From positions 1 through 48,962 of the forward strand of contig NZNM01000116.1 of assembly GCA_002694885.1 (NCBI GenBank): a DNA stretch of 48,962 bases, read 5' to 3'. Origin of the DNA: Opitutaceae bacterium (GTDB lineage Bacteria > Verrucomicrobiota > Verrucomicrobiia > Opitutales > Opitutaceae). Positions 1 to 48,962 of this stretch are shown here, piece by piece. The stretch's first letter is position 1. Every line of letters begins with the position of its first letter. The notes beneath the pieces were generated by a model. The model ran no database searches. It was not told where the DNA came from and saw only the letters and a program-made list of their open reading frames with translations. Both the position numbers and the translations under genes were made by a program.

Positions 1-111
1 CGTGAAGAAATCTGGAGCTGTTTCGCGGCAAAGATCGCAATCGATGCATTGCTCATCTACGTAGAACTTTCCCGGAGCGTTGTCTGCCCACTTGTCGTCT
101 TTTTCTGCCAT
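1..111 (-). CDS. 4Fe-4S ferredoxin, N-terminal part (runs off the window)
   Basis: Reading the minus strand from an ATG at 111 gives 37 residues without a stop before the window edge. They include the cluster motif CIDCDLC at residues 22-28, followed by ETAPDFF, which is typical of small bacterial ferredoxins in which the first three cysteines of a [4Fe-4S] cluster lie in CxxCxxC spacing. The fourth cysteine would be beyond the edge. The protein should be a soluble electron carrier. Its partner is not visible. The Rieske oxygenase at the far right lacks a neighbouring reductase, but nothing links the two. The short open start and the clean motif make the family call firm; the total length is unknown. 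Confidence 0.8.
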   Translation of the reverse strand, partial: MAEKDDKWADNAPGKFYVDEQCIDCDLCRETAPDFFT

Positions 112-361
112 AGTAGGCGTATAAATCCGATTTGCCTTTCCCCTGTCAAGCGGAACGCGATCCGTTTCAGACGAAATTCATGGTCCATAAGCTCTCAATC
201 GAAGTTTAGTTGGCCCTTTCGGTTCTTTACCCAGCTCGGGCGATCCGATTCTCACCTACGAAAAACCCGCCCTAAAGTCAGGCCAAGACCTTTCGAAATT
301 GGCTAGGGCGAACGCCAGGCCATTGACCAGGTTCGGATGGAACCTACAGGACAACTCTCAA
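112..361. other. Intergenic, no gene seen
   Basis: No reading frame here resembles a protein family. The only structure noticed is an imperfect hairpin whose 7-base arms CGCCCTA (268-274) and TAGGGCG (304-310) are perfect complements. It has no T-run and its role is unknown. Confidence 0.4.
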
Positions 362-704
362 CTATTTCGAGCCCCGCCCCACATAAAACACGAGATTTTC
401 CACTGCTTCAGTATTCAAGCATACGCCTTCCGACCCGAAATGGCTCAGAGACTCTCGTTTTGTCGCTTCCACAAGGGCCACTCCAATTCCGCGCCCTTAT
501 GAGGTATTCGAACATAACGCGGAATCGCTCCGGGCCATCATCCAAACTTTCGAACATATATTGGGCAATCGGGTGGGTAGCGAATGCGTCACGCAACACG
601 TCCGCAGCCGAAGCGATGTCTTTTCGATCTAGTCGATCGACGTTCCAGCCAAGGTCATGGGAGGTCGAGTAAAAGCGATTTTCGAGAATAGTATTCATAA
701 GCAT
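362..704 (-). pseudogene. GNAT-family N-acetyltransferase remnant, frameshifted and truncated
   Basis: From the ATG at 704 the first ~70 residues read as the N-terminus of a GNAT acetyltransferase (a DRLDRKDIASAADVL stretch, then DAFATHPIAQYMF and MFEYLIRA). In that frame the text then becomes nonsense and stops at 408. Moving one frame at about 505-510 restores a typical continuation (GIGVALVEATKRES), which runs to a TAG at 362-364. The acetyl-CoA binding half (R/QxxGxG/A motif) is absent. A frameshift plus loss of the 3' half therefore explains the locus better than a short functional gene. It lies between the ferredoxin and waaA, both on the same strand. Confidence 0.65.
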
Positions 705-823
705 TTCGAGTTCGCATTCATCATACGTCCCATTCTATGCCTACGCCAGTCGGTGAACTACGGTATTCTCCTTCCGATTCTACGGTATTCGTTCTATTGT
801 TAAGGCGGCGGATGCGGTCCAGC

Positions 824-2110
824 TTACAGGAAATGCCCGAGCGCCTCTAGCGTTCGCTCCAAGGAACCTCGACTGTTTTCCGCCCAATCGCGCTGTCTAT
901 TCGAAAGAGCTTCGAGAGCGGGACCATCCACCGCTAGAGACAGGATACGGGATATGAGGGCCTCCTCATCTTGAACCAATTCGGCAGCTCCCGATTCGAG
1001 CATACCATCGCGAACGCTGCGAAAATTGCTCATACCGGGCCCGAATAGCAGCGGAACGCCTAGCAAACCACACTCGATAGGCGTCTGGCCTTCCCTGTGA
1101 GGCGGCAGGCTTTTTCCGATAAATGCTAAATCCGCCAATTGCGTGAGAGCCCGCAGCTCTCCACTCGTGTCGCCCACCAAAATATCCACCTCTGTCTCGG
1201 GAGGTCCTTCACTTTTGAAATGCCAGCGCAAATCCGAAGCCTCCTTTACCAGCATATCGCGAATCTCCCCGCGTCGTTCGGCATGTCGCGGCACCAGCAT
1301 CAAACGGCTGTCTGGCAGCGATTCTCGCAGCGCCCTCAACGCCCGCAAAAGGGTAGCCTCTTCACCAGGCCACGTGGAAGAACCCAAAAGCACAAAGCCA
1401 TCCCCCAGCCCCAAGCTCTGCTTTAAATGAGCCCTCTCTCGCTCATCGAAACGTTCGTCAATATCGACATCGACTTTGAGATTCCCTGTAACGGAAACGC
1501 GTTCCGCAGGGATGCCGATTTCCCTAAATCGCGCCGCATCGTGTTCCGATATCGCCAGTACCTGATCGATACATCGCAAATGGCGCCCAAAGAGAAACGA
1601 AAGGCGGCGGGCATACCGGAACGACTTGTCCGAAAGGCGCCCGTTGATTAGAACCATCGGCGATCCAACCAGCGATGCCTGCTTCATATGCTCTGGCCAG
1701 AGTTCCGTCTCCGCGCAGATAGCCAGATCTGGACGCATCCGCTTCCAGAATCTTTTGCTGAAGGGCCAGAAATCCATTGGGAAGTATGTTATTCTGTCGC
1801 AGAGATCCGAATACTTTTCCCGAGCCATCTTTAGTCCCGTGCTCGTTGTCGTCGTTAGAAGAATCTCAGTATCCGGCCTCGCCGCCAGTTCCCGAATGAA
1901 TCTCTCGATTACCAAAATCTCCCCTAGACTGACAGCTTGTATCCAAATTCTTCGTTTGCCCTCTGTTCTCGGCCATTCTTCCACGCCGATGCCCATGCGC
2001 ATGGCGATCGCGCCTTGGTAGTCGCCGCGCCGTTTCATTTTCAGCAAGTATTTGGGCGACAGAATTAATGCGATCGGAGCAAAAATAAGTCTATAGAACC
2101 AGATAAACAA
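824..2110 (-). CDS. waaA: 3-deoxy-D-manno-octulosonic acid (Kdo) transferase
   Basis: The 428-aa protein has the layout of WaaA/KdtA. A hydrophobic N-terminal anchor (about residues 2-20) is followed by an N-terminal GT-B domain with SLGE (near residue 61) and AETELWPEH, and by the NGRLSDKS motif. The C-terminal domain has GSSTWPGEE and LVPRHAER. WaaA adds Kdo from CMP-Kdo to the lipid A precursor at the inner face of the cytoplasmic membrane, which implies a Gram-negative envelope with LPS. Length is normal for the family (about 420-430). The start used is a TTG at 2110, which gives the expected membrane anchor. The gene is divergent from the HIT gene, separated by 106 bp. Confidence 0.93.
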   Translation of the reverse strand: MFIWFYRLIFAPIALILSPKYLLKMKRRGDYQGAIAMRMGIGVEEWPRTEGKRRIWIQAVSLGEILVIERFIRELAARPDTEILLTTTTSTGLKMAREKYSDLCDRITYFPMDFWPFSKRFWKRMRPDLAICAETELWPEHMKQASLVGSPMVLINGRLSDKSFRYARRLSFLFGRHLRCIDQVLAISEHDAARFREIGIPAERVSVTGNLKVDVDIDERFDERERAHLKQSLGLGDGFVLLGSSTWPGEEATLLRALRALRESLPDSRLMLVPRHAERRGEIRDMLVKEASDLRWHFKSEGPPETEVDILVGDTSGELRALTQLADLAFIGKSLPPHREGQTPIECGLLGVPLLFGPGMSNFRSVRDGMLESGAAELVQDEEALISRILSLAVDGPALEALSNRQRDWAENSRGSLERTLEALGHFL

Positions 2111-2216
2111 CGATCGCTAAGAATCGCGTTTGCCCAACGATGGCAAGCACTCGCTCGATATTGGCTGAACGCTTTTGACACCCGAACCGGGAAAACCCAT
2201 CTTCTAACCGTAAATT

Positions 2217-2708
2217 ATGGAGCATCTGCACGCATACTGGAGAATGGAGTACGTGGCCCAGGAGAAGGCCCCAAAAGATCGTCGGCCATTCGTGGACCTC
2301 CCGAAATCCGACGACGACAAAGCCAGCCTGATCGTATCGCGGGAGCCACTCACCTTTATATTGATGAACCGTTACCCATACAACGCCGGTCACCTGCTGG
2401 TCCTCCCTTATCGCGAAGTAGCTGATATCGAGGATCTTAGTCAAGAAGAGCGAAGCTGTTTTCTGGAGTCTACGATCAAGGCTAAACGACTTCTAAACGA
2501 GGCCATTAAGCCAGATGGCTTCAATATCGGCGTCAATCTTGGCGAGGCCGGCGGCGCCGGGATCCCCAAGCACCTGCATCTGCATGTCGTTCCCCGCTGG
2601 AATGGCGACACCAACTTCATGCCAGTGGTCGGATCCACCCGTGTGCTTCCTCAGTCGCTGGAGGCAATGTGGGGTCGATTGAAATCAGTTTGTGAAAAGC
2701 TGGACTAA
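2217..2708 (+). CDS. HIT-family nucleotide hydrolase (Ap4A phosphorylase/hydrolase-like)
   Basis: The 163-aa protein begins MEHLHAYWRMEYV, the usual start of this HIT subgroup, which supports the ATG at 2217 over the ATG nine codons later. It has MNRYPYNAGHLLVLPYR in the middle and the histidine-triad motif HLHLHVVPRW near residues 121-130, the catalytic site that forms a nucleotidyl-histidine intermediate. Family members hydrolyse or phosphorolyse dinucleoside polyphosphates such as Ap4A, or AMP-lysine-type substrates. The exact substrate cannot be read from the sequence. It sits 36 bp upstream of phoH on the same strand, and co-transcription is likely. Confidence 0.88.
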   Translation: MEHLHAYWRMEYVAQEKAPKDRRPFVDLPKSDDDKASLIVSREPLTFILMNRYPYNAGHLLVLPYREVADIEDLSQEERSCFLESTIKAKRLLNEAIKPDGFNIGVNLGEAGGAGIPKHLHLHVVPRWNGDTNFMPVVGSTRVLPQSLEAMWGRLKSVCEKLD

Positions 2709-2744
2709 GCGAAGTCGAATTCTATTTTCGACTCTTCGCATTTT

Positions 2745-3707
2745 ATGGGGAGACGTACACTACACTTCGATAATCCACGTCAGCTAACACAGCTCTACGG
2801 TGGTAACGAAGACAACTTGCGATCAATCGAGTCCAAGTACGGGACCCAAATCGTTTCTCGGGACGGCTGGTTGCAAGTTGAGGGTGACGACGGCGCTGTC
2901 GAGCAGGTAGAAGCCGTTTTCAGTCTTCTTCAAGATGCTCGTGTACAGGGACTTAAAATCAAAAAGGCCGACTTCGACAGCATCGTCGATGGCGTTCGCG
3001 AAGGCCGGGAAACGGAGTTGCGTTCACTGTTCGACGAGGCCTGCGTGATCAAGACGCGTCTGTCCACGATCGTCCCAAAAACAATCGGCCAAAAACGCTA
3101 TATGAGGTCCATTTTCGACAATGACATCGTCTTCGGAATTGGGCCTGCGGGAACCGGCAAAACCTACTTAGCCATGGCCGCGGCCGTCTCCAAGTTGCTC
3201 GACGGATCGGTTAAGCGACTGATTTTGAGCCGCCCTGCCGTAGAAGCCGGGGAAACCCTGGGGTTTCTGCCCGGCGACCTTCAAGAGAAGATTCTTCCCT
3301 ACCTAAGACCTTTATACGACGCTATTTACGATATGATCGACCGCGAGGACGTGGCTAAATTGATCGAAAAAGGCGTCATCGAAATCGCTCCCTTAGCTTA
3401 CATGCGAGGTCGAACCTTAAGCGATTCTTTCATTATTCTCGATGAAGCCCAAAACACCACGCCCGAGCAAATGATGATGTTTCTGACCCGATTGGGAAAT
3501 GAAAGTAAAATGGTTATCACTGGCGATATTACTCAAATTGACATTCCACCGCACAAGACCTCCGGGCTCCTGGAGATCAGGAAGATAATCAAGTCACTGA
3601 AAGGCATAGACTTCCATGAATTCCGGTCTCAGGACGTCGTCCGCCACCATCTCGTCCAAAAGATCGTGGACGCTTACCAGGCCTACCGGGAAGAAGGGCA
3701 AGACTGA
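2745..3707 (+). CDS. phoH: PhoH-family ATPase
   Basis: The 320-aa protein has an N-terminal KH-like stretch (residues 1-70), then the P-loop GPAGTGKT at residues 133-140 and Walker B FIILDEAQN at about 229-237, followed by GDITQID. These are hallmarks of PhoH/YbeZ, a cytoplasmic ATPase with predicted RNA-related function that is commonly encoded beside ybeY in bacteria. Here ybeY follows after one intervening 7TM-HD gene, the same phoH / yqfF-pgpH / ybeY order seen in many Firmicutes and other phyla. Length is normal. The ATG at 2745 gives the expected MGRRTLHFDN start. Confidence 0.94.
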   Translation: MGRRTLHFDNPRQLTQLYGGNEDNLRSIESKYGTQIVSRDGWLQVEGDDGAVEQVEAVFSLLQDARVQGLKIKKADFDSIVDGVREGRETELRSLFDEACVIKTRLSTIVPKTIGQKRYMRSIFDNDIVFGIGPAGTGKTYLAMAAAVSKLLDGSVKRLILSRPAVEAGETLGFLPGDLQEKILPYLRPLYDAIYDMIDREDVAKLIEKGVIEIAPLAYMRGRTLSDSFIILDEAQNTTPEQMMMFLTRLGNESKMVITGDITQIDIPPHKTSGLLEIRKIIKSLKGIDFHEFRSQDVVRHHLVQKIVDAYQAYREEGQD

Positions 3708-3780
3708 CCTTCTGACCTTAAGTTAGCGTTGCCTAGAACGTTGAAATTGAATCTTTTGGAGACTCCCACGTCGAACACGT

Positions 3781-6153
3781 ATGCCTCTCTCAGAGCAGAT
3801 TAGAGCGCTATTCAAACGCTTTTTCCCGAAAAAGCGGAAGAAGCGGAAGACGGAAGCTTCGTCGTCTATCCTCAACTTCCTGGAGAAAAGCCGGGCAATT
3901 TCCATCGCCATATTTGGGATCACAGTGGGCGCTATCGTCGTAACCAGTTTTGTGGGAATCCGTCCTTCCGGCTTCCAGTTCCTGCCCAACCAGCTCGCCA
4001 CAATCCGTATCGTAGCAGCGGAGGACTTCACTTATCAGAGCGCCCTCCTGACCGACAAGAAACGCCAGCACCTCCTGACTGAAGTACCACCCGTCTATCG
4101 TACGGACATGAACTACTTCAATCTCTTCAGGGAGCACGTTAATGAGTTGCTGGAGGAGATGGATCGGTTCGCCGAGATCGAGCAAGATCTTTCTGCCAAC
4201 GCAGCTCAAGAAATGATCAACGAGATCACCGAGCGCTTTAATCAGAAAAATGATTACCGCTTATCGGAGTCGGACTTGGCCACCATTCTGGAATTTTCCG
4301 ATCCGGAAACACGTCGAGAGCTTATCGAAACCGGACTTATCAGCCTACGAGAAAGCTACAAAATCGGGATCTACGATAAGGAAGATAAGAATTTCGATTT
4401 CGGTGAGGACTCAATCGCGCTCATTAAGAACGGTGAGGAAGTAAGCCAAGGACGAATTGAATCTACTGATGACGCGCTCACTATGCTGCGGGTGGCTTTA
4501 AACGCCCAGAATGTGCCACCACGGGTATCCAGCGCATTCAGCCGCCTCTTTCGCGATGGCGTACGCCCCAATTTCAGGCGAGACGAAACCGAAATGCTAG
4601 CCCTGAGGCAGAAGATGCTGGAATCGCTCCAACCGGTTATCGTTAAAGTCGAGCAAGGGGAAAGTATCATCGAGCCCAATACACGCGTAACGCAAGAGCA
4701 ATACGAACAGCATCTCGCTTACATCCGCCACCTCGATGGTAAAAAAGTGGACACGCTCGATCTGCAACTTATTGGCCGAGCCCTAATGGTTATGGCAATG
4801 CTAACGGCAGCCACTTTTTACATACGCCTCGAAGATAGGGCTACTCTCGAAAGCAATGGGCGCCTAGGGCTACTAGCATTAGTCGTTGTCTGCAACCTCG
4901 CCCTGGTACGCTTGTGTTTCGAGATGGGGAATTTGGATCAGTTCTTATACGACAGCAGCCTTTCCGCGATTCTTCCCTACATAGCGCCAACAGCGCTGTC
5001 TCCACTAATCATTGCCATTCTGATGGGCAGCGGACCCGGACTGCTAACAGCCCTGGTCGTCAGTCTCTTTTCCGCGGTCATGTTCGGGAATCGGCTGGAG
5101 CTCATGGTAATGACTTTCCTTGCCTCCTGCATGGCAATATTCATTTGCCGCAATATTCGCAAGCGCGGCCGCGTCGTTACCGCAGGGGCAGCTGGAGGCG
5201 TAAGCATAGCGATCTTTACTTGGCTATACAATTGGGCCGATGGTCTGCCCTTAGAAACTATTTTTCAACAAGCCTCGGCTGCAACATTGACCGGACTCGT
5301 CCAAGGAGTGGTTATCGTCGGCGTTCTCCCTATTCTCGAATCCCTATTCAAGCGCACCACCAACATCACGCTCCTGGAGCTTAGCGACTACAACCATCCC
5401 ATATTGCGACGAATGCAGCTCGAAGCGCCGGGCACTTGGCACCACAGCCTAATGGTGGCCAACTTGGCGGAAAACGCCTGCAATGCCGTTAAAGGGAATG
5501 CCTTGCTAGCCCGAGTCAGCTCGATGTTCCATGATATTGGGAAATTGGTGAAACCTGAATACTTCACCGAAAATCAGCTGGATGGGCGCAATCCTCACGA
5601 CGAGAAAACCGCTTCTTTCAGTGCCCTGGTTGTCAAGAGTCATGTCAAGGAGGGAGTCGATCTCGGCCTTACCTACAAGTTGCCTCGCCCAATAATCGAT
5701 GTCATCCGTCAGCACCATGGAACAAATCTGATTCGCTATTTCTATCACAAAGCGAGAAAGCAGGCTGAAGATGAGGGTTCCGACGCTTCTGCAATCCAGG
5801 AGTCCACGTATCGTTATGACGGACCGAAACCCCAGTTCAAAGAAAGCGCCGTAATTCTTCTAGCCGACTCCTTGGAAGCCGCTAGCCGATCGCTTCAGAA
5901 AGTCACCCCGCAGAATATAGAGGAACTCGTTGATCGGATCTTCAAATCGAACATCGACGACGGTCAATTGGACGAGTGCGCAATCACCATGTCGGAACTG
6001 GCCAAAATCCGGGAGAGCTTCATATTCACCTTGATCAATTCACTTCATTCACGCATCGCTTACCCCGGATCTCAGGAACAGGAAACGTCATCCGGCAAAA
6101 AGACGACGCATGAACGAAAGCCCGAACCAGTCGAAGCGAGCGCTAGTCAGTAA
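3781..6153 (+). CDS. 7TM-HD cyclic-di-AMP phosphodiesterase-like protein (PgpH/YqfF family)
   Basis: The 790-aa protein has a basic cytoplasmic N-terminus, one membrane span (about residues 38-60), a large extracytoplasmic 7TMR-HDED-type domain (about 60-325), a block of membrane spans (about 330-530) and a cytoplasmic HD domain. Visible metal ligands are the histidines of TWHHSLM (near 554-555) and the HD pair in MFHDIGK (584-585), with HH again in RQHHGTN. In Listeria PgpH this architecture hydrolyses c-di-AMP. No cyclase is in the window, so the substrate here is inferred. The 3' end overlaps ybeY by 44 bp, and an operon with phoH and ybeY is likely. Confidence 0.92.
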   Translation: MPLSEQIRALFKRFFPKKRKKRKTEASSSILNFLEKSRAISIAIFGITVGAIVVTSFVGIRPSGFQFLPNQLATIRIVAAEDFTYQSALLTDKKRQHLLTEVPPVYRTDMNYFNLFREHVNELLEEMDRFAEIEQDLSANAAQEMINEITERFNQKNDYRLSESDLATILEFSDPETRRELIETGLISLRESYKIGIYDKEDKNFDFGEDSIALIKNGEEVSQGRIESTDDALTMLRVALNAQNVPPRVSSAFSRLFRDGVRPNFRRDETEMLALRQKMLESLQPVIVKVEQGESIIEPNTRVTQEQYEQHLAYIRHLDGKKVDTLDLQLIGRALMVMAMLTAATFYIRLEDRATLESNGRLGLLALVVVCNLALVRLCFEMGNLDQFLYDSSLSAILPYIAPTALSPLIIAILMGSGPGLLTALVVSLFSAVMFGNRLELMVMTFLASCMAIFICRNIRKRGRVVTAGAAGGVSIAIFTWLYNWADGLPLETIFQQASAATLTGLVQGVVIVGVLPILESLFKRTTNITLLELSDYNHPILRRMQLEAPGTWHHSLMVANLAENACNAVKGNALLARVSSMFHDIGKLVKPEYFTENQLDGRNPHDEKTASFSALVVKSHVKEGVDLGLTYKLPRPIIDVIRQHHGTNLIRYFYHKARKQAEDEGSDASAIQESTYRYDGPKPQFKESAVILLADSLEAASRSLQKVTPQNIEELVDRIFKSNIDDGQLDECAITMSELAKIRESFIFTLINSLHSRIAYPGSQEQETSSGKKTTHERKPEPVEASASQ

Positions 6154-6604
6154 TCTTTGTCCCAAGTTAATTGTCGGCGAACAAGAGGTCGATCGCCTGT
6201 TCGCTATACTTGATCGGTATGGAAGTTTCGACGCCCCGAGTGGCGAGATCTCGATCGCATTTGTATCCAAATCGGAAATATCCCGCATTCATGAGCAATT
6301 CATGAATGATGCCACACCTACCGATGTCATTACCTTCCCGGGCAACACGGAAAGCGGATTGGCAGGCGAAATCTGCGTGTGTCCTGAAATCGCTTTCGAC
6401 TATGGACAAGAACATGGCGTCCCATTTGCGGACGAGCTGACATTGTACTTGATACATGGCTACCTGCATTTATGCGGATTTGATGATCGAAGCGTTGAAG
6501 CGAAACTCGATATGCGATCTGCCGAAAAAATAGCCATGAATTTAGCGAATAGCCATAAGGCCATGCCTGCATTCGGGCTAAAGGAGAGCATTAAATGGAG
6601 CTAA
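6110..6604 (+). CDS. ybeY: Endoribonuclease YbeY (rRNA maturation factor)
   Basis: The 164-aa protein carries the signature HGYLHLCGFDD near residues 118-128. The first histidines are the zinc ligands of YbeY; the usual third histidine of the HxxxHxxxxxH pattern is Asp here, a variant I have seen in other members. TPTDVITFP is the second conserved block. YbeY is a single-strand endoribonuclease acting in 16S rRNA 3' maturation and ribosome quality control. It overlaps the upstream 7TM-HD gene by 44 bp and the downstream membrane gene by 10 bp, so translation is probably coupled. The ATG at 6110 is used; a slightly later start cannot be excluded. Confidence 0.92.
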   Translation: MNESPNQSKRALVSNLCPKLIVGEQEVDRLFAILDRYGSFDAPSGEISIAFVSKSEISRIHEQFMNDATPTDVITFPGNTESGLAGEICVCPEIAFDYGQEHGVPFADELTLYLIHGYLHLCGFDDRSVEAKLDMRSAEKIAMNLANSHKAMPAFGLKESIKWS

Positions 6605-8214
6605 AATTGGATCCTAAGAACCGAGACGATCTCCTGAAGCTCGTCTACAAAAGCATCTACGTTTTGGCTTTCGTTTTTTGCCTATTCAAAATCTACGATT
6701 TCCGGCACTTGAACTTCGGATACACGGCGCTCCCGAAATTCGGATCACAATTTCAGGAAGAGGCTTTGCCGGAACTTAAATTGGCCCGGCCATACGTCTA
6801 TGAAGGACCCGGATATGATGGACAGTTTTATGCTCAACTCGCGCTCCGCCCCTCCGCAAAAGGAGAGGAAATCGAAAATGCAGTCGACAACCACATTTAT
6901 CGAGCGCGCCGTATCCTGTTTTCGTGGACGGCTTGGTGCCTAGGATTGGGAAACCCTGAATGGGTTCTACAAGCATACGGCTGGCAAAATGGGCTATTCT
7001 GGCTTTTGACGGGACTATTGCTGTTGAAATGGCTTCCCCCGAACCACTGGCAGAACACCCTGAGATTCGTTGCCACCTTTTTCACCGCCGGTCTCGTCTA
7101 CAGCTTTGAGAGCGCCCTACTGGACGGCCCCAGCTTGTTTCTTGTCGCTTTGGCCGTATACTTTATCGATTCACAACGCTCATGGATTGCGACTGGAATT
7201 CTTGGCATTTCAGGCCTCGGCAAAGAAACGAATCTTCTCGCGGCAATTGGTTTATTCAAACCTAGTCCTGATGGGAAAAAGAGAATTCCGAAATTTGTGG
7301 TAATGGCCTGTCTAGCAGGCATTCCGTTTTTCTTTTGGTTCGCCTATATTTACTTAGAAGCAAGCGATCACAGCAGGAGCCAAGTTTTGGGATCCGGAAA
7401 TTTCCATATTCCGTTCTTCGGCGTTTTCATCGCCGCCTTGCAAATACTAAAGGAAGGCGGGGAAACCGGATTCCCCTCAAGAACCTATCTCCAGTTTATT
7501 GCTCTCGGAAGCCTATTGATCCAAGGGTTATACCTCGCCGTTCGCCCAAAACCCTCAAGCCCATGGTGGCGTATCGGCATTGCCTATACTGCGTTGATGG
7601 TGATCTTGGGGCCCGCAGTTTGGGAACACCTAATGGCAACTCCTCGAGTTCTCCTACCGATGACCGTCGCGTTCAATATCGTTTTTTCTAGGAGAACTTG
7701 GTTATTACCCGTTTTGCTATTCGCCAACTCATTGACTTTCATCGCTCTTAACTCGCTAGAACCTCGATTCATCGAAGAGAAGATCGATTATTCCGCTCAA
7801 TCCCCACTAGCCTACGATCCGGAAACGGACGCGTATTCAAACATGGAGTTCACTGAGGGCTGGTCCGTAGTGGAGGGCAAATCAACGCAGTACTGGAGAT
7901 GGTCGAGCGGAGATAGTATAATCTCCTTCCGATTGCCTGGAAACCAGAAAGTTAACGCTGTATTCGAGTTTCAGCCACGAACGATCAGTCCCAGAGAGAT
8001 CGTGCTTGAAGTAAATGGCCTGCAGGTTTGGAGAATGCAGAGCGGCGGCGGGTATGGCGAAATGCAGTCGATACCATTCGTCATCAATCCAGGAGAGAAC
8101 ACATTTAGGCTATTCAGCCCCCAACCACCAGAACGCTTTGGACAAGATCCACGCGATCTCAGCTTCTCTCTCGGAGACTACGCGCTGCATCTAATCAGCG
8201 TCGTTTCGGAATAG
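6595..8214 (+). CDS. Polytopic membrane protein, GT-C glycosyltransferase-like
   Basis: The 539-aa protein has an N-terminal membrane span (about 18-36), then a periplasmic-looking loop with YEGPGYDGQFYAQLAL and HIYRARRILFSW. Many hydrophobic segments follow between about 125 and 385, with SGLGKETNLL in a loop. From about 395 the rest is a soluble, beta-rich domain. The GYDGQFY ... RYRRIL pattern with multiple spans resembles GT-C fold lipid-linked sugar transferases. The donor and acceptor cannot be named, and the C-terminal domain is not recognised. It overlaps ybeY by 10 bp, an odd partner, and ends convergent to gluQ. Confidence 0.55.
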   Translation: MELKLDPKNRDDLLKLVYKSIYVLAFVFCLFKIYDFRHLNFGYTALPKFGSQFQEEALPELKLARPYVYEGPGYDGQFYAQLALRPSAKGEEIENAVDNHIYRARRILFSWTAWCLGLGNPEWVLQAYGWQNGLFWLLTGLLLLKWLPPNHWQNTLRFVATFFTAGLVYSFESALLDGPSLFLVALAVYFIDSQRSWIATGILGISGLGKETNLLAAIGLFKPSPDGKKRIPKFVVMACLAGIPFFFWFAYIYLEASDHSRSQVLGSGNFHIPFFGVFIAALQILKEGGETGFPSRTYLQFIALGSLLIQGLYLAVRPKPSSPWWRIGIAYTALMVILGPAVWEHLMATPRVLLPMTVAFNIVFSRRTWLLPVLLFANSLTFIALNSLEPRFIEEKIDYSAQSPLAYDPETDAYSNMEFTEGWSVVEGKSTQYWRWSSGDSIISFRLPGNQKVNAVFEFQPRTISPREIVLEVNGLQVWRMQSGGGYGEMQSIPFVINPGENTFRLFSPQPPERFGQDPRDLSFSLGDYALHLISVVSE

Positions 8215-8253
8215 CCTCCATCTATTTTTTTAGAAACTCCTGGAGATTGGATC

Positions 8254-9090
8254 TTATACCACCTGCAATTGCAAAGGATCTAACCCAGATTCCCTAAGTT
8301 CCCTCAGACTGGCCGCCTTATTACGCTTGGCTAACCGTCTACCAGTCTCGTCTCTAACTAAAGGGCAATGATAGAACGCCGGAGCTTTCACTCCCAAGGC
8401 TTCGTACAGCAGCAATTGGCGAGCTGTGGACATGAGCAGATCTTCACCCCGGACAACTTCCGTTACTCCCATGGCGATATCATCAGCGACTACAGCGAGT
8501 TCGTACGAGGGGATTCCATCCTTCCTCCAAACGAGAAAATCTCCAAAGTCCCGGCCGGCCACAAATTCCTTGTGGCCATAATTCCCATCCTCGAACGCTA
8601 TCGCTTCTCCAACTGGAACGCGAAAGCGCCAGTTGACTGAGAGAGCTTGCTCCTCACTGGGGAATTTGAAGGGCTTGTCGCGACAAAATCCCGGATAAAT
8701 GAGTTCACCTTCCTCACTATGAGGCGCTTGGACTGCCATCCGGACATCCTTACGAGAGCAACTGCAGGGAAAAACGGCCAACGAATTTCTCAAACGACGC
8801 CAGGCTTCTTGATAGTGCTCCAAACGTTCGCTCTGATTGTAGCTCGGGTAAGGACCTCCAACATCGGGGCCTTCATCCCAAGCCAATCCCGCCCACTTCA
8901 AATCCTCCAGCAATGCGTCCACGAATTCCGGTTTGCATCGATCTTGATCCAGATCCTCGACTCTCAAAATCAGCTGTCCACGATGGCTCTGAGCCCGCTC
9001 CTGCGCCTTGAGAAACGTGTTTGCGTGCCCTCGGTGCAAGTAACCCGTAGGCGTTGGCGCAAGTCGACCTCTATATCCGCCTTCGTTCAT
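8254..9090 (-). CDS. gluQ: Glutamyl-Q tRNA(Asp) synthetase
   Basis: The protein resembles the catalytic half of glutamyl-tRNA synthetase without an anticodon-binding domain, as in E. coli YadB/GluQ. RGRLAPTPTGYLHRGH holds the HIGH-type motif, CSCSRK and YPGFCRD give the zinc-binding residues, and RLAKRNKAASL replaces KMSKS. GluQ attaches glutamate to queuosine in tRNA-Asp. The ATG at 9090 is preferred: a GGGA lies about 8 bases upstream and the protein then begins just before RGRLAP, as in the family. A GTG at 9114 is the alternative. Its presence implies queuosine-modified tRNA, which is of interest beside the YhhQ-type transporter at 45103-45816. Confidence 0.9.
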   Translation of the reverse strand: MNEGGYRGRLAPTPTGYLHRGHANTFLKAQERAQSHRGQLILRVEDLDQDRCKPEFVDALLEDLKWAGLAWDEGPDVGGPYPSYNQSERLEHYQEAWRRLRNSLAVFPCSCSRKDVRMAVQAPHSEEGELIYPGFCRDKPFKFPSEEQALSVNWRFRVPVGEAIAFEDGNYGHKEFVAGRDFGDFLVWRKDGIPSYELAVVADDIAMGVTEVVRGEDLLMSTARQLLLYEALGVKAPAFYHCPLVRDETGRRLAKRNKAASLRELRESGLDPLQLQVV

Positions 9091-9288
9091 AGTCAGATCC
9101 CTAAAGAAACCCACGATAGCTGATTTTCCAAGTTCCTAAAACCCACGCCGAAAACATTATCCAATATTTATCCTTGCGCGACAGTGGATGAAGGACCTTA
9201 ATCTTCGCCAACGCTCGGAAAACACAGAGCGACAAGCTACATCACCCTTATGATTTTAACGCCACGAGTCATTACAAATACCCTTTCT

Positions 9289-9415
9289 AGCTCGGGGCGA
9301 CGCTTGGATAGATTCTAAGCGAAAAAGCGCCCCAGCTTTTGCCAAAGCAGCGGGCCAAACGAATTTCCCTCCCATCCCTATATGGCCCGCTTTTTTTAAA
9401 AGCGGGTCTTTTTTT
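9289..9415 (+). ncRNA. Putative structured RNA with overlapping terminators
   Basis: Nested perfect complements can be drawn. An outer stem pairs AGCT (9289-9292) and GGGGCG (9294-9299) with CGCCCC (9328-9333) and AGCT. An inner stem pairs CGCTT (9301-9305) with AAGCG (9317-9321). It is followed by GCGGGCC (9350-9356) pairing with GGCCCGC (9384-9390) and a T-run, and by a second, mutually exclusive hairpin. It matches no RNA family I can name. It may be a small RNA or a leader of the now broken ABC gene downstream. Confidence 0.4.
9386..9415 (+). terminator. Rho-independent terminator
   Basis: The arms CCCGCTTTT (9386-9394) and AAAAGCGGG (9398-9406) are perfect complements around a 3-base loop, and TCTTTTTTT follows. 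The left arm overlaps the right arm of another hairpin (GCGGGCC/GGCCCGC, 9350-9390) that also ends in a T-run. The orientation is rightward. No rightward protein gene lies directly upstream, because gluQ is on the other strand. Confidence 0.75.
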
Positions 9416-9516
9416 GGTCCATTCCACCAGAAAACCAACTCTTACCAACGCCTAGATAGGCCATTAACCAAACGTCCAAAACAGGAGAACCGAGCTCCAA
9501 AACTTCGGCCTTTCAG

Positions 9517-10132
9517 CTCATCTGGAGATTGCTAAAGGAAGAGCGTGGTCGCTATTCGCTCGCGACCCTATCCCTTCTTCTCGCCACGTTGTTCGAATTT
9601 TTCGTTCCTCTAGTCGGTAGCGCTACCGTCTACTATGTACTCGATCCCAACTACGAGCAATCCAATTCGCTACGGAAATCTGCAGGCTAGCGATAGCGAA
9701 ATTGAGTCGGTAGCGGAGATCGTCAACGGACACGAGTTCATAACGAACCTAACCGATGGATACGATACAAAAATAGGCGAAGGTGGAGCCCGGCTTTCGA
9801 CCGAAGAACGCCAATTGATTTCCTTCGCTCGGGCTCTAATTGCCAATCCTCAAATCTTTATCATGGATGAAGCTACCTCTTCTCTAGACACGGAGACGGA
9901 AGCGATCATCCAATCCAGCATGCAAAAGATCTTCGACGGGCGGATCAGTTTCGTTATCGCTCATCGCCTTTCGACAATCCGCTCGGCAGACCGAATCCTC
10001 TACATCGGGAAGGGTCGCATCGTGGAAAGCGGAAATCATACTGAGCTCATGGAAAAGCGTGGACGCTATCACCGCCTCTATCTCAAGCAATTCCGCCGAG
10101 AACAGTTCAATCGGGAATTGGAAGCGGGCTGA
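9517..10132 (+). pseudogene. ABC exporter (fused membrane-ATPase type) with a large internal deletion
   Basis: From 9517 one frame reads like the first membrane helix of an ABC exporter (LIWRLLKEERGRYS, then ATLFEFFVPLVGSA) and stops at TAG 9688-9690. A second frame, open from before 9664, reads IRYGNLQASDSEIES, the signature LSTEERQLISFARAL, Walker B IFIMDEATSSLD and the H-loop AHRLSTIRSADRI, and ends at 10132. Most of the membrane domain and Walker A are missing, so roughly two thirds of a ~600-aa exporter has been deleted with a frame change at about 9650-9680. No ATP hydrolysis is expected without the P-loop. No clear start codon is seen before 9517. Confidence 0.8.
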
Positions 10133-10173
10133 GGAATCGCTAGATAATGTAGACGCGATCGACGTCTGTAAGA

Positions 10174-10233
10174 GCGGCTTTATGCCGCGATAGGCCATAC
10201 AGTCTTGCTAATATCGCGCTCCCGCAGAGCGCG
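10174..10233. repeat. Two hairpins between convergent genes
   Basis: GCGGC-TTTAT-GCCGC at 10174-10188 and CGCGCTC-CCGCA-GAGCGCG at 10215-10233 are perfect inverted repeats. They lie between the ends of the ABC remnant and the large minus-strand gene. No T-run follows either one, so they look like intergenic palindromes rather than classic terminators. Confidence 0.45.
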
Positions 10234-10259
10234 GGACGCTCCAACAAGCCTATAACTGT

Positions 10260-13200
10260 CTACTCATACAAGCTCGGGTCCACGCCCAAACAGCCATCGA
10301 GCTTTTTTCTGTATTCGTCCGAGCGGAAGGTTTGCAATCGTCTCTCTATTCGACGGCGAAGCGCGTCTTCATCGATTCGCTCGCCCATGCCAGCATTGAT
10401 GTCTCGCCCAAGGAAACTCTCCAAGTACTTCTCATGCCGCTCCCATAAGGTGATGTCCACTTTCTGCTTGGCATCCAGTCGCTCGCGATACCAGTCGCTG
10501 GCTTCGAGCGACTCCAAGGTGAAGATCTTGCGAAACTCTGGGGCGCGATAGCTCATGCCTTCGTATTCACCGTGAGCCATCACGTTGAGGATTGCTTTTA
10601 ATGGCGGACAGGCCGCATCGATCGAACCGTCCTGGAAATAATTCAAGGCTACGCGTCGCTGAGTTTCCACAATGTTGCCGATACCGTCCACGTAGGTCTC
10701 GAGATCCTGGGTTTCTGGCTTGAGAATGAACTCGGGAAACACGGATTGCGGATTACTGAAGATGCGTCCTCCAAACTCTTGAATAAAGGCGGCTGTAATA
10801 CGATAGCCCAACCGGGACGCTTCCACATTCTTACCTTCGTGCTCGAAATCCTCGCAAGCCTCCAAATATCCGTTTTCGATCATGTAAGCGGCCTTTCGCT
10901 CGTGCGGACGCATCCGGCACCAGAGTTCTGGAACCAGCAAACTGATATCGTGATCGCATCGAAACTTCGGACCCACGCAACCTGCAGAAGAGGTAAAGCT
11001 CTCGTAACCACTAACCAGATACGAGACTAGCGCATTATTGAGGTCCACAATCGGCAGAAGCATATTGAAAGGGCCTTTTGTCAAAGCCCCTTCCGAACCG
11101 GCTCCCGTTGTTGAAGGCGATTTACCAGTTAGGCTAGCAATGAAATCCATGAATAGCTCCGGCAGTTCCTGGTAGTGGATTGGGTTATACACCGCAAGGG
11201 CTCGAATACCTTCAGATGGAGGATTGTTCCGCCTTCCAGGCAAGACGGCATTCACGGGGAAGGGAGGGTTCTTACTTTCATCCATTCTCCGGTACAGACG
11301 GGCGCCTATCTTGGCGATGTAGGTCGAACGGCCATCTTCCATATCCAAGCGATTCTGCAAGTAGCGCGGATTCTTGGAGGGTTTGCCTTCCCAAATTCTT
11401 GGCTCGGAAGAAGAAACGGCGAAGTCCGGTTTTTCCGAGCGATTATACTCTTTAAGGACCTGCTGCATCGGCTCCGTGAAATTGCCGAATCGAATCGCGT
11501 CTTTCTCAATCGCCTGAGTCTGCTCACGCGCGAGGGGCTCGTAATTAGAGAAGAACAGTCCGTTACGGGAGAAGTCGTTCTCGGTAGTCTTATCGTAGCC
11601 TCGATGAATCGCTTCATCCGGCCGCTGGAACAGTCGGTATTCGCAATTGAGAATAAACTTAAGCGACTTGTCTGTCTCCACCCCTGAATCGAGTCCGACA
11701 ACATGGGAGGCCGGCACGATTACGGAAGCGGAAATATCATCTTCAGTTTGGATTTTCACCGCAGGGTAAAAATCTTTTCGCAGACTGAATACCCGCCAGG
11801 AACCATCTTCGGCGAATCCGACACGCAAATACTGGCTCAGCAGCTTTTGATCCCGGTACTTAAGCTCGTTGCCCGGCTTACCGTTGACCACATCCACGCT
11901 GAATCGATCTCTCCAGCCTTCGCCCCAGTCCGGCTTGTAGAACCGCTTAACAACCAGCACAATGTCAATAATGTAGCCGGGGGTTGATTCCAGCCAGCCA
12001 TTGTACTCATCACTGTATTCAGGAGACGGCGACATTAACTTAATAACCGACCCGAGCGATCGCCTGTCACTCAAAATAGACCGGCCTTTGGGCCGGTTTC
12101 GGCTTTCATCGCGAAACCGATTTCCATACTCCTTGCTGACGATCTCTTCGACTTTATCAAAATCGCTTTTAATGTCGGCAGTAAAGACGGGTCCCGCCAC
12201 AATTGCATCCGCGAGCGACTTGGAAATCTCCGACTTGCCACCTCCCGACACGGTACAAGGTTTGTGACAATAGGTGCCTACTGCTCCCGTTCCCACCAGT
12301 CTCCAACGCCTTCCCTGCATCGGTCGCACCATCTGCACCTTGTAGCCCGATGGCAGGATGTAAGTCACGTCAGGCTGCAGGTTCAATGTCTTAGCCTCTC
12401 CGTTCTTTTCCCACTTGATCACCTGATCATGCAGGGAAATATGGGACCCGGCAGGAATATAGATAACATCCTCGTAGGTTTTGTCTATCGCGTATCCATC
12501 TTCTTGAATATCGATTTCCCCGTCGAGAATATCAACCGTCTCTTCGAAGCTATGGTCCACTTCCTTGATGTAGCGGCTCAATCTAAAGTCTTCTCCAAGG
12601 TCGTAGCTCGCGAATGCTAAAGCTCCTCCGGCATGCTCTTCTTCAACGTTGCCGAGTAGATTGGCAGCATAGGACAACTGAGTCTTCACCTCTTTCTTGC
12701 AGTAGCCATAGTAGTTGTCCGCGATAATCGTAACCACTACTCCGCTACTGTCCCGAGAAGTCACTTTGAAGGCTCCGCCGTCATTGTATAGCTCGTCCTC
12801 AGTCTCCCAACACATGCCGTCGCGCTTCTGACGATCGGTGGCGTCATCAACGTGAGGCAAGCCCAGCTCTTTCTTGGTAAAGGTGATCAGATGCGGAGCC
12901 AGGATAACGCACCCGGTATGGCCCGACCAATGCTTAACATCCAATCCACTGTCGTTTTCTGCCAAATACGGATCTCCTGCATTCCCGAAAATGCTTTCCA
13001 CGAAATCCAGATTACTCGTCAGATTCCCCGGCGCGAAAAACCGAACTTCCGTCCGCTTCTCTTCCGTTACGCCTTCAACCGCAGGCTGGACAACCGGGCG
13101 CAGCAGTAGGGATACGAAAAGCCGCGCTTTTTCTTCTTGGGTCGATGTGAAAGGCAGTTCCAGCAAATCATCGGGCGGATTCAGAGCTCGCTCGAGAAGC

Positions 13201-13730
13201 TTAGCAAACGTCGGGAGCGGCACCGCCTTTTTATCCGCAGGAATCGGAAGACCTCCCTCGGCAATGTGAAATACACCCTTAGTCGTGCGACGATCACTCG
13301 CCGGGTTGTTGAGCACCCCTTGCTTGACGCGAAAGCTGCTTACGATGTTGGACTTGAAAGAATCCGAGTCAGGCGGCAACGAGAGCGCCCTAGCCATGCC
13401 ATGGCGCTCTAGTATGAGAATGTTGGTGGGCACCCATATTCTGTCGGGCGTGTCCAGATCCTTGAATAGCCGAACCACATAGTCCTGGATTCGCTGATCC
13501 ACAGGGGATAAGTGCTCTCGAAGCAAACGATTCTTCTCCGCCACGCTTTGCAGCAACGAACTGCCCATCTGCAGGAATGGATAATCCTTCTCGTCGCCGA
13601 ATATCGGGTAGCCCCGCGATCTCAGCTTCATGTTAAGAAATTCGACCAGCGACGCCTCGTCATACGAATTCTCTCCAGTTTCCATATCGAAACCGATACG
13701 GGTTTTCAAATTGCTCCAGTCGTTGTTCAT
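10260..13730 (-). CDS. Probable PPi-type phosphoenolpyruvate carboxykinase
   Basis: The 1156-aa protein has no signal peptide or membrane segment. Its length fits the PPi-dependent PEPCKs described from Propionibacterium and Entamoeba (about 1150 aa), which are unrelated in length to the ATP (~540) or GTP (~600) enzymes. Visible blocks that I associate with this family are YKVQMVRPMQGRRWRLVGT and the glycine-rich CTVSGGGKSEISKSL at about residues 490-505, plus CRMRPHERKAAYMIENGYL near the C-terminus. The enzyme interconverts PEP, CO2 and Pi with oxaloacetate and PPi in the cytoplasm. The assignment rests on motif memory and length, so it is moderate. It stands alone, convergent to the ABC remnant, starting at the ATG at 13730. 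Confidence 0.55.
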   Translation of the reverse strand: MNNDWSNLKTRIGFDMETGENSYDEASLVEFLNMKLRSRGYPIFGDEKDYPFLQMGSSLLQSVAEKNRLLREHLSPVDQRIQDYVVRLFKDLDTPDRIWVPTNILILERHGMARALSLPPDSDSFKSNIVSSFRVKQGVLNNPASDRRTTKGVFHIAEGGLPIPADKKAVPLPTFAKLLERALNPPDDLLELPFTSTQEEKARLFVSLLLRPVVQPAVEGVTEEKRTEVRFFAPGNLTSNLDFVESIFGNAGDPYLAENDSGLDVKHWSGHTGCVILAPHLITFTKKELGLPHVDDATDRQKRDGMCWETEDELYNDGGAFKVTSRDSSGVVVTIIADNYYGYCKKEVKTQLSYAANLLGNVEEEHAGGALAFASYDLGEDFRLSRYIKEVDHSFEETVDILDGEIDIQEDGYAIDKTYEDVIYIPAGSHISLHDQVIKWEKNGEAKTLNLQPDVTYILPSGYKVQMVRPMQGRRWRLVGTGAVGTYCHKPCTVSGGGKSEISKSLADAIVAGPVFTADIKSDFDKVEEIVSKEYGNRFRDESRNRPKGRSILSDRRSLGSVIKLMSPSPEYSDEYNGWLESTPGYIIDIVLVVKRFYKPDWGEGWRDRFSVDVVNGKPGNELKYRDQKLLSQYLRVGFAEDGSWRVFSLRKDFYPAVKIQTEDDISASVIVPASHVVGLDSGVETDKSLKFILNCEYRLFQRPDEAIHRGYDKTTENDFSRNGLFFSNYEPLAREQTQAIEKDAIRFGNFTEPMQQVLKEYNRSEKPDFAVSSSEPRIWEGKPSKNPRYLQNRLDMEDGRSTYIAKIGARLYRRMDESKNPPFPVNAVLPGRRNNPPSEGIRALAVYNPIHYQELPELFMDFIASLTGKSPSTTGAGSEGALTKGPFNMLLPIVDLNNALVSYLVSGYESFTSSAGCVGPKFRCDHDISLLVPELWCRMRPHERKAAYMIENGYLEACEDFEHEGKNVEASRLGYRITAAFIQEFGGRIFSNPQSVFPEFILKPETQDLETYVDGIGNIVETQRRVALNYFQDGSIDAACPPLKAILNVMAHGEYEGMSYRAPEFRKIFTLESLEASDWYRERLDAKQKVDITLWERHEKYLESFLGRDINAGMGERIDEDALRRRIERRLQTFRSDEYRKKLDGCLGVDPSLYE

Positions 13731-13922
13731 TGAGGAAAAATAATAATCGAGGACCTAGAAACTAGGATAACGCGATATTCGCGCCAACCTTCAAGCTTGA
13801 AGCGGATTCGCTCGAGGAATCTACAAATTTGGCGCTATTCAGGAGGCTTCCAACAAGAAACCGGACGATGCGACTTAATGAGAACCCATTCAAGCGCTCA
13901 AAATTAGGCAGAAAGTCGCCAA

Positions 13923-14039
13923 GGTAGGGCTGACAGCGTGTCGGGCGTAGTACCTCAATCGCGGTACGAAGACTGATCCTCAGTCAGCCGCTCAGGAAGA
14001 CAGTTGCAATTCGGCTGACTGAGGACAGTCAGCCCTACC
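13923..14039. repeat. Nested inverted-repeat element
   Basis: The outer arms GGTAGGGCTGAC (13923-13934) and GTCAGCCCTACC (14028-14039) are perfect complements. Inside them a second pair, CCTCAGTCAGCCG (13978-13990) and CGGCTGACTGAGG (14012-14024), is also perfect. The surrounding 13731-14143 interval holds no gene. AGACAGGCAAAATGCCT and CAGGCTTCCAGCCTG further right are additional short palindromes. This looks like a REP/MITE-like intergenic element that could fold into a long cruciform. Confidence 0.65.
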
Positions 14040-14143
14040 ATAAAATAACCAGGGTAAAAAAGTGGAGCTCGATGGTAGTTCGAAAGAGTAGCGCAGGCTT
14101 CCAGCCTGTGTTTAGACAGGCAAAATGCCTTGCCTACCCCCAG

Positions 14144-14989
14144 TCAGCCAGCCCCAACAATCGTAGGCATTTTGGGAACCGCCTCTAGAAGCCGTTGCGT
14201 GTAGGGATGCTTCGGAGCCTGGTAGAGCTGATCCGTTGGCCCTTGCTCAACGATTTCGCCCAATTCCATGACCAAGGCATCGTCGCAAATGTGCTCCACC
14301 ACGGCCAGATCGTGGGCTATGAATAGATAAGTTATCCCCAGTTCTTCCTGCAGATCCTGGAGAAGATTAACGATCTGAGCTTGGACACTAACATCCAAGG
14401 CGCTGACGCATTCGTCGCAGATGATGAATTCAGGCTTGGAGCTCAATGCTCGGGCCACGCAAATCCGTTGGCGCTGTCCTCCGCTAAATTGATGCGGATA
14501 GCGATTCATCGAATCCGCGGGAAGCCCAACTTTCACTAAAAGTTCGGCAACCCGATCTTCGCGATCCTGCTTGCTCATTTCCGTAGCGTGCACCTTGAGA
14601 GGTTCGGCCACGATCGAAGCGATCGAATGGCGGGGATTCATGGAAGCGTAGGGATCCTGGAAAATAGTTTGAATACGCTTCCGGTAGGGCATGAACGCCC
14701 GCTCGTCCAAACTCGTTAACTCGTTGCCATCATACCTAATCGATCCGGCCCCGATTGGAGCCAAGCGGAGAATGGCCTTTCCGATAGTGCTTTTCCCACT
14801 ACCACTCTCTCCAACGAGGCCCATAGTCGTTCCCTTGCGAACATCGAAAGAGACGCTTTTCACGGCACGGATAAATTCCGTTCGCTTGATGAATGCGCCG
14901 CGTCGCGCCTCGTAGGTGACACTCAATCCATCAACCTCCAGCAATGGATTTCCAGAACCTTTTAATTCACCACTCATTCGCTTCCCCAC
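14144..14989 (-). CDS. Peptide/nickel-type ABC transporter ATP-binding protein (OppF/DppF-like)
   Basis: The 281-aa protein has Walker A GESGSGKST (about 59-67), Q-loop TIFQDPYASMNPR, signature FSGGQRQR, a Walker B region reading FIICDECVSALD, and an H-loop AHD. The C-terminal HPYTQRLLEAVP segment is typical of the oligopeptide/dipeptide import subfamily. It should power a two-ATPase importer together with the upstream DppD-like subunit, 46 bp away on the same strand. No permease or substrate-binding protein is encoded beside them, so the cargo is unknown. FIICDECVSALD has Cys-Asp-Glu-Cys at Walker B, which retains the Asp-Glu pair needed for catalysis. Confidence 0.9.
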   Translation of the reverse strand: MGKRMSGELKGSGNPLLEVDGLSVTYEARRGAFIKRTEFIRAVKSVSFDVRKGTTMGLVGESGSGKSTIGKAILRLAPIGAGSIRYDGNELTSLDERAFMPYRKRIQTIFQDPYASMNPRHSIASIVAEPLKVHATEMSKQDREDRVAELLVKVGLPADSMNRYPHQFSGGQRQRICVARALSSKPEFIICDECVSALDVSVQAQIVNLLQDLQEELGITYLFIAHDLAVVEHICDDALVMELGEIVEQGPTDQLYQAPKHPYTQRLLEAVPKMPTIVGAG

Positions 14990-15035
14990 TCATTAAAATT
15001 TTCTAAACGCTGACAGCCAATCGCTAAACGCTATA

Positions 15036-15860
15036 TCACAACTCAGCGTAATCCACCACTGGCAATCTTTCCCGTTTGGCTCCCATTTTCGGAATGCATT
15101 TTATCAAAGCCTGCGTGTAGGGATGCTCTGGATGCGCCAGTACCTTTTCAGCAGGCCCTGCCTCGACGATCTCGCCCCGAAACATGACCGCAATATCGTC
15201 TGCGAACTCATCGACGATACCGAAATTGTGGGTAATTAGGATAATCGACATTTCCAGCCGGCGCCGCAATTCCCTGAGAAGATTGATGATCTGGGTCTCG
15301 ATTGTTACGTCCAAAGCCGTAGTCGGCTCGTCCGCGACTAGGATGTTTGGGCGACAGGCCAGAGCAATGGCGATCATCACCCGCTGTTTCATGCCGCCAC
15401 TCATTTGGTGAGGGTAGTCCTCGGCTCGATTCTCCGGATCCCTTATGCCCACTTGATCTAGCAGGTGAATGACCTCTTTGCCAATATCCTCAACATCGTC
15501 CCGGTGATACTTGAGGGCCTCGGCTATTTGACTTCCTACCGTGAAATAGGGATTCAATGACGTCGATGGCTCCTGGAAAATATATGCGATCTCCTTGCCC
15601 CGAACGCCTCGCATTTCCTTTTCCGGCAAATCCAGCAGGCTTCTGCCGTTCAGTCTGGCTGCTCCCGAAACCTGGCACTGCGGTTCGGGCGGTAGTAGCT
15701 TCGTTAGAGCCATCGATGTCACGCTTTTCCCGCTGCCGCTCTCGCCGACAATGGCCAGCGTCTTACCCTTCTCCAAACTGAAAGAGATGCCTTTCACCGC
15801 TTCGTTGACCCCATCGCGGGAATGGAAGGACACGTTGAGATTCTCGACTTCAAGCAGCAT
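15036..15860 (-). CDS. Peptide/nickel-type ABC transporter ATP-binding protein (OppD/DppD-like)
   Basis: The ATPase has Walker A GESGSGKSV, Q-loop IFQEPSTSLNP, signature MSGGMKQR, Walker B ILVADEPTTALD and the C-terminal HPEHPYTQALIKCIP of OppD-type subunits. The ATG at 15860 is preferred because the family usually begins right at LLEVENLNVSF. In-frame starts at 15890 and 15944 add residues with no family match. It forms an operon with the OppF-like gene. Both lack permease partners in the window. Together they could serve a transporter encoded elsewhere or be the remnant of a lost import system. Confidence 0.88.
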   Translation of the reverse strand: MLLEVENLNVSFHSRDGVNEAVKGISFSLEKGKTLAIVGESGSGKSVTSMALTKLLPPEPQCQVSGAARLNGRSLLDLPEKEMRGVRGKEIAYIFQEPSTSLNPYFTVGSQIAEALKYHRDDVEDIGKEVIHLLDQVGIRDPENRAEDYPHQMSGGMKQRVMIAIALACRPNILVADEPTTALDVTIETQIINLLRELRRRLEMSIILITHNFGIVDEFADDIAVMFRGEIVEAGPAEKVLAHPEHPYTQALIKCIPKMGAKRERLPVVDYAEL

Positions 15861-16083
15861 GAATTTGCCACTTAATCTGCTGATAACCATCGCTCCGCCA
15901 AGTGTAAAAAGCGATCGTCTCGCCGTGAGTGTTTTAGACCACACTCGAAATTACTCATGAGTATTCTAGAGTTCATCAAGCATCGTTGGTGAACTCTCAA
16001 CTCGCGCGTGCATCAACAACCCGCATTTTTCCTTGCTCGAGAAACGGAAATCCTGTTCCTTCCCCCTCCCTTCATTACTGAAT

Positions 16084-16168
16084 GCTCAGGTGGTGAAATT
16101 GGTAGACACGCTGTCTTCAGGCGGCAGTGCTTAACGGCATGGGGGTTCGAGTCCCCCCCTGAGCACCA
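16084..16168 (+). tRNA. tRNA-Leu (anticodon CAG), CCA encoded
   Basis: Acceptor arms GCTCAGG (16084-16090) and CCTGAGC (16158-16164) pair perfectly, with discriminator A and an encoded CCA (16166-16168). The anticodon stem CTGTC/GGCAG encloses the 7-base loop TTCAGGC, giving anticodon CAG. A long variable arm (TGCTTAACGGCA) and the T-arm GGGGGTTCGAGTCCCCC complete a class II tRNA of 85 nt. Confidence 0.95.
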
Positions 16169-16176
16169 ATAAAGTG

Positions 16177-16199
16177 AGACCGCTAACAGCGGTCTTTTT
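16177..16199 (+). terminator. Rho-independent terminator of the tRNA-Leu gene
   Basis: AGACCGCT (16177-16184) and AGCGGTCT (16188-16195) are perfect arms around AAC, with a T-run at 16194-16199. It lies 9 bases after the CCA end. Confidence 0.85.
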
Positions 16200-16679
16200 A
16201 TTGGTCGAATGGAGGGGGACGAGAGAGCCCGAGTGAGCAAAGCGATCGAGCCGAAGAGGCACGACGGAGCGCAGCGGAGATGAGTCCCGCCAAGGCGGGA
16301 GGACGCAGTCTTGAGCATAGCTCACAAATCCCCCCCATTTGCTACGCAAGTCTTCACGACGAATTCGCAAAGCTGCAAACTCCAGATTGATCAAGTCCAA
16401 TAAATAGCGTAAACCGACGGTCATTGTTTGTGTAAATCGGGAATTACGGTCCGGACTAACACACTTCCTGTAGCGATCATGAAACCAAGGCTGATGGGCG
16501 GGGCAGCCCTGCAGCGGCTTAACGAGTTCCCGATGTTAACGGTTCTCGTGAAACCTCTCAATCTTCGGTTCTGCACAGGAATTCATTTCGCCGCTTCTCT
16601 TTGTCGGCAAAACAGATCCAAGGTAATCTGGTATTGCCATCAAAGGAATAAGTATTTCATCGGATAATCTTCTGCAACA
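16200..16679. other. Long intergenic stretch, no gene recognised
   Basis: Neither strand shows a convincing reading frame. The minus-strand frames here partly translate the tRNA-Leu itself (an RGGLEPP-type artefact). A small hairpin CCCGCC-AA-GGCGGG occurs near 16287-16300. The stretch looks like decayed or non-coding DNA ahead of the broken DoxX gene. Confidence 0.45.
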
Positions 16680-17074
16680 ATGGGTCTGAGAAAATCCGTA
16701 TTTCGTATTGTCCTCGGGATATTCCTGTTACTCGCCAGGATTGCTCATCTCATTATTCCTGATGAATTTCTGGCTCAAGTGCCGTCCTGGCTGCCATTGG
16801 ACAGCTCCTTCGTCATCATAGCTTTCGGCATTGTAGAATCGTTTTAGGACTGGCCCTGGTTTTTCTGGGCAAACACCGCGCGCTAGTCGGCTGGATCGCG
16901 GCCGCCTTTTTTGTCGCCATATTTCCCGGTAATCTTTCCCAATACATGAATCAGGTCGACGCATTCGGTCTGACAACCGACAGCGCCCGTTTTACTCGTT
17001 TGTTCTTTCAGCCAGTTCTAATCATTTGGGCCCTCTGGACGACCGACGCTTGGACGGGCCTGTGCAATAAATAG
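16680..17074 (+). pseudogene. DoxX-like membrane protein with a one-base frameshift
   Basis: From the ATG at 16680 the frame encodes a small membrane protein (LGIFLLLARIAHLIIPDEF, VPSWLPLDSSF, then FGIVESF) and stops at TAG near 16845. One frame over, the text continues as LGLALVFLGKHRALVGW, FPGNLSQYMNQVDAFGL and FQPVLIIWALW to TAG 17072-17074. Adding one A after GTAGAA (about 16833-16840) would restore GIVEIVLGLAL, the pattern of DoxX/DoxD-family proteins. The gene is therefore either a very recent pseudogene or carries a sequencing indel. The remainder is intact: four predicted spans, about 130 aa. Confidence 0.75.
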
Positions 17075-17132
17075 ACGACTCGCTCGGATATGGTCTCGGT
17101 ATCCGTGGCGCAATCTATGCTGCTTCCGCAAT

Positions 17133-18086
17133 ATGCTCAAACGAGTCCTATTCCTTGTTCTGACTGTCGCAAGTACGTCAATTTTAAGCGCTCAAGCGCC
17201 AGAACCTCCAAATGGAGAAAAAGTCTCTATCGCAGTCGTCGGAGGTACGACTTTTGGCACACCAATCGAGTTCGCCAATGGGCTCGCCGATGACGAGGGC
17301 TCATTCTCCTTCGAGACAAAAGCTGGGCCGAGTCCAGTAGTTTACCGCAAGCGCTACAAAGGAGTTCCCTTCTACTACATCCCAATCTATGGATTCATGG
17401 ACAAGCCGGCGAATGAACCTGATGACATCTATCACGTACGGACATGGACGGCCCTCTATGAACTGGGTGTCACACACGCAGTTAGCGGCGCCACCTCAGG
17501 TGGCATCAATCCGGAAATGGATTTCGACGACATCGTCGTTATCGACGACTTTATCGAATGGCGAGCTGAAAGGCCCAACGATGTATTGACTGCTTCAGGA
17601 CACAGTCGCCCAGGGATTTTCCCCAATTTCGAAGTTCCGCTGAGCCCTTCAATTCGAGCTCTTCTCATCGACGAGGCCAAGAAGCGGAAATCCAAAACAG
17701 ACTACCAGGGAAAGATCCACGAAACCGGTACCTTTGTGCAGTTCGCTCCCTGACGTTTTGAAAGTCCAGCCGAGATTAGAGCGATGCGTACAATGGGCGG
17801 CGAACTAACCAGCATGAATCAAGCGACTTGCATCGTTTACGCCCGCCAGTTCGGTATCCGCTACGGATCGATTTGCTCGATATCGAATCCGGCTGTTGGA
17901 GTCCGCCCCTTCACATTCGCTCAAATGCAAACAAGCGTGCAGAAAATTGCCGCGTTCGCGATTCCAGTTGTGCTCGAAACCATAGCTCGGATCCCAAAGG
18001 AGGCAATGGAACCGGAGCCTAGTAGCACCGGAGACGCTTTCGAAGGAAACTACCTCGACCCCGAAGGAGAAACCAAAGATGGCTAG
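17133..18086 (+). pseudogene. Secreted MTAP/purine nucleoside phosphorylase-like gene interrupted by one in-frame TGA
   Basis: The frame starts with a signal peptide (MLKRVLFLVLTVASTSILSA) and continues as a type-2 nucleoside phosphorylase of the MTAP group: GGTTFGTPIEF, YGFMDKPANEPDDIYH and SGATSGGINPEMDFDDIVV. At codon 207 (17751-17753) a TGA stands where the family has Gly in GPRFxTPAEIR; after it the same frame reads RFESPAEIRAMR and runs to 18086. A single GGA-to-TGA change is enough. The base-binding site after the stop reads SISNPAVG, with Asn (codon 252) where MTAP has Asp, hinting at 6-oxopurine rather than adenine nucleosides. The export signal implies action in the periplasm. Readthrough cannot be excluded, but other genes here end at TGA normally. 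Confidence 0.8.
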
Positions 18087-18204
18087 TCTAACTAAAGGCG
18101 TCCGAAGAATAAGCTGGAGGTCCTACATACACCGAGATTTTGGACCTAGGCCGAAAGCTAAGCGGCCAGCCAAACTAACGGTAACTGAACAGTAGGTCGC
18201 AAAC

Positions 18205-19035
18205 ATGTCGAAAGCATCCGATACCGAAACGGACTTGGCGCTGGCTCGAGAAGCTCTGGAATACCATTTTGGAGGAGCACCGAAAATCGGATTGATTTTG
18301 GGTTCGGGGCTCAGCGAATTGGTAGATTTTTTTGAGGAAGCGAAAGAAGCTTCGTACCGTGAGCTTCCCGGTTTTATGCCATCAACCGTCGAGGGTCACA
18401 AAGGCGCCCTTGTTAGGGGAAAGCTGGAGGGGGTTCCGGTCGTTGCCATGGCAGGTCGAAATCATCTCTACGAGGGCCATTCTGCCGCTGCAGTGGTCTT
18501 TCCACTACGGGCTCTGATCCATTGGGGTATCGATTCAGTTGTTATTACCAACGCAGCGGGAGGAATCTCCTCGAACCTCGCAGAGGGCGATTTGATGCTC
18601 ATCTCGGATCATCTCAATTTAACGGGTCGAAATCCCCTAGTCGGCGAAAATGTAGATTCATTGGGACCGCGTTTTCCGGATATGAGCTACGCCTACGATC
18701 CCGAGCTCCGAGAGAAGGCTAAAGAAATAGGCACGAATGGCGGCTTTGATCTTAAGGAAGGAGTGTACGCGAGCAATCTAGGGCCGTCTTACGAGACTCC
18801 GGCCGAAGTAGAGATGCTAGACCGTATGGGGGCAGATGCGGTGGGGATGTCGACCGTCCTAGAAGTGATTGCCGCCCGCCACGCTGGCGCCCGGGTGCTG
18901 GGACTTTCGTGCATTACAAACCTGGCGGCGGGAAAGTCGAAGAACGTTCTTTCTCACGATGACGTTAAGGAAGTGGCCAATCGCGTGAAGGGCCGCATGC
19001 AGCACCTGGTTAGAGAGTTCGTTAAGGCTATTTAG
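18205..19035 (+). CDS. Purine nucleoside phosphorylase, trimeric (PunA-type)
   Basis: The 276-aa cytoplasmic protein has the trimeric PNP signature blocks: ILGSGLSELVD, EGHKGALVRG, AGRNHLYEGHS, TNAAGGIS, GPSYETPAEVEM, ADAVGMSTVLEV and SCITNLAAG. The Asn in ITNLAAG is the residue that binds 6-oxopurines, so inosine, guanosine and their deoxy forms are the expected substrates, giving hypoxanthine or guanine plus (deoxy)ribose 1-phosphate. It feeds the guanine deaminase and xanthine dehydrogenase encoded further right. Length and start are normal. It lies 118 bp after the broken MTAP-like gene, on the same strand. Confidence 0.94.
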   Translation: MSKASDTETDLALAREALEYHFGGAPKIGLILGSGLSELVDFFEEAKEASYRELPGFMPSTVEGHKGALVRGKLEGVPVVAMAGRNHLYEGHSAAAVVFPLRALIHWGIDSVVITNAAGGISSNLAEGDLMLISDHLNLTGRNPLVGENVDSLGPRFPDMSYAYDPELREKAKEIGTNGGFDLKEGVYASNLGPSYETPAEVEMLDRMGADAVGMSTVLEVIAARHAGARVLGLSCITNLAAGKSKNVLSHDDVKEVANRVKGRMQHLVREFVKAI

Positions 19036-19176
19036 CCTGGGCCAAGCTATTGGCTGCTTTACGATATGGGTCGGGCAGGGCTGCCATAAGCGGTACTATT
19101 GCTCCTTTTTTGTCTGGGATTTAGGCTACGCGAAGGGATCCGATTTCCTTTTCTTCTATCGATCCAAAAGGGGCGA

Positions 19177-20913
19177 TTAATTCGAGGTCCTCTTTCCAAA
19201 TACAAACAATATTCCTAAAGCTGTTAGCGGGAAGAGGACGAAAAACCACCAGAGCGGTAGTCCGAAGCCAATTGATAAATAGCCAAAAATCGCCGACAGG
19301 GCCATCACAGTTAGCGCATAGACCACTTGAGTTCTCACATGATCTATATGGTCACAGCCTGAAGCAATAGACGACAATACAGTTGTATCGCTAACTGGAC
19401 TACAGTGGTCCCCGAAAATGGCTCCGTCTAGGATGGCGGCCGCCGTCAGCCAGAAAACTAGATGCGATTCACTATCATAAGCACCCAAGCTATATGCGAG
19501 GGGCAGAATCACCGGGATAAGTATTCCCATGGTGCCAAAACTAGTGCCCGTCGCGAAAGCCATTCCCGAGGCAATGAAAAACGTCACAAGGGGCAGCGTC
19601 CAAACTGGGAGCCGATCGCCTAGAAGAGAGATCAAATACTCGTCAGTATTCAGGCCAGTTGTACAAATCTCCTTCATACTCCAGGCCATGATTAGAATAA
19701 ACGCCGCCATCCGTAGTGTGGGGATCGCTTGCCCGTAGGCCTTTAATGCTTTTCTAGGAGCAAGCACCTTGCTGAAAGCAGCCATCAATATCGCCAATAG
19801 CCCACCGGTCAGGGCGGCCACCGCTAGAATCAGCATCGACCCGGCCTCGCCGTAAACTGGGTTTGTTGCGTAGCCGAACGCCTCACGCCAATCCCTCATA
19901 TCGCCGAAGGAGAATTCCACTCCATCGCCACGCATTCGATACCGACCAATCATCAGAATACCGAAAAAGATAGAGCCAATTACCCAAAAAATCGGTATTG
20001 CCGCGTTGCGAGCCAAGTGTTTCTGGCCGACCTCTGGTTCGAGAGATACATTCTTCTCGCTAACGATCAGTTGGGCTCCTTCCCTAAGTACTTGGCCCGT
20101 CTGATAAGCACGCATTTCCGCTTTGTACATGGGTCCAAAGTCCCGATCGCTAATCGAGGATAAAAATAGGAACACCAGCGTTCCCCAACAATAGAACCGA
20201 AAGGGAACGCATTTGATAAAGATTTCGTAACCACCCTCTTCCAGGCCTAGCTCCCGCGACATCAGGGAAAACAAAAACACTTCGAATGCAATCCACGTGG
20301 AGAGCATCGCTAGCCCAGCAACCGGCGCGGTGGTTGAGTCGACCAAGTATGCCAGCTTCTCTCGGGAAATCTTCCAGCGGTCGGTGAGCTTCCGCATGGT
20401 TGACCCAACCACGACGGTGTTTGAATAGTCATCGAAAAATATGACGAGACCGGACAACATCGTCGCCAACTTGGCGCTGCGGCGACCGCGGGCGACGACA
20501 ACTAGCTTTTCCGCCAATCCGTGAATACCGCCGCTTCGATATATCACATGTATCATTCCAACCAGGGCAAAGAGGAAGACGAAAATGGAGATGTTGAAGC
20601 CATCAAGCAGGTTCTTGATGACAAAGGCATTGATCGCCTTGGGCAGGACGACAAAAGGGTTTAATCCGTATGTCAGGAACGCTCCAGTCAGAAAAGCGGC
20701 GGTGAGGGCCACCACCAGGTTGCGGAAAAACAACGCGCCAGCGACAGCCACGACAGGCGGAAGAACACTGTACCACTGACCATCCAAATCCTGGCCCTCG
20801 AACGTTCTCTGAGGAAGCAAGTAAAAGACAAGGCAGGCTATCCCCACCGAAACCGCAAAACCCAAGAGTCGTGATGGCTTTCTTAAAAGAGCTAGAGAGT
20901 CAAGCATCGGCAA
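19177..20913 (-). CDS. NhaC-type Na+/H+ antiporter family protein
   Basis: The 578-aa protein has about 12 hydrophobic segments and the NhaC-family blocks FFDDYSNTVVVGSTMR and STTAPVAGLAMLSTW in the first half, and FATGTSFGTMGILIPV and AIFGDHCSPVSDTTVL in the second. Family members exchange Na+ for H+ or couple ions to organic acid exchange in the inner membrane. Here it follows the LOG and NCS2 genes on the same strand, after a 188-bp gap. It might recycle sodium used by the symporters, but that is an inference. The ATG at 20913 is used; a second Met is two codons on. Confidence 0.85.
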   Translation of the reverse strand: MPMLDSLALLRKPSRLLGFAVSVGIACLVFYLLPQRTFEGQDLDGQWYSVLPPVVAVAGALFFRNLVVALTAAFLTGAFLTYGLNPFVVLPKAINAFVIKNLLDGFNISIFVFLFALVGMIHVIYRSGGIHGLAEKLVVVARGRRSAKLATMLSGLVIFFDDYSNTVVVGSTMRKLTDRWKISREKLAYLVDSTTAPVAGLAMLSTWIAFEVFLFSLMSRELGLEEGGYEIFIKCVPFRFYCWGTLVFLFLSSISDRDFGPMYKAEMRAYQTGQVLREGAQLIVSEKNVSLEPEVGQKHLARNAAIPIFWVIGSIFFGILMIGRYRMRGDGVEFSFGDMRDWREAFGYATNPVYGEAGSMLILAVAALTGGLLAILMAAFSKVLAPRKALKAYGQAIPTLRMAAFILIMAWSMKEICTTGLNTDEYLISLLGDRLPVWTLPLVTFFIASGMAFATGTSFGTMGILIPVILPLAYSLGAYDSESHLVFWLTAAAILDGAIFGDHCSPVSDTTVLSSIASGCDHIDHVRTQVVYALTVMALSAIFGYLSIGFGLPLWWFFVLFPLTALGILFVFGKRTSN

Positions 20914-21035
20914 TCAGTCGAAAAGATATTCAGAAATCTAAATGGGGGATTGCAAGCCTGAGACTTTGGTCCTGAAGACAACGAAGGATCGTTAACCTGA
21001 TAAGCTCAATCGACACTATCATTGCACTTTGGTCC

Positions 21036-21065
21036 TTGACAGCTTAATCGTATCCATTTTATTAT
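21036..21065 (+). promoter_or_regulatory. Consensus-like sigma-70 promoter facing into a minus-strand gene
   Basis: TTGACA (21036-21041) and TATTAT (21060-21065) are separated by 18 bases. The promoter points rightward, antisense to the LOG gene. No recognised rightward gene follows; a frame of about 50 codons from 21063 shows no family match. It could be fortuitous in an AT-rich gap. Confidence 0.35.
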
Positions 21066-21101
21066 GACATTTTTGCTACTACTCGTTTCAGCACATGATG
21101 C

Positions 21102-22163
21102 CTACCTTTGTTCATTTGAGTGCTTAACGTTTTCAATTAATCCGACCAATTCTGTTTCTACTGTAAAGAGATCCGCATCTTTCCAAGGCTCGAGCAAAAC
21201 GAGAAGACGATCCCAGTAACCGAGAGTGGACCCGGCTATTGGTCGATTGTAGATAATTATGCTCTTGCCTACCATCAACGGGTTTTCCGCAGCTTTTAGT
21301 ATTAGCAAAGCTAACATTTCTTGCACCGTTCCCGCTCCTCCGGGAAATACCACAAACTTGTCAGAGTTCTCGATCATCGCCTCCATCCGAGCGTATATGT
21401 CTGGAGTTAGCCAGAACGAGGAAAGGCCGTCAGGTAATCCTTCCAGCTCTATGATGTGGGGCACGTTGGACCCAGCCACCCATCCGCCTGCCTCGGCAGC
21501 GCCCCTAACCACTTCTCCCATGACACCGGTGGTCCCTGCTCCGGAAACGCAGCCCAGCTTGTTTTCCGCGAGCATTCTACCCAAATCGTATCCTTCAATC
21601 ATATACGAGGGATCTTCCATCGATGCGGAACAAAATACGCAGACATTCGCTTGATAGTCTTCCGGACGCGGGTTGCTAAATGAGTCACTTTGGTTGGCCA
21701 TCAATTTTTCCCTTCCGATATCTGGCAGACCTTCAACTCTGACCTTATCAATGCAGGCCAACACCTCGTCGGGGGAATGGGCGATCATGAGAAATTGTCG
21801 ATAATTCTGCCTGATAGCCCCTACCTCTTGCAAGCCGTCCAGCAGATCGAGCAATGGATCCCACGTGTCGTCAGCGCCCAATATCGCAGTCGCTTTGCCA
21901 AAAAGGTGCGGATCCAAAGTCTGATAGCCAACAAAAATGGATACAGCCTTAAATAGGTCTTCGAGAGAAGCGCCCGGCATGAAAACGAAGGCATCGGATT
22001 CCTGTATTTTACGCTCTATATTCGAAAGCGTTATTCTCTGATCTCCATTCGAATTATAGATATCCCAGCCGTTGGCGAACAAGGTGTATAACATTCGCGC
22101 CCTGGATTTTCGATTGGCGTCATATTCGCCTTCCACCGTTCCTGACAACCTTACAATCGGCAT
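21102..22163 (-). CDS. Tandem LOG-domain protein (predicted nucleotide/nucleoside phosphoribohydrolase)
   Basis: The 353-aa protein has a complete LOG (lysine-decarboxylase-like) domain in its C-terminal half: VCVFCSAS (about 174-181), GCVSGAGTTGVMG and the motif PGGAGTVQE at 274-282, with Arg259 preceding it. The N-terminal half (2-140) follows the same fold pattern, with IQESDAFVFMPGASLEDL aligning to IENSDKFVVFPGGAGTVQE, but has lost the glycine-rich motif. LOG enzymes and PpnN split nucleoside monophosphates into base and ribose 5-phosphate. The gene lies 6 bp after an NCS2-like permease gene on the same strand, supporting a role in purine salvage. The catalytic half looks intact, and the other half may be structural or regulatory. 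Confidence 0.75.
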   Translation of the reverse strand: MPIVRLSGTVEGEYDANRKSRARMLYTLFANGWDIYNSNGDQRITLSNIERKIQESDAFVFMPGASLEDLFKAVSIFVGYQTLDPHLFGKATAILGADDTWDPLLDLLDGLQEVGAIRQNYRQFLMIAHSPDEVLACIDKVRVEGLPDIGREKLMANQSDSFSNPRPEDYQANVCVFCSASMEDPSYMIEGYDLGRMLAENKLGCVSGAGTTGVMGEVVRGAAEAGGWVAGSNVPHIIELEGLPDGLSSFWLTPDIYARMEAMIENSDKFVVFPGGAGTVQEMLALLILKAAENPLMVGKSIIIYNRPIAGSTLGYWDRLLVLLEPWKDADLFTVETELVGLIENVKHSNEQR

Positions 22164-22169
22164 GATCTT

Positions 22170-23756
22170 TCAACTATTCTCCGTTTTTGTTTCTCGAGTC
22201 ATTAAAAATTTGACCATAACCATCAATAATGCGGCAACCAAGTATCCAAATACCCACTCCCAAGCAGGTCCTATAGAGGTCGTGATATCCGAACTTAACA
22301 CCTTAAAGTGATGGACAATGCCTAGAGTCGATAGGCCAGCCGAGGCAATCAGCCAACCAAGGGCCGCTGAAAATTGGCGCTCAATCAAAGCTACCATAAA
22401 ACCGCAGAGCAATATCGATGCATATAGCCAACCTTGTTCCAATACAAATACACCCTCCGCATACAAGTTGCCTCTTTCTGTCAAGTCAGCCAATAATTCG
22501 TAACTGTAAGGCTGATCTGCTTCCCCGAAACCTAGGGTTCCCAGGACACGCTTCACCACCAATGCGCAAAATGCGCCAATACCTGGAATCATCCCAACGA
22601 TTACCGCTGGAGCATGAACCCTGGGAACCGCTTGAAAGGCTTGGGCTCCGATGGTTATTCCGATCCATATTAGAATCGCCATTCCCGCCTCGATCGGAAC
22701 GTATTCGGAAAGGAAGCCAAGCGATCCAGTCAGGCAAAGGGCCGCCATGAGAACTCCGTTGATCAAAGAGTAGCCCGCTCGGGCCCCGATCGCTTTCCAG
22801 CCAGGATGGCCTATGTACAAGGTTGTCGGATACGGAGAACCTAGAATGCCAGCAACGATAGTTCCCAATCCATTTATAGCTAGCGAAGATTTCGGAGGAA
22901 AATCGTCGCCAGAAGCTGATGCCGATTCCAGAGCCTGCATCGAACCAACGACGTTAATCAGCCCCATCGGTACGATCACAGCGGCGAACGACACCATTTG
23001 CTCAATAGAAAGAAAGGCTTCGAATCCAAAGAACCATGGCAAGTGGAGTCCAAAATCGAGGCTGGAGTCAGAGATACCACTGATAGGACTCTCAAGACCC
23101 AACCAGTGGCAGCACCAGGCTATCAGCATTCCAGTAGCCAATACGATCAAGCCGCCCGGAATTCCAAAACGGACCTTGTCGCCTCCGTAATAGAAATACA
23201 AGGAGAGGAAGAGCGTCGGCAACCCTATCAAAGGAAACTCATAAGCCCGGAAAACATAGTCCGCCGCGATGAAGAAAATCCCAATCACACCCAGCGCGCT
23301 AAGCAACGCGGCCCGCGGCGCGACACGTCGAATCAAGGGCACGAAGAAGGAGCCTATCAGCTCAATTATGCCGGATCCCAGACAAGCGAGGATACCAGCT
23401 ATCCATGCAAGATGGTTAGCCTCTTCTTCGCTGGCTCCATTACTCAAAGCGATCTGCTGAGCTGGGAGCATAACATAGAAAGTGTAGAAGAAGATAGGCA
23501 GTAGATTAATTCCGTAAGGCAAGGCGCAGACATCATCGCGACCCAGGCGCGTGGCGAGCGAGCGAGCCTGCCAAGCATAGTACAAATTTCCAAACAGCAG
23601 CCCCATGGCCATCCCCGGTAAAACCCGAGTGGCGATCATCTCAGTCGAGAAGCCCAGGACCGTCTGGGAGAGGCTAATGATGAGCAGGAAATTGATTAGG
23701 TTGTTTAGGCCCAATCCGAAAAAACCGTCCCAATCTCCTTTCTCTATCCACTTCAT
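22170..23756 (-). CDS. NCS2/AzgA-like nucleobase permease (first paralogue)
   Basis: A polytopic membrane protein (about 12 spans) with NCS2/AzgA-like features: an N-terminal GDWDGFFGLGLNNLINF, ALPYGINLLPIFF, the repeated GSPYPTTLYIGHPGWKAIGARAGYS region, and EAGMAILIWIGI. It should import a purine base across the inner membrane by ion symport. The ATG at 23756 is chosen because the protein then begins MKWIEKGDWDGFF, matching the start of its divergent paralogue (MKRFVRGDLDGFF); an in-frame upstream start at 23804 adds unrelated residues. It is followed by the LOG gene after 6 bp. The ligand is unknown, but the neighbourhood points to a purine base. Confidence 0.82.
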   Translation of the reverse strand: MKWIEKGDWDGFFGLGLNNLINFLLIISLSQTVLGFSTEMIATRVLPGMAMGLLFGNLYYAWQARSLATRLGRDDVCALPYGINLLPIFFYTFYVMLPAQQIALSNGASEEEANHLAWIAGILACLGSGIIELIGSFFVPLIRRVAPRAALLSALGVIGIFFIAADYVFRAYEFPLIGLPTLFLSLYFYYGGDKVRFGIPGGLIVLATGMLIAWCCHWLGLESPISGISDSSLDFGLHLPWFFGFEAFLSIEQMVSFAAVIVPMGLINVVGSMQALESASASGDDFPPKSSLAINGLGTIVAGILGSPYPTTLYIGHPGWKAIGARAGYSLINGVLMAALCLTGSLGFLSEYVPIEAGMAILIWIGITIGAQAFQAVPRVHAPAVIVGMIPGIGAFCALVVKRVLGTLGFGEADQPYSYELLADLTERGNLYAEGVFVLEQGWLYASILLCGFMVALIERQFSAALGWLIASAGLSTLGIVHHFKVLSSDITTSIGPAWEWVFGYLVAALLMVMVKFLMTRETKTENS

Positions 23757-23891
23757 CCGACCGCGGATAAGCAAGGTTCGGACCAACTTTCCCGTTACGA
23801 TCAATTCGGCCGGAGAAGTTCATTTGCAGCCCCGATGGCTCCGGAAACCTCAATCCAATTTCTCAACTTCGCCTCACAACAGTCCTGAGCG

Positions 23892-23909
23892 CGGAACTTG
23901 CTTGTTCCG
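23892..23909. promoter_or_regulatory. Palindrome just upstream of the second permease gene
   Basis: CGGAAC-TTGCTT-GTTCCG is a perfect 6-base inverted repeat ending 5 bases before the GTG start at 23915, in the 158-bp gap between two divergent permease genes. It could be an operator or block translation as an mRNA hairpin. No regulator gene is visible to test this. Confidence 0.35.
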
Positions 23910-23914
23910 GCGGC

Positions 23915-25504
23915 GTGAAACGTTTCGTACGAGGAGACCTTGATGGGTTCTTTGCTCTTGGGTTGGACAACATGGTGATGCTCATCCTCATGAGCAACCT
24001 ATGCCAAGGATTCTTGGGCTTTTCGTCAGAGCTGTTCTTCGGAAAAATCCTTCCCGCGACGGCGGTTGGCCTTGCTATCGGAAATGTCTACTATTGGCGG
24101 CAGGCCCTCAGCCTAGCGGAACGCGAGAAACGCCAAGATGTCTGCGCCCTCCCTTACGGGACGAGCATCCTCACCATAATCGCATTTGTTTTCCTGGCTA
24201 TGTTTCCTGCTCAGCAGTTGGCTCTCGCGGATGGATTGAGCAAAGAAGAAGCCGATCTCGTCGCTTGGCGAGCAGGACTGCTTGCCTGCTTCGGCTCGGG
24301 ACTTATCGAATTCTTCGGATCCTTCATCGTATACAGGCTTCGAGACTTCACCCCTCGGGCTGCATTGCTCTCTACTCTAGCGGGTATTGGCTTCGCCTTT
24401 ATCTCGCTAGACTTCGTCTTTCGCAGCTACGCTTTCCCGCTAATCGGAATCACAACGCTCGGCCTGACTATCATTATCTACTATGGCGGCGTTCGCCTCA
24501 AATTAGGCCTGCCAGCCGGATTCGTCGCTCTCCTTATCGGAACGGCGATCGCTTGGGTACTCGTCTTTGCCGGAGAGCCAAGCGTTGTTGCGAAGGCCCC
24601 ACTCCAGATCAACCACTTAGGAATCTACGTGCCTATTCCTCTGTTCAAAGATCTTTGGGCAGCCTTCGAAATGGCTCCTCGCCTGATGCCCGTCCTAGCC
24701 CCTCTTGGCATTATACACCTCGTTCTTTCGCTGCAAATTATTGAGTCAGCGGACGCGGCTGGCGATCGCTTCCCAGCCCGGTCTTCTCTTGCGATAAACG
24801 GCGCGGGAACCTTGGCCGCTTCGCTCTTCGGCTCTCCTTTTCCCACATCGCTTTACATCGGACATCCCGGCTGGAAAGCCCTCGGAGCTAGGGCCGGTTA
24901 TTCCCTCTTGAACGCGATTTTCATCGGGGCCGTTTGCCTCTCAGGGACCGCAAGCATCATCTTTTATTTCATCCCGGTTGAAGCAGGAATGGCTATTCTC
25001 ATTTGGATCGGAGTTTCAATGATGTCTCAGGCGTTTGAAACAACTCCAAAAAAGCACGTACCCGCTATAGTGTTTGGTATAATACCTGTCGTCGGAGCCT
25101 ATGGAGCGCTCATTTTGAAGCACGGCCTAGCGACCGCCGGCACCGTCGCGGAAACGAGCTTTTTCAACGAAGCCACCCTCAGCGTGATGGAGGCAAGTCG
25201 AACCTTTTTCGGAACAGGGGCTTTCGCGATTGAGCAAGGCTACGTGTACACATCCATCATTTTGTCAGCCGCCACCGTTTTTATAATCGAAAAGAGATTC
25301 CGGCAGGCCGCGCTTTGGTTTTTGGCTGGCGCTATCGGCTCAGCAACCGGACTTATGCACCAATACGAACTTACATTTGCTGATTCCGTTTCCAGGCTCG
25401 ATTTCGAGTTTAACCAGTGGTTTTGGTCCTATCTCACTATCTTCGCTCTCCTCTGGGTAATCCCATACATAACCGTAGACGCAGAATCTGAACGCCACCC
25501 ATGA
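23915..25504 (+). CDS. NCS2/AzgA-like nucleobase permease (second paralogue)
   Basis: The 529-aa polytopic protein is clearly homologous to its divergent neighbour. Shared blocks are GDLDGFFALGLDN, CALPYGTSIL, FPARSSLAINGAGT, FGSPFPTSLYIGHPGWKALGARAGYS and EAGMAILIWIGVSMMSQAF. It probably imports a purine base or related compound. The start is a GTG at 23915, supported by the matching N-terminus of the paralogue. Its end overlaps the adenosine deaminase gene by 4 bases (ATGA), so the two are co-translated, which suggests that its ligand or a product relates to adenine/adenosine use. The duplication likely allows different substrates or affinities. Confidence 0.82.
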   Translation: MKRFVRGDLDGFFALGLDNMVMLILMSNLCQGFLGFSSELFFGKILPATAVGLAIGNVYYWRQALSLAEREKRQDVCALPYGTSILTIIAFVFLAMFPAQQLALADGLSKEEADLVAWRAGLLACFGSGLIEFFGSFIVYRLRDFTPRAALLSTLAGIGFAFISLDFVFRSYAFPLIGITTLGLTIIIYYGGVRLKLGLPAGFVALLIGTAIAWVLVFAGEPSVVAKAPLQINHLGIYVPIPLFKDLWAAFEMAPRLMPVLAPLGIIHLVLSLQIIESADAAGDRFPARSSLAINGAGTLAASLFGSPFPTSLYIGHPGWKALGARAGYSLLNAIFIGAVCLSGTASIIFYFIPVEAGMAILIWIGVSMMSQAFETTPKKHVPAIVFGIIPVVGAYGALILKHGLATAGTVAETSFFNEATLSVMEASRTFFGTGAFAIEQGYVYTSIILSAATVFIIEKRFRQAALWFLAGAIGSATGLMHQYELTFADSVSRLDFEFNQWFWSYLTIFALLWVIPYITVDAESERHP

Positions 25505-26511
25505 CCCGCAACTCCGAACTTCAAGACTTTCTAAAGTCGCTCCCAAAAGCGGAGCACCATATTCATATCGAGGGATCATGCCCTTGGGATATCATGGGGC
25601 GGACCGATCCCCAACAGTTCGATACACCTCCTCCGTCGTGGGCTGACGACTACCGATTCGAAACCTTCGACGACTTCGAGCAGTTGATCTTCAAATATGT
25701 TGTTCCCTGGATGATAAGCCCGGAACGTTATGCCCAGACGGTCGAAGAGCTCTTCAAGGTTCGACGAGAAGAGAATCTTCGATATATCGAATTCAGTTTT
25801 GCCGGTATTGCCCTAGAGTTTACGGGTCTCTCCGCCCGCGAAATCGCCCAAGCAATTAAGGAGGCCGTGCCACAGGATATGGAAGCACGACTCTACATCG
25901 GGCTACATCATGCGGGGTTCTCTAGCAACCAAGATCACCACCTAACCGAGATTCTAGACACGCCGCAAATCGATGGAATCGACTTGCATGGACCCGAGGA
26001 ATTTCCTCTTGAAGATTGGTCAAAAGACTTCTGGAAAGCGGCCAAGTCAGCCGGCAAAACGTTAAAGGCCCACGCCGGTGAGCTATCGGGACCAAGCGCG
26101 GTCCGAGAAGTGATTGAAGACCTTGGAGTAACCAAAATACAACATGGAATCAGGGCGATCGAAGATCCCAGCGTTATGGATCTCGCGGCACAAATCGGAG
26201 CGAGTTTCGACATTTGCCCGATAAGCAATGTGAAACTTCAGAATGTGCCCGACATTTCGTTGCACCCAGTGCTGAAATTGGAAGACGCGGGAATTCCTTG
26301 CACATTGAATACAGACGATCCTTTCATTTTCGGTAACACTTTAACAGACGAATATCTAGCCGTCGCGGAAGGTTTGCATACTTCGCCTATACAACTTGCC
26401 CAATTCGCTCGAAATAGCTTCACAACCGCCGATTTGCCCGAGTCTTCCAAACTAGAGGCAATCGCTGAAATAGACTCCCTTCTAGAAATCCACCTGGCAG
26501 CCATGGACTAA
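25501..26511 (+). CDS. Adenosine deaminase family protein
   Basis: The 336-aa amidohydrolase has the ADA metal and catalytic motifs: HIHIEGS (His20 and His22), KAHAGE, QHGIRAIEDP with the zinc His, CPISNVKL and NTDDPFIFG with the Asp pair. It should convert adenosine (or deoxyadenosine) to inosine in the cytoplasm; adenine as a substrate is a less likely alternative. It starts inside the stop of the NCS2-like permease gene (4-base overlap). A second, more distant paralogue is encoded at 45821-46834. Confidence 0.92.
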   Translation: MTRNSELQDFLKSLPKAEHHIHIEGSCPWDIMGRTDPQQFDTPPPSWADDYRFETFDDFEQLIFKYVVPWMISPERYAQTVEELFKVRREENLRYIEFSFAGIALEFTGLSAREIAQAIKEAVPQDMEARLYIGLHHAGFSSNQDHHLTEILDTPQIDGIDLHGPEEFPLEDWSKDFWKAAKSAGKTLKAHAGELSGPSAVREVIEDLGVTKIQHGIRAIEDPSVMDLAAQIGASFDICPISNVKLQNVPDISLHPVLKLEDAGIPCTLNTDDPFIFGNTLTDEYLAVAEGLHTSPIQLAQFARNSFTTADLPESSKLEAIAEIDSLLEIHLAAMD

Positions 26512-26536
26512 TCAAGTCCGACCAAATTAAGAGCGA

Positions 26537-26935
26537 TTAAAACCCCTTAATCCATATGTCCCAACCGCATTCGTGAGCATCTCGCAACTCTTGTTTGGAA
26601 AAACCCGTATGCGGCAGTTCTACACAGCGCTCTCCTGACCGTTCCTCAAAGAATTCCACTTCCTCCCTGGAAACCTCGCCATCGCTGTTCCATTCCCAAG
26701 GATAAGCAAGCCTTCAGTCAGTTGCCACCTCATCAAAAAGGCCCACCATCCGCCACTCGATGCCATTCATTTCACTTACTATCTCGATCCTACCGCCAAC
26801 AATCGGATCGATTGTAAGGCTCTTGGCGGGCAGGATCACCGATTCGCTGGATGTCCAAGCGGTATAGATGGTGTCCACCGTAAAGGGGCAGGAATAGGAC
26901 TTCTCGACAGCATACATTTCGGAGAGCGTTAGCAA
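26537..26935 (-). pseudogene. SRPBCC (AHSA1-type) protein interrupted by one in-frame TGA
   Basis: Reading from the ATG at 26935, the frame encodes AVEKSYSCPFTVDTIYTAW and LTIDPIVGGRIEI, the start of an AHSA1-type SRPBCC domain, and meets a TGA at about 26714-26716. The same frame then continues as RLAYPWEWNSDGEVSREEV, VELPHTGFSKQELRDAH and GWDIWIKGF to the TAA at 26537. Only one codon needs to change to restore about 132 aa, the normal domain length. Function of the family: ligand binding or stress-related, not specific. It follows the MTAN-like gene after 4 bp on the same strand. Confidence 0.8.
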
Positions 26936-26939
26936 ATAT

Positions 26940-27761
26940 CTACCAATTCGACACCAAGTAAGTGGTTGTCTTGGCCGCGGAATAGGCCGCTATTGGACCG
27001 TAAGTGAGGTAATCTTTGCTTGGGGTCGCCTGGGCCAAATTACTTCCGGAACGCACGACTAGAAATGGCGTCTCGAAGTGACCGCAGACTAGCGCAAACG
27101 TAGCAGACTCCATTTCCATGATGTCCACGTCCATCGATCGCAATACGTCGATGCGATTTTGCGGTACGCCGAAGAAATCCCCTGAAGTAACCCGACCAGA
27201 ACCGATTTTCACGCTATAGCTTTCTCCATCTACTTCTACCGAGTGCTTCTCATAAGTCTCTATCAGCTTCAGGGCTTTCGCATGCATATCAGAGGGTATC
27301 CCGAAATCGTTTTCCAAGAGCGGAGCCTCATTGGGAACGGAGGGTGGCTGCAAGCCGGCTATGGTGATGCCCGCTTCACCCAAACTTCCATAATCGTGCA
27401 GAAAAACACTCGTTGGCAGAATGACGTCGCCAGTTCTGAGCTGCGGATTAATTCGAGCCCCGGTTCCCGTCATAAACGCTGCATCCGGCTTGAATTCTTG
27501 CAGGAACAGAGCCGTTACCATTCCCGTGTAGGATTTGCCAACGCCGGTCAATGAGACGACAACCCAATTTTCTCCTAGTCTCCCTTCAAAGTATTCCAAT
27601 CCGGCCAGCTCCCCTCTCTCGCGATCGGCCAGGGCCGCGACAATAGGTTTGGTCTCCTGAGGCACCGCCCCAAGAATCAAATAAAGCGGCTCTCGATCGT
27701 CAGCTATTAGCGTCGTCATATAACCGAAAAAAAAAATTGTGATTAGCGAGGCGCGTACCAT
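26940..27761 (-). CDS. Exported MTA/SAH nucleosidase-like protein
   Basis: The 273-aa protein has an N-terminal hydrophobic stretch (residues 1-20) that looks like a signal peptide, unlike cytoplasmic MTAN. The fold follows: LILGAVPQE with the expected Glu36, LTGVGKSYTG, FMTGTGARI, GRVTSGDFF and MEMESATFALVC with Glu218. At the base-binding site the family has SD; here it is RSGSN, with Asn241 where MTAN has its catalytic Asp. Asn at this position is typical of 6-oxopurine-specific phosphorylases, so inosine/guanosine-like nucleosides may be preferred. It probably works in the periplasm, liberating bases for the neighbouring permeases. The call to the nucleoside phosphorylase superfamily is firm, the substrate is not. 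Confidence 0.75.
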   Translation of the reverse strand: MVRASLITIFFFGYMTTLIADDREPLYLILGAVPQETKPIVAALADRERGELAGLEYFEGRLGENWVVVSLTGVGKSYTGMVTALFLQEFKPDAAFMTGTGARINPQLRTGDVILPTSVFLHDYGSLGEAGITIAGLQPPSVPNEAPLLENDFGIPSDMHAKALKLIETYEKHSVEVDGESYSVKIGSGRVTSGDFFGVPQNRIDVLRSMDVDIMEMESATFALVCGHFETPFLVVRSGSNLAQATPSKDYLTYGPIAAYSAAKTTTYLVSNW

Positions 27762-27854
27762 GACCTCCCTACAGCATTAGTCCTGCCAATATGGCAAGAT
27801 CTTGGTAAAAGGGATTCGATTGCAGACGCAACCAAGGTCCCTCTCACTCGCCCC

Positions 27855-28258
27855 ATGCCCGACAATGCTCATCTGGACATATTCCAATTCGCCTTGCTCG
27901 TTTCTGATTATGACGAGGCAATCGATTACTTCACAGAGATTCTCGGATTCGACCTTCTTGAGGATACCGATTTGGGTAGTGGCAAGCGATGGGTGCGCGT
28001 CGCCCCGGCAGGAACCAGTTGCTTTTGCTATTGGCAAAAGCTAAGAACGAGGATCAAGCTCGATACATAGGCAATCAATCTGGCGGTCGGGTTTTCCTGT
28101 TTATGCAAACCGACGACTTTCAGAGCGTCTACCAAAAATACCGATAGAGGAAAGTTCGCTTCGTGGAGGAGCCTCGCAATGAGGAATACGGGCGGGTCGT
28201 CGTGTTCGAAGATCTGTATGGAAACTTATGGGACTTGATCGGTAATAAGGAAACGTGA
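27855..28258 (+). pseudogene. VOC/glyoxalase-family protein with a frameshift and an in-frame stop
   Basis: The ATG at 27855 opens a VOC domain (FQFALLVSDYDEAIDYF, then LGFDLLEDTDLG and RWVRVAP). At about 28010-28030 the reading must move by one base, after which the text reads LLLLAKAKNEDQARYIGNQ, GGRVFLFMQTDDF, then a TAG in YR*RKVRF, then EEPRNEEYGRVVVFEDLYGN and WDLI to TGA 28256-28258. At least two lesions are needed to explain it. The family includes glyoxalases and dioxygenases that bind a metal. It immediately precedes the promoter region of the large purine operon. Confidence 0.85.
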
Positions 28259-28303
28259 GGCTGTTCAAATCTTTTGCAAAAAGCGCATCGGCTCAGACTT
28301 CTT

Positions 28304-28333
28304 TTGACGGCGTCAGACGCTCTGCTCTATTTT
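28304..28333 (+). promoter_or_regulatory. Candidate promoter and operator of the purine operon
   Basis: TTGACG (28304-28309) and TATTTT (28328-28333) are 18 bases apart, 108 bases before the guanine deaminase ATG. Between them lies the perfect inverted repeat GCGTC-A-GACGC (28310-28320), placed where a repressor would block RNA polymerase. The interval 28259-28440 has no other gene. A purine-rich AAAGGGAA just before the ATG at 28441 is a good ribosome binding site. Confidence 0.4.
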
Positions 28334-28440
28334 TAGTCGGACAGGGAATTTGGGGGCGGTAAAATGCGCTCATTTTTGACCAATCTACGTTAGCAAGCGG
28401 CACGTCGAACTTGGCGCCCTTTTAGCTAACGGAAAGGGAA

Positions 28441-29757
28441 ATGCTTTTGCAGGAAAAAGACGGATTCAAAACTCTACGCAGCGCCTTGCTGAACCCAGTA
28501 ACCGATACTGAGTGCGAGTACTACTTCGACGCATTGATAGTCGCTGAAAGCTTTGACGGGCATACGACGATCGTGGAGGTCGGCGAGGCAGACGCGATCT
28601 CCCGAAAACGCGGTTGGCAGCTAGAGGAGTTTGCCAAGCTGGAAGGTGTAATCCTTCCCGCGTTTTACGATGTACACTTTCATTGGGTTCAAGACGATGT
28701 CCGCCAAAAGCCAAAAGCGTCCCTTCTGGAATGGCTCGAAAAGCATACCTTTCCCGAAGAGGCCCGCTTTTCCGACTATGACTATTGCGAAGCCAAAGCA
28801 GCCTTCTTTTGGTCGCGCATAATATCTACCGGAACAATCGGAGGACTTTGCTATAGCTCAACTCACTCTACCGCCTTGGACGCAGCCATGCGCCACGCGT
28901 CCGAGGGATTTAAGATCGGGAATGTTCTCATGAACATGAGCTGCCCCGACTATCTGATACAGTCTTCAGAAGAAGCGATCCAATCCGTTCATAATGGGAC
29001 CAACGCATACGAGAGTCGCTACTGCGTTACTCCTCGTTTCGCTCCCACTACCAGCCCTGACGTGATGTCTGAAGGCGCCCGAGTAGCAAAGGATAACGGG
29101 CTATTCGTGCAGACTCATCTTTGCGAGACGACCGACGAGATTCAGCATACGCTCAATCTCTATCGAGATATTCCCGGGTTCGAGGACATCAGCAGTTATA
29201 CTGAAATTTACGCGCGCTGTGACATGCTAGGCCCAAAAACTGTAATGGGTCATTCTATACACTTCGAACAAGATGAGTGGGATATGCTTGCCGATTCGAA
29301 TACCGCCATCGCCAGCTGCCCAACCTCCAATGCTCCCATAGAAGACTTAGGTCTAGGTTCAGGACTATTCGACTTCGAGAAAGCCGAGGAACGAGGAATT
29401 CGCTGGGCCCTTGCTTCCGATATCGGTGGCGGCCCCTACTTATGCATGTTTGATGTCATTGACTCCTTTGAACGGCAAAACCGGTACGCCGGCAAGAGTG
29501 GCGACCATCACATCAAAGCCCTGTACCGCTCCACTCAAGCTGGCGCGGAGATTCTCGGCTTCGGTGATACCCGAGGCAATATATCCGTGGGCAAGCGCCT
29601 AGACTGTATCCAATGTGTCGCCACGCGTGGAATCGAACCGGATGCGACTTCTGCGAGCGTCCTCAAAGCGATTATCAGCCAAGTATCTGAACGAGGACAG
29701 TTTGAAGCGCTAGTATCTGCGACCGTCGTCAACGGGGAGATTCTCTATGAAGCCTGA
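28441..29757 (+). CDS. guaD: Guanine deaminase (amidohydrolase type)
   Basis: The 438-aa protein has the guanine deaminase blocks: LPAFYDVHFHW (metal His79 and His81), CVTPRFAPTTSPD, FVQTHLCET, MGHSIHFEQDEW, SCPTSNAPIEDLGLGSG and ALASDIGGGPYL. It converts guanine to xanthine and ammonia in the cytoplasm. It heads the long operon and overlaps xdhC by 11 bp, so its product passes straight to xanthine dehydrogenase. Length matches the family (about 430-450). A second, unrelated CDA-fold deaminase at 44092-44568 could act on a similar base. Confidence 0.92.
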   Translation: MLLQEKDGFKTLRSALLNPVTDTECEYYFDALIVAESFDGHTTIVEVGEADAISRKRGWQLEEFAKLEGVILPAFYDVHFHWVQDDVRQKPKASLLEWLEKHTFPEEARFSDYDYCEAKAAFFWSRIISTGTIGGLCYSSTHSTALDAAMRHASEGFKIGNVLMNMSCPDYLIQSSEEAIQSVHNGTNAYESRYCVTPRFAPTTSPDVMSEGARVAKDNGLFVQTHLCETTDEIQHTLNLYRDIPGFEDISSYTEIYARCDMLGPKTVMGHSIHFEQDEWDMLADSNTAIASCPTSNAPIEDLGLGSGLFDFEKAEERGIRWALASDIGGGPYLCMFDVIDSFERQNRYAGKSGDHHIKALYRSTQAGAEILGFGDTRGNISVGKRLDCIQCVATRGIEPDATSASVLKAIISQVSERGQFEALVSATVVNGEILYEA

Positions 29758-30769
29758 GGATTTTTCAGCGAGCGGATTGGCAAAAAGCCAATCGTCTAAT
29801 TTCGGCAAGGGCAATGAGTTCTGGAATGCCGCCTTTGGGGAACTGGTCCGAGGGAAAAGCGTTCTACTCACCATAGTCGCCAGCTGCCGAAAAGGCTCCC
29901 CGGGAACTCCGGGAGCCAAGATGCTACTGCTGGAAGATGGGCGAAAAATTGGCACCATTGGGGGCGGGATCATGGAAGCCCGAGCTTTAGATCAAGCTCA
30001 AGCGGCACTCGTTTCCGACTACTATCAGCCGAGGCTGGAAGAAGTAGACCATTGGCTAGGCTCAAAACGGCCGTCCGGCTTGATTTGCGGCGGAGGTCAA
30101 TCAAACGTAACAGCTCGACTCAGCCCTAACCAGGATTTAGATACAATTAGAGGGTTCATTTCCGATGGAATCTCAGATACGCCTTCTAGCCTGGAAATTA
30201 GCCCTCGCGGAATCAGGCTAGCCAATCAAAACGGCTCGCCTCTCTTTTCCCAAAGACTATTTCAAGAAGGCGAAAGCTGGAAATTCGAATTGGGCTCTGT
30301 CAATTTAAGGCGTTGCGTAATCTACGGGGCTGGGCATTGCGGGCAAGCCCTGGCCAGGCAATTAAGGTGGCTTGGATACAAAGTGGAGATTTTCGACGCC
30401 CGCCCAGAACAACGAGCAAAGCTTGCTACTCTAGGAATAGAGTCATCAAGTATAGGCCTTCCTAGCGAATCCTTAGTCAAAGTCCGATTTCCTCAGAACG
30501 CCTCCGCGATCGTAATGACACACTCTTACGAAAGCGATGTCGAGGCTCTCGGATTCGCTCTTAAACAGGACTTCCCATTCATTGGTCTGATGGGCAGCCC
30601 TCCAAAACTCGAGCGTATTCGAAAATCGCTCACGGGCAGAGGTATTAGTCGAGCCCAAATAGATAGGATCACTTGTCCTGTGGGAATAGAAATCGGGAGC
30701 GATACTCCCGAAGAGATCGCTGTTAGCGTTGCCGCCCAAATTTTACAAAGGGAGAAGATCGGGCAATGA
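29747..30769 (+). CDS. xdhC: XdhC-type xanthine dehydrogenase accessory protein
   Basis: The 340-aa protein has the XdhC/CoxI N-terminal block RKGSPGTPGAKMLLLEDG followed by GTIGGGIMEA, and a C-terminal Rossmann region with IYGAGHCGQALARQLRWLG and FDARPEQ. A MTHSYESDVEAL segment and IGLMGSPPK complete the pattern. XdhC binds the molybdenum cofactor, assists its sulfuration and inserts it into the large Xdh subunit. The gene overlaps guaD by 11 bp and xdhA by 4 bp. Confidence 0.92.
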   Translation: MKPEDFSASGLAKSQSSNFGKGNEFWNAAFGELVRGKSVLLTIVASCRKGSPGTPGAKMLLLEDGRKIGTIGGGIMEARALDQAQAALVSDYYQPRLEEVDHWLGSKRPSGLICGGGQSNVTARLSPNQDLDTIRGFISDGISDTPSSLEISPRGIRLANQNGSPLFSQRLFQEGESWKFELGSVNLRRCVIYGAGHCGQALARQLRWLGYKVEIFDARPEQRAKLATLGIESSSIGLPSESLVKVRFPQNASAIVMTHSYESDVEALGFALKQDFPFIGLMGSPPKLERIRKSLTGRGISRAQIDRITCPVGIEIGSDTPEEIAVSVAAQILQREKIGQ

Positions 30770-32196
30770 GCTTGAAGAAACCGATCACCTTTATTCTCAA
30801 CGATGAGACCATCACGACCGAGGTGGCGCCCAACCTCGTCGCATTGGATTACCTTCGCCAACATCGCTCTCTCACAGGCTCTAAACAAGGCTGTAAAGAG
30901 GGAGATTGCGGGGCTTGCTCAGTGATTCTTGGCGAGTTCGTTGAAAATTCCATTCGCTACCGGGCAGTCACTTCCTGCCTACTGCCAATGGGCGAGCTAC
31001 ACGGAAAACACTTAGTCAGCATCGAGGGCATCAATCTGGAGGATCTTTCCCCCATACAGAAGTCGATGGTCGAATGCGGAGGAACTCAGTGCGGCTACTG
31101 CACGCCTGGTTTTGTTGTCGCCATGACGGCCGGTCTCATGGATGAATCCATCCCGCTCGACGACTCCGGAGCTGACTACGCTATTTCGGGCAATCTTTGC
31201 CGTTGCACGGGCTATCGCTCGATCAAGGAGGCGGGCCGCACCGCAATCGCGGAAATCGAATCCGAAATTGTCGATCGACCCCGTATTGAGGCCTTATGCG
31301 AGTCGGGAGTTCTGCCACGCTATTTTCGGGAGATTCCGACACGTCTTAGGGCAATTCCCCCTGCCAAAATCGATTCGCCGAACAAGGCTCCCTTCATCGC
31401 AGGCGGCACGGATCTGTTTGTGCAGCAAGGCGAAGAGTTGCCAAGAATACGAGCGACGCTACTGAACACTGCCCCTCCGGAGCCTATCCGTGTTGAGAAT
31501 TCCTATGTCGTCGTCGATGCTCGCGAAACCTTTGAATCATTCGGACGCCACCCTGCCATTCGGGAATGCATCCCATCAATTGCTGAATACAACGACGCTA
31601 TCGCTAGCTGGCCAATCAGAGAGCGGGCCACCCTGGGAGGCAACATTTGCAACGCTTCACCGATCGCCGACATGACCACCCTCCTTCTGGCGATGGAATC
31701 CGAGCTCCTGATTAGCGGGCCGGATTCCGAGCGCTGGCTACCCCTATCGAATTTCTATCTCGGCTATAAACGCCTGGCGAAAACTCCGGAAGAGCGAGTA
31801 ACACTCGTCCGTTTTCCACAACGGGAGGCGGGCGCGTTTATAAACTGGGAAAAAGTATCCAAAAGACGTGTACTAGATATCGCTACTGTCAACTCCGCCG
31901 CCAAGATAGGAATCGAGAATGGTCGGATCGCTTCCGCCACGCTCGCGTTGGGAGGCGTAGCCGCAACTCCGCTCGTACTTTCAGATGCCTCTGAGAAACT
32001 TGTCGGGCTTCCCCTGGATATCGATTCAATCGGGACAGTTATCGATTCGGCCCAAAATGAGTTCAAACCAATCAGCGACGTTAGAGGAGACGCTTCCTAC
32101 AAGCGTTTGCTTGCTCGCCAGCTTCTTTGGGCTCACTTCCAGAAAATAATCTCCGAAAGTATGGACGAGGAAGCACTGTATGAAGCACTGCGATAG
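30766..32196 (+). CDS. xdhA: Xanthine dehydrogenase, iron-sulfur and FAD subunit
   Basis: The 476-aa protein joins two [2Fe-2S] domains to an FAD domain. The plant-type ferredoxin cysteines are 43, 48, 51 and 71; the second cluster has Cys104/109/112 region CGGTQCGYC and Cys145/147 in NLCRCTGY. The FAD domain shows FIAGGTDLFVQQGEE and RATLGGNICNASPIADM. It carries electrons from the molybdenum site to FAD and NAD+. It overlaps xdhC by 4 bp and xdhB by 17 bp, fitting the XdhA/XdhB two-subunit enzyme of bacteria such as Rhodobacter. Confidence 0.95.
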   Translation: MSLKKPITFILNDETITTEVAPNLVALDYLRQHRSLTGSKQGCKEGDCGACSVILGEFVENSIRYRAVTSCLLPMGELHGKHLVSIEGINLEDLSPIQKSMVECGGTQCGYCTPGFVVAMTAGLMDESIPLDDSGADYAISGNLCRCTGYRSIKEAGRTAIAEIESEIVDRPRIEALCESGVLPRYFREIPTRLRAIPPAKIDSPNKAPFIAGGTDLFVQQGEELPRIRATLLNTAPPEPIRVENSYVVVDARETFESFGRHPAIRECIPSIAEYNDAIASWPIRERATLGGNICNASPIADMTTLLLAMESELLISGPDSERWLPLSNFYLGYKRLAKTPEERVTLVRFPQREAGAFINWEKVSKRRVLDIATVNSAAKIGIENGRIASATLALGGVAATPLVLSDASEKLVGLPLDIDSIGTVIDSAQNEFKPISDVRGDASYKRLLARQLLWAHFQKIISESMDEEALYEALR

Positions 32197-34456
32197 CGCT
32201 CTTCACGTGACAGGCCAGTCCAACTACGTCGATGATGTTCCTAATCCGGCGGGGATGCTCCATGGAGCATTTTTTGGATCTCCAGTCGCTCATGGCCTTA
32301 TCAAGAGCGTGGATACGACGAAAGCAGCCCAAATCCCAGGCGTAGTATCTGTTTTTACTTACGAAGACATTCCGGGAGATGGTATGATCGGAGGCGTAGT
32401 CGCAGATGAGCCGCTGCTAGCATTCCAGGAGACTAGTTTTCACGGTCAGCCAATCGCTTTAATTGTCGCTGAAACCGTAGAAGCGGCTCGCGATGGAGCA
32501 AAGGCGTGCGAACTAGAAATTGAAGAACTCCCTCCAATCACCTGTCCCCGCAAGGCGTTCGAGAAGGGGCAAATCCTTCAAGAGCTCAGAGTTTTCGAAA
32601 AGGGTTCTGTGGGTGATGCTTGGAAGGACTGCGAGTATATCATATCCGGAAGCGTCGACCTGGGAGGTCAAGAACACCTCTATTTGGAAACCAATCGATC
32701 ACGGGCTATTCCTAAAGAAGACGATCAAATTCTGATCTATTCCTCAACTCAAAGTCCGTCTGCGGTTCAAAAGGAAGTCGCGTCCGTGCTGGGCTTGCCC
32801 ATGCACAAAATCGAGATCGACGTTAAGCGCCTAGGAGGCGGTTTCGGTGGGAAAGAGGATCAAGCTACTCATTGGGCGTGCCACGCCGCACTCGCCTCTC
32901 AATTGCTAAAACGACCGGTTCAAGTCGTTCTCAGCCGGGCAGATGACATGCGGATGACAGGCAAGCGCCACCCTTACAAACAGGACTACAAAATAGGGCT
33001 GGACGCGAAAGGCAATATTCTAGCGTATGATGTTTTTCATTACCAAAACTCTGGAGCCTTTATGGATCTCTCGAATCCCGTTCTGGAAAGAACATGCCTC
33101 CACTCGACGAACGCCTACGCCATACCCAATGTGAGGATTTCAGCCGTGCCTTGCCGAACGCATTTGCCCTCGAATACCGCCTTTCGGGGCTTTGGTGGGC
33201 CGCAAGGGATGTTTCCTATCGAAGTTGCAATTGATGCGGCCTCTAAGCAGATGGGATTGCCAGCCTGGAAAATCCAGGAGATCAATCTAGCCAAGAAAAA
33301 CTACGTTTTCCACTATGGCCAGGAACTAGAAGACGATAGACTCAGTCGATGCTGGGATGAGGCGGCCCGGGCATTCGAATTCGAAGAAACGCAAAACCGC
33401 GTTGAAGCATTCAATTCAGAAAATCGTTTTAAGAAAAAGGGGTTAGCCGTTATGCCGGTTTGCTTCGGCATTAGCTTCACCAAAACCTTTTTCAACCAAG
33501 GCAGCAGCCTGGTTCATGTCTACACAGACGGCAGCGTTTCAGTCGCTACGGGAGGCATCGAAATGGGTCAAGGAGTCAGCTCCAATATGATCGAAATCTG
33601 CTCACGGAGTTTAGGCATACCCGTTTCGCAAATCAAATCCAACAGCACCAACACTTCCCGAATCGCAAACATCTCCCCTAGCGCTGCCAGCGCTACAACC
33701 GACCTCAACGGCAACGCTACCATAATCGCCTGCAACAAGATACTAGATGGCATGAAGCAAGTAGCTGCCGAGGATCTCGGGTGCGACTCATCTGTAATAT
33801 CTATTGAAAACGCCAAAGTGCTCAAGGACGGAACCGATACCGGGCTTAGCTGGAACGACCTTGTATCCAAAACCTACATGTCCCGGGTTCCGTTGATGGC
33901 CCACGGTTTCTATACGCCTCCAAATATCCACTTCGATGGAGTTAAAGGTTACGGACGACCCTTTCACTACTACACTTACGGCGCTTGCGTCGTAGAGGCT
34001 ACCGTCGACTGTCTCCGTGGCGTGTACAAGATCGACTCAGCTCGGCTAACTCATGACCTCGGCCGCGGCATCATCCCCAGCGTAGACCTCGGGCAAGTGG
34101 AAGGCGGGCTCGCTCAGGGAATTGGATGGGTCACGCTGGAGGAACTCAAGTTTTCAGAGGATGGGCGTCTGCTTTCCAACGCCCTATCCACCTACAAGTG
34201 CCCTGATGGCGATTTCCTACCTGACAATATGGACGTCCGCTTTCTGGAGAATGCCGACAACCCTGGCGGGCCGCTAGGGAGCAAAGCCGTAGGCGAACCC
34301 CCTTTCATGTACGGAATCGCCGCTTTCTTCGCCATTAGAAACGCCATTCATGCCTTTTCGCCCGTCAACACCAGCGAAACCGTGTGCCCTATGACGCCAG
34401 AACAAACGCTAAAGCTTTTGTATCCAAATTTTTCTTTTAGCGAGGATATCGCGTGA
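32180..34456 (+). CDS. xdhB: Xanthine dehydrogenase, molybdopterin-binding subunit
   Basis: The 758-aa protein has the molybdenum hydroxylase blocks: RLGGGFGGKEDQA, NTAFRGFGGPQGM with the substrate-orienting Arg, GGIEMGQGVSSNM, and the catalytic GSKAVGEPPFMYG with Glu at residue 706. It oxidises hypoxanthine to xanthine and xanthine to urate. The length matches XdhB rather than aldehyde oxidase fusions. It overlaps xdhA by 17 bp and the urate oxidase gene by 4 bp (GTGA), so urate is produced and consumed by adjacent products. Confidence 0.95.
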   Translation: MKHCDSALHVTGQSNYVDDVPNPAGMLHGAFFGSPVAHGLIKSVDTTKAAQIPGVVSVFTYEDIPGDGMIGGVVADEPLLAFQETSFHGQPIALIVAETVEAARDGAKACELEIEELPPITCPRKAFEKGQILQELRVFEKGSVGDAWKDCEYIISGSVDLGGQEHLYLETNRSRAIPKEDDQILIYSSTQSPSAVQKEVASVLGLPMHKIEIDVKRLGGGFGGKEDQATHWACHAALASQLLKRPVQVVLSRADDMRMTGKRHPYKQDYKIGLDAKGNILAYDVFHYQNSGAFMDLSNPVLERTCLHSTNAYAIPNVRISAVPCRTHLPSNTAFRGFGGPQGMFPIEVAIDAASKQMGLPAWKIQEINLAKKNYVFHYGQELEDDRLSRCWDEAARAFEFEETQNRVEAFNSENRFKKKGLAVMPVCFGISFTKTFFNQGSSLVHVYTDGSVSVATGGIEMGQGVSSNMIEICSRSLGIPVSQIKSNSTNTSRIANISPSAASATTDLNGNATIIACNKILDGMKQVAAEDLGCDSSVISIENAKVLKDGTDTGLSWNDLVSKTYMSRVPLMAHGFYTPPNIHFDGVKGYGRPFHYYTYGACVVEATVDCLRGVYKIDSARLTHDLGRGIIPSVDLGQVEGGLAQGIGWVTLEELKFSEDGRLLSNALSTYKCPDGDFLPDNMDVRFLENADNPGGPLGSKAVGEPPFMYGIAAFFAIRNAIHAFSPVNTSETVCPMTPEQTLKLLYPNFSFSEDIA

Positions 34457-35658
34457 GTCCGGAATTGATAGATTTCTTCAACATTGTTTTTCGCTACACT
34501 CATGTGGTCGCGGCAATCATGTGGATCGGAAACTCGCTCCTCTTTACATGGATGGAGATCAATCTTCTTAAGCGAGACGGCGATGATGATCTAATCGGCT
34601 ACCTCGATATGCTGCACGGCGGAGGCGTCTTCCACCTGCAAAAGCGGCAGCTTCGCCCCGACGCCATCCCAAGGCCTCTTCACTGGTTCTACTGGCAAAG
34701 TTATACAACCTGGCTTTCTGGCTTTGCCTTGCTGGTGACCTACTTCTTCACTCGAGCCGATACGCTTATTCTCGATCCAGCCAAGACCGACCTACCCGGC
34801 TACGCCGGCATTATAATCAGCCTAGGCGGGATCTTCGGGGGATGGTTTCTATTCGATCTCTACTGGCGTAGTAACTTGAGGAACTACCTCATCGCCGGTG
34901 GTATTGCTTGGTTTTTTATCATTGTCGTCTACACCGCTGCCTTGGATTCGGTTTTCAATGCTCGGGCAGTTTACCTTCAAGTCGGAATGACCTTGGGCTC
35001 ATTCATGACGGCCAACGTATTTTTCCATATCATACCGAATCAAAAGAAAATGATGAAGGCCCTGGAGACGGGCCAAGAACACAGCCTCACTGTTGGCAAG
35101 GCGGCGAAGTTCCGGTCGTTGACCAACCACTACATAACATTTCCAGTGATTTTCATGATGCTTAGCGCTCACTTCCCCATACTTTACGGATCTGAGCAAA
35201 ACGTTCTTATACTCGCTCTGATTATCGCCGCTCTAATCATCATCAAACTGATGATGAACCAGCGCAATCGTTTCAAACCCTGGCTTGCCGTTCTCATTGG
35301 AACCTTCGTAGCTACTACCGCGTCCATAGCGGCCATTCTATCGATACCCGACCCTGCTTCTCCCCAATTAAGTCCAGCTGCAGAGACGGGCAAAGACGTA
35401 TTCAGCCAGCTTGGATGCGTCGCTTGCCATCAGGGCGCGAATGTTTCCATAGCCCCAAATCTGTCTGGCATCTTTGGGGAGACTAGAGAGCTAGCCGACG
35501 GATCCGAGGTCTTCGTAGATGAGGCCTATCTTCGCGAGTCAATCCTGTCGCCCAACGCTAAGATCGCCAAGGGCTATGCTTCAGCTATGCCCATCTACGG
35601 AGCCATGGTAAACGAGGAACAAATTAGTCAGCTTATCGCCTACATCAAAGAGCACTGA
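34453..35658 (+). CDS. puuD: Membrane-bound urate oxidase with cytochrome c domain (PuuD-type)
   Basis: The 401-aa protein begins with a membrane domain of about eight spans (HVVAAIMWIGNSLLFTWME early, RSLTNHYITFPVIFMM later), the urate hydroxylase domain known from Agrobacterium PuuD. It ends with a c-type cytochrome domain: Cys322-Val-Ala-Cys325-His326 (haem attachment) and MPIYGAMV near the C-terminus carrying the probable Met ligand. It oxidises urate to 5-hydroxyisourate and passes electrons to the respiratory chain instead of O2, so no H2O2 forms. The start is GTG, overlapping the xdhB stop. Soluble uricase is absent from the window. Confidence 0.92.
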   Translation: MSPELIDFFNIVFRYTHVVAAIMWIGNSLLFTWMEINLLKRDGDDDLIGYLDMLHGGGVFHLQKRQLRPDAIPRPLHWFYWQSYTTWLSGFALLVTYFFTRADTLILDPAKTDLPGYAGIIISLGGIFGGWFLFDLYWRSNLRNYLIAGGIAWFFIIVVYTAALDSVFNARAVYLQVGMTLGSFMTANVFFHIIPNQKKMMKALETGQEHSLTVGKAAKFRSLTNHYITFPVIFMMLSAHFPILYGSEQNVLILALIIAALIIIKLMMNQRNRFKPWLAVLIGTFVATTASIAAILSIPDPASPQLSPAAETGKDVFSQLGCVACHQGANVSIAPNLSGIFGETRELADGSEVFVDEAYLRESILSPNAKIAKGYASAMPIYGAMVNEEQISQLIAYIKEH

Positions 35659-35667
35659 AATTTCGCT

Positions 35668-36951
35668 ATGCCTATCGATCCCTTACTAAAGCAAATTAAT
35701 CCTCCCCCACGCCTTATGATGGGGCCTGGCCCGGTTAATGCCGATCCCCGTGTCCAGCGAGCCATGGCTGCCGATCTGCTCGGTCAATACGATCCGGCAA
35801 TGACGAACTACATGAATGAGGTGATGGCCCTATACCGCGAGATTTTCCAAGCCAACTACCACTGGACTTTTCTCATCGACGGCACGAGTCGAGGAGCTAT
35901 CGAAAGCGCCCTCGTTTCCATTATCGAGCCAGGCGACAAAACCCTCGTCCCTGTATTTGGAAGATTTGGACACCTACTCACCGAGATTGCGTCTCGCTGC
36001 GGAGCTGAAGTGATTCCCTTGTACAAGGAATGGGGAGAGGTCTACTCTGCCGAGGAAATCGGAGCCGCCCTCGATAAGTATAAACCGAAGGTGCTAGCTG
36101 TATGCCAAGGGGACACCTCCACCACTATGCTTCAACCGCTTGAGGAAATCGGTAAGCTCTGCGCTGAACGCGGTGTTCTAAGCTATGTCGATGCCACCGC
36201 TTCTATAGCCGGGAACGTTCTTAATATTGAAGATTGGGAGATAGATATTTGCACTGCCGGGCTTCAAAAGTGCTTGGGAGGCCCATCCGGCTCTGGACCC
36301 ATAACGATATCGGACCGGGCAGCCGAAGTCATAAAGAGGCGTTGGCACGTGGAAAAAGGCATTGAGCCCGTTGGGTTTGTTCCTGGAGAGGGCAGTCGAA
36401 TTCAGTCCAATTATTTGGATCTAGCTATGATCATGGCCTACTGGTCTCCAGAACGGCTCAACCACCATACAGAAGCGACCAGCATGCTTTATTGCGCTCG
36501 CGAGTGCGCCCGTTGCATTTTGGAGGAGGGGCTTCATAAAGCAATAGCCAGACATGAAATCGGCAGCCGAGCTATGGTCGCAGGCGTAAAGGCCATGGGC
36601 TTAGAGCTATTTGGCGATCAGGAAAATAAAATGAGCAATGTAACGGGAGTCTACATACCGAAAGAAGTCGATGGAGAAGCCGTTCGACGCGATATGCTCC
36701 TGCACTTCGGGGTTGAGATCGGTACGTCGTTCGGTCCTCTGCATGGCAAAATTTGGCGCCTAGGAGCGATGGGATACAATGCCCGCAAGGACGCCATACT
36801 TCGAGTCCTCAGCGCTCTCGATTCCTGTCTCCGATTGCATGGTCGCTCCTCGACTGGGGACGACCCCGCCATCGCCGCTTTGGAGGTGTTCAAAGAGACC
36901 GAGAAAAATGTTCCCGACATCGAGATCTCGCCCGTAAGCGATTCCAAATAA
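35668..36951 (+). CDS. pucG: (S)-ureidoglycine-glyoxylate aminotransferase (PucG-like)
   Basis: The 427-aa PLP enzyme of the alanine-glyoxylate aminotransferase group has MMGPGPVNADPRVQ, LIDGTSRGAIESALVS, VCQGDTSTTM, YVDATASIAG and the Schiff-base Lys201 in GLQKCLGGPSGSGP. The LGGPSG after the lysine, rather than NAPPG, fits PucG of Bacillus more than serine-glyoxylate enzymes. It moves the amino group of ureidoglycine to glyoxylate, giving glycine and oxalurate. It lies between puuD and the 8-oxoguanine deaminase (9- and 3-bp gaps). Nothing that uses oxalurate is in the window. Confidence 0.82.
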   Translation: MPIDPLLKQINPPPRLMMGPGPVNADPRVQRAMAADLLGQYDPAMTNYMNEVMALYREIFQANYHWTFLIDGTSRGAIESALVSIIEPGDKTLVPVFGRFGHLLTEIASRCGAEVIPLYKEWGEVYSAEEIGAALDKYKPKVLAVCQGDTSTTMLQPLEEIGKLCAERGVLSYVDATASIAGNVLNIEDWEIDICTAGLQKCLGGPSGSGPITISDRAAEVIKRRWHVEKGIEPVGFVPGEGSRIQSNYLDLAMIMAYWSPERLNHHTEATSMLYCARECARCILEEGLHKAIARHEIGSRAMVAGVKAMGLELFGDQENKMSNVTGVYIPKEVDGEAVRRDMLLHFGVEIGTSFGPLHGKIWRLGAMGYNARKDAILRVLSALDSCLRLHGRSSTGDDPAIAALEVFKETEKNVPDIEISPVSDSK

Positions 36952-36954
36952 GCC

Positions 36955-38313
36955 ATGAGCGATTCCCTTCTCATCGAAGATATCAGTTATCTCGTTCTAG
37001 CCGATTCGGATCAAACCGTTTTGGAAAACGCATGGGTTTGGATCGAAAACGGTTTCATAAAAGACCTCGGATCGGGAGAAGTCCCCGAAGATGCTGGCGA
37101 CGCGCCGAAACTCTCCGGTCAGGGGAAAATCGCTACGCCTGGACTAGTCAATACGCACCATCACTTTTATCAAAACATGGCCCGAGCTTATACGCCGGGA
37201 AACAACCTGCCCCTGCTGCCCTGGCTGGAGCGGATGAATAAGCTCTGGAAACGCTTCCGCGAGGATGATCTTCAAGTCTGCACCCAGCTGGGGATCGCGG
37301 AGCTTATGATGAGCGGAGCAACGACAATCGCCGACCATCACTATGTTTTCACCGAGGGATCCACAGACATGACCCTCCATCAATTCAAAGCCGCCTCGAA
37401 AATGGGAGTCCGTCTTCACGCCAGCCGCGGCTCCATGAACCAGAAATCCGATCTTATCTCAGATTGGGCGTTGCAGGATGAGGATACCATCCTAGCTGAC
37501 ACGGAATCGTTGATACAAACTCAACATGACAATTCTCCCGGGAGCTATCGGCAAGTTATCGTCGCCCCCTGCGCCGCCACCTCATGCACCAAGTCGCTCC
37601 TTGAAGCGAGCGCCGCTTTGGCCAAGAAATTCAGAGTCGGCTTGCACACGCATTGCGGCGAAACGGTGGCGGAAAACGATTTCTCTATCGAGCATTTCAA
37701 GGCCCGTCCTCTAGCCTACCTATTGGATTGCGGCTGGGACTACGACAAAGCCTGGCTAGCCCACGGCATTCACTTTAATGACGAGGAATTGTCTCTGCTT
37801 TCCCACTACGGCATTGGAGTAGCGCATTGCCCCAATGCCAACATGCGGCTCGGTTCAGGGATCTGCCGAGTACCCGAACTTATTGAAAGCGACGTTAAAG
37901 TCGGTATCGGAGTAGACGGCAGCGCTTCCAATGATTCGGGCCACATTCTCGGCGAACTCCGCCAAGCCCTGTACCTGGCGCGAGTAAAATATGGAGCCGA
38001 GTCGATGAGCGCCTTGGATGCCATAGAACTCGGCGCCTGGAGAGCCGCTCGAATGATGGGGCGCGATGATATTGGAGAATTAGCTGTCGGCAAATGCGGC
38101 GATCTAGCTCTCTTTCCAATTAACGATCTCTATGCCAACGCTGCGGAAAACCCTGTTGATGCCCTCTTGATCTGTCACCCGCGCCAAGTTTCGGACCTAG
38201 TAGTTGGCGGCTCGATACGTATCAAAGATGGAGCCTTTACCCACTTGGATATAGTAGAACTGATGAGTGAACACAGGCAGCGAGCCGAACGCGTCCGCTC
38301 CTCGGCTTTCTAG
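36955..38313 (+). CDS. 8-oxoguanine deaminase-like amidohydrolase
   Basis: The 452-aa amidohydrolase of the COG0402 group has GLVNTHHHFYQNMARAY (metal His68 and His70), LHASRGSMN, GLHTHCGET, LAHGIHFNDEE, VAHCPNANMRLGSG and VGIGVDGSASNDSGH. This pattern matches the family that holds Pseudomonas 8-oxoguanine deaminase (PA0142), often labelled hydroxydechloroatrazine ethylaminohydrolase. The expected reaction is 8-oxoguanine to urate plus ammonia, feeding the urate branch directly. A location 3 bp after pucG and inside a urate-degrading operon strongly favours this over triazine use. Confidence 0.82.
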   Translation: MSDSLLIEDISYLVLADSDQTVLENAWVWIENGFIKDLGSGEVPEDAGDAPKLSGQGKIATPGLVNTHHHFYQNMARAYTPGNNLPLLPWLERMNKLWKRFREDDLQVCTQLGIAELMMSGATTIADHHYVFTEGSTDMTLHQFKAASKMGVRLHASRGSMNQKSDLISDWALQDEDTILADTESLIQTQHDNSPGSYRQVIVAPCAATSCTKSLLEASAALAKKFRVGLHTHCGETVAENDFSIEHFKARPLAYLLDCGWDYDKAWLAHGIHFNDEELSLLSHYGIGVAHCPNANMRLGSGICRVPELIESDVKVGIGVDGSASNDSGHILGELRQALYLARVKYGAESMSALDAIELGAWRAARMMGRDDIGELAVGKCGDLALFPINDLYANAAENPVDALLICHPRQVSDLVVGGSIRIKDGAFTHLDIVELMSEHRQRAERVRSSAF

Positions 38314-38315
38314 TT

Positions 38316-38678
38316 ATGAATGTAATCAAAATCGAAGAGTGCCCAGACTATGTGGCTCCGGACAACGCGGTAGCAAAAGAATTCCTCTCCCCCCGGAACA
38401 GCGCTCTCGAACGTCTTAGCATCGCCGAGATAACGATTCCTCCGCATACTTCCGTAGAGAAACATTACCACTTGCAGAGCGAGGAAGTGTATCAGATTAT
38501 CGACGGCGAGGGATCTATGCTACTCGGCAAAGAAACACGCAAAGTCGGGCCTGGCGAAGTGGTTCCCATTCCTCCAGGAGCTTGGCATTCTATCGATAAC
38601 CAGAGTGATCAAGATCTCGTTATGATCGTGACCTGCTCTCCCCCATGGACGCCTGAAGACCAGGTTTTCGAATCATAA
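38316..38678 (+). CDS. Single-domain cupin protein of unknown role
   Basis: The 120-aa protein is a one-domain cupin. Motif 1 is HYHLQSEEVYQIIDGEG with His50, His52 and Glu56 or 57, and motif 2 is PIPPGAWHSIDN with His91, a full 3-His-1-Glu metal site. Ureidoglycine aminohydrolase of other purine pathways is also a cupin but has two domains and about 260 residues. The gene starts 2 bp after the deaminase gene and ends 9 bp before the EamA gene. An enzymatic step on a ureide is plausible but unproven; mannose-6-phosphate isomerase-like or sensor cupins are alternatives. Confidence 0.8.
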   Translation: MNVIKIEECPDYVAPDNAVAKEFLSPRNSALERLSIAEITIPPHTSVEKHYHLQSEEVYQIIDGEGSMLLGKETRKVGPGEVVPIPPGAWHSIDNQSDQDLVMIVTCSPPWTPEDQVFES

Positions 38679-38687
38679 GTATTCCCG

Positions 38688-39620
38688 TTGAAAACCGAGT
38701 TCTCTACGAGCCGTTCATTCGGCATTATCCTCGTTCTCATCTCCGGCGCTTGCTGGGGATTCCACGGCGTTATAATAAAGAAGGCCTACGCAGTTGGCGC
38801 TTCTTTCCAGCAAGTGTTTTTCGCCGAAACCCTCTTCGCATCCATTTTCTTCCTGTTTTTCATCCGCTCATTCGGGGGAAAGCAACGACCTCGAACTCCG
38901 AACCAATGGCGAGATCTCGCTATATGCGGGATCGCTAGCATGGCGCTCGGCACATTCCTATTTTTAGCTTTCAGCCTGGGTCCAATAGCTATCGGGGCGA
39001 CCCTACTTTTTCTCTACATGCCACAAGTTTACGGATACGCCGTTTTCACAGGGATACAGAGCTTTAGCTATTTGAAAACCTTCTCCATTTGCTTGCTTCT
39101 CGTCGGAGCTGGAGCCACGACGAACATACTGGGAGCTTTGAAGGGAGATGGCTTTACCGGGGCTATTCTCGCTGCCTTGGCGGCTTCAACCTCATACGCG
39201 ATTATCTTTCTGCTCACTCCCCGCCTCAGCTCCTTTACCAACGCCACATTTCGTTCCTTCTCCATATCATTCATCTGCTTCCTAGGAAGCGGGGCTATGC
39301 TCCTCGCGTTTCCGTTCATGAGAAACCACGAGCCTATTGAATGGCTGCCTTTCTTGGCCCTAGCTCTTGTTCTCGGACTTCTGGGCCAAACGATTCCAGT
39401 GATAACGCTAATGAAGGGCATCCCAATCGTGGGTAGCAGCATCGCCGGAGCCCTCGCCTCCATCGAGCTGCCAGTCGCTGTGATCTCGTCGGCGATTTTC
39501 CTAGGGGAAACCGTTACCATCACTCAGTCCCTCGGTGTGGCTCTCGTATTCATCGGAATCTTACTGTTTAATCTTCCCACCCAAAACGCTGAGCTAAAAC
39601 CAAAGGCCGCAACGCCATGA
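38688..39620 (+). CDS. EamA/DMT-family transporter
   Basis: The 310-aa protein has ten predicted spans in two EamA repeats, with ISGACWGFHGVIIKKAYA at the start and LALVLGLLGQTIPVITLMKG and AGALASIELPVAVISSAIFLGE in the second repeat. The start is a TTG at 38688, giving MKTEF. It overlaps uraD by 4 bp, so it is probably made with the urate enzymes. It may export or import a purine-derived compound, for example a ureide or excess nucleobase. The substrate cannot be read from the sequence. Confidence 0.85.
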   Translation: MKTEFSTSRSFGIILVLISGACWGFHGVIIKKAYAVGASFQQVFFAETLFASIFFLFFIRSFGGKQRPRTPNQWRDLAICGIASMALGTFLFLAFSLGPIAIGATLLFLYMPQVYGYAVFTGIQSFSYLKTFSICLLLVGAGATTNILGALKGDGFTGAILAALAASTSYAIIFLLTPRLSSFTNATFRSFSISFICFLGSGAMLLAFPFMRNHEPIEWLPFLALALVLGLLGQTIPVITLMKGIPIVGSSIAGALASIELPVAVISSAIFLGETVTITQSLGVALVFIGILLFNLPTQNAELKPKAATP

Positions 39621-40135
39621 ATTCCGAAGAGATCCCCATAGATAAGCTTAACCGGATGCAAGACGACGAGTGGATAACACTCTTGGGAAAACTCTACGAG
39701 CACTCGCCATGGGTAGTGGAAGAAGCCGTCAAAGGCCGTCCTTTCTCAGATAAGAAAGCCCTGCAAGCGCGCTTCGAGAGCGTAATATTCGGAGCAGAAG
39801 AGGAGATGCAAAGCCAGCTCATCACTGCCCACCCCGATTTAGCCGCAAAAATGGACGAGCTTGCTAAGCTCACCGACTTCTCCCAATCCGAACAGACAAG
39901 GGCTGGATTCTCATCCCTTCCCCGAGACACCTTCAATACTCTCCGGGAAACTCTCGCCAATTATCGGCAGAGGTTCGGGCACCCTTTCATACTTTGCGTT
40001 TCCGACCACAGCGCCTCGGAAACGCTACCCATCCTTCAACAACGCCTGCAAGCATCGCCGAGATCGGAGCGCTTGGCTTGCTTAGCCCAGATCGCCCGAA
40101 TCGGCTGGCACCGACTAGACGCAATCGTATCCTAA
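39617..40135 (+). CDS. uraD: OHCU decarboxylase
   Basis: The 172-aa protein has the UraD blocks YEHSPWVVE, ITAHPDLAAK (catalytic His region), SEQTRAGFSSL and RFGHPFILCV. It decarboxylates 2-oxo-4-hydroxy-4-carboxy-5-ureidoimidazoline to (S)-allantoin. Length is normal. It overlaps the EamA gene by 4 bp and is followed by uraH after 13 bp, so the two enzymes after urate oxidation are made side by side. Confidence 0.94.
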   Translation: MNSEEIPIDKLNRMQDDEWITLLGKLYEHSPWVVEEAVKGRPFSDKKALQARFESVIFGAEEEMQSQLITAHPDLAAKMDELAKLTDFSQSEQTRAGFSSLPRDTFNTLRETLANYRQRFGHPFILCVSDHSASETLPILQQRLQASPRSERLACLAQIARIGWHRLDAIVS

Positions 40136-40148
40136 ATCCATCTGCAAA

Positions 40149-40502
40149 ATGAGCGGAAAACTGAGCACACACATTCTAGACAATTACCACGGTTGCCCCG
40201 CGCCGAACGTCGACATAGAACTCCATCAACTCGACGGAGAGTCATACCGACTGATCGGTAAATTCCGAACGAATCAAGAAGGGCGAACCGATTCTCCAAT
40301 GCTAAACGATGAATCTCTGCAAACGAGTCCCTACCGTCTCGTATTCAAGATTGGCGCTTATTTCAAGGAAACGGGCGTTTCTCTTCCTGAACCCGCTTTC
40401 CTAGAGAACATATCTATCGACGTAAACCTGAGAGCGGGGGAAAGCTATCACGTTCCTCTTCTCTGCACGCCCTGGAGTTATTCAACCTACCGAGGGAGTT
40501 AA
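40149..40502 (+). CDS. uraH: 5-hydroxyisourate hydrolase (transthyretin-like)
   Basis: The 117-aa protein begins with LSTHILDNYHG (His of the active site), has RLIGKFRTNQEGR in the middle, YHVPLLCTPWSYSTYRGS at the end, and the C-terminal YRGS tetrapeptide that marks HIU hydrolases rather than transthyretin. It opens 5-hydroxyisourate to OHCU. No signal peptide is seen, so it is cytoplasmic. Its stop codon overlaps the start of allC (TAATG). Confidence 0.95.
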   Translation: MSGKLSTHILDNYHGCPAPNVDIELHQLDGESYRLIGKFRTNQEGRTDSPMLNDESLQTSPYRLVFKIGAYFKETGVSLPEPAFLENISIDVNLRAGESYHVPLLCTPWSYSTYRGS

Positions 40503-41761
40503 TGATAAGAGAATCGCACATCGAAAACATTCACCGCCGCCTTATCGAGCGTATCGAAATATTGGGGGCGATCAGCTCGAGCGCCGAAAGTCTCACCCGA
40601 GTTTTCCTATCCAAGGAAATGGACATCGCCTCTCGGCTAATTCAGTCGTGGATGAACACGGCCGGTCTCGTATCCAACATCGATCCCTTCCAGAACGTTA
40701 TTGGCTCTTGGCCTTCGAACACCGCAAAAGCGCCCTCTATTCATATCGGATCTCACTACGATACCGTAGTAGAAGCAGGCAAGTACGATGGCGTTCTAGG
40801 AGTTCTTCTCTCAATCGGAGCAATCGAGCTCCTGCAGGCGGAAGGGTATGCTCCCAAACACCACATAAACGCTCTCGCGTTTTGCGATGAGGAAGGCGTC
40901 CGCTTTCAAACGACTTTTCTCGGCAGTTCGCTGCTTTGCGGCGCTTTCGATGATTCCGCCTTGGACAAAGTCGACTCCGAAGGGATGAGTATGCGAGAGG
41001 CTTTTCTAGCCCGTGGCTTCAATCCCGATAACATCGCCCACATAGCTCCAATAATCGGAGGGGACGACGTTTTCCTAGAAGCCCATATCGAACAAGGTCC
41101 CGTGCTCGAAGCTAGCGGCCATCCTTTAGGAGTCGTTACCGCCGTAGCGGCCCAAACGCGTATCGGCGTGGCGGCTACAGGGAAGGCAGGCCATGCGGGA
41201 ACGACACCCCACGACCTTCGGACCGATGCTCTCGCCTGCGCTGCGGAGATGATTCTCGCGGTAGAGCATTTCGCCCTCGCCCGTCCAGAGGTTAAAGCAA
41301 CCGTTGGAAAACTAGAGATCTCGCCTAACGCAAGTAACGCGATTCCTGGCAGAGCCGACTTTTCCATCGACTTTCGAGCCCCCGACCTAGGACGGCTGAG
41401 AGAGCTCAAAATAGATCTTCTCAGAGAAATCGAATCCATTGCGGAGCGACGCTCGATCAAAATCGACATCCAGAACATTCAGGAAACTTCCCACGCCAAT
41501 TGCGACCCAGTGGTAACGAAGCTTATTTCTGGAGCGGTCGCCGCCAACACGGGACAGGTAACCGAGCTCTTCAGCGGAGCTGGCCATGATGCCATGAAAA
41601 TAGCTGAGACCTGCCGTATCGGCATGCTATTCGTGCGCTGCCAGGACGGATTGAGCCATCACCCAGATGAATTCGCGGAATCCTCGGATATACTGGAAGC
41701 CCTTCGCTCAATGGCGGATATCATAAAACGCGTCGATCAAAACGCTTTTGCCCACATGTAA
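40502..41761 (+). CDS. allC: Allantoate amidohydrolase (M20 family)
   Basis: The 419-aa M20 amidohydrolase has GSHYDTVVEAGKYDGVLG (metal ligands His85 and Asp96, with Asp87), FCDEEGVRF with the catalytic Glu pair (130-131), EAHIEQGPVLE and GKAGHAGTTPHDLR from the dimerisation domain, and GAGHDAM near the end. It releases ammonia and CO2 from allantoate to give (S)-ureidoglycine. N-carbamoyl-amino acid hydrolases share these motifs, but the position between uraH and allB makes allantoate the expected substrate. It overlaps uraH by one base. Confidence 0.9.
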   Translation: MIRESHIENIHRRLIERIEILGAISSSAESLTRVFLSKEMDIASRLIQSWMNTAGLVSNIDPFQNVIGSWPSNTAKAPSIHIGSHYDTVVEAGKYDGVLGVLLSIGAIELLQAEGYAPKHHINALAFCDEEGVRFQTTFLGSSLLCGAFDDSALDKVDSEGMSMREAFLARGFNPDNIAHIAPIIGGDDVFLEAHIEQGPVLEASGHPLGVVTAVAAQTRIGVAATGKAGHAGTTPHDLRTDALACAAEMILAVEHFALARPEVKATVGKLEISPNASNAIPGRADFSIDFRAPDLGRLRELKIDLLREIESIAERRSIKIDIQNIQETSHANCDPVVTKLISGAVAANTGQVTELFSGAGHDAMKIAETCRIGMLFVRCQDGLSHHPDEFAESSDILEALRSMADIIKRVDQNAFAHM

Positions 41762-41764
41762 AAG

Positions 41765-43114
41765 ATGCACGACCGCATTATTCGCAACGTTCGCCTGCTC
41801 GAGGCACAAGGCTGGCAAGAAGCTGACTTGGCAATCGACCAAGGCCGTTTTTCAGCGATTGGCAAAGTGTCCGAGGCGGGGAAAGAGGTCTTCGATGGAG
41901 AAGGTTCTTTTTGCTTTCCCGGAGGCGTTGATCTCCATGTACATTTTAACGAGCCAGGGCGCGCCCATTGGGAGGGATTCTCAACCGGTTCTCTCGCAGC
42001 CGCTGCGGGCGGTTGCACCATGGTGGCAGAAATGCCTCTAAACAGCATACCCTCGACCACTTCGGTTGAAGCTCTAGATAAGAAACTCGCTTCAATAGGC
42101 TCAAAATCCAGCGTCGACTTCTCTCTCTGGGGCGGACTCGTGCCAGGAAATTTAGAGTCCATTCATCCCCTAGCGGACGCAGGAGTGATCGCTTTCAAAG
42201 CTTTCATGTCGCCTAGCGGGACTGATGATTTCATAAACTCGGACATCGCGACCTTGAGAGAGGGCATGAAGCGTATAGCCCCCACAGGGAAATTTCTCGC
42301 TCTCCACGCCGAGGACCCGGCAATCCTGAATCCATCGAACCAAAAACTTTCCCAACGCAAGAGCGCATTCGATTGGGAAGCCAGTCGACCCGTGGAAGCG
42401 GAAATTAGCGCTATCCAGATCGCTATCGAACTGGCTGGCGAAACAGGTTGTCCCATTCACATCGTCCACGTTAGCTCTGCCCAAGCGCTCGATCCGATAA
42501 TCGAAGCTAAAAACAACGGGGTTGATATAAGCTGCGAAACCTGCCCCCACTACTTGCTTCTTTCCATCGAGGATGCGGACAGGATAGGTCCGGACGCCAA
42601 GTGCGCTCCGCCACTCCGGTGCCGATACTCTATCGATATACTCTGGAAAAGTCTCGAGAATGGGGAGATCGATACCATCGGCTCCGATCACTCGCCCTGT
42701 CCTCCCGAAATGAAGACTGGCCTGAGTTTCTACGACGCTTGGGGCGGCATAAGCGGATTGCAACATGGCCTGCCGCTCCTTTGGAGCCAATGCTCGGAGA
42801 ACCCCGAACTCCTCTCGCATCTAGTCCAGCTGAGCTCCTCGAGACCGGCCAAGAGAGCAAAACTCGGAGCCAAAGGCTCCATAGAAATCGGGAAAGACGC
42901 CGACTTCGCTCTGGTCGATTCAAGTATGACGCCCAAAGAAATCAGAGCCGACAATCTGGCCTATAAGCACCGAGCCAGCGCTTATTGCGGCATGCAGACT
43001 TCATTCGATATCCGCCAAACCTGGCTAAGAGGCGATCTCATCTACGAAAATGGAAAGGCCATCTGTGAACCATCTGGAGCGTTTTGCCGGGCAGTTGACA
43101 ATTGGAGACGGTAA
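41765..43114 (+). CDS. allB: Allantoinase
   Basis: The 449-aa amidohydrolase has DLHVHFNEPGRAHWEGF (His58 and His60), the carboxylated Lys145 in VIAFKAFMSPSG, LALHAEDP, HIVHVSSAQAL, CETCPHYLLL and IGSDHSPCPPEM. The EPGRxxWEG motif is typical of allantoinase rather than dihydropyrimidinase or dihydroorotase. It hydrolyses (S)-allantoin to allantoate, the substrate of AllC encoded 3 bp upstream. A short hairpin (CGGGA-AAC-TCCCG, 43117-43129) follows, without a T-run. Confidence 0.93.
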   Translation: MHDRIIRNVRLLEAQGWQEADLAIDQGRFSAIGKVSEAGKEVFDGEGSFCFPGGVDLHVHFNEPGRAHWEGFSTGSLAAAAGGCTMVAEMPLNSIPSTTSVEALDKKLASIGSKSSVDFSLWGGLVPGNLESIHPLADAGVIAFKAFMSPSGTDDFINSDIATLREGMKRIAPTGKFLALHAEDPAILNPSNQKLSQRKSAFDWEASRPVEAEISAIQIAIELAGETGCPIHIVHVSSAQALDPIIEAKNNGVDISCETCPHYLLLSIEDADRIGPDAKCAPPLRCRYSIDILWKSLENGEIDTIGSDHSPCPPEMKTGLSFYDAWGGISGLQHGLPLLWSQCSENPELLSHLVQLSSSRPAKRAKLGAKGSIEIGKDADFALVDSSMTPKEIRADNLAYKHRASAYCGMQTSFDIRQTWLRGDLIYENGKAICEPSGAFCRAVDNWRR

Positions 43115-43172
43115 ATCGGGAAACTCCCGCTATTCCGTCACTCGATGGCAGGCTTTATGCTAAATGTGGCTT

Positions 43173-44084
43173 ATGAGTTCGAGTATCCCTCTTATCGATT
43201 TCAGTGGAATGTTGAGCGACTCCATCGCGGAACGCAAAGCTCTGGCAGAGGCGGTCGATCGAAGTGCTAAGGAAGTCGGATTCATGTATATAAACAACTG
43301 TGGAATCGCTCCGGAAACGGTGAAGGCAGTAATGGCGACGGCTCGACGCTTTTTCGGGATGGATTCCGAATCCAAAAATGAATTCCTATTCGACCAAGAG
43401 CTGAACTTCGGATACCACGGCATGGGTAAGGAGGCCCTAGATCCAAGTAAGCCGGCGGACCAAAAAGAGACGTTCACTATGCGGAATGTATCCAAACTAT
43501 ATAGTCAATCTGAGCTTTGGCCCAGCTTTCACTACAGACAGGTCGCGTGCGATTTTTTCGCAGACTGCCAGCGACTCGCCGATAGACTGATGAGCGCCTT
43601 CGCTCTGGCATTGGATCTTCCGGAGGGTTTCTTCGCCAACAAGCACACGGGAATCTTGCAAACGCTTCGATTTCTACACTACCCGCCAGCAAAGGTTGAG
43701 TCCTCTGGACAACTCGGCGCAGGAGCCCATAGCGACTATGGAACCCTAACGCTTCTATTTCAAGACCAGTCGGGCGGACTCGAGGTTCAGGACTCTGAGG
43801 GGAACTGGATTCCTGCTCCGCCAATAGAGAACGCCGTTGTCATCAACACAGGCGACCTTTTGGCTCGATGGACCAATGACGTCTATCGATCAACACCGCA
43901 TCGAGTGCAAGTCCGGCCAGCAGACGCGGCCAATGGCCGCCTGTCTATCGCCTTCTTCTCCGATCCGGATCCAGACGTTCTTGTAGAGACTCTTCCATCG
44001 TGCGTGTCCGAGCAAAATCCAAAGAAGTACGCGCCTATATCCGCGAGCGACCATATTCTGGAAAGAATAGCCGCCACGAACTGA
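43173..44084 (+). CDS. 2-oxoglutarate/Fe(II) oxygenase, isopenicillin N synthase-like
   Basis: From the ATG at 43173 the protein (about 303 aa; an ATG three codons earlier is also possible) begins SSSIPLIDFSG and has the full iron and cosubstrate site: His186 and Asp188 in AHSDYGTLTLL, His243 in STPHRV, and Arg256 with Ser258 in RLSIAFF. A NFGYHGMGKEAL segment lies in the N-terminal part. The family hydroxylates or oxidises diverse small molecules. A similar oxygenase (PA0147) sits near the 8-oxoguanine deaminase (PA0142) and an adenosine deaminase (PA0148) in Pseudomonas, which suggests a purine-derived substrate. It precedes the CDA-type deaminase by 7 bp. Confidence 0.88.
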   Translation: MSSSIPLIDFSGMLSDSIAERKALAEAVDRSAKEVGFMYINNCGIAPETVKAVMATARRFFGMDSESKNEFLFDQELNFGYHGMGKEALDPSKPADQKETFTMRNVSKLYSQSELWPSFHYRQVACDFFADCQRLADRLMSAFALALDLPEGFFANKHTGILQTLRFLHYPPAKVESSGQLGAGAHSDYGTLTLLFQDQSGGLEVQDSEGNWIPAPPIENAVVINTGDLLARWTNDVYRSTPHRVQVRPADAANGRLSIAFFSDPDPDVLVETLPSCVSEQNPKKYAPISASDHILERIAATN

Positions 44085-44091
44085 CCCTATC

Positions 44092-44568
44092 ATGGACGAA
44101 GACATTCAGGCCCGGTTGCTGAATACGGCAAACGAGGTCGCCATCAAAGCCGTTGGGGAAGGGCATCATCCATTCGGAGCCATTCTCGTCGGCCCGGATC
44201 TTGAAACCGTTCTAATGCGTCAAGGGAATGTGAATACGGTACAGCATGCGGAATCGGAACTCGCTCGCCGGGCCTATCTCGAGTACGATCCCGACTATCT
44301 TTGGGAATGCGCCCTCGTCACCACCTTAGAGCCCTGCGCCATGTGTTCCGGAACGATCTATTGGGCGAATATCGGCACAGTCGTTTACGGCGCCTCGGAA
44401 ACGGATCTGAAAGAGCTAACCGGAGCGGATCCTGAAAACCCGACAATGAATCTCCCTTGCAGAACCGTCTTCGCTTCTGGCCAGAAGAATCTCAAAGTCT
44501 ACGGGCCCTTGCCAAACCTCAGAGATTTCATGCTGGCTCCCCATAAAGAATTTTGGAATAGACAATAA
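44092..44568 (+). CDS. CDA-fold nucleoside/nucleobase deaminase
   Basis: The 158-aa protein has the cytidine-deaminase fold zinc site: His52 and catalytic Glu54 in QHAESELARR, and Cys82 and Cys85 in EPCAMCSGTIYWANIG. HHPFGAILVG precedes it. The SGTIYWANIGTVVYGA text resembles the guanine deaminase (GuaD of Bacillus) and nucleoside deaminase group more than tRNA adenosine deaminase TadA. Guanine deamination would duplicate the operon's first gene, so a product of the oxygenase next door is an attractive alternative substrate. Length is normal. Confidence 0.85.
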   Translation: MDEDIQARLLNTANEVAIKAVGEGHHPFGAILVGPDLETVLMRQGNVNTVQHAESELARRAYLEYDPDYLWECALVTTLEPCAMCSGTIYWANIGTVVYGASETDLKELTGADPENPTMNLPCRTVFASGQKNLKVYGPLPNLRDFMLAPHKEFWNRQ

Positions 44569-44593
44569 ACGTATCCTAGGGCTAGACATCTGC

Positions 44594-45106
44594 ATGATGG
44601 ATATAGCGATACGGCCTTACCGCGTTGAAGACGCCAAACCGGTATTCGAAGCGATAGAAGAGTCGAAAGACGACATAATGCAATGGATGCCTTGGTGTCA
44701 TCCCGATTATTCCATCGAGGATTCGAAGAGCTATTTGGCGATTAGCGTGACCGGCTTCGAAAGAGGCGAAATCTATGACTTCGCTGTGCTGAGAGATGGT
44801 CACTTCGTTGGAGCCTGCGGCTTGAACCAAGTCAATGTCATCGAGGGCGTCGCCAATATGGGATACTGGCTTCGGTCCAGCGAAGCAGGGAATGGCATCA
44901 TGCCCATGGCAGCAAAGAAAGTCATAAACTGGGCTTTCGAGAATACGGAATTGAACCGTATCGAAATCGTCGCCGCAGTCGGAAACAATAGGAGCCAACG
45001 TGTCGCGGAGAAGATAGGGGCCCATAAAGACGCTGTTCTCGCTAAACGCATCCTCATTGATGGCAAACCATGTAGTGCCGTTCTCTACTCAGTTATTAAA
45101 GACTAG
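44594..45106 (+). CDS. GNAT-family acetyltransferase (RimJ/RimL-like)
   Basis: The 170-aa protein has the GNAT pattern of the RimJ/RimL group: IRPYRVEDAKPVFEAI at the start, FVGACGLNQVNVIEG, ANMGYWLRSSEAGNG and NRSQRVAEKIGAHKD near the acetyl-CoA site. It would acetylate an amino group, of an N-terminus or a small molecule. It is the last gene of the operon, 25 bp after the deaminase. Its stop shares the palindrome CTAG with the stop of the convergent transporter gene. The link to purines is by position only. Confidence 0.85.
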   Translation: MMDIAIRPYRVEDAKPVFEAIEESKDDIMQWMPWCHPDYSIEDSKSYLAISVTGFERGEIYDFAVLRDGHFVGACGLNQVNVIEGVANMGYWLRSSEAGNGIMPMAAKKVINWAFENTELNRIEIVAAVGNNRSQRVAEKIGAHKDAVLAKRILIDGKPCSAVLYSVIKD

Positions 45107-45816
45107 CTTGTAGCGCCAGTTTCGTTGTCACCATCATTAGTCTCCTCCTCAACAATGTCTCCCTTGGAAGTCCAGTGACCCGTCACCCAGTATACGACTA
45201 TATAGACAATGGGCGTATCGATTACCGCCACCAGAAGCTTCATCAAATAAGATCCGATAATCAGTTTGGGCATTACATCATTGGGTATGATTCCATAGAA
45301 AGCGATCGTGCAGAATATAGTTGTATCCAATAATTGGGAGCCAAACGTAGAAACATTGTTGCGCAGCCAAAGATTCTTTTCCCCGGTCCTCTTCTTCACC
45401 CACTCGAACACGTAGATATCCCAAAGTTGCGCGGACAATGTGGCCAACAGCGATCCGAGGATAATTCTCGGCCCACCCTGGAAGAGGGCGACATAGGCAT
45501 CGTTTAGAGGCCAGCCTTCCGCCGGGGGAGCTTGCACAGCTAAAAACAGGAATACCGTGCAGACAATGTACACGGCAGTTCCCATGTAGACCATCATCCG
45601 CGCCCGTTTGGCCCCCCAGATCTCAGCCGCCGCGTCGGTGCAGGGGAAGGTGAAAGCATGGGCGAAGGATCCGTAGCTGAATGCCAAGGTTCCTAGACCG
45701 AGCCAAGCTAGGTCTAATGGGACGAGCTTAACGGTGAGACATTGCAGCATGCCCCAAAAGCCCACATACAACCCGAAGAGTATCAGATACTTCCGCTCCT
45801 TCGGATCATCAAGCAT
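45103..45816 (-). CDS. VUT-family transporter (YhhQ-like, queuosine-precursor type)
   Basis: The 237-aa protein has six to seven spans and the YhhQ/VUT blocks FPCTDAAAEIWGAKRARMM, LSAQLWDIYVFEW and LWLRNNVSTFGSQLLDT. E. coli YhhQ imports the 7-deazapurines preQ0 and preQ1 for queuosine. Here the gene follows the second adenosine deaminase after 4 bp on the same strand and faces the purine operon, and gluQ is also in the window. It may bring in a queuosine precursor or another purine-like base. The C-terminus is long and acidic (IVEEETNDGDNE). Confidence 0.88.
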   Translation of the reverse strand: MLDDPKERKYLILFGLYVGFWGMLQCLTVKLVPLDLAWLGLGTLAFSYGSFAHAFTFPCTDAAAEIWGAKRARMMVYMGTAVYIVCTVFLFLAVQAPPAEGWPLNDAYVALFQGGPRIILGSLLATLSAQLWDIYVFEWVKKRTGEKNLWLRNNVSTFGSQLLDTTIFCTIAFYGIIPNDVMPKLIIGSYLMKLLVAVIDTPIVYIVVYWVTGHWTSKGDIVEEETNDGDNETGATS

Positions 45817-45820
45817 GTTG

Positions 45821-46834
45821 CTAGCTGGGATCCTTTTCTTCGATGATCGCAGTCAGCTCTGCGATGCAATCGTCCTTCTTTGGGGAATCCCAATCAGCTA
45901 CGAGAAAGCCGTTTAATGCGATTCGAGCCAGTTCCTGCTCGCTGAATCCAAGATCCTGATGCAGAGCATAATACTCTTCGCTCAAGTAGTTTCCGAACAT
46001 CAAGGTATCGTCCGAGTTGATCGTGCACGTAACGCCCGCGTCGAAAAGCTGTCGAATCGGATGATCAGACATCGTCTTGATTCCCTCTACTGCCAACTTC
46101 AGATTGCTGATCGGACAAACATCTAGAGCGATCCCCTCTCGGGCTAGAAAGGCCACTAGTTCGGGATCTTCGACGGAACGTACGCCATGCTGTATCCGAC
46201 GTGTTCCCAATTCATCGATACACCGCTTTACGAAGCTGGCGGGCATGAACTCCCCCGCATGGGCTTTGAGAAATTTCCCGGCCGCCCCAGCCGCTTTCCA
46301 GACCTCAGCGGTCCAAGGCTCAAGCGGATAATCCTCAGGTCCGTGTAGATCGATTCCCCATAGCCGCTCCCAAAATAAGCAGTCGTCGATAATTTCCTTT
46401 CCTATGCCTTCATAGTCGTTGTGCCGCATACCCATCACAACTCGAACTTCCAAATCTTCAGGAGCAGCTGACAGGACAGCATCTACCAGTTCAGGCCCAG
46501 CAATAGCTCCCGAGTAAAGCGAACCTACGTGGAAGCTAGTTTCAACGTACTTGCAATTCTGGGACGCGCAGTCAGCTAAAACCTTTTTAGCACAATCGTG
46601 ATACGCCTCGGCGCTAGTGAATACCCCTTCGCAAAACTCCACATAATAATCCATGAATTCATAAAAGCTTTTGTAGCGAAACTCATCCGCCCACATCGGT
46701 GGCCCATCCGGATACTTGCCCGGAAACGCCCGATCAATCATCTCGAATGGGCAAGAACCCTCCAAGTGGATATGGGTTTCGGTTTTCGGTAGACTTTGGA
46801 CGAATTTCGACAGTTCTGGAGAAGGGTCGTACAT
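45821..46834 (-). CDS. Adenosine deaminase family protein (second paralogue)
   Basis: The ATG at 46834 gives MYDPSPELSKFVQSLP followed by HIHLEGS (His21 and His23), paralleling the start of the other ADA in the window; an upstream in-frame ATG at 46909 would add an unrelated Cys-rich tail. Further motifs are KAHAGEFMP, RRIQHGVRSVEDP, CPISNLKL and NSDDTLMFG. The expected reaction is deamination of adenosine or a related 6-aminopurine. It is co-transcribed with the VUT transporter (4-bp gap), so a different nucleoside or base than that handled by the first ADA is possible. Confidence 0.9.
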   Translation of the reverse strand: MYDPSPELSKFVQSLPKTETHIHLEGSCPFEMIDRAFPGKYPDGPPMWADEFRYKSFYEFMDYYVEFCEGVFTSAEAYHDCAKKVLADCASQNCKYVETSFHVGSLYSGAIAGPELVDAVLSAAPEDLEVRVVMGMRHNDYEGIGKEIIDDCLFWERLWGIDLHGPEDYPLEPWTAEVWKAAGAAGKFLKAHAGEFMPASFVKRCIDELGTRRIQHGVRSVEDPELVAFLAREGIALDVCPISNLKLAVEGIKTMSDHPIRQLFDAGVTCTINSDDTLMFGNYLSEEYYALHQDLGFSEQELARIALNGFLVADWDSPKKDDCIAELTAIIEEKDPS

Positions 46835-47009
46835 ATCTACATCTTCAGCAAAAACCGAGCCGCATCCACATGTCATGGGCTTTTTTCCCGCTACGATCCA
46901 ACAATTCAATTAGATTCGTGAGAAATCGAATTCCATGTCGTCTAGCAAACTGGAGCACGCTGAATTTCGAACGTCTGTGCTCAATTTTGAGCTGAGTCTA
47001 AAACAGCAA

Positions 47010-48119
47010 TTAGGCAGTCATTTCTCCACGAAGCCCAACACCAATCATCCAGTTTCTCAGGGCAAGAGAAGCCTTGTCGGCCTTAGCATGAACCTCGGAG
47101 GAAATGTCTAACGGTATTTCCTCAGGCTTTTGAAGCTCAACTATCGCCCGGTCTTCATAAATGATTCTCTTTTCCCATTCGCATAGCTGATCAATAGGTA
47201 CGTCGTGGTCAAAGTTCCTGTGAAACACAGCGATGAGTTGCGATTTTCGGGAGGAGACAGGTGCGATATTGAAATGGATGAGGTGCTCGCGCTCCTGCGG
47301 GTAGCTGATGACCGTTCGCGTGCAGAAGGGCAGAAACAACGTCCTATGCATGTGCCGATCCAGCTCAGTAGCGTTGGCAATAGGAGAATCATCTGGATTG
47401 GTCGCCTTGTAGTCGAACTCCATCGTCATGGTATAATCGTCTTGAGAAAAATCATACTCCGCTCCCATGGTGGCGCTTCCCTCTTGGCCAAAACTACTCC
47501 GATGAACAAAGGAGAAATGGGCATTATCGATGAAGTTCTCTATCAGACGCCCCGCAGAACAATCCCAGAGCTCGGGACCGAGGGTAAAGCGACGATAAAC
47601 GCTGTCCGACTCTTCAGGTTCCCAAACGGGAATACGATTGGTCGGTTGGCCGCTGAGGCAGACCCAGATTATACCATAACGCTCTTCATGCAAAACCGTT
47701 TGCAAGCGCAACTTTCCCGGAATCTTCCATTCGGGATGGCTCGGCACCAGTACGCACTTGCCCGTAACATCAAAACGGTAGCCATGGTAAGGGCAAACAA
47801 TGCAATCGTCGCGGACCCATCCATTGGACAACGGAGCGCCGCGGTGGATGCAAAGATCCTTAGAAACCACGTATCCAGAGCCTAGCCGGGCAATCACTAA
47901 ATCGGTATCGAGCAGTCGGGCCTTTCGAGGCTGATCTCCAATATCCGCCACCAAGGCTATAGGGTACCAGAAATTGGCCAGGATATCCCAATCATTACGG
48001 CTAAAGGAACATTCCTTGGGGAATTCCAGGGAAGCGTAAGCTTGAGTGAGCTCTTCTTTATTCACACCTGACCGAAAAGCACGATTTGTTCCAACGCCGA
48101 CAATATTAAGCCTTCCCAA
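47010..48119 (-). CDS. Rieske non-haem iron oxygenase, large subunit
   Basis: The 369-aa protein has a Rieske domain with Cys90 and His92 in DLCIHRGAPLSNG and Cys109 and His112 in VCPYHGYRFD. The catalytic domain has ENFIDNAHFSFVH (Asp198, His201, His206) holding mononuclear iron. Such enzymes need a reductase, and none is adjacent. Klebsiella hpx purine clusters include a Rieske protein (HpxD), so a purine or ureide substrate is plausible here. The first in-frame start is TTG at 48119; a GTG at 48065 is an alternative. It is divergent from the symporter, 44 bp apart. Confidence 0.9.
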   Translation of the reverse strand: MGRLNIVGVGTNRAFRSGVNKEELTQAYASLEFPKECSFSRNDWDILANFWYPIALVADIGDQPRKARLLDTDLVIARLGSGYVVSKDLCIHRGAPLSNGWVRDDCIVCPYHGYRFDVTGKCVLVPSHPEWKIPGKLRLQTVLHEERYGIIWVCLSGQPTNRIPVWEPEESDSVYRRFTLGPELWDCSAGRLIENFIDNAHFSFVHRSSFGQEGSATMGAEYDFSQDDYTMTMEFDYKATNPDDSPIANATELDRHMHRTLFLPFCTRTVISYPQEREHLIHFNIAPVSSRKSQLIAVFHRNFDHDVPIDQLCEWEKRIIYEDRAIVELQKPEEIPLDISSEVHAKADKASLALRNWMIGVGLRGEMTA

Positions 48120-48163
48120 GCTATCATCGAAAGGATGGCGCGATTACGGCTTGAGACGGCTTC

Positions 48164-48962
48164 ATGACCGACTTCCAAATATGGGCATCCATCTTTTTGC
48201 TTCTGTATTTGGGTTGGCTACTTTTTCTCACGATTAGGTCCTACAGAAGACCTGCTAAGGGATTGGGGGAATTCTTCTTGGCTGGCAAATCGGTAGGGTT
48301 TCTTCCCTCGCTGCTAACGTTTTGGGCAACTTATTTCAGCGCCGCAGGGCTAATCGGAGCCGCGGGCTACTACTATATCCACGGAGTCGGGAATTTCATC
48401 TTCGCAGTCCTCGGTTACCTAATTCTGGCGATCGTAGCCGGAACTATGGGTAGACGCATGTGGCGGCTCTCCCGAAAGCATCCCGATACGCGATCGCCAA
48501 TACAATTGTATCTCAAAGCCTTCAACTCGCCCAAGTTGGAACTGCTGTTCATCGCGGTCACCCTGGTGTGCATGGTTCCTTACCTCGCCGCTCAGATCAC
48601 CGGATTCGCACGCATGCTTGAAAGCTCGCTTGGGTTGCCCTACATTGTTACCGCCGCGATCGCTCTAGTTGTCATTTATGTATATTCCGAATCAGGCGGC
48701 CTCGCCAATATTATAAAGACAGATGTCCTCCAGGCTTCGCTCACCATCATTGGCTGCATTTCGGTGACCATTGTTTTCGTGGGCCTGTATTGGGCTTTCG
48801 ATGGGGCCCAATTCTTCGCTGATGTGGACGCTGCCGCGGATCCTTCTTTATGGAGCTTGCCTGGACCTAATGGCCTATACTCCATAACGAACATAGTCGG
48901 GCTCGCTTTGCTCATTTCGCTGGGAGCGACGCCGATGGCGCACAATGCCCAGCGTTTCATGA
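48164..48962 (+). CDS. Sodium:solute symporter family protein, N-terminal part
   Basis: From the ATG at 48164 the frame stays open to the window edge (266 codons). It shows the SSS-family pattern: a first span IFLLLYLGWLLFLTI, then GEFFLAGKSVGFLPS and LTFWATYFSAAGLIGAAG, and ESGGLANIIKTDVLQA near residue 180. About seven spans are present of the usual 13. It should couple Na+ to uptake of a small organic molecule. Divergence from the Rieske oxygenase across 44 bp suggests that it imports that enzyme's substrate. Confidence 0.9.
   Translation, partial: MTDFQIWASIFLLLYLGWLLFLTIRSYRRPAKGLGEFFLAGKSVGFLPSLLTFWATYFSAAGLIGAAGYYYIHGVGNFIFAVLGYLILAIVAGTMGRRMWRLSRKHPDTRSPIQLYLKAFNSPKLELLFIAVTLVCMVPYLAAQITGFARMLESSLGLPYIVTAAIALVVIYVYSESGGLANIIKTDVLQASLTIIGCISVTIVFVGLYWAFDGAQFFADVDAAADPSLWSLPGPNGLYSITNIVGLALLISLGATPMAHNAQRFM

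Follow-up and report, generated by a model that had tools for sequence, protein, structure and literature searches.

Gene content and layout of the locus

The window, i.e., the whole analysed stretch of 48,962 nucleotides from an Opitutaceae bacterium (contig NZNM01000116.1), contains 16 open reading frames in a single run on the plus strand (28441-45106; ORF map). The run starts with an amidohydrolase (28441-29757; PF01979; PDB match 6ohb, guanine deaminase, 1.1e-55) that is named guanine-deaminase-like (GDA) because the best NCBIfam guanine deaminase models, NF006679/TIGR02967, score 266.6 and 259.1 bits and thus miss their curated cut-offs of 351 and 375.4. An XdhC-type maturation factor follows (29747-30769; PF13478, PF02625), for which both the top-scoring model XdhC_rel_AOR (151.6 bits, cut-off 350) and the second-best model TIGR02964 (136.3 bits, cut-off 161.6) stay below threshold. 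The next two genes encode an XdhA-type Fe-S/FAD subunit (30766-32196; best model TIGR02963, 333.7 bits, below cut-off 467) and an XdhB-type molybdopterin subunit of xanthine dehydrogenase (32180-34456; best model TIGR02965, 769.2 bits, below cut-off 849.5). They precede PuuD, a predicted membrane urate oxidase with a C-terminal cytochrome c (34453-35658; PF06181 at 282.4 bits, PF00034, motif CVACH), and an aminotransferase of the ureidoglycine-glyoxylate type (UGXT/PucG; 35668-36951; PDB 3nnk 1.5e-156, 3isl 2.5e-122). For the second amidohydrolase (36955-38313; PDB 3hpa, 7ww2), the 8-oxoguanine deaminase model NF006055 is the best of 27 families at 478.9 bits, but the cut-off of 532 is missed and the gene is hence named 8-oxoguanine-deaminase-like.

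The middle of the run holds a small single-domain cupin (38316-38678; PF07883, with only weak PDB matches) and an EamA-family transporter (38688-39620; PF00892). Next come OHCU decarboxylase (39617-40135; TIGR03164, 135.8 bits, above cut-off 96.25), 5-hydroxyisourate (HIU) hydrolase (40149-40502; TIGR02962, 113.2 bits, above cut-off 87.45), an M20-family protein of the allantoate amidohydrolase type (40502-41761) and allantoinase AllB (41765-43114; TIGR03178, 516.1 bits, above cut-off 357.85). The M20 gene passes only the wider model TIGR01879 (334 bits, cut-off 204), while the allantoate-specific NF006775 remains at 438.7 bits, below its cut-off of 479. A 2-oxoglutarate/Fe(II) (2OG) oxygenase of the DIOX_N, isopenicillin-N-synthase-like kind (43173-44084; PF14226 and PF03171), a CDA-fold deaminase (44092-44568; PF00383; nearest solved structure guanine deaminase 1tiy, 1e-10) and a GNAT acetyltransferase (44594-45106; PF13302) complete the run. 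Thus, AllB, HIU hydrolase and OHCU decarboxylase pass their NCBIfam cut-offs. Some assignments made in an earlier note on this DNA are less firm than given there, since GDA, 8-oxoguanine deaminase, XdhA, XdhB, XdhC and the allantoate-specific enzyme fall below such cut-offs. Not mentioned in that note are the aminotransferase of UGXT/PucG type, the assignment of the urate oxidase to PuuD and the purine genes that surround the run.

The junctions between the open reading frames are, from 5' to 3', -11, -4, -17, -4, +9, +3, +2 and +9 bp for genes 1-9 and -4, +13, -1, +3, +49, +7 and +25 bp for genes 9-16. The widest gap, between AllB and the oxygenase, measures 49 bp from ATG 43164 and 58 bp from ATG 43173, the latter aligning with the sole possible start found in the orthologues of G010 and G246 (related genomes are given by such numbers). 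With this start the earlier description of 16 same-strand genes, overlapping or at most 25 bp apart save for one 58-bp gap, is accurate, the other junctions ranging from -17 to +25. In a scan of 27700-45900 on both strands, neither promoter-like sites (9, two of them upstream of the run, against a shuffle mean of 13.4, sd 3.7) nor terminator-like sites (16 against 19.8, sd 3.8) exceeded shuffled sequence. Sigma-70-like sites lie upstream at 28304 and 28338, but this stretch is poorly kept in G010 and we therefore name no promoter.

Conservation of the gene order

The order GDA-XdhC-XdhA-XdhB-PuuD-aminotransferase-8-oxoguanine-deaminase-like-cupin-EamA-OHCU decarboxylase-HIU hydrolase-M20-AllB-2OG oxygenase-CDA-type deaminase is whole in G010 of the same genus (15 of 15 genes). 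Two genomes of other genera in the same family keep 13 (G018, whose locus has neither EamA nor AllB) and 14 of the 15 genes (G029, whose locus has no oxygenase), which suggests that not every gene is needed. Gaps in these runs are mostly short; the two largest (182 and 167 bp) both occur in G018, where more than one promoter is therefore possible. An overlap of -101 between the oxygenase and CDA-type genes of G010 was read as an artefact of automated start choice. Relative to G010, dN/dS is 0.05-0.22 for 14 of the 15 genes (HIU hydrolase gave no value), ratios that are rough because dS (0.84-2.12) is near saturation; the pattern fits purifying selection. A matching PuuD occurs in three of 11 genus members, the source genome included, so that the trait is patchy.

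The CDA-type deaminase is the last conserved gene. For the GNAT gene, no relative was found at E <= 1e-3 in the fetched loci of relatives, nor at the corresponding place in G010 and G008, and it was rejected as a member; the unit thus comprises 15 genes, and GNAT probably lies outside it. All genes lie on the same strand with short gaps and in an order kept in relatives, as in an operon. We therefore consider it likely that 28441-44568 is a 15-gene purine-catabolic operon followed by a lineage-specific GNAT gene, a single transcript and the substrates of all enzymes being what we infer from this arrangement. The proposal of one operon in the earlier note accordingly fits strand, spacing and conserved order and is shortened from 16 genes to 15; the arrangement, noted there as seen here, is not unique, being whole in G010 and nearly so in G018 and G029.

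A division into at least two transcription units, GDA to AllB and a separate oxygenase-CDA(-GNAT) unit whose own promoter lies within the 58-bp gap or ahead of it, appears unlikely. The width of this gap, whose counterpart measures 51 bp in G010 and as much as 167 bp in G018, and the occurrence of the oxygenase without urate genes nearby in G246 would suit such a division, but the 27700-45900 scan lists no promoter- or terminator-like site in the gap, and G010 and G008 preserve both the order and the tight spacing.

Predicted urate oxidation and end of the route

The PuuD product carries a full-length Urate_ox_N membrane domain (DUF989; PF06181, residues 5-292 of 401, Pfam cut-off passed) and a C-terminal CxxCH cytochrome c, and genes for HIU hydrolase and OHCU decarboxylase are present. 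The canonical uricase Uox (PF01014) found no match in the genome (97.4% complete), with two of 14 control genomes matching. By these sequence features, the protein is a predicted cytochrome-c urate oxidase. The aminotransferase is closer to UGXT/PucG structures (524.9 and 412.2 bits in the PDB search) than to alanine-glyoxylate enzymes (270.3 bits), which points to the UGXT/PucG type with predicted activity on ureidoglycine.

UGXT recurs together with the OHCU decarboxylase-HIU hydrolase-M20-AllB core in G038, G251 and G268. As here, it stands beside this core in the verrucomicrobial genomes G251 and G268, but their genes are divided between two strands and a soluble, canonical uricase (PF01014) instead of PuuD adjoins UGXT. 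Hence, PuuD fills the slot that is held by Uox in these relatives, beside the same core genes. AllG, ureidoglycolate lyase and urease were not found in the genome; allantoicase gave no match either, but as the control genomes likewise gave none, its absence is not established.

The 2-oxoglutarate oxygenase

The closest solved relative of the oxygenase is thymine-7-hydroxylase (T7H; 5c3p, 6.1e-48), which is also the top structural match of the predicted structure (mean pLDDT 73). Both share the fold, and equivalents of the T7H iron triad, the 2OG residues, the stacking Phe292, Tyr217 and Asn87 (residue roles as given in the available text of PMC4787775) are kept in all five window-type proteins. 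The substrate contacts differ in part: Asp occupies the place of Asn294 and, read by eye from the alignment, a gap that of Glu122, and the protein is therefore not filed as T7H. The T7H-like pocket was rejected as proof of a base substrate, equivalents of Arg190, Tyr217 and Phe292 being present (by eye) also in 9ovh, an ethylene-forming enzyme, and in 6jyv; Phe292 is kept in all 23 sequences compared. Methylxanthine as a substrate is not supported, since oxygenases from Rieske-bearing loci (one copy each from Klebsiella, Paraburkholderia, P. putida and Acinetobacter) have Leu/Met and Trp at positions 87 and 217, against Asn and Tyr in the window protein.

A search of the genome contigs with the oxygenase returned one locus. 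The operons of G010, G008 and G018 all include the gene, and in G246 it adjoins EamA, P450, adenosine-deaminase-family (ADA) and permease genes. Among plasmid homologues, annotated nucleobase genes lie nearby in seven of 14 genera against none of six control oxygenase loci (p = 0.044); the 14 were read out of 32 genus names, with counted neighbours and the rule of one locus per genus fixed after the first loci had been viewed. The controls are PF13640 oxygenases in 50-kb stretches, unmatched for catabolic context, and the Beijerinckia locus spans only 9.5 kb. The 'cytosine deaminase' of Paroceanicella is an annotation alone (no match to the window deaminases; a similar Sulfitobacter locus says 'amidohydrolase'), and without this genus six of 14 remain (p = 0.078 when compared with the six control loci and 0.003 when compared with all 18 controls). 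These neighbourhoods, together with the dN/dS of the oxygenase (0.064 against G010), argue against the oxygenase, the CDA-type deaminase and the cupin being passengers without a purine role. Such a reading has in its favour that G029 keeps the rest of the run without the oxygenase, that five of the 14 plasmid genera show nothing clear near it and that the highest-identity plasmid homologues, from Nostoc (40%) and Komagataeibacter (38-39%), showed purine neighbours in none of the loci that were read; on balance, we regard it as rather improbable.

The fungal 2OG xanthine dioxygenase XanA belongs to a family other than that of the window oxygenase, and XdhABC are already encoded in the operon. 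Both points weigh against the oxygenase acting on plain hypoxanthine or xanthine as a spare for Xdh, which seems very doubtful, even though xanthine-riboswitch-associated dioxygenases have been proposed for purine oxidation (PMC7373994). In the available text of that study, the exact functions of these 2OG dioxygenases are not established, purine substrates are expected and the riboswitch is exclusive to Proteobacteria. Rfam scans of the window and of 27700-28700 gave no match to the xanthine (NMT1) riboswitch, and eight loci that carry oxygenase or Rieske relatives likewise gave none. We liken the window oxygenase to the riboswitch-linked, isopenicillin-N-synthase-like dioxygenases by broad kind. 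Tentatively, the oxygenase might represent a widespread class of nucleobase oxygenases acting on modified bases by hydroxylation or N-dealkylation. Combined with the two deaminases, CDA-type and 8-oxoguanine-like, it could make the operon an entry point for methylated or damaged bases released in RNA and DNA turnover, and could thereby account for the role of the riboswitch-linked dioxygenases.

Proposed pathway and comparison with known systems

In the 15-gene operon favoured here, guanine and 8-oxoguanine would be deaminated, and xanthine would be oxidised by the molybdenum enzyme XdhAB, matured by XdhC. PuuD would then oxidise urate at the membrane and hand the electrons to cytochrome c. 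HIU hydrolase, OHCU decarboxylase, allantoinase and the M20 amidohydrolase may lead on to ureidoglycine, from which the UGXT-type enzyme would form oxalurate and glycine with glyoxylate. The most likely role of the oxygenase and the CDA-type deaminase is to bring a modified base into the route as an accessory step.

The puc genes of Bacillus subtilis have Xdh and allantoinase in common with this operon, as well as the PucG-type aminotransferase (3isl), but B. subtilis uses a Uox-type uricase and several operons, against PuuD and one run here. On pSymB of Sinorhizobium meliloti (CP140948.1), puuD, xdhB, xdhC, guaD, uraH and allantoinase also lie in one region; unlike here, they occupy both strands, are interrupted by regulators and include an allantoicase branch, as far as an incomplete gene table tells. 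That the gene families are known, as the earlier note held, is correct for the enzymes, and for SAR11/SAR116 a large operon for purine catabolism, PuuD included, has already been published (PMC11698098). The figure legend of that paper names PuuD, XDH subunits, TadA-like purine deaminases, HIU lyase and OHCU decarboxylase. In the SAR11 route described there, the last steps fall to PuuE allantoinase, allantoicase and ureidoglycolate lyase and yield urea, where AllB, the M20 amidohydrolase and UGXT stand here. Relative to that account, the amidohydrolase-type guanine- and 8-oxoguanine-deaminase-like genes and the 2OG oxygenase are extra, and the phylum is another one.

Verrucomicrobiota thereby gain a compact, PuuD-based route predicted to run from guanine to oxalurate. 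Moreover, the locus places a DIOX_N oxygenase within a probable purine operon and links purine genes to an oxygenase broadly like the riboswitch-linked ones in a phylum other than Proteobacteria. The purine substrates expected in PMC7373994 thus become accessible to a single enzyme assay.

Flanking genes

Further genes around the run may feed the pathway. Three encode phosphorylase-superfamily proteins, among them a purine-nucleoside phosphorylase (18205-19035, plus strand; NF006054, 357.4 bits, above cut-off 218) and a relative of MTA/SAH nucleosidase (26940-27761, minus strand; PF01048, below NCBIfam cut-offs); one of the three is a sub-threshold match. Together with two ADA-family genes (PF00962; 25501-26511, plus strand, and 45821-46909, minus strand) and a LOG-like protein of the possible lysine decarboxylase family (21102-22163, minus strand; PF03641), whose relative adjoins GDA in G018 and G029, they would supply nucleosides and nucleotides. 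The second ADA gene co-occurs with the operon: among 16 genomes searched, relatives of 57-94% identity occur only in the four operon genomes, and the other 12 gave matches of 42-50% in 11 and none in one.

Bases would enter through UraA-type permeases. The candidate at 23915-25504 (plus strand) matches no Pfam family at 1e-3 and nothing meaningful in NCBIfam; its weak model (mean pLDDT 51.3) matches chains of SVCT1, SLC26, AZG1 and UapA, and a UraA-type fold is suspected. A paralogous permease-like protein (22170-23804, minus strand) is 43% identical to it. Downstream of the run, on the minus strand, lie a gene of the queuosine-precursor-transporter family (Vut_1; 45103-45816; TIGR00697, 157.9 bits, above cut-off 50.95) and, beyond the second ADA gene, a Rieske oxygenase (47010-48119). 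The nearest solved structure of the latter is the methylxanthine N1-demethylase NdmA (6icp, 2.9e-42), a likeness that we take as similarity only, and a relative of 34% identity lies within the purine cluster of G251.

Organization and conservation of the proposed purine operon

The earlier note proposed a single 16-gene, 16.7-kb operon for purine breakdown at 28441-45106, running from guanine deaminase to a GNAT protein. Its observation on the run is right: 16 plus-strand ORFs occupy this interval of the 3.68-Mb, 165-contig source genome, and all junctions measure -17 to +25 bp with the single exception of 49 bp (58 bp using the start at 43173). In the run region, promoter- and terminator-like sites show no excess over shuffled sequence. 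As a prediction from sequence, the single operon is well supported. An operon of this kind is already known, and the point of interest of the run is its oxygenase.

Pfam, NCBIfam and PDB comparisons name the plus-strand genes, in order, as guanine-deaminase-like, XdhC, XdhA, XdhB, PuuD, UGXT/PucG-type aminotransferase, 8-oxoguanine-deaminase-like, small cupin, EamA transporter, OHCU decarboxylase, HIU hydrolase, M20 protein of the allantoate-amidohydrolase type, allantoinase (AllB), 2-oxoglutarate (2OG)/Fe(II) oxygenase, CDA-fold deaminase and GNAT. AllB, HIU hydrolase and OHCU decarboxylase score above curated NCBIfam cut-offs. Guanine deaminase, 8-oxoguanine deaminase, XdhA, XdhB, XdhC and the allantoate-specific model fall below them, hence the labels "-like" or "type".

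We mapped gene order in relatives by tblastn with the window proteins as queries. In G010, of the same genus, all 15 genes from guanine deaminase to the CDA-fold deaminase are kept in order without GNAT, so that the proposed unit holds for these 15 genes and not for its sixteenth. In other genera of the family, G018 keeps 13 genes, lacking EamA and AllB at the locus, and G029 has 14, lacking the oxygenase, while two fragments of the congeneric G008 are consistent with the same order. Apart from two gaps of 51-55 bp in G010 and two in G018 (182 and 167 bp), spacing in the relatives is short. Furthermore, dN/dS against G010 is 0.05-0.22 in 14 of the 15 genes, with dS near saturation and no value obtained for HIU hydrolase.

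The urate oxidase slot

The window PuuD combines the membrane domain with cytochrome c, and no canonical soluble uricase was found in the source genome by a search that was positive in 2 of 14 control genomes. In Agrobacterium fabrum, puuD deletion is described as abolishing urate degradation, and electron transfer via cytochrome c is argued for in the same paper (PMC4562309). The trait is patchily distributed. PuuD of at least 66% identity occurs in 5 of 57 searched genomes, own included; five further genomes hold full-domain relatives of 34-38% identity, and the remaining matches are mostly to the cytochrome part only. Across the class, PuuD is matched at E <= 1e-30 in 24 genomes (own included) out of 384. 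We fetched eight of these loci in stretches of up to 20 kb and mapped them, together with G010, G028 and G036, with the window proteins. G121 has a comparable one-strand run (XdhB, XdhC, CDA, PuuD, M20, AllB), and in G193 and G382 PuuD is adjoined by OHCU decarboxylase, with an XdhC relative on the opposite strand. No comparable run was seen in the other mapped PuuD loci, where mapping with window proteins could miss divergent genes.

Five of 384 genomes, the source genome and G010 among them, encode UGXT of the window kind (E <= 1e-110). In the other three (G038, G251, G268) it adjoins OHCU decarboxylase, HIU hydrolase, M20 and AllB in that order, with a phosphoesterase gene between M20 and AllB in G038. 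Canonical uricase adjoins UGXT in G251 (locus L088, 17979-18914) and G268 (L090, 17182-18117); the G038 locus showed no uricase and no PuuD. Thus, the core genes occur with one or the other urate oxidase, and in the window it is PuuD that takes this place.

The 2OG oxygenase and its neighborhoods

The closest solved relative of the oxygenase (43173-44084, plus strand) by sequence is thymine-7-hydroxylase (T7H; 6.1e-48), which is likewise the closest match of its structural model (mean pLDDT 73, C-terminus weak). All 23 compared sequences (5 window-type, 18 plasmid) retain the iron, 2OG and stacking residues, and window-type oxygenases carry Asn, Tyr and Asp at T7H places 87, 217 and 294, with residue roles as given in PMC4787775. 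At E <= 1e-60 the oxygenase occurs in 3 of 286 class genomes, own included, and also in G008 and G018, both outside that draw. In G246, from another family of the class, it lies in a run of EamA, 2OG oxygenase (L042, 518-1447), cytochrome P450 and adenosine deaminase (ADA) with a permease alongside (L041/L042). Our literature searches found no open-licence paper on the function of the window-type oxygenase.

Plasmid homologues at E <= 1e-30 number 132 records, from which we sampled one locus from each of 14 of the 32 genus names. Annotated nucleobase permeases, base/nucleoside deaminases or urate hydroxylases within about 8 kb were counted as neighbors. Seven genera have one (Klebsiella, Pseudomonas, Paraburkholderia, Moraxella, Streptomyces, Comamonadaceae and, judged by annotation name alone, Paroceanicella). 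Two further loci are suggestive by sequence likeness: a Rieske protein 34% like the window's in Acinetobacter, and an amidohydrolase 30% like the window's 8-oxoguanine-like one in Pantoea. Nothing clear lies nearby in Nostoc, Komagataeibacter, Sinorhizobium, Agrobacterium or Sulfitobacter; the first two hold the highest-identity homologues. Counted neighbors were absent from six control loci of the PF13640 oxygenase family and from four 50-kb stretches of test-set plasmids (about 12 windows of 17 kb), of which the Klebsiella stretch contains pyrimidine genes, e.g., dihydroorotase. One-sided Fisher tests give p = 0.044 (six loci) and 0.001 (all 18) for 7/14, and 0.078 and 0.003, respectively, for 6/14, with Paroceanicella dropped.

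The Klebsiella locus resembles a methylxanthine demethylase cluster, as its Rieske gene matches NdmB (1.4e-186), but two pocket positions set its oxygenase apart from the window's. On this K. pneumoniae plasmid (NZ_LN824134.1, typed conjugative), L092 2300-8954 holds the NdmB-like gene, more Rieske-type parts, a glutathione S-transferase and the 2OG oxygenase, with an NCS2 permease nearby.

The xanthine riboswitch is described as restricted to Proteobacteria, where it lies upstream of isopenicillin-N-synthase-like dioxygenases, other genes resembling DIOX_N and additional dioxygenases, as well as guanine-/8-hydroxyguanine-deaminase-like amidohydrolases, nucleoside transporters and, rarely, tadA; the precise functions of these 2OG dioxygenases are given there as not established (PMC7373994). 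At the level of broad family, several of these occur together in the window operon. The operon has no such riboswitch match, and none was found in the eight scanned loci with relatives.

Flanking genes

Outside the run, the window holds additional purine genes: phosphorylase-superfamily genes at 18205 and 26940, a LOG-like gene at 21102 and ADA-family genes at 25501 and 45821, together with the two permease-like proteins and the Rieske oxygenase described below. A sub-threshold phosphorylase-superfamily match with an apparent signal peptide (17133-17753, plus strand) lies upstream of purine nucleoside phosphorylase. An 1156-aa ORF at 10260-13730 (minus strand) has no Pfam match at 1e-3. Directly upstream of the operon, 27790-28260 is a broken gene, presumably of the VOC/glyoxalase family, whose longest open stretch is 92 codons compared with a 134-aa ORF in aligned G010.

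In the four operon genomes, relatives of the ADA at 45821 are 57-94% identical to it; in the other 12 of 16 searched genomes, best matches reach 42-50% in 11 and are absent in one (one-sided p = 1.6e-4 for co-occurrence, own genome counted, uncorrected for relatedness, the identity line being set after the hits were known).

Two paralogous permease-like proteins (22170-23804, minus; 23915-25504, plus) lack Pfam matches, and the latter also any meaningful NCBIfam match. Permeases of the 23915 kind adjoin ADA in G018 and G246. A weak model of the 23915 protein (mean pLDDT 51.3) matches the UraA-type folds SVCT1, SLC26, AZG1 and UapA, with TM-scores of about 0.4 and a best E of 7.5e-5, so that base uptake would be no more than a fair guess.

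A Rieske oxygenase at 47010-48119 (minus strand; 90% in G010) has methylxanthine demethylase NdmA (2.9e-42) and saxitoxin-type SxtT (1.2e-38) as best solved relatives. In G251, AllB flanks a 34% relative on one side and an NMT1-type binding protein on the other, with an 8-oxoguanine-deaminase-like gene after the latter.
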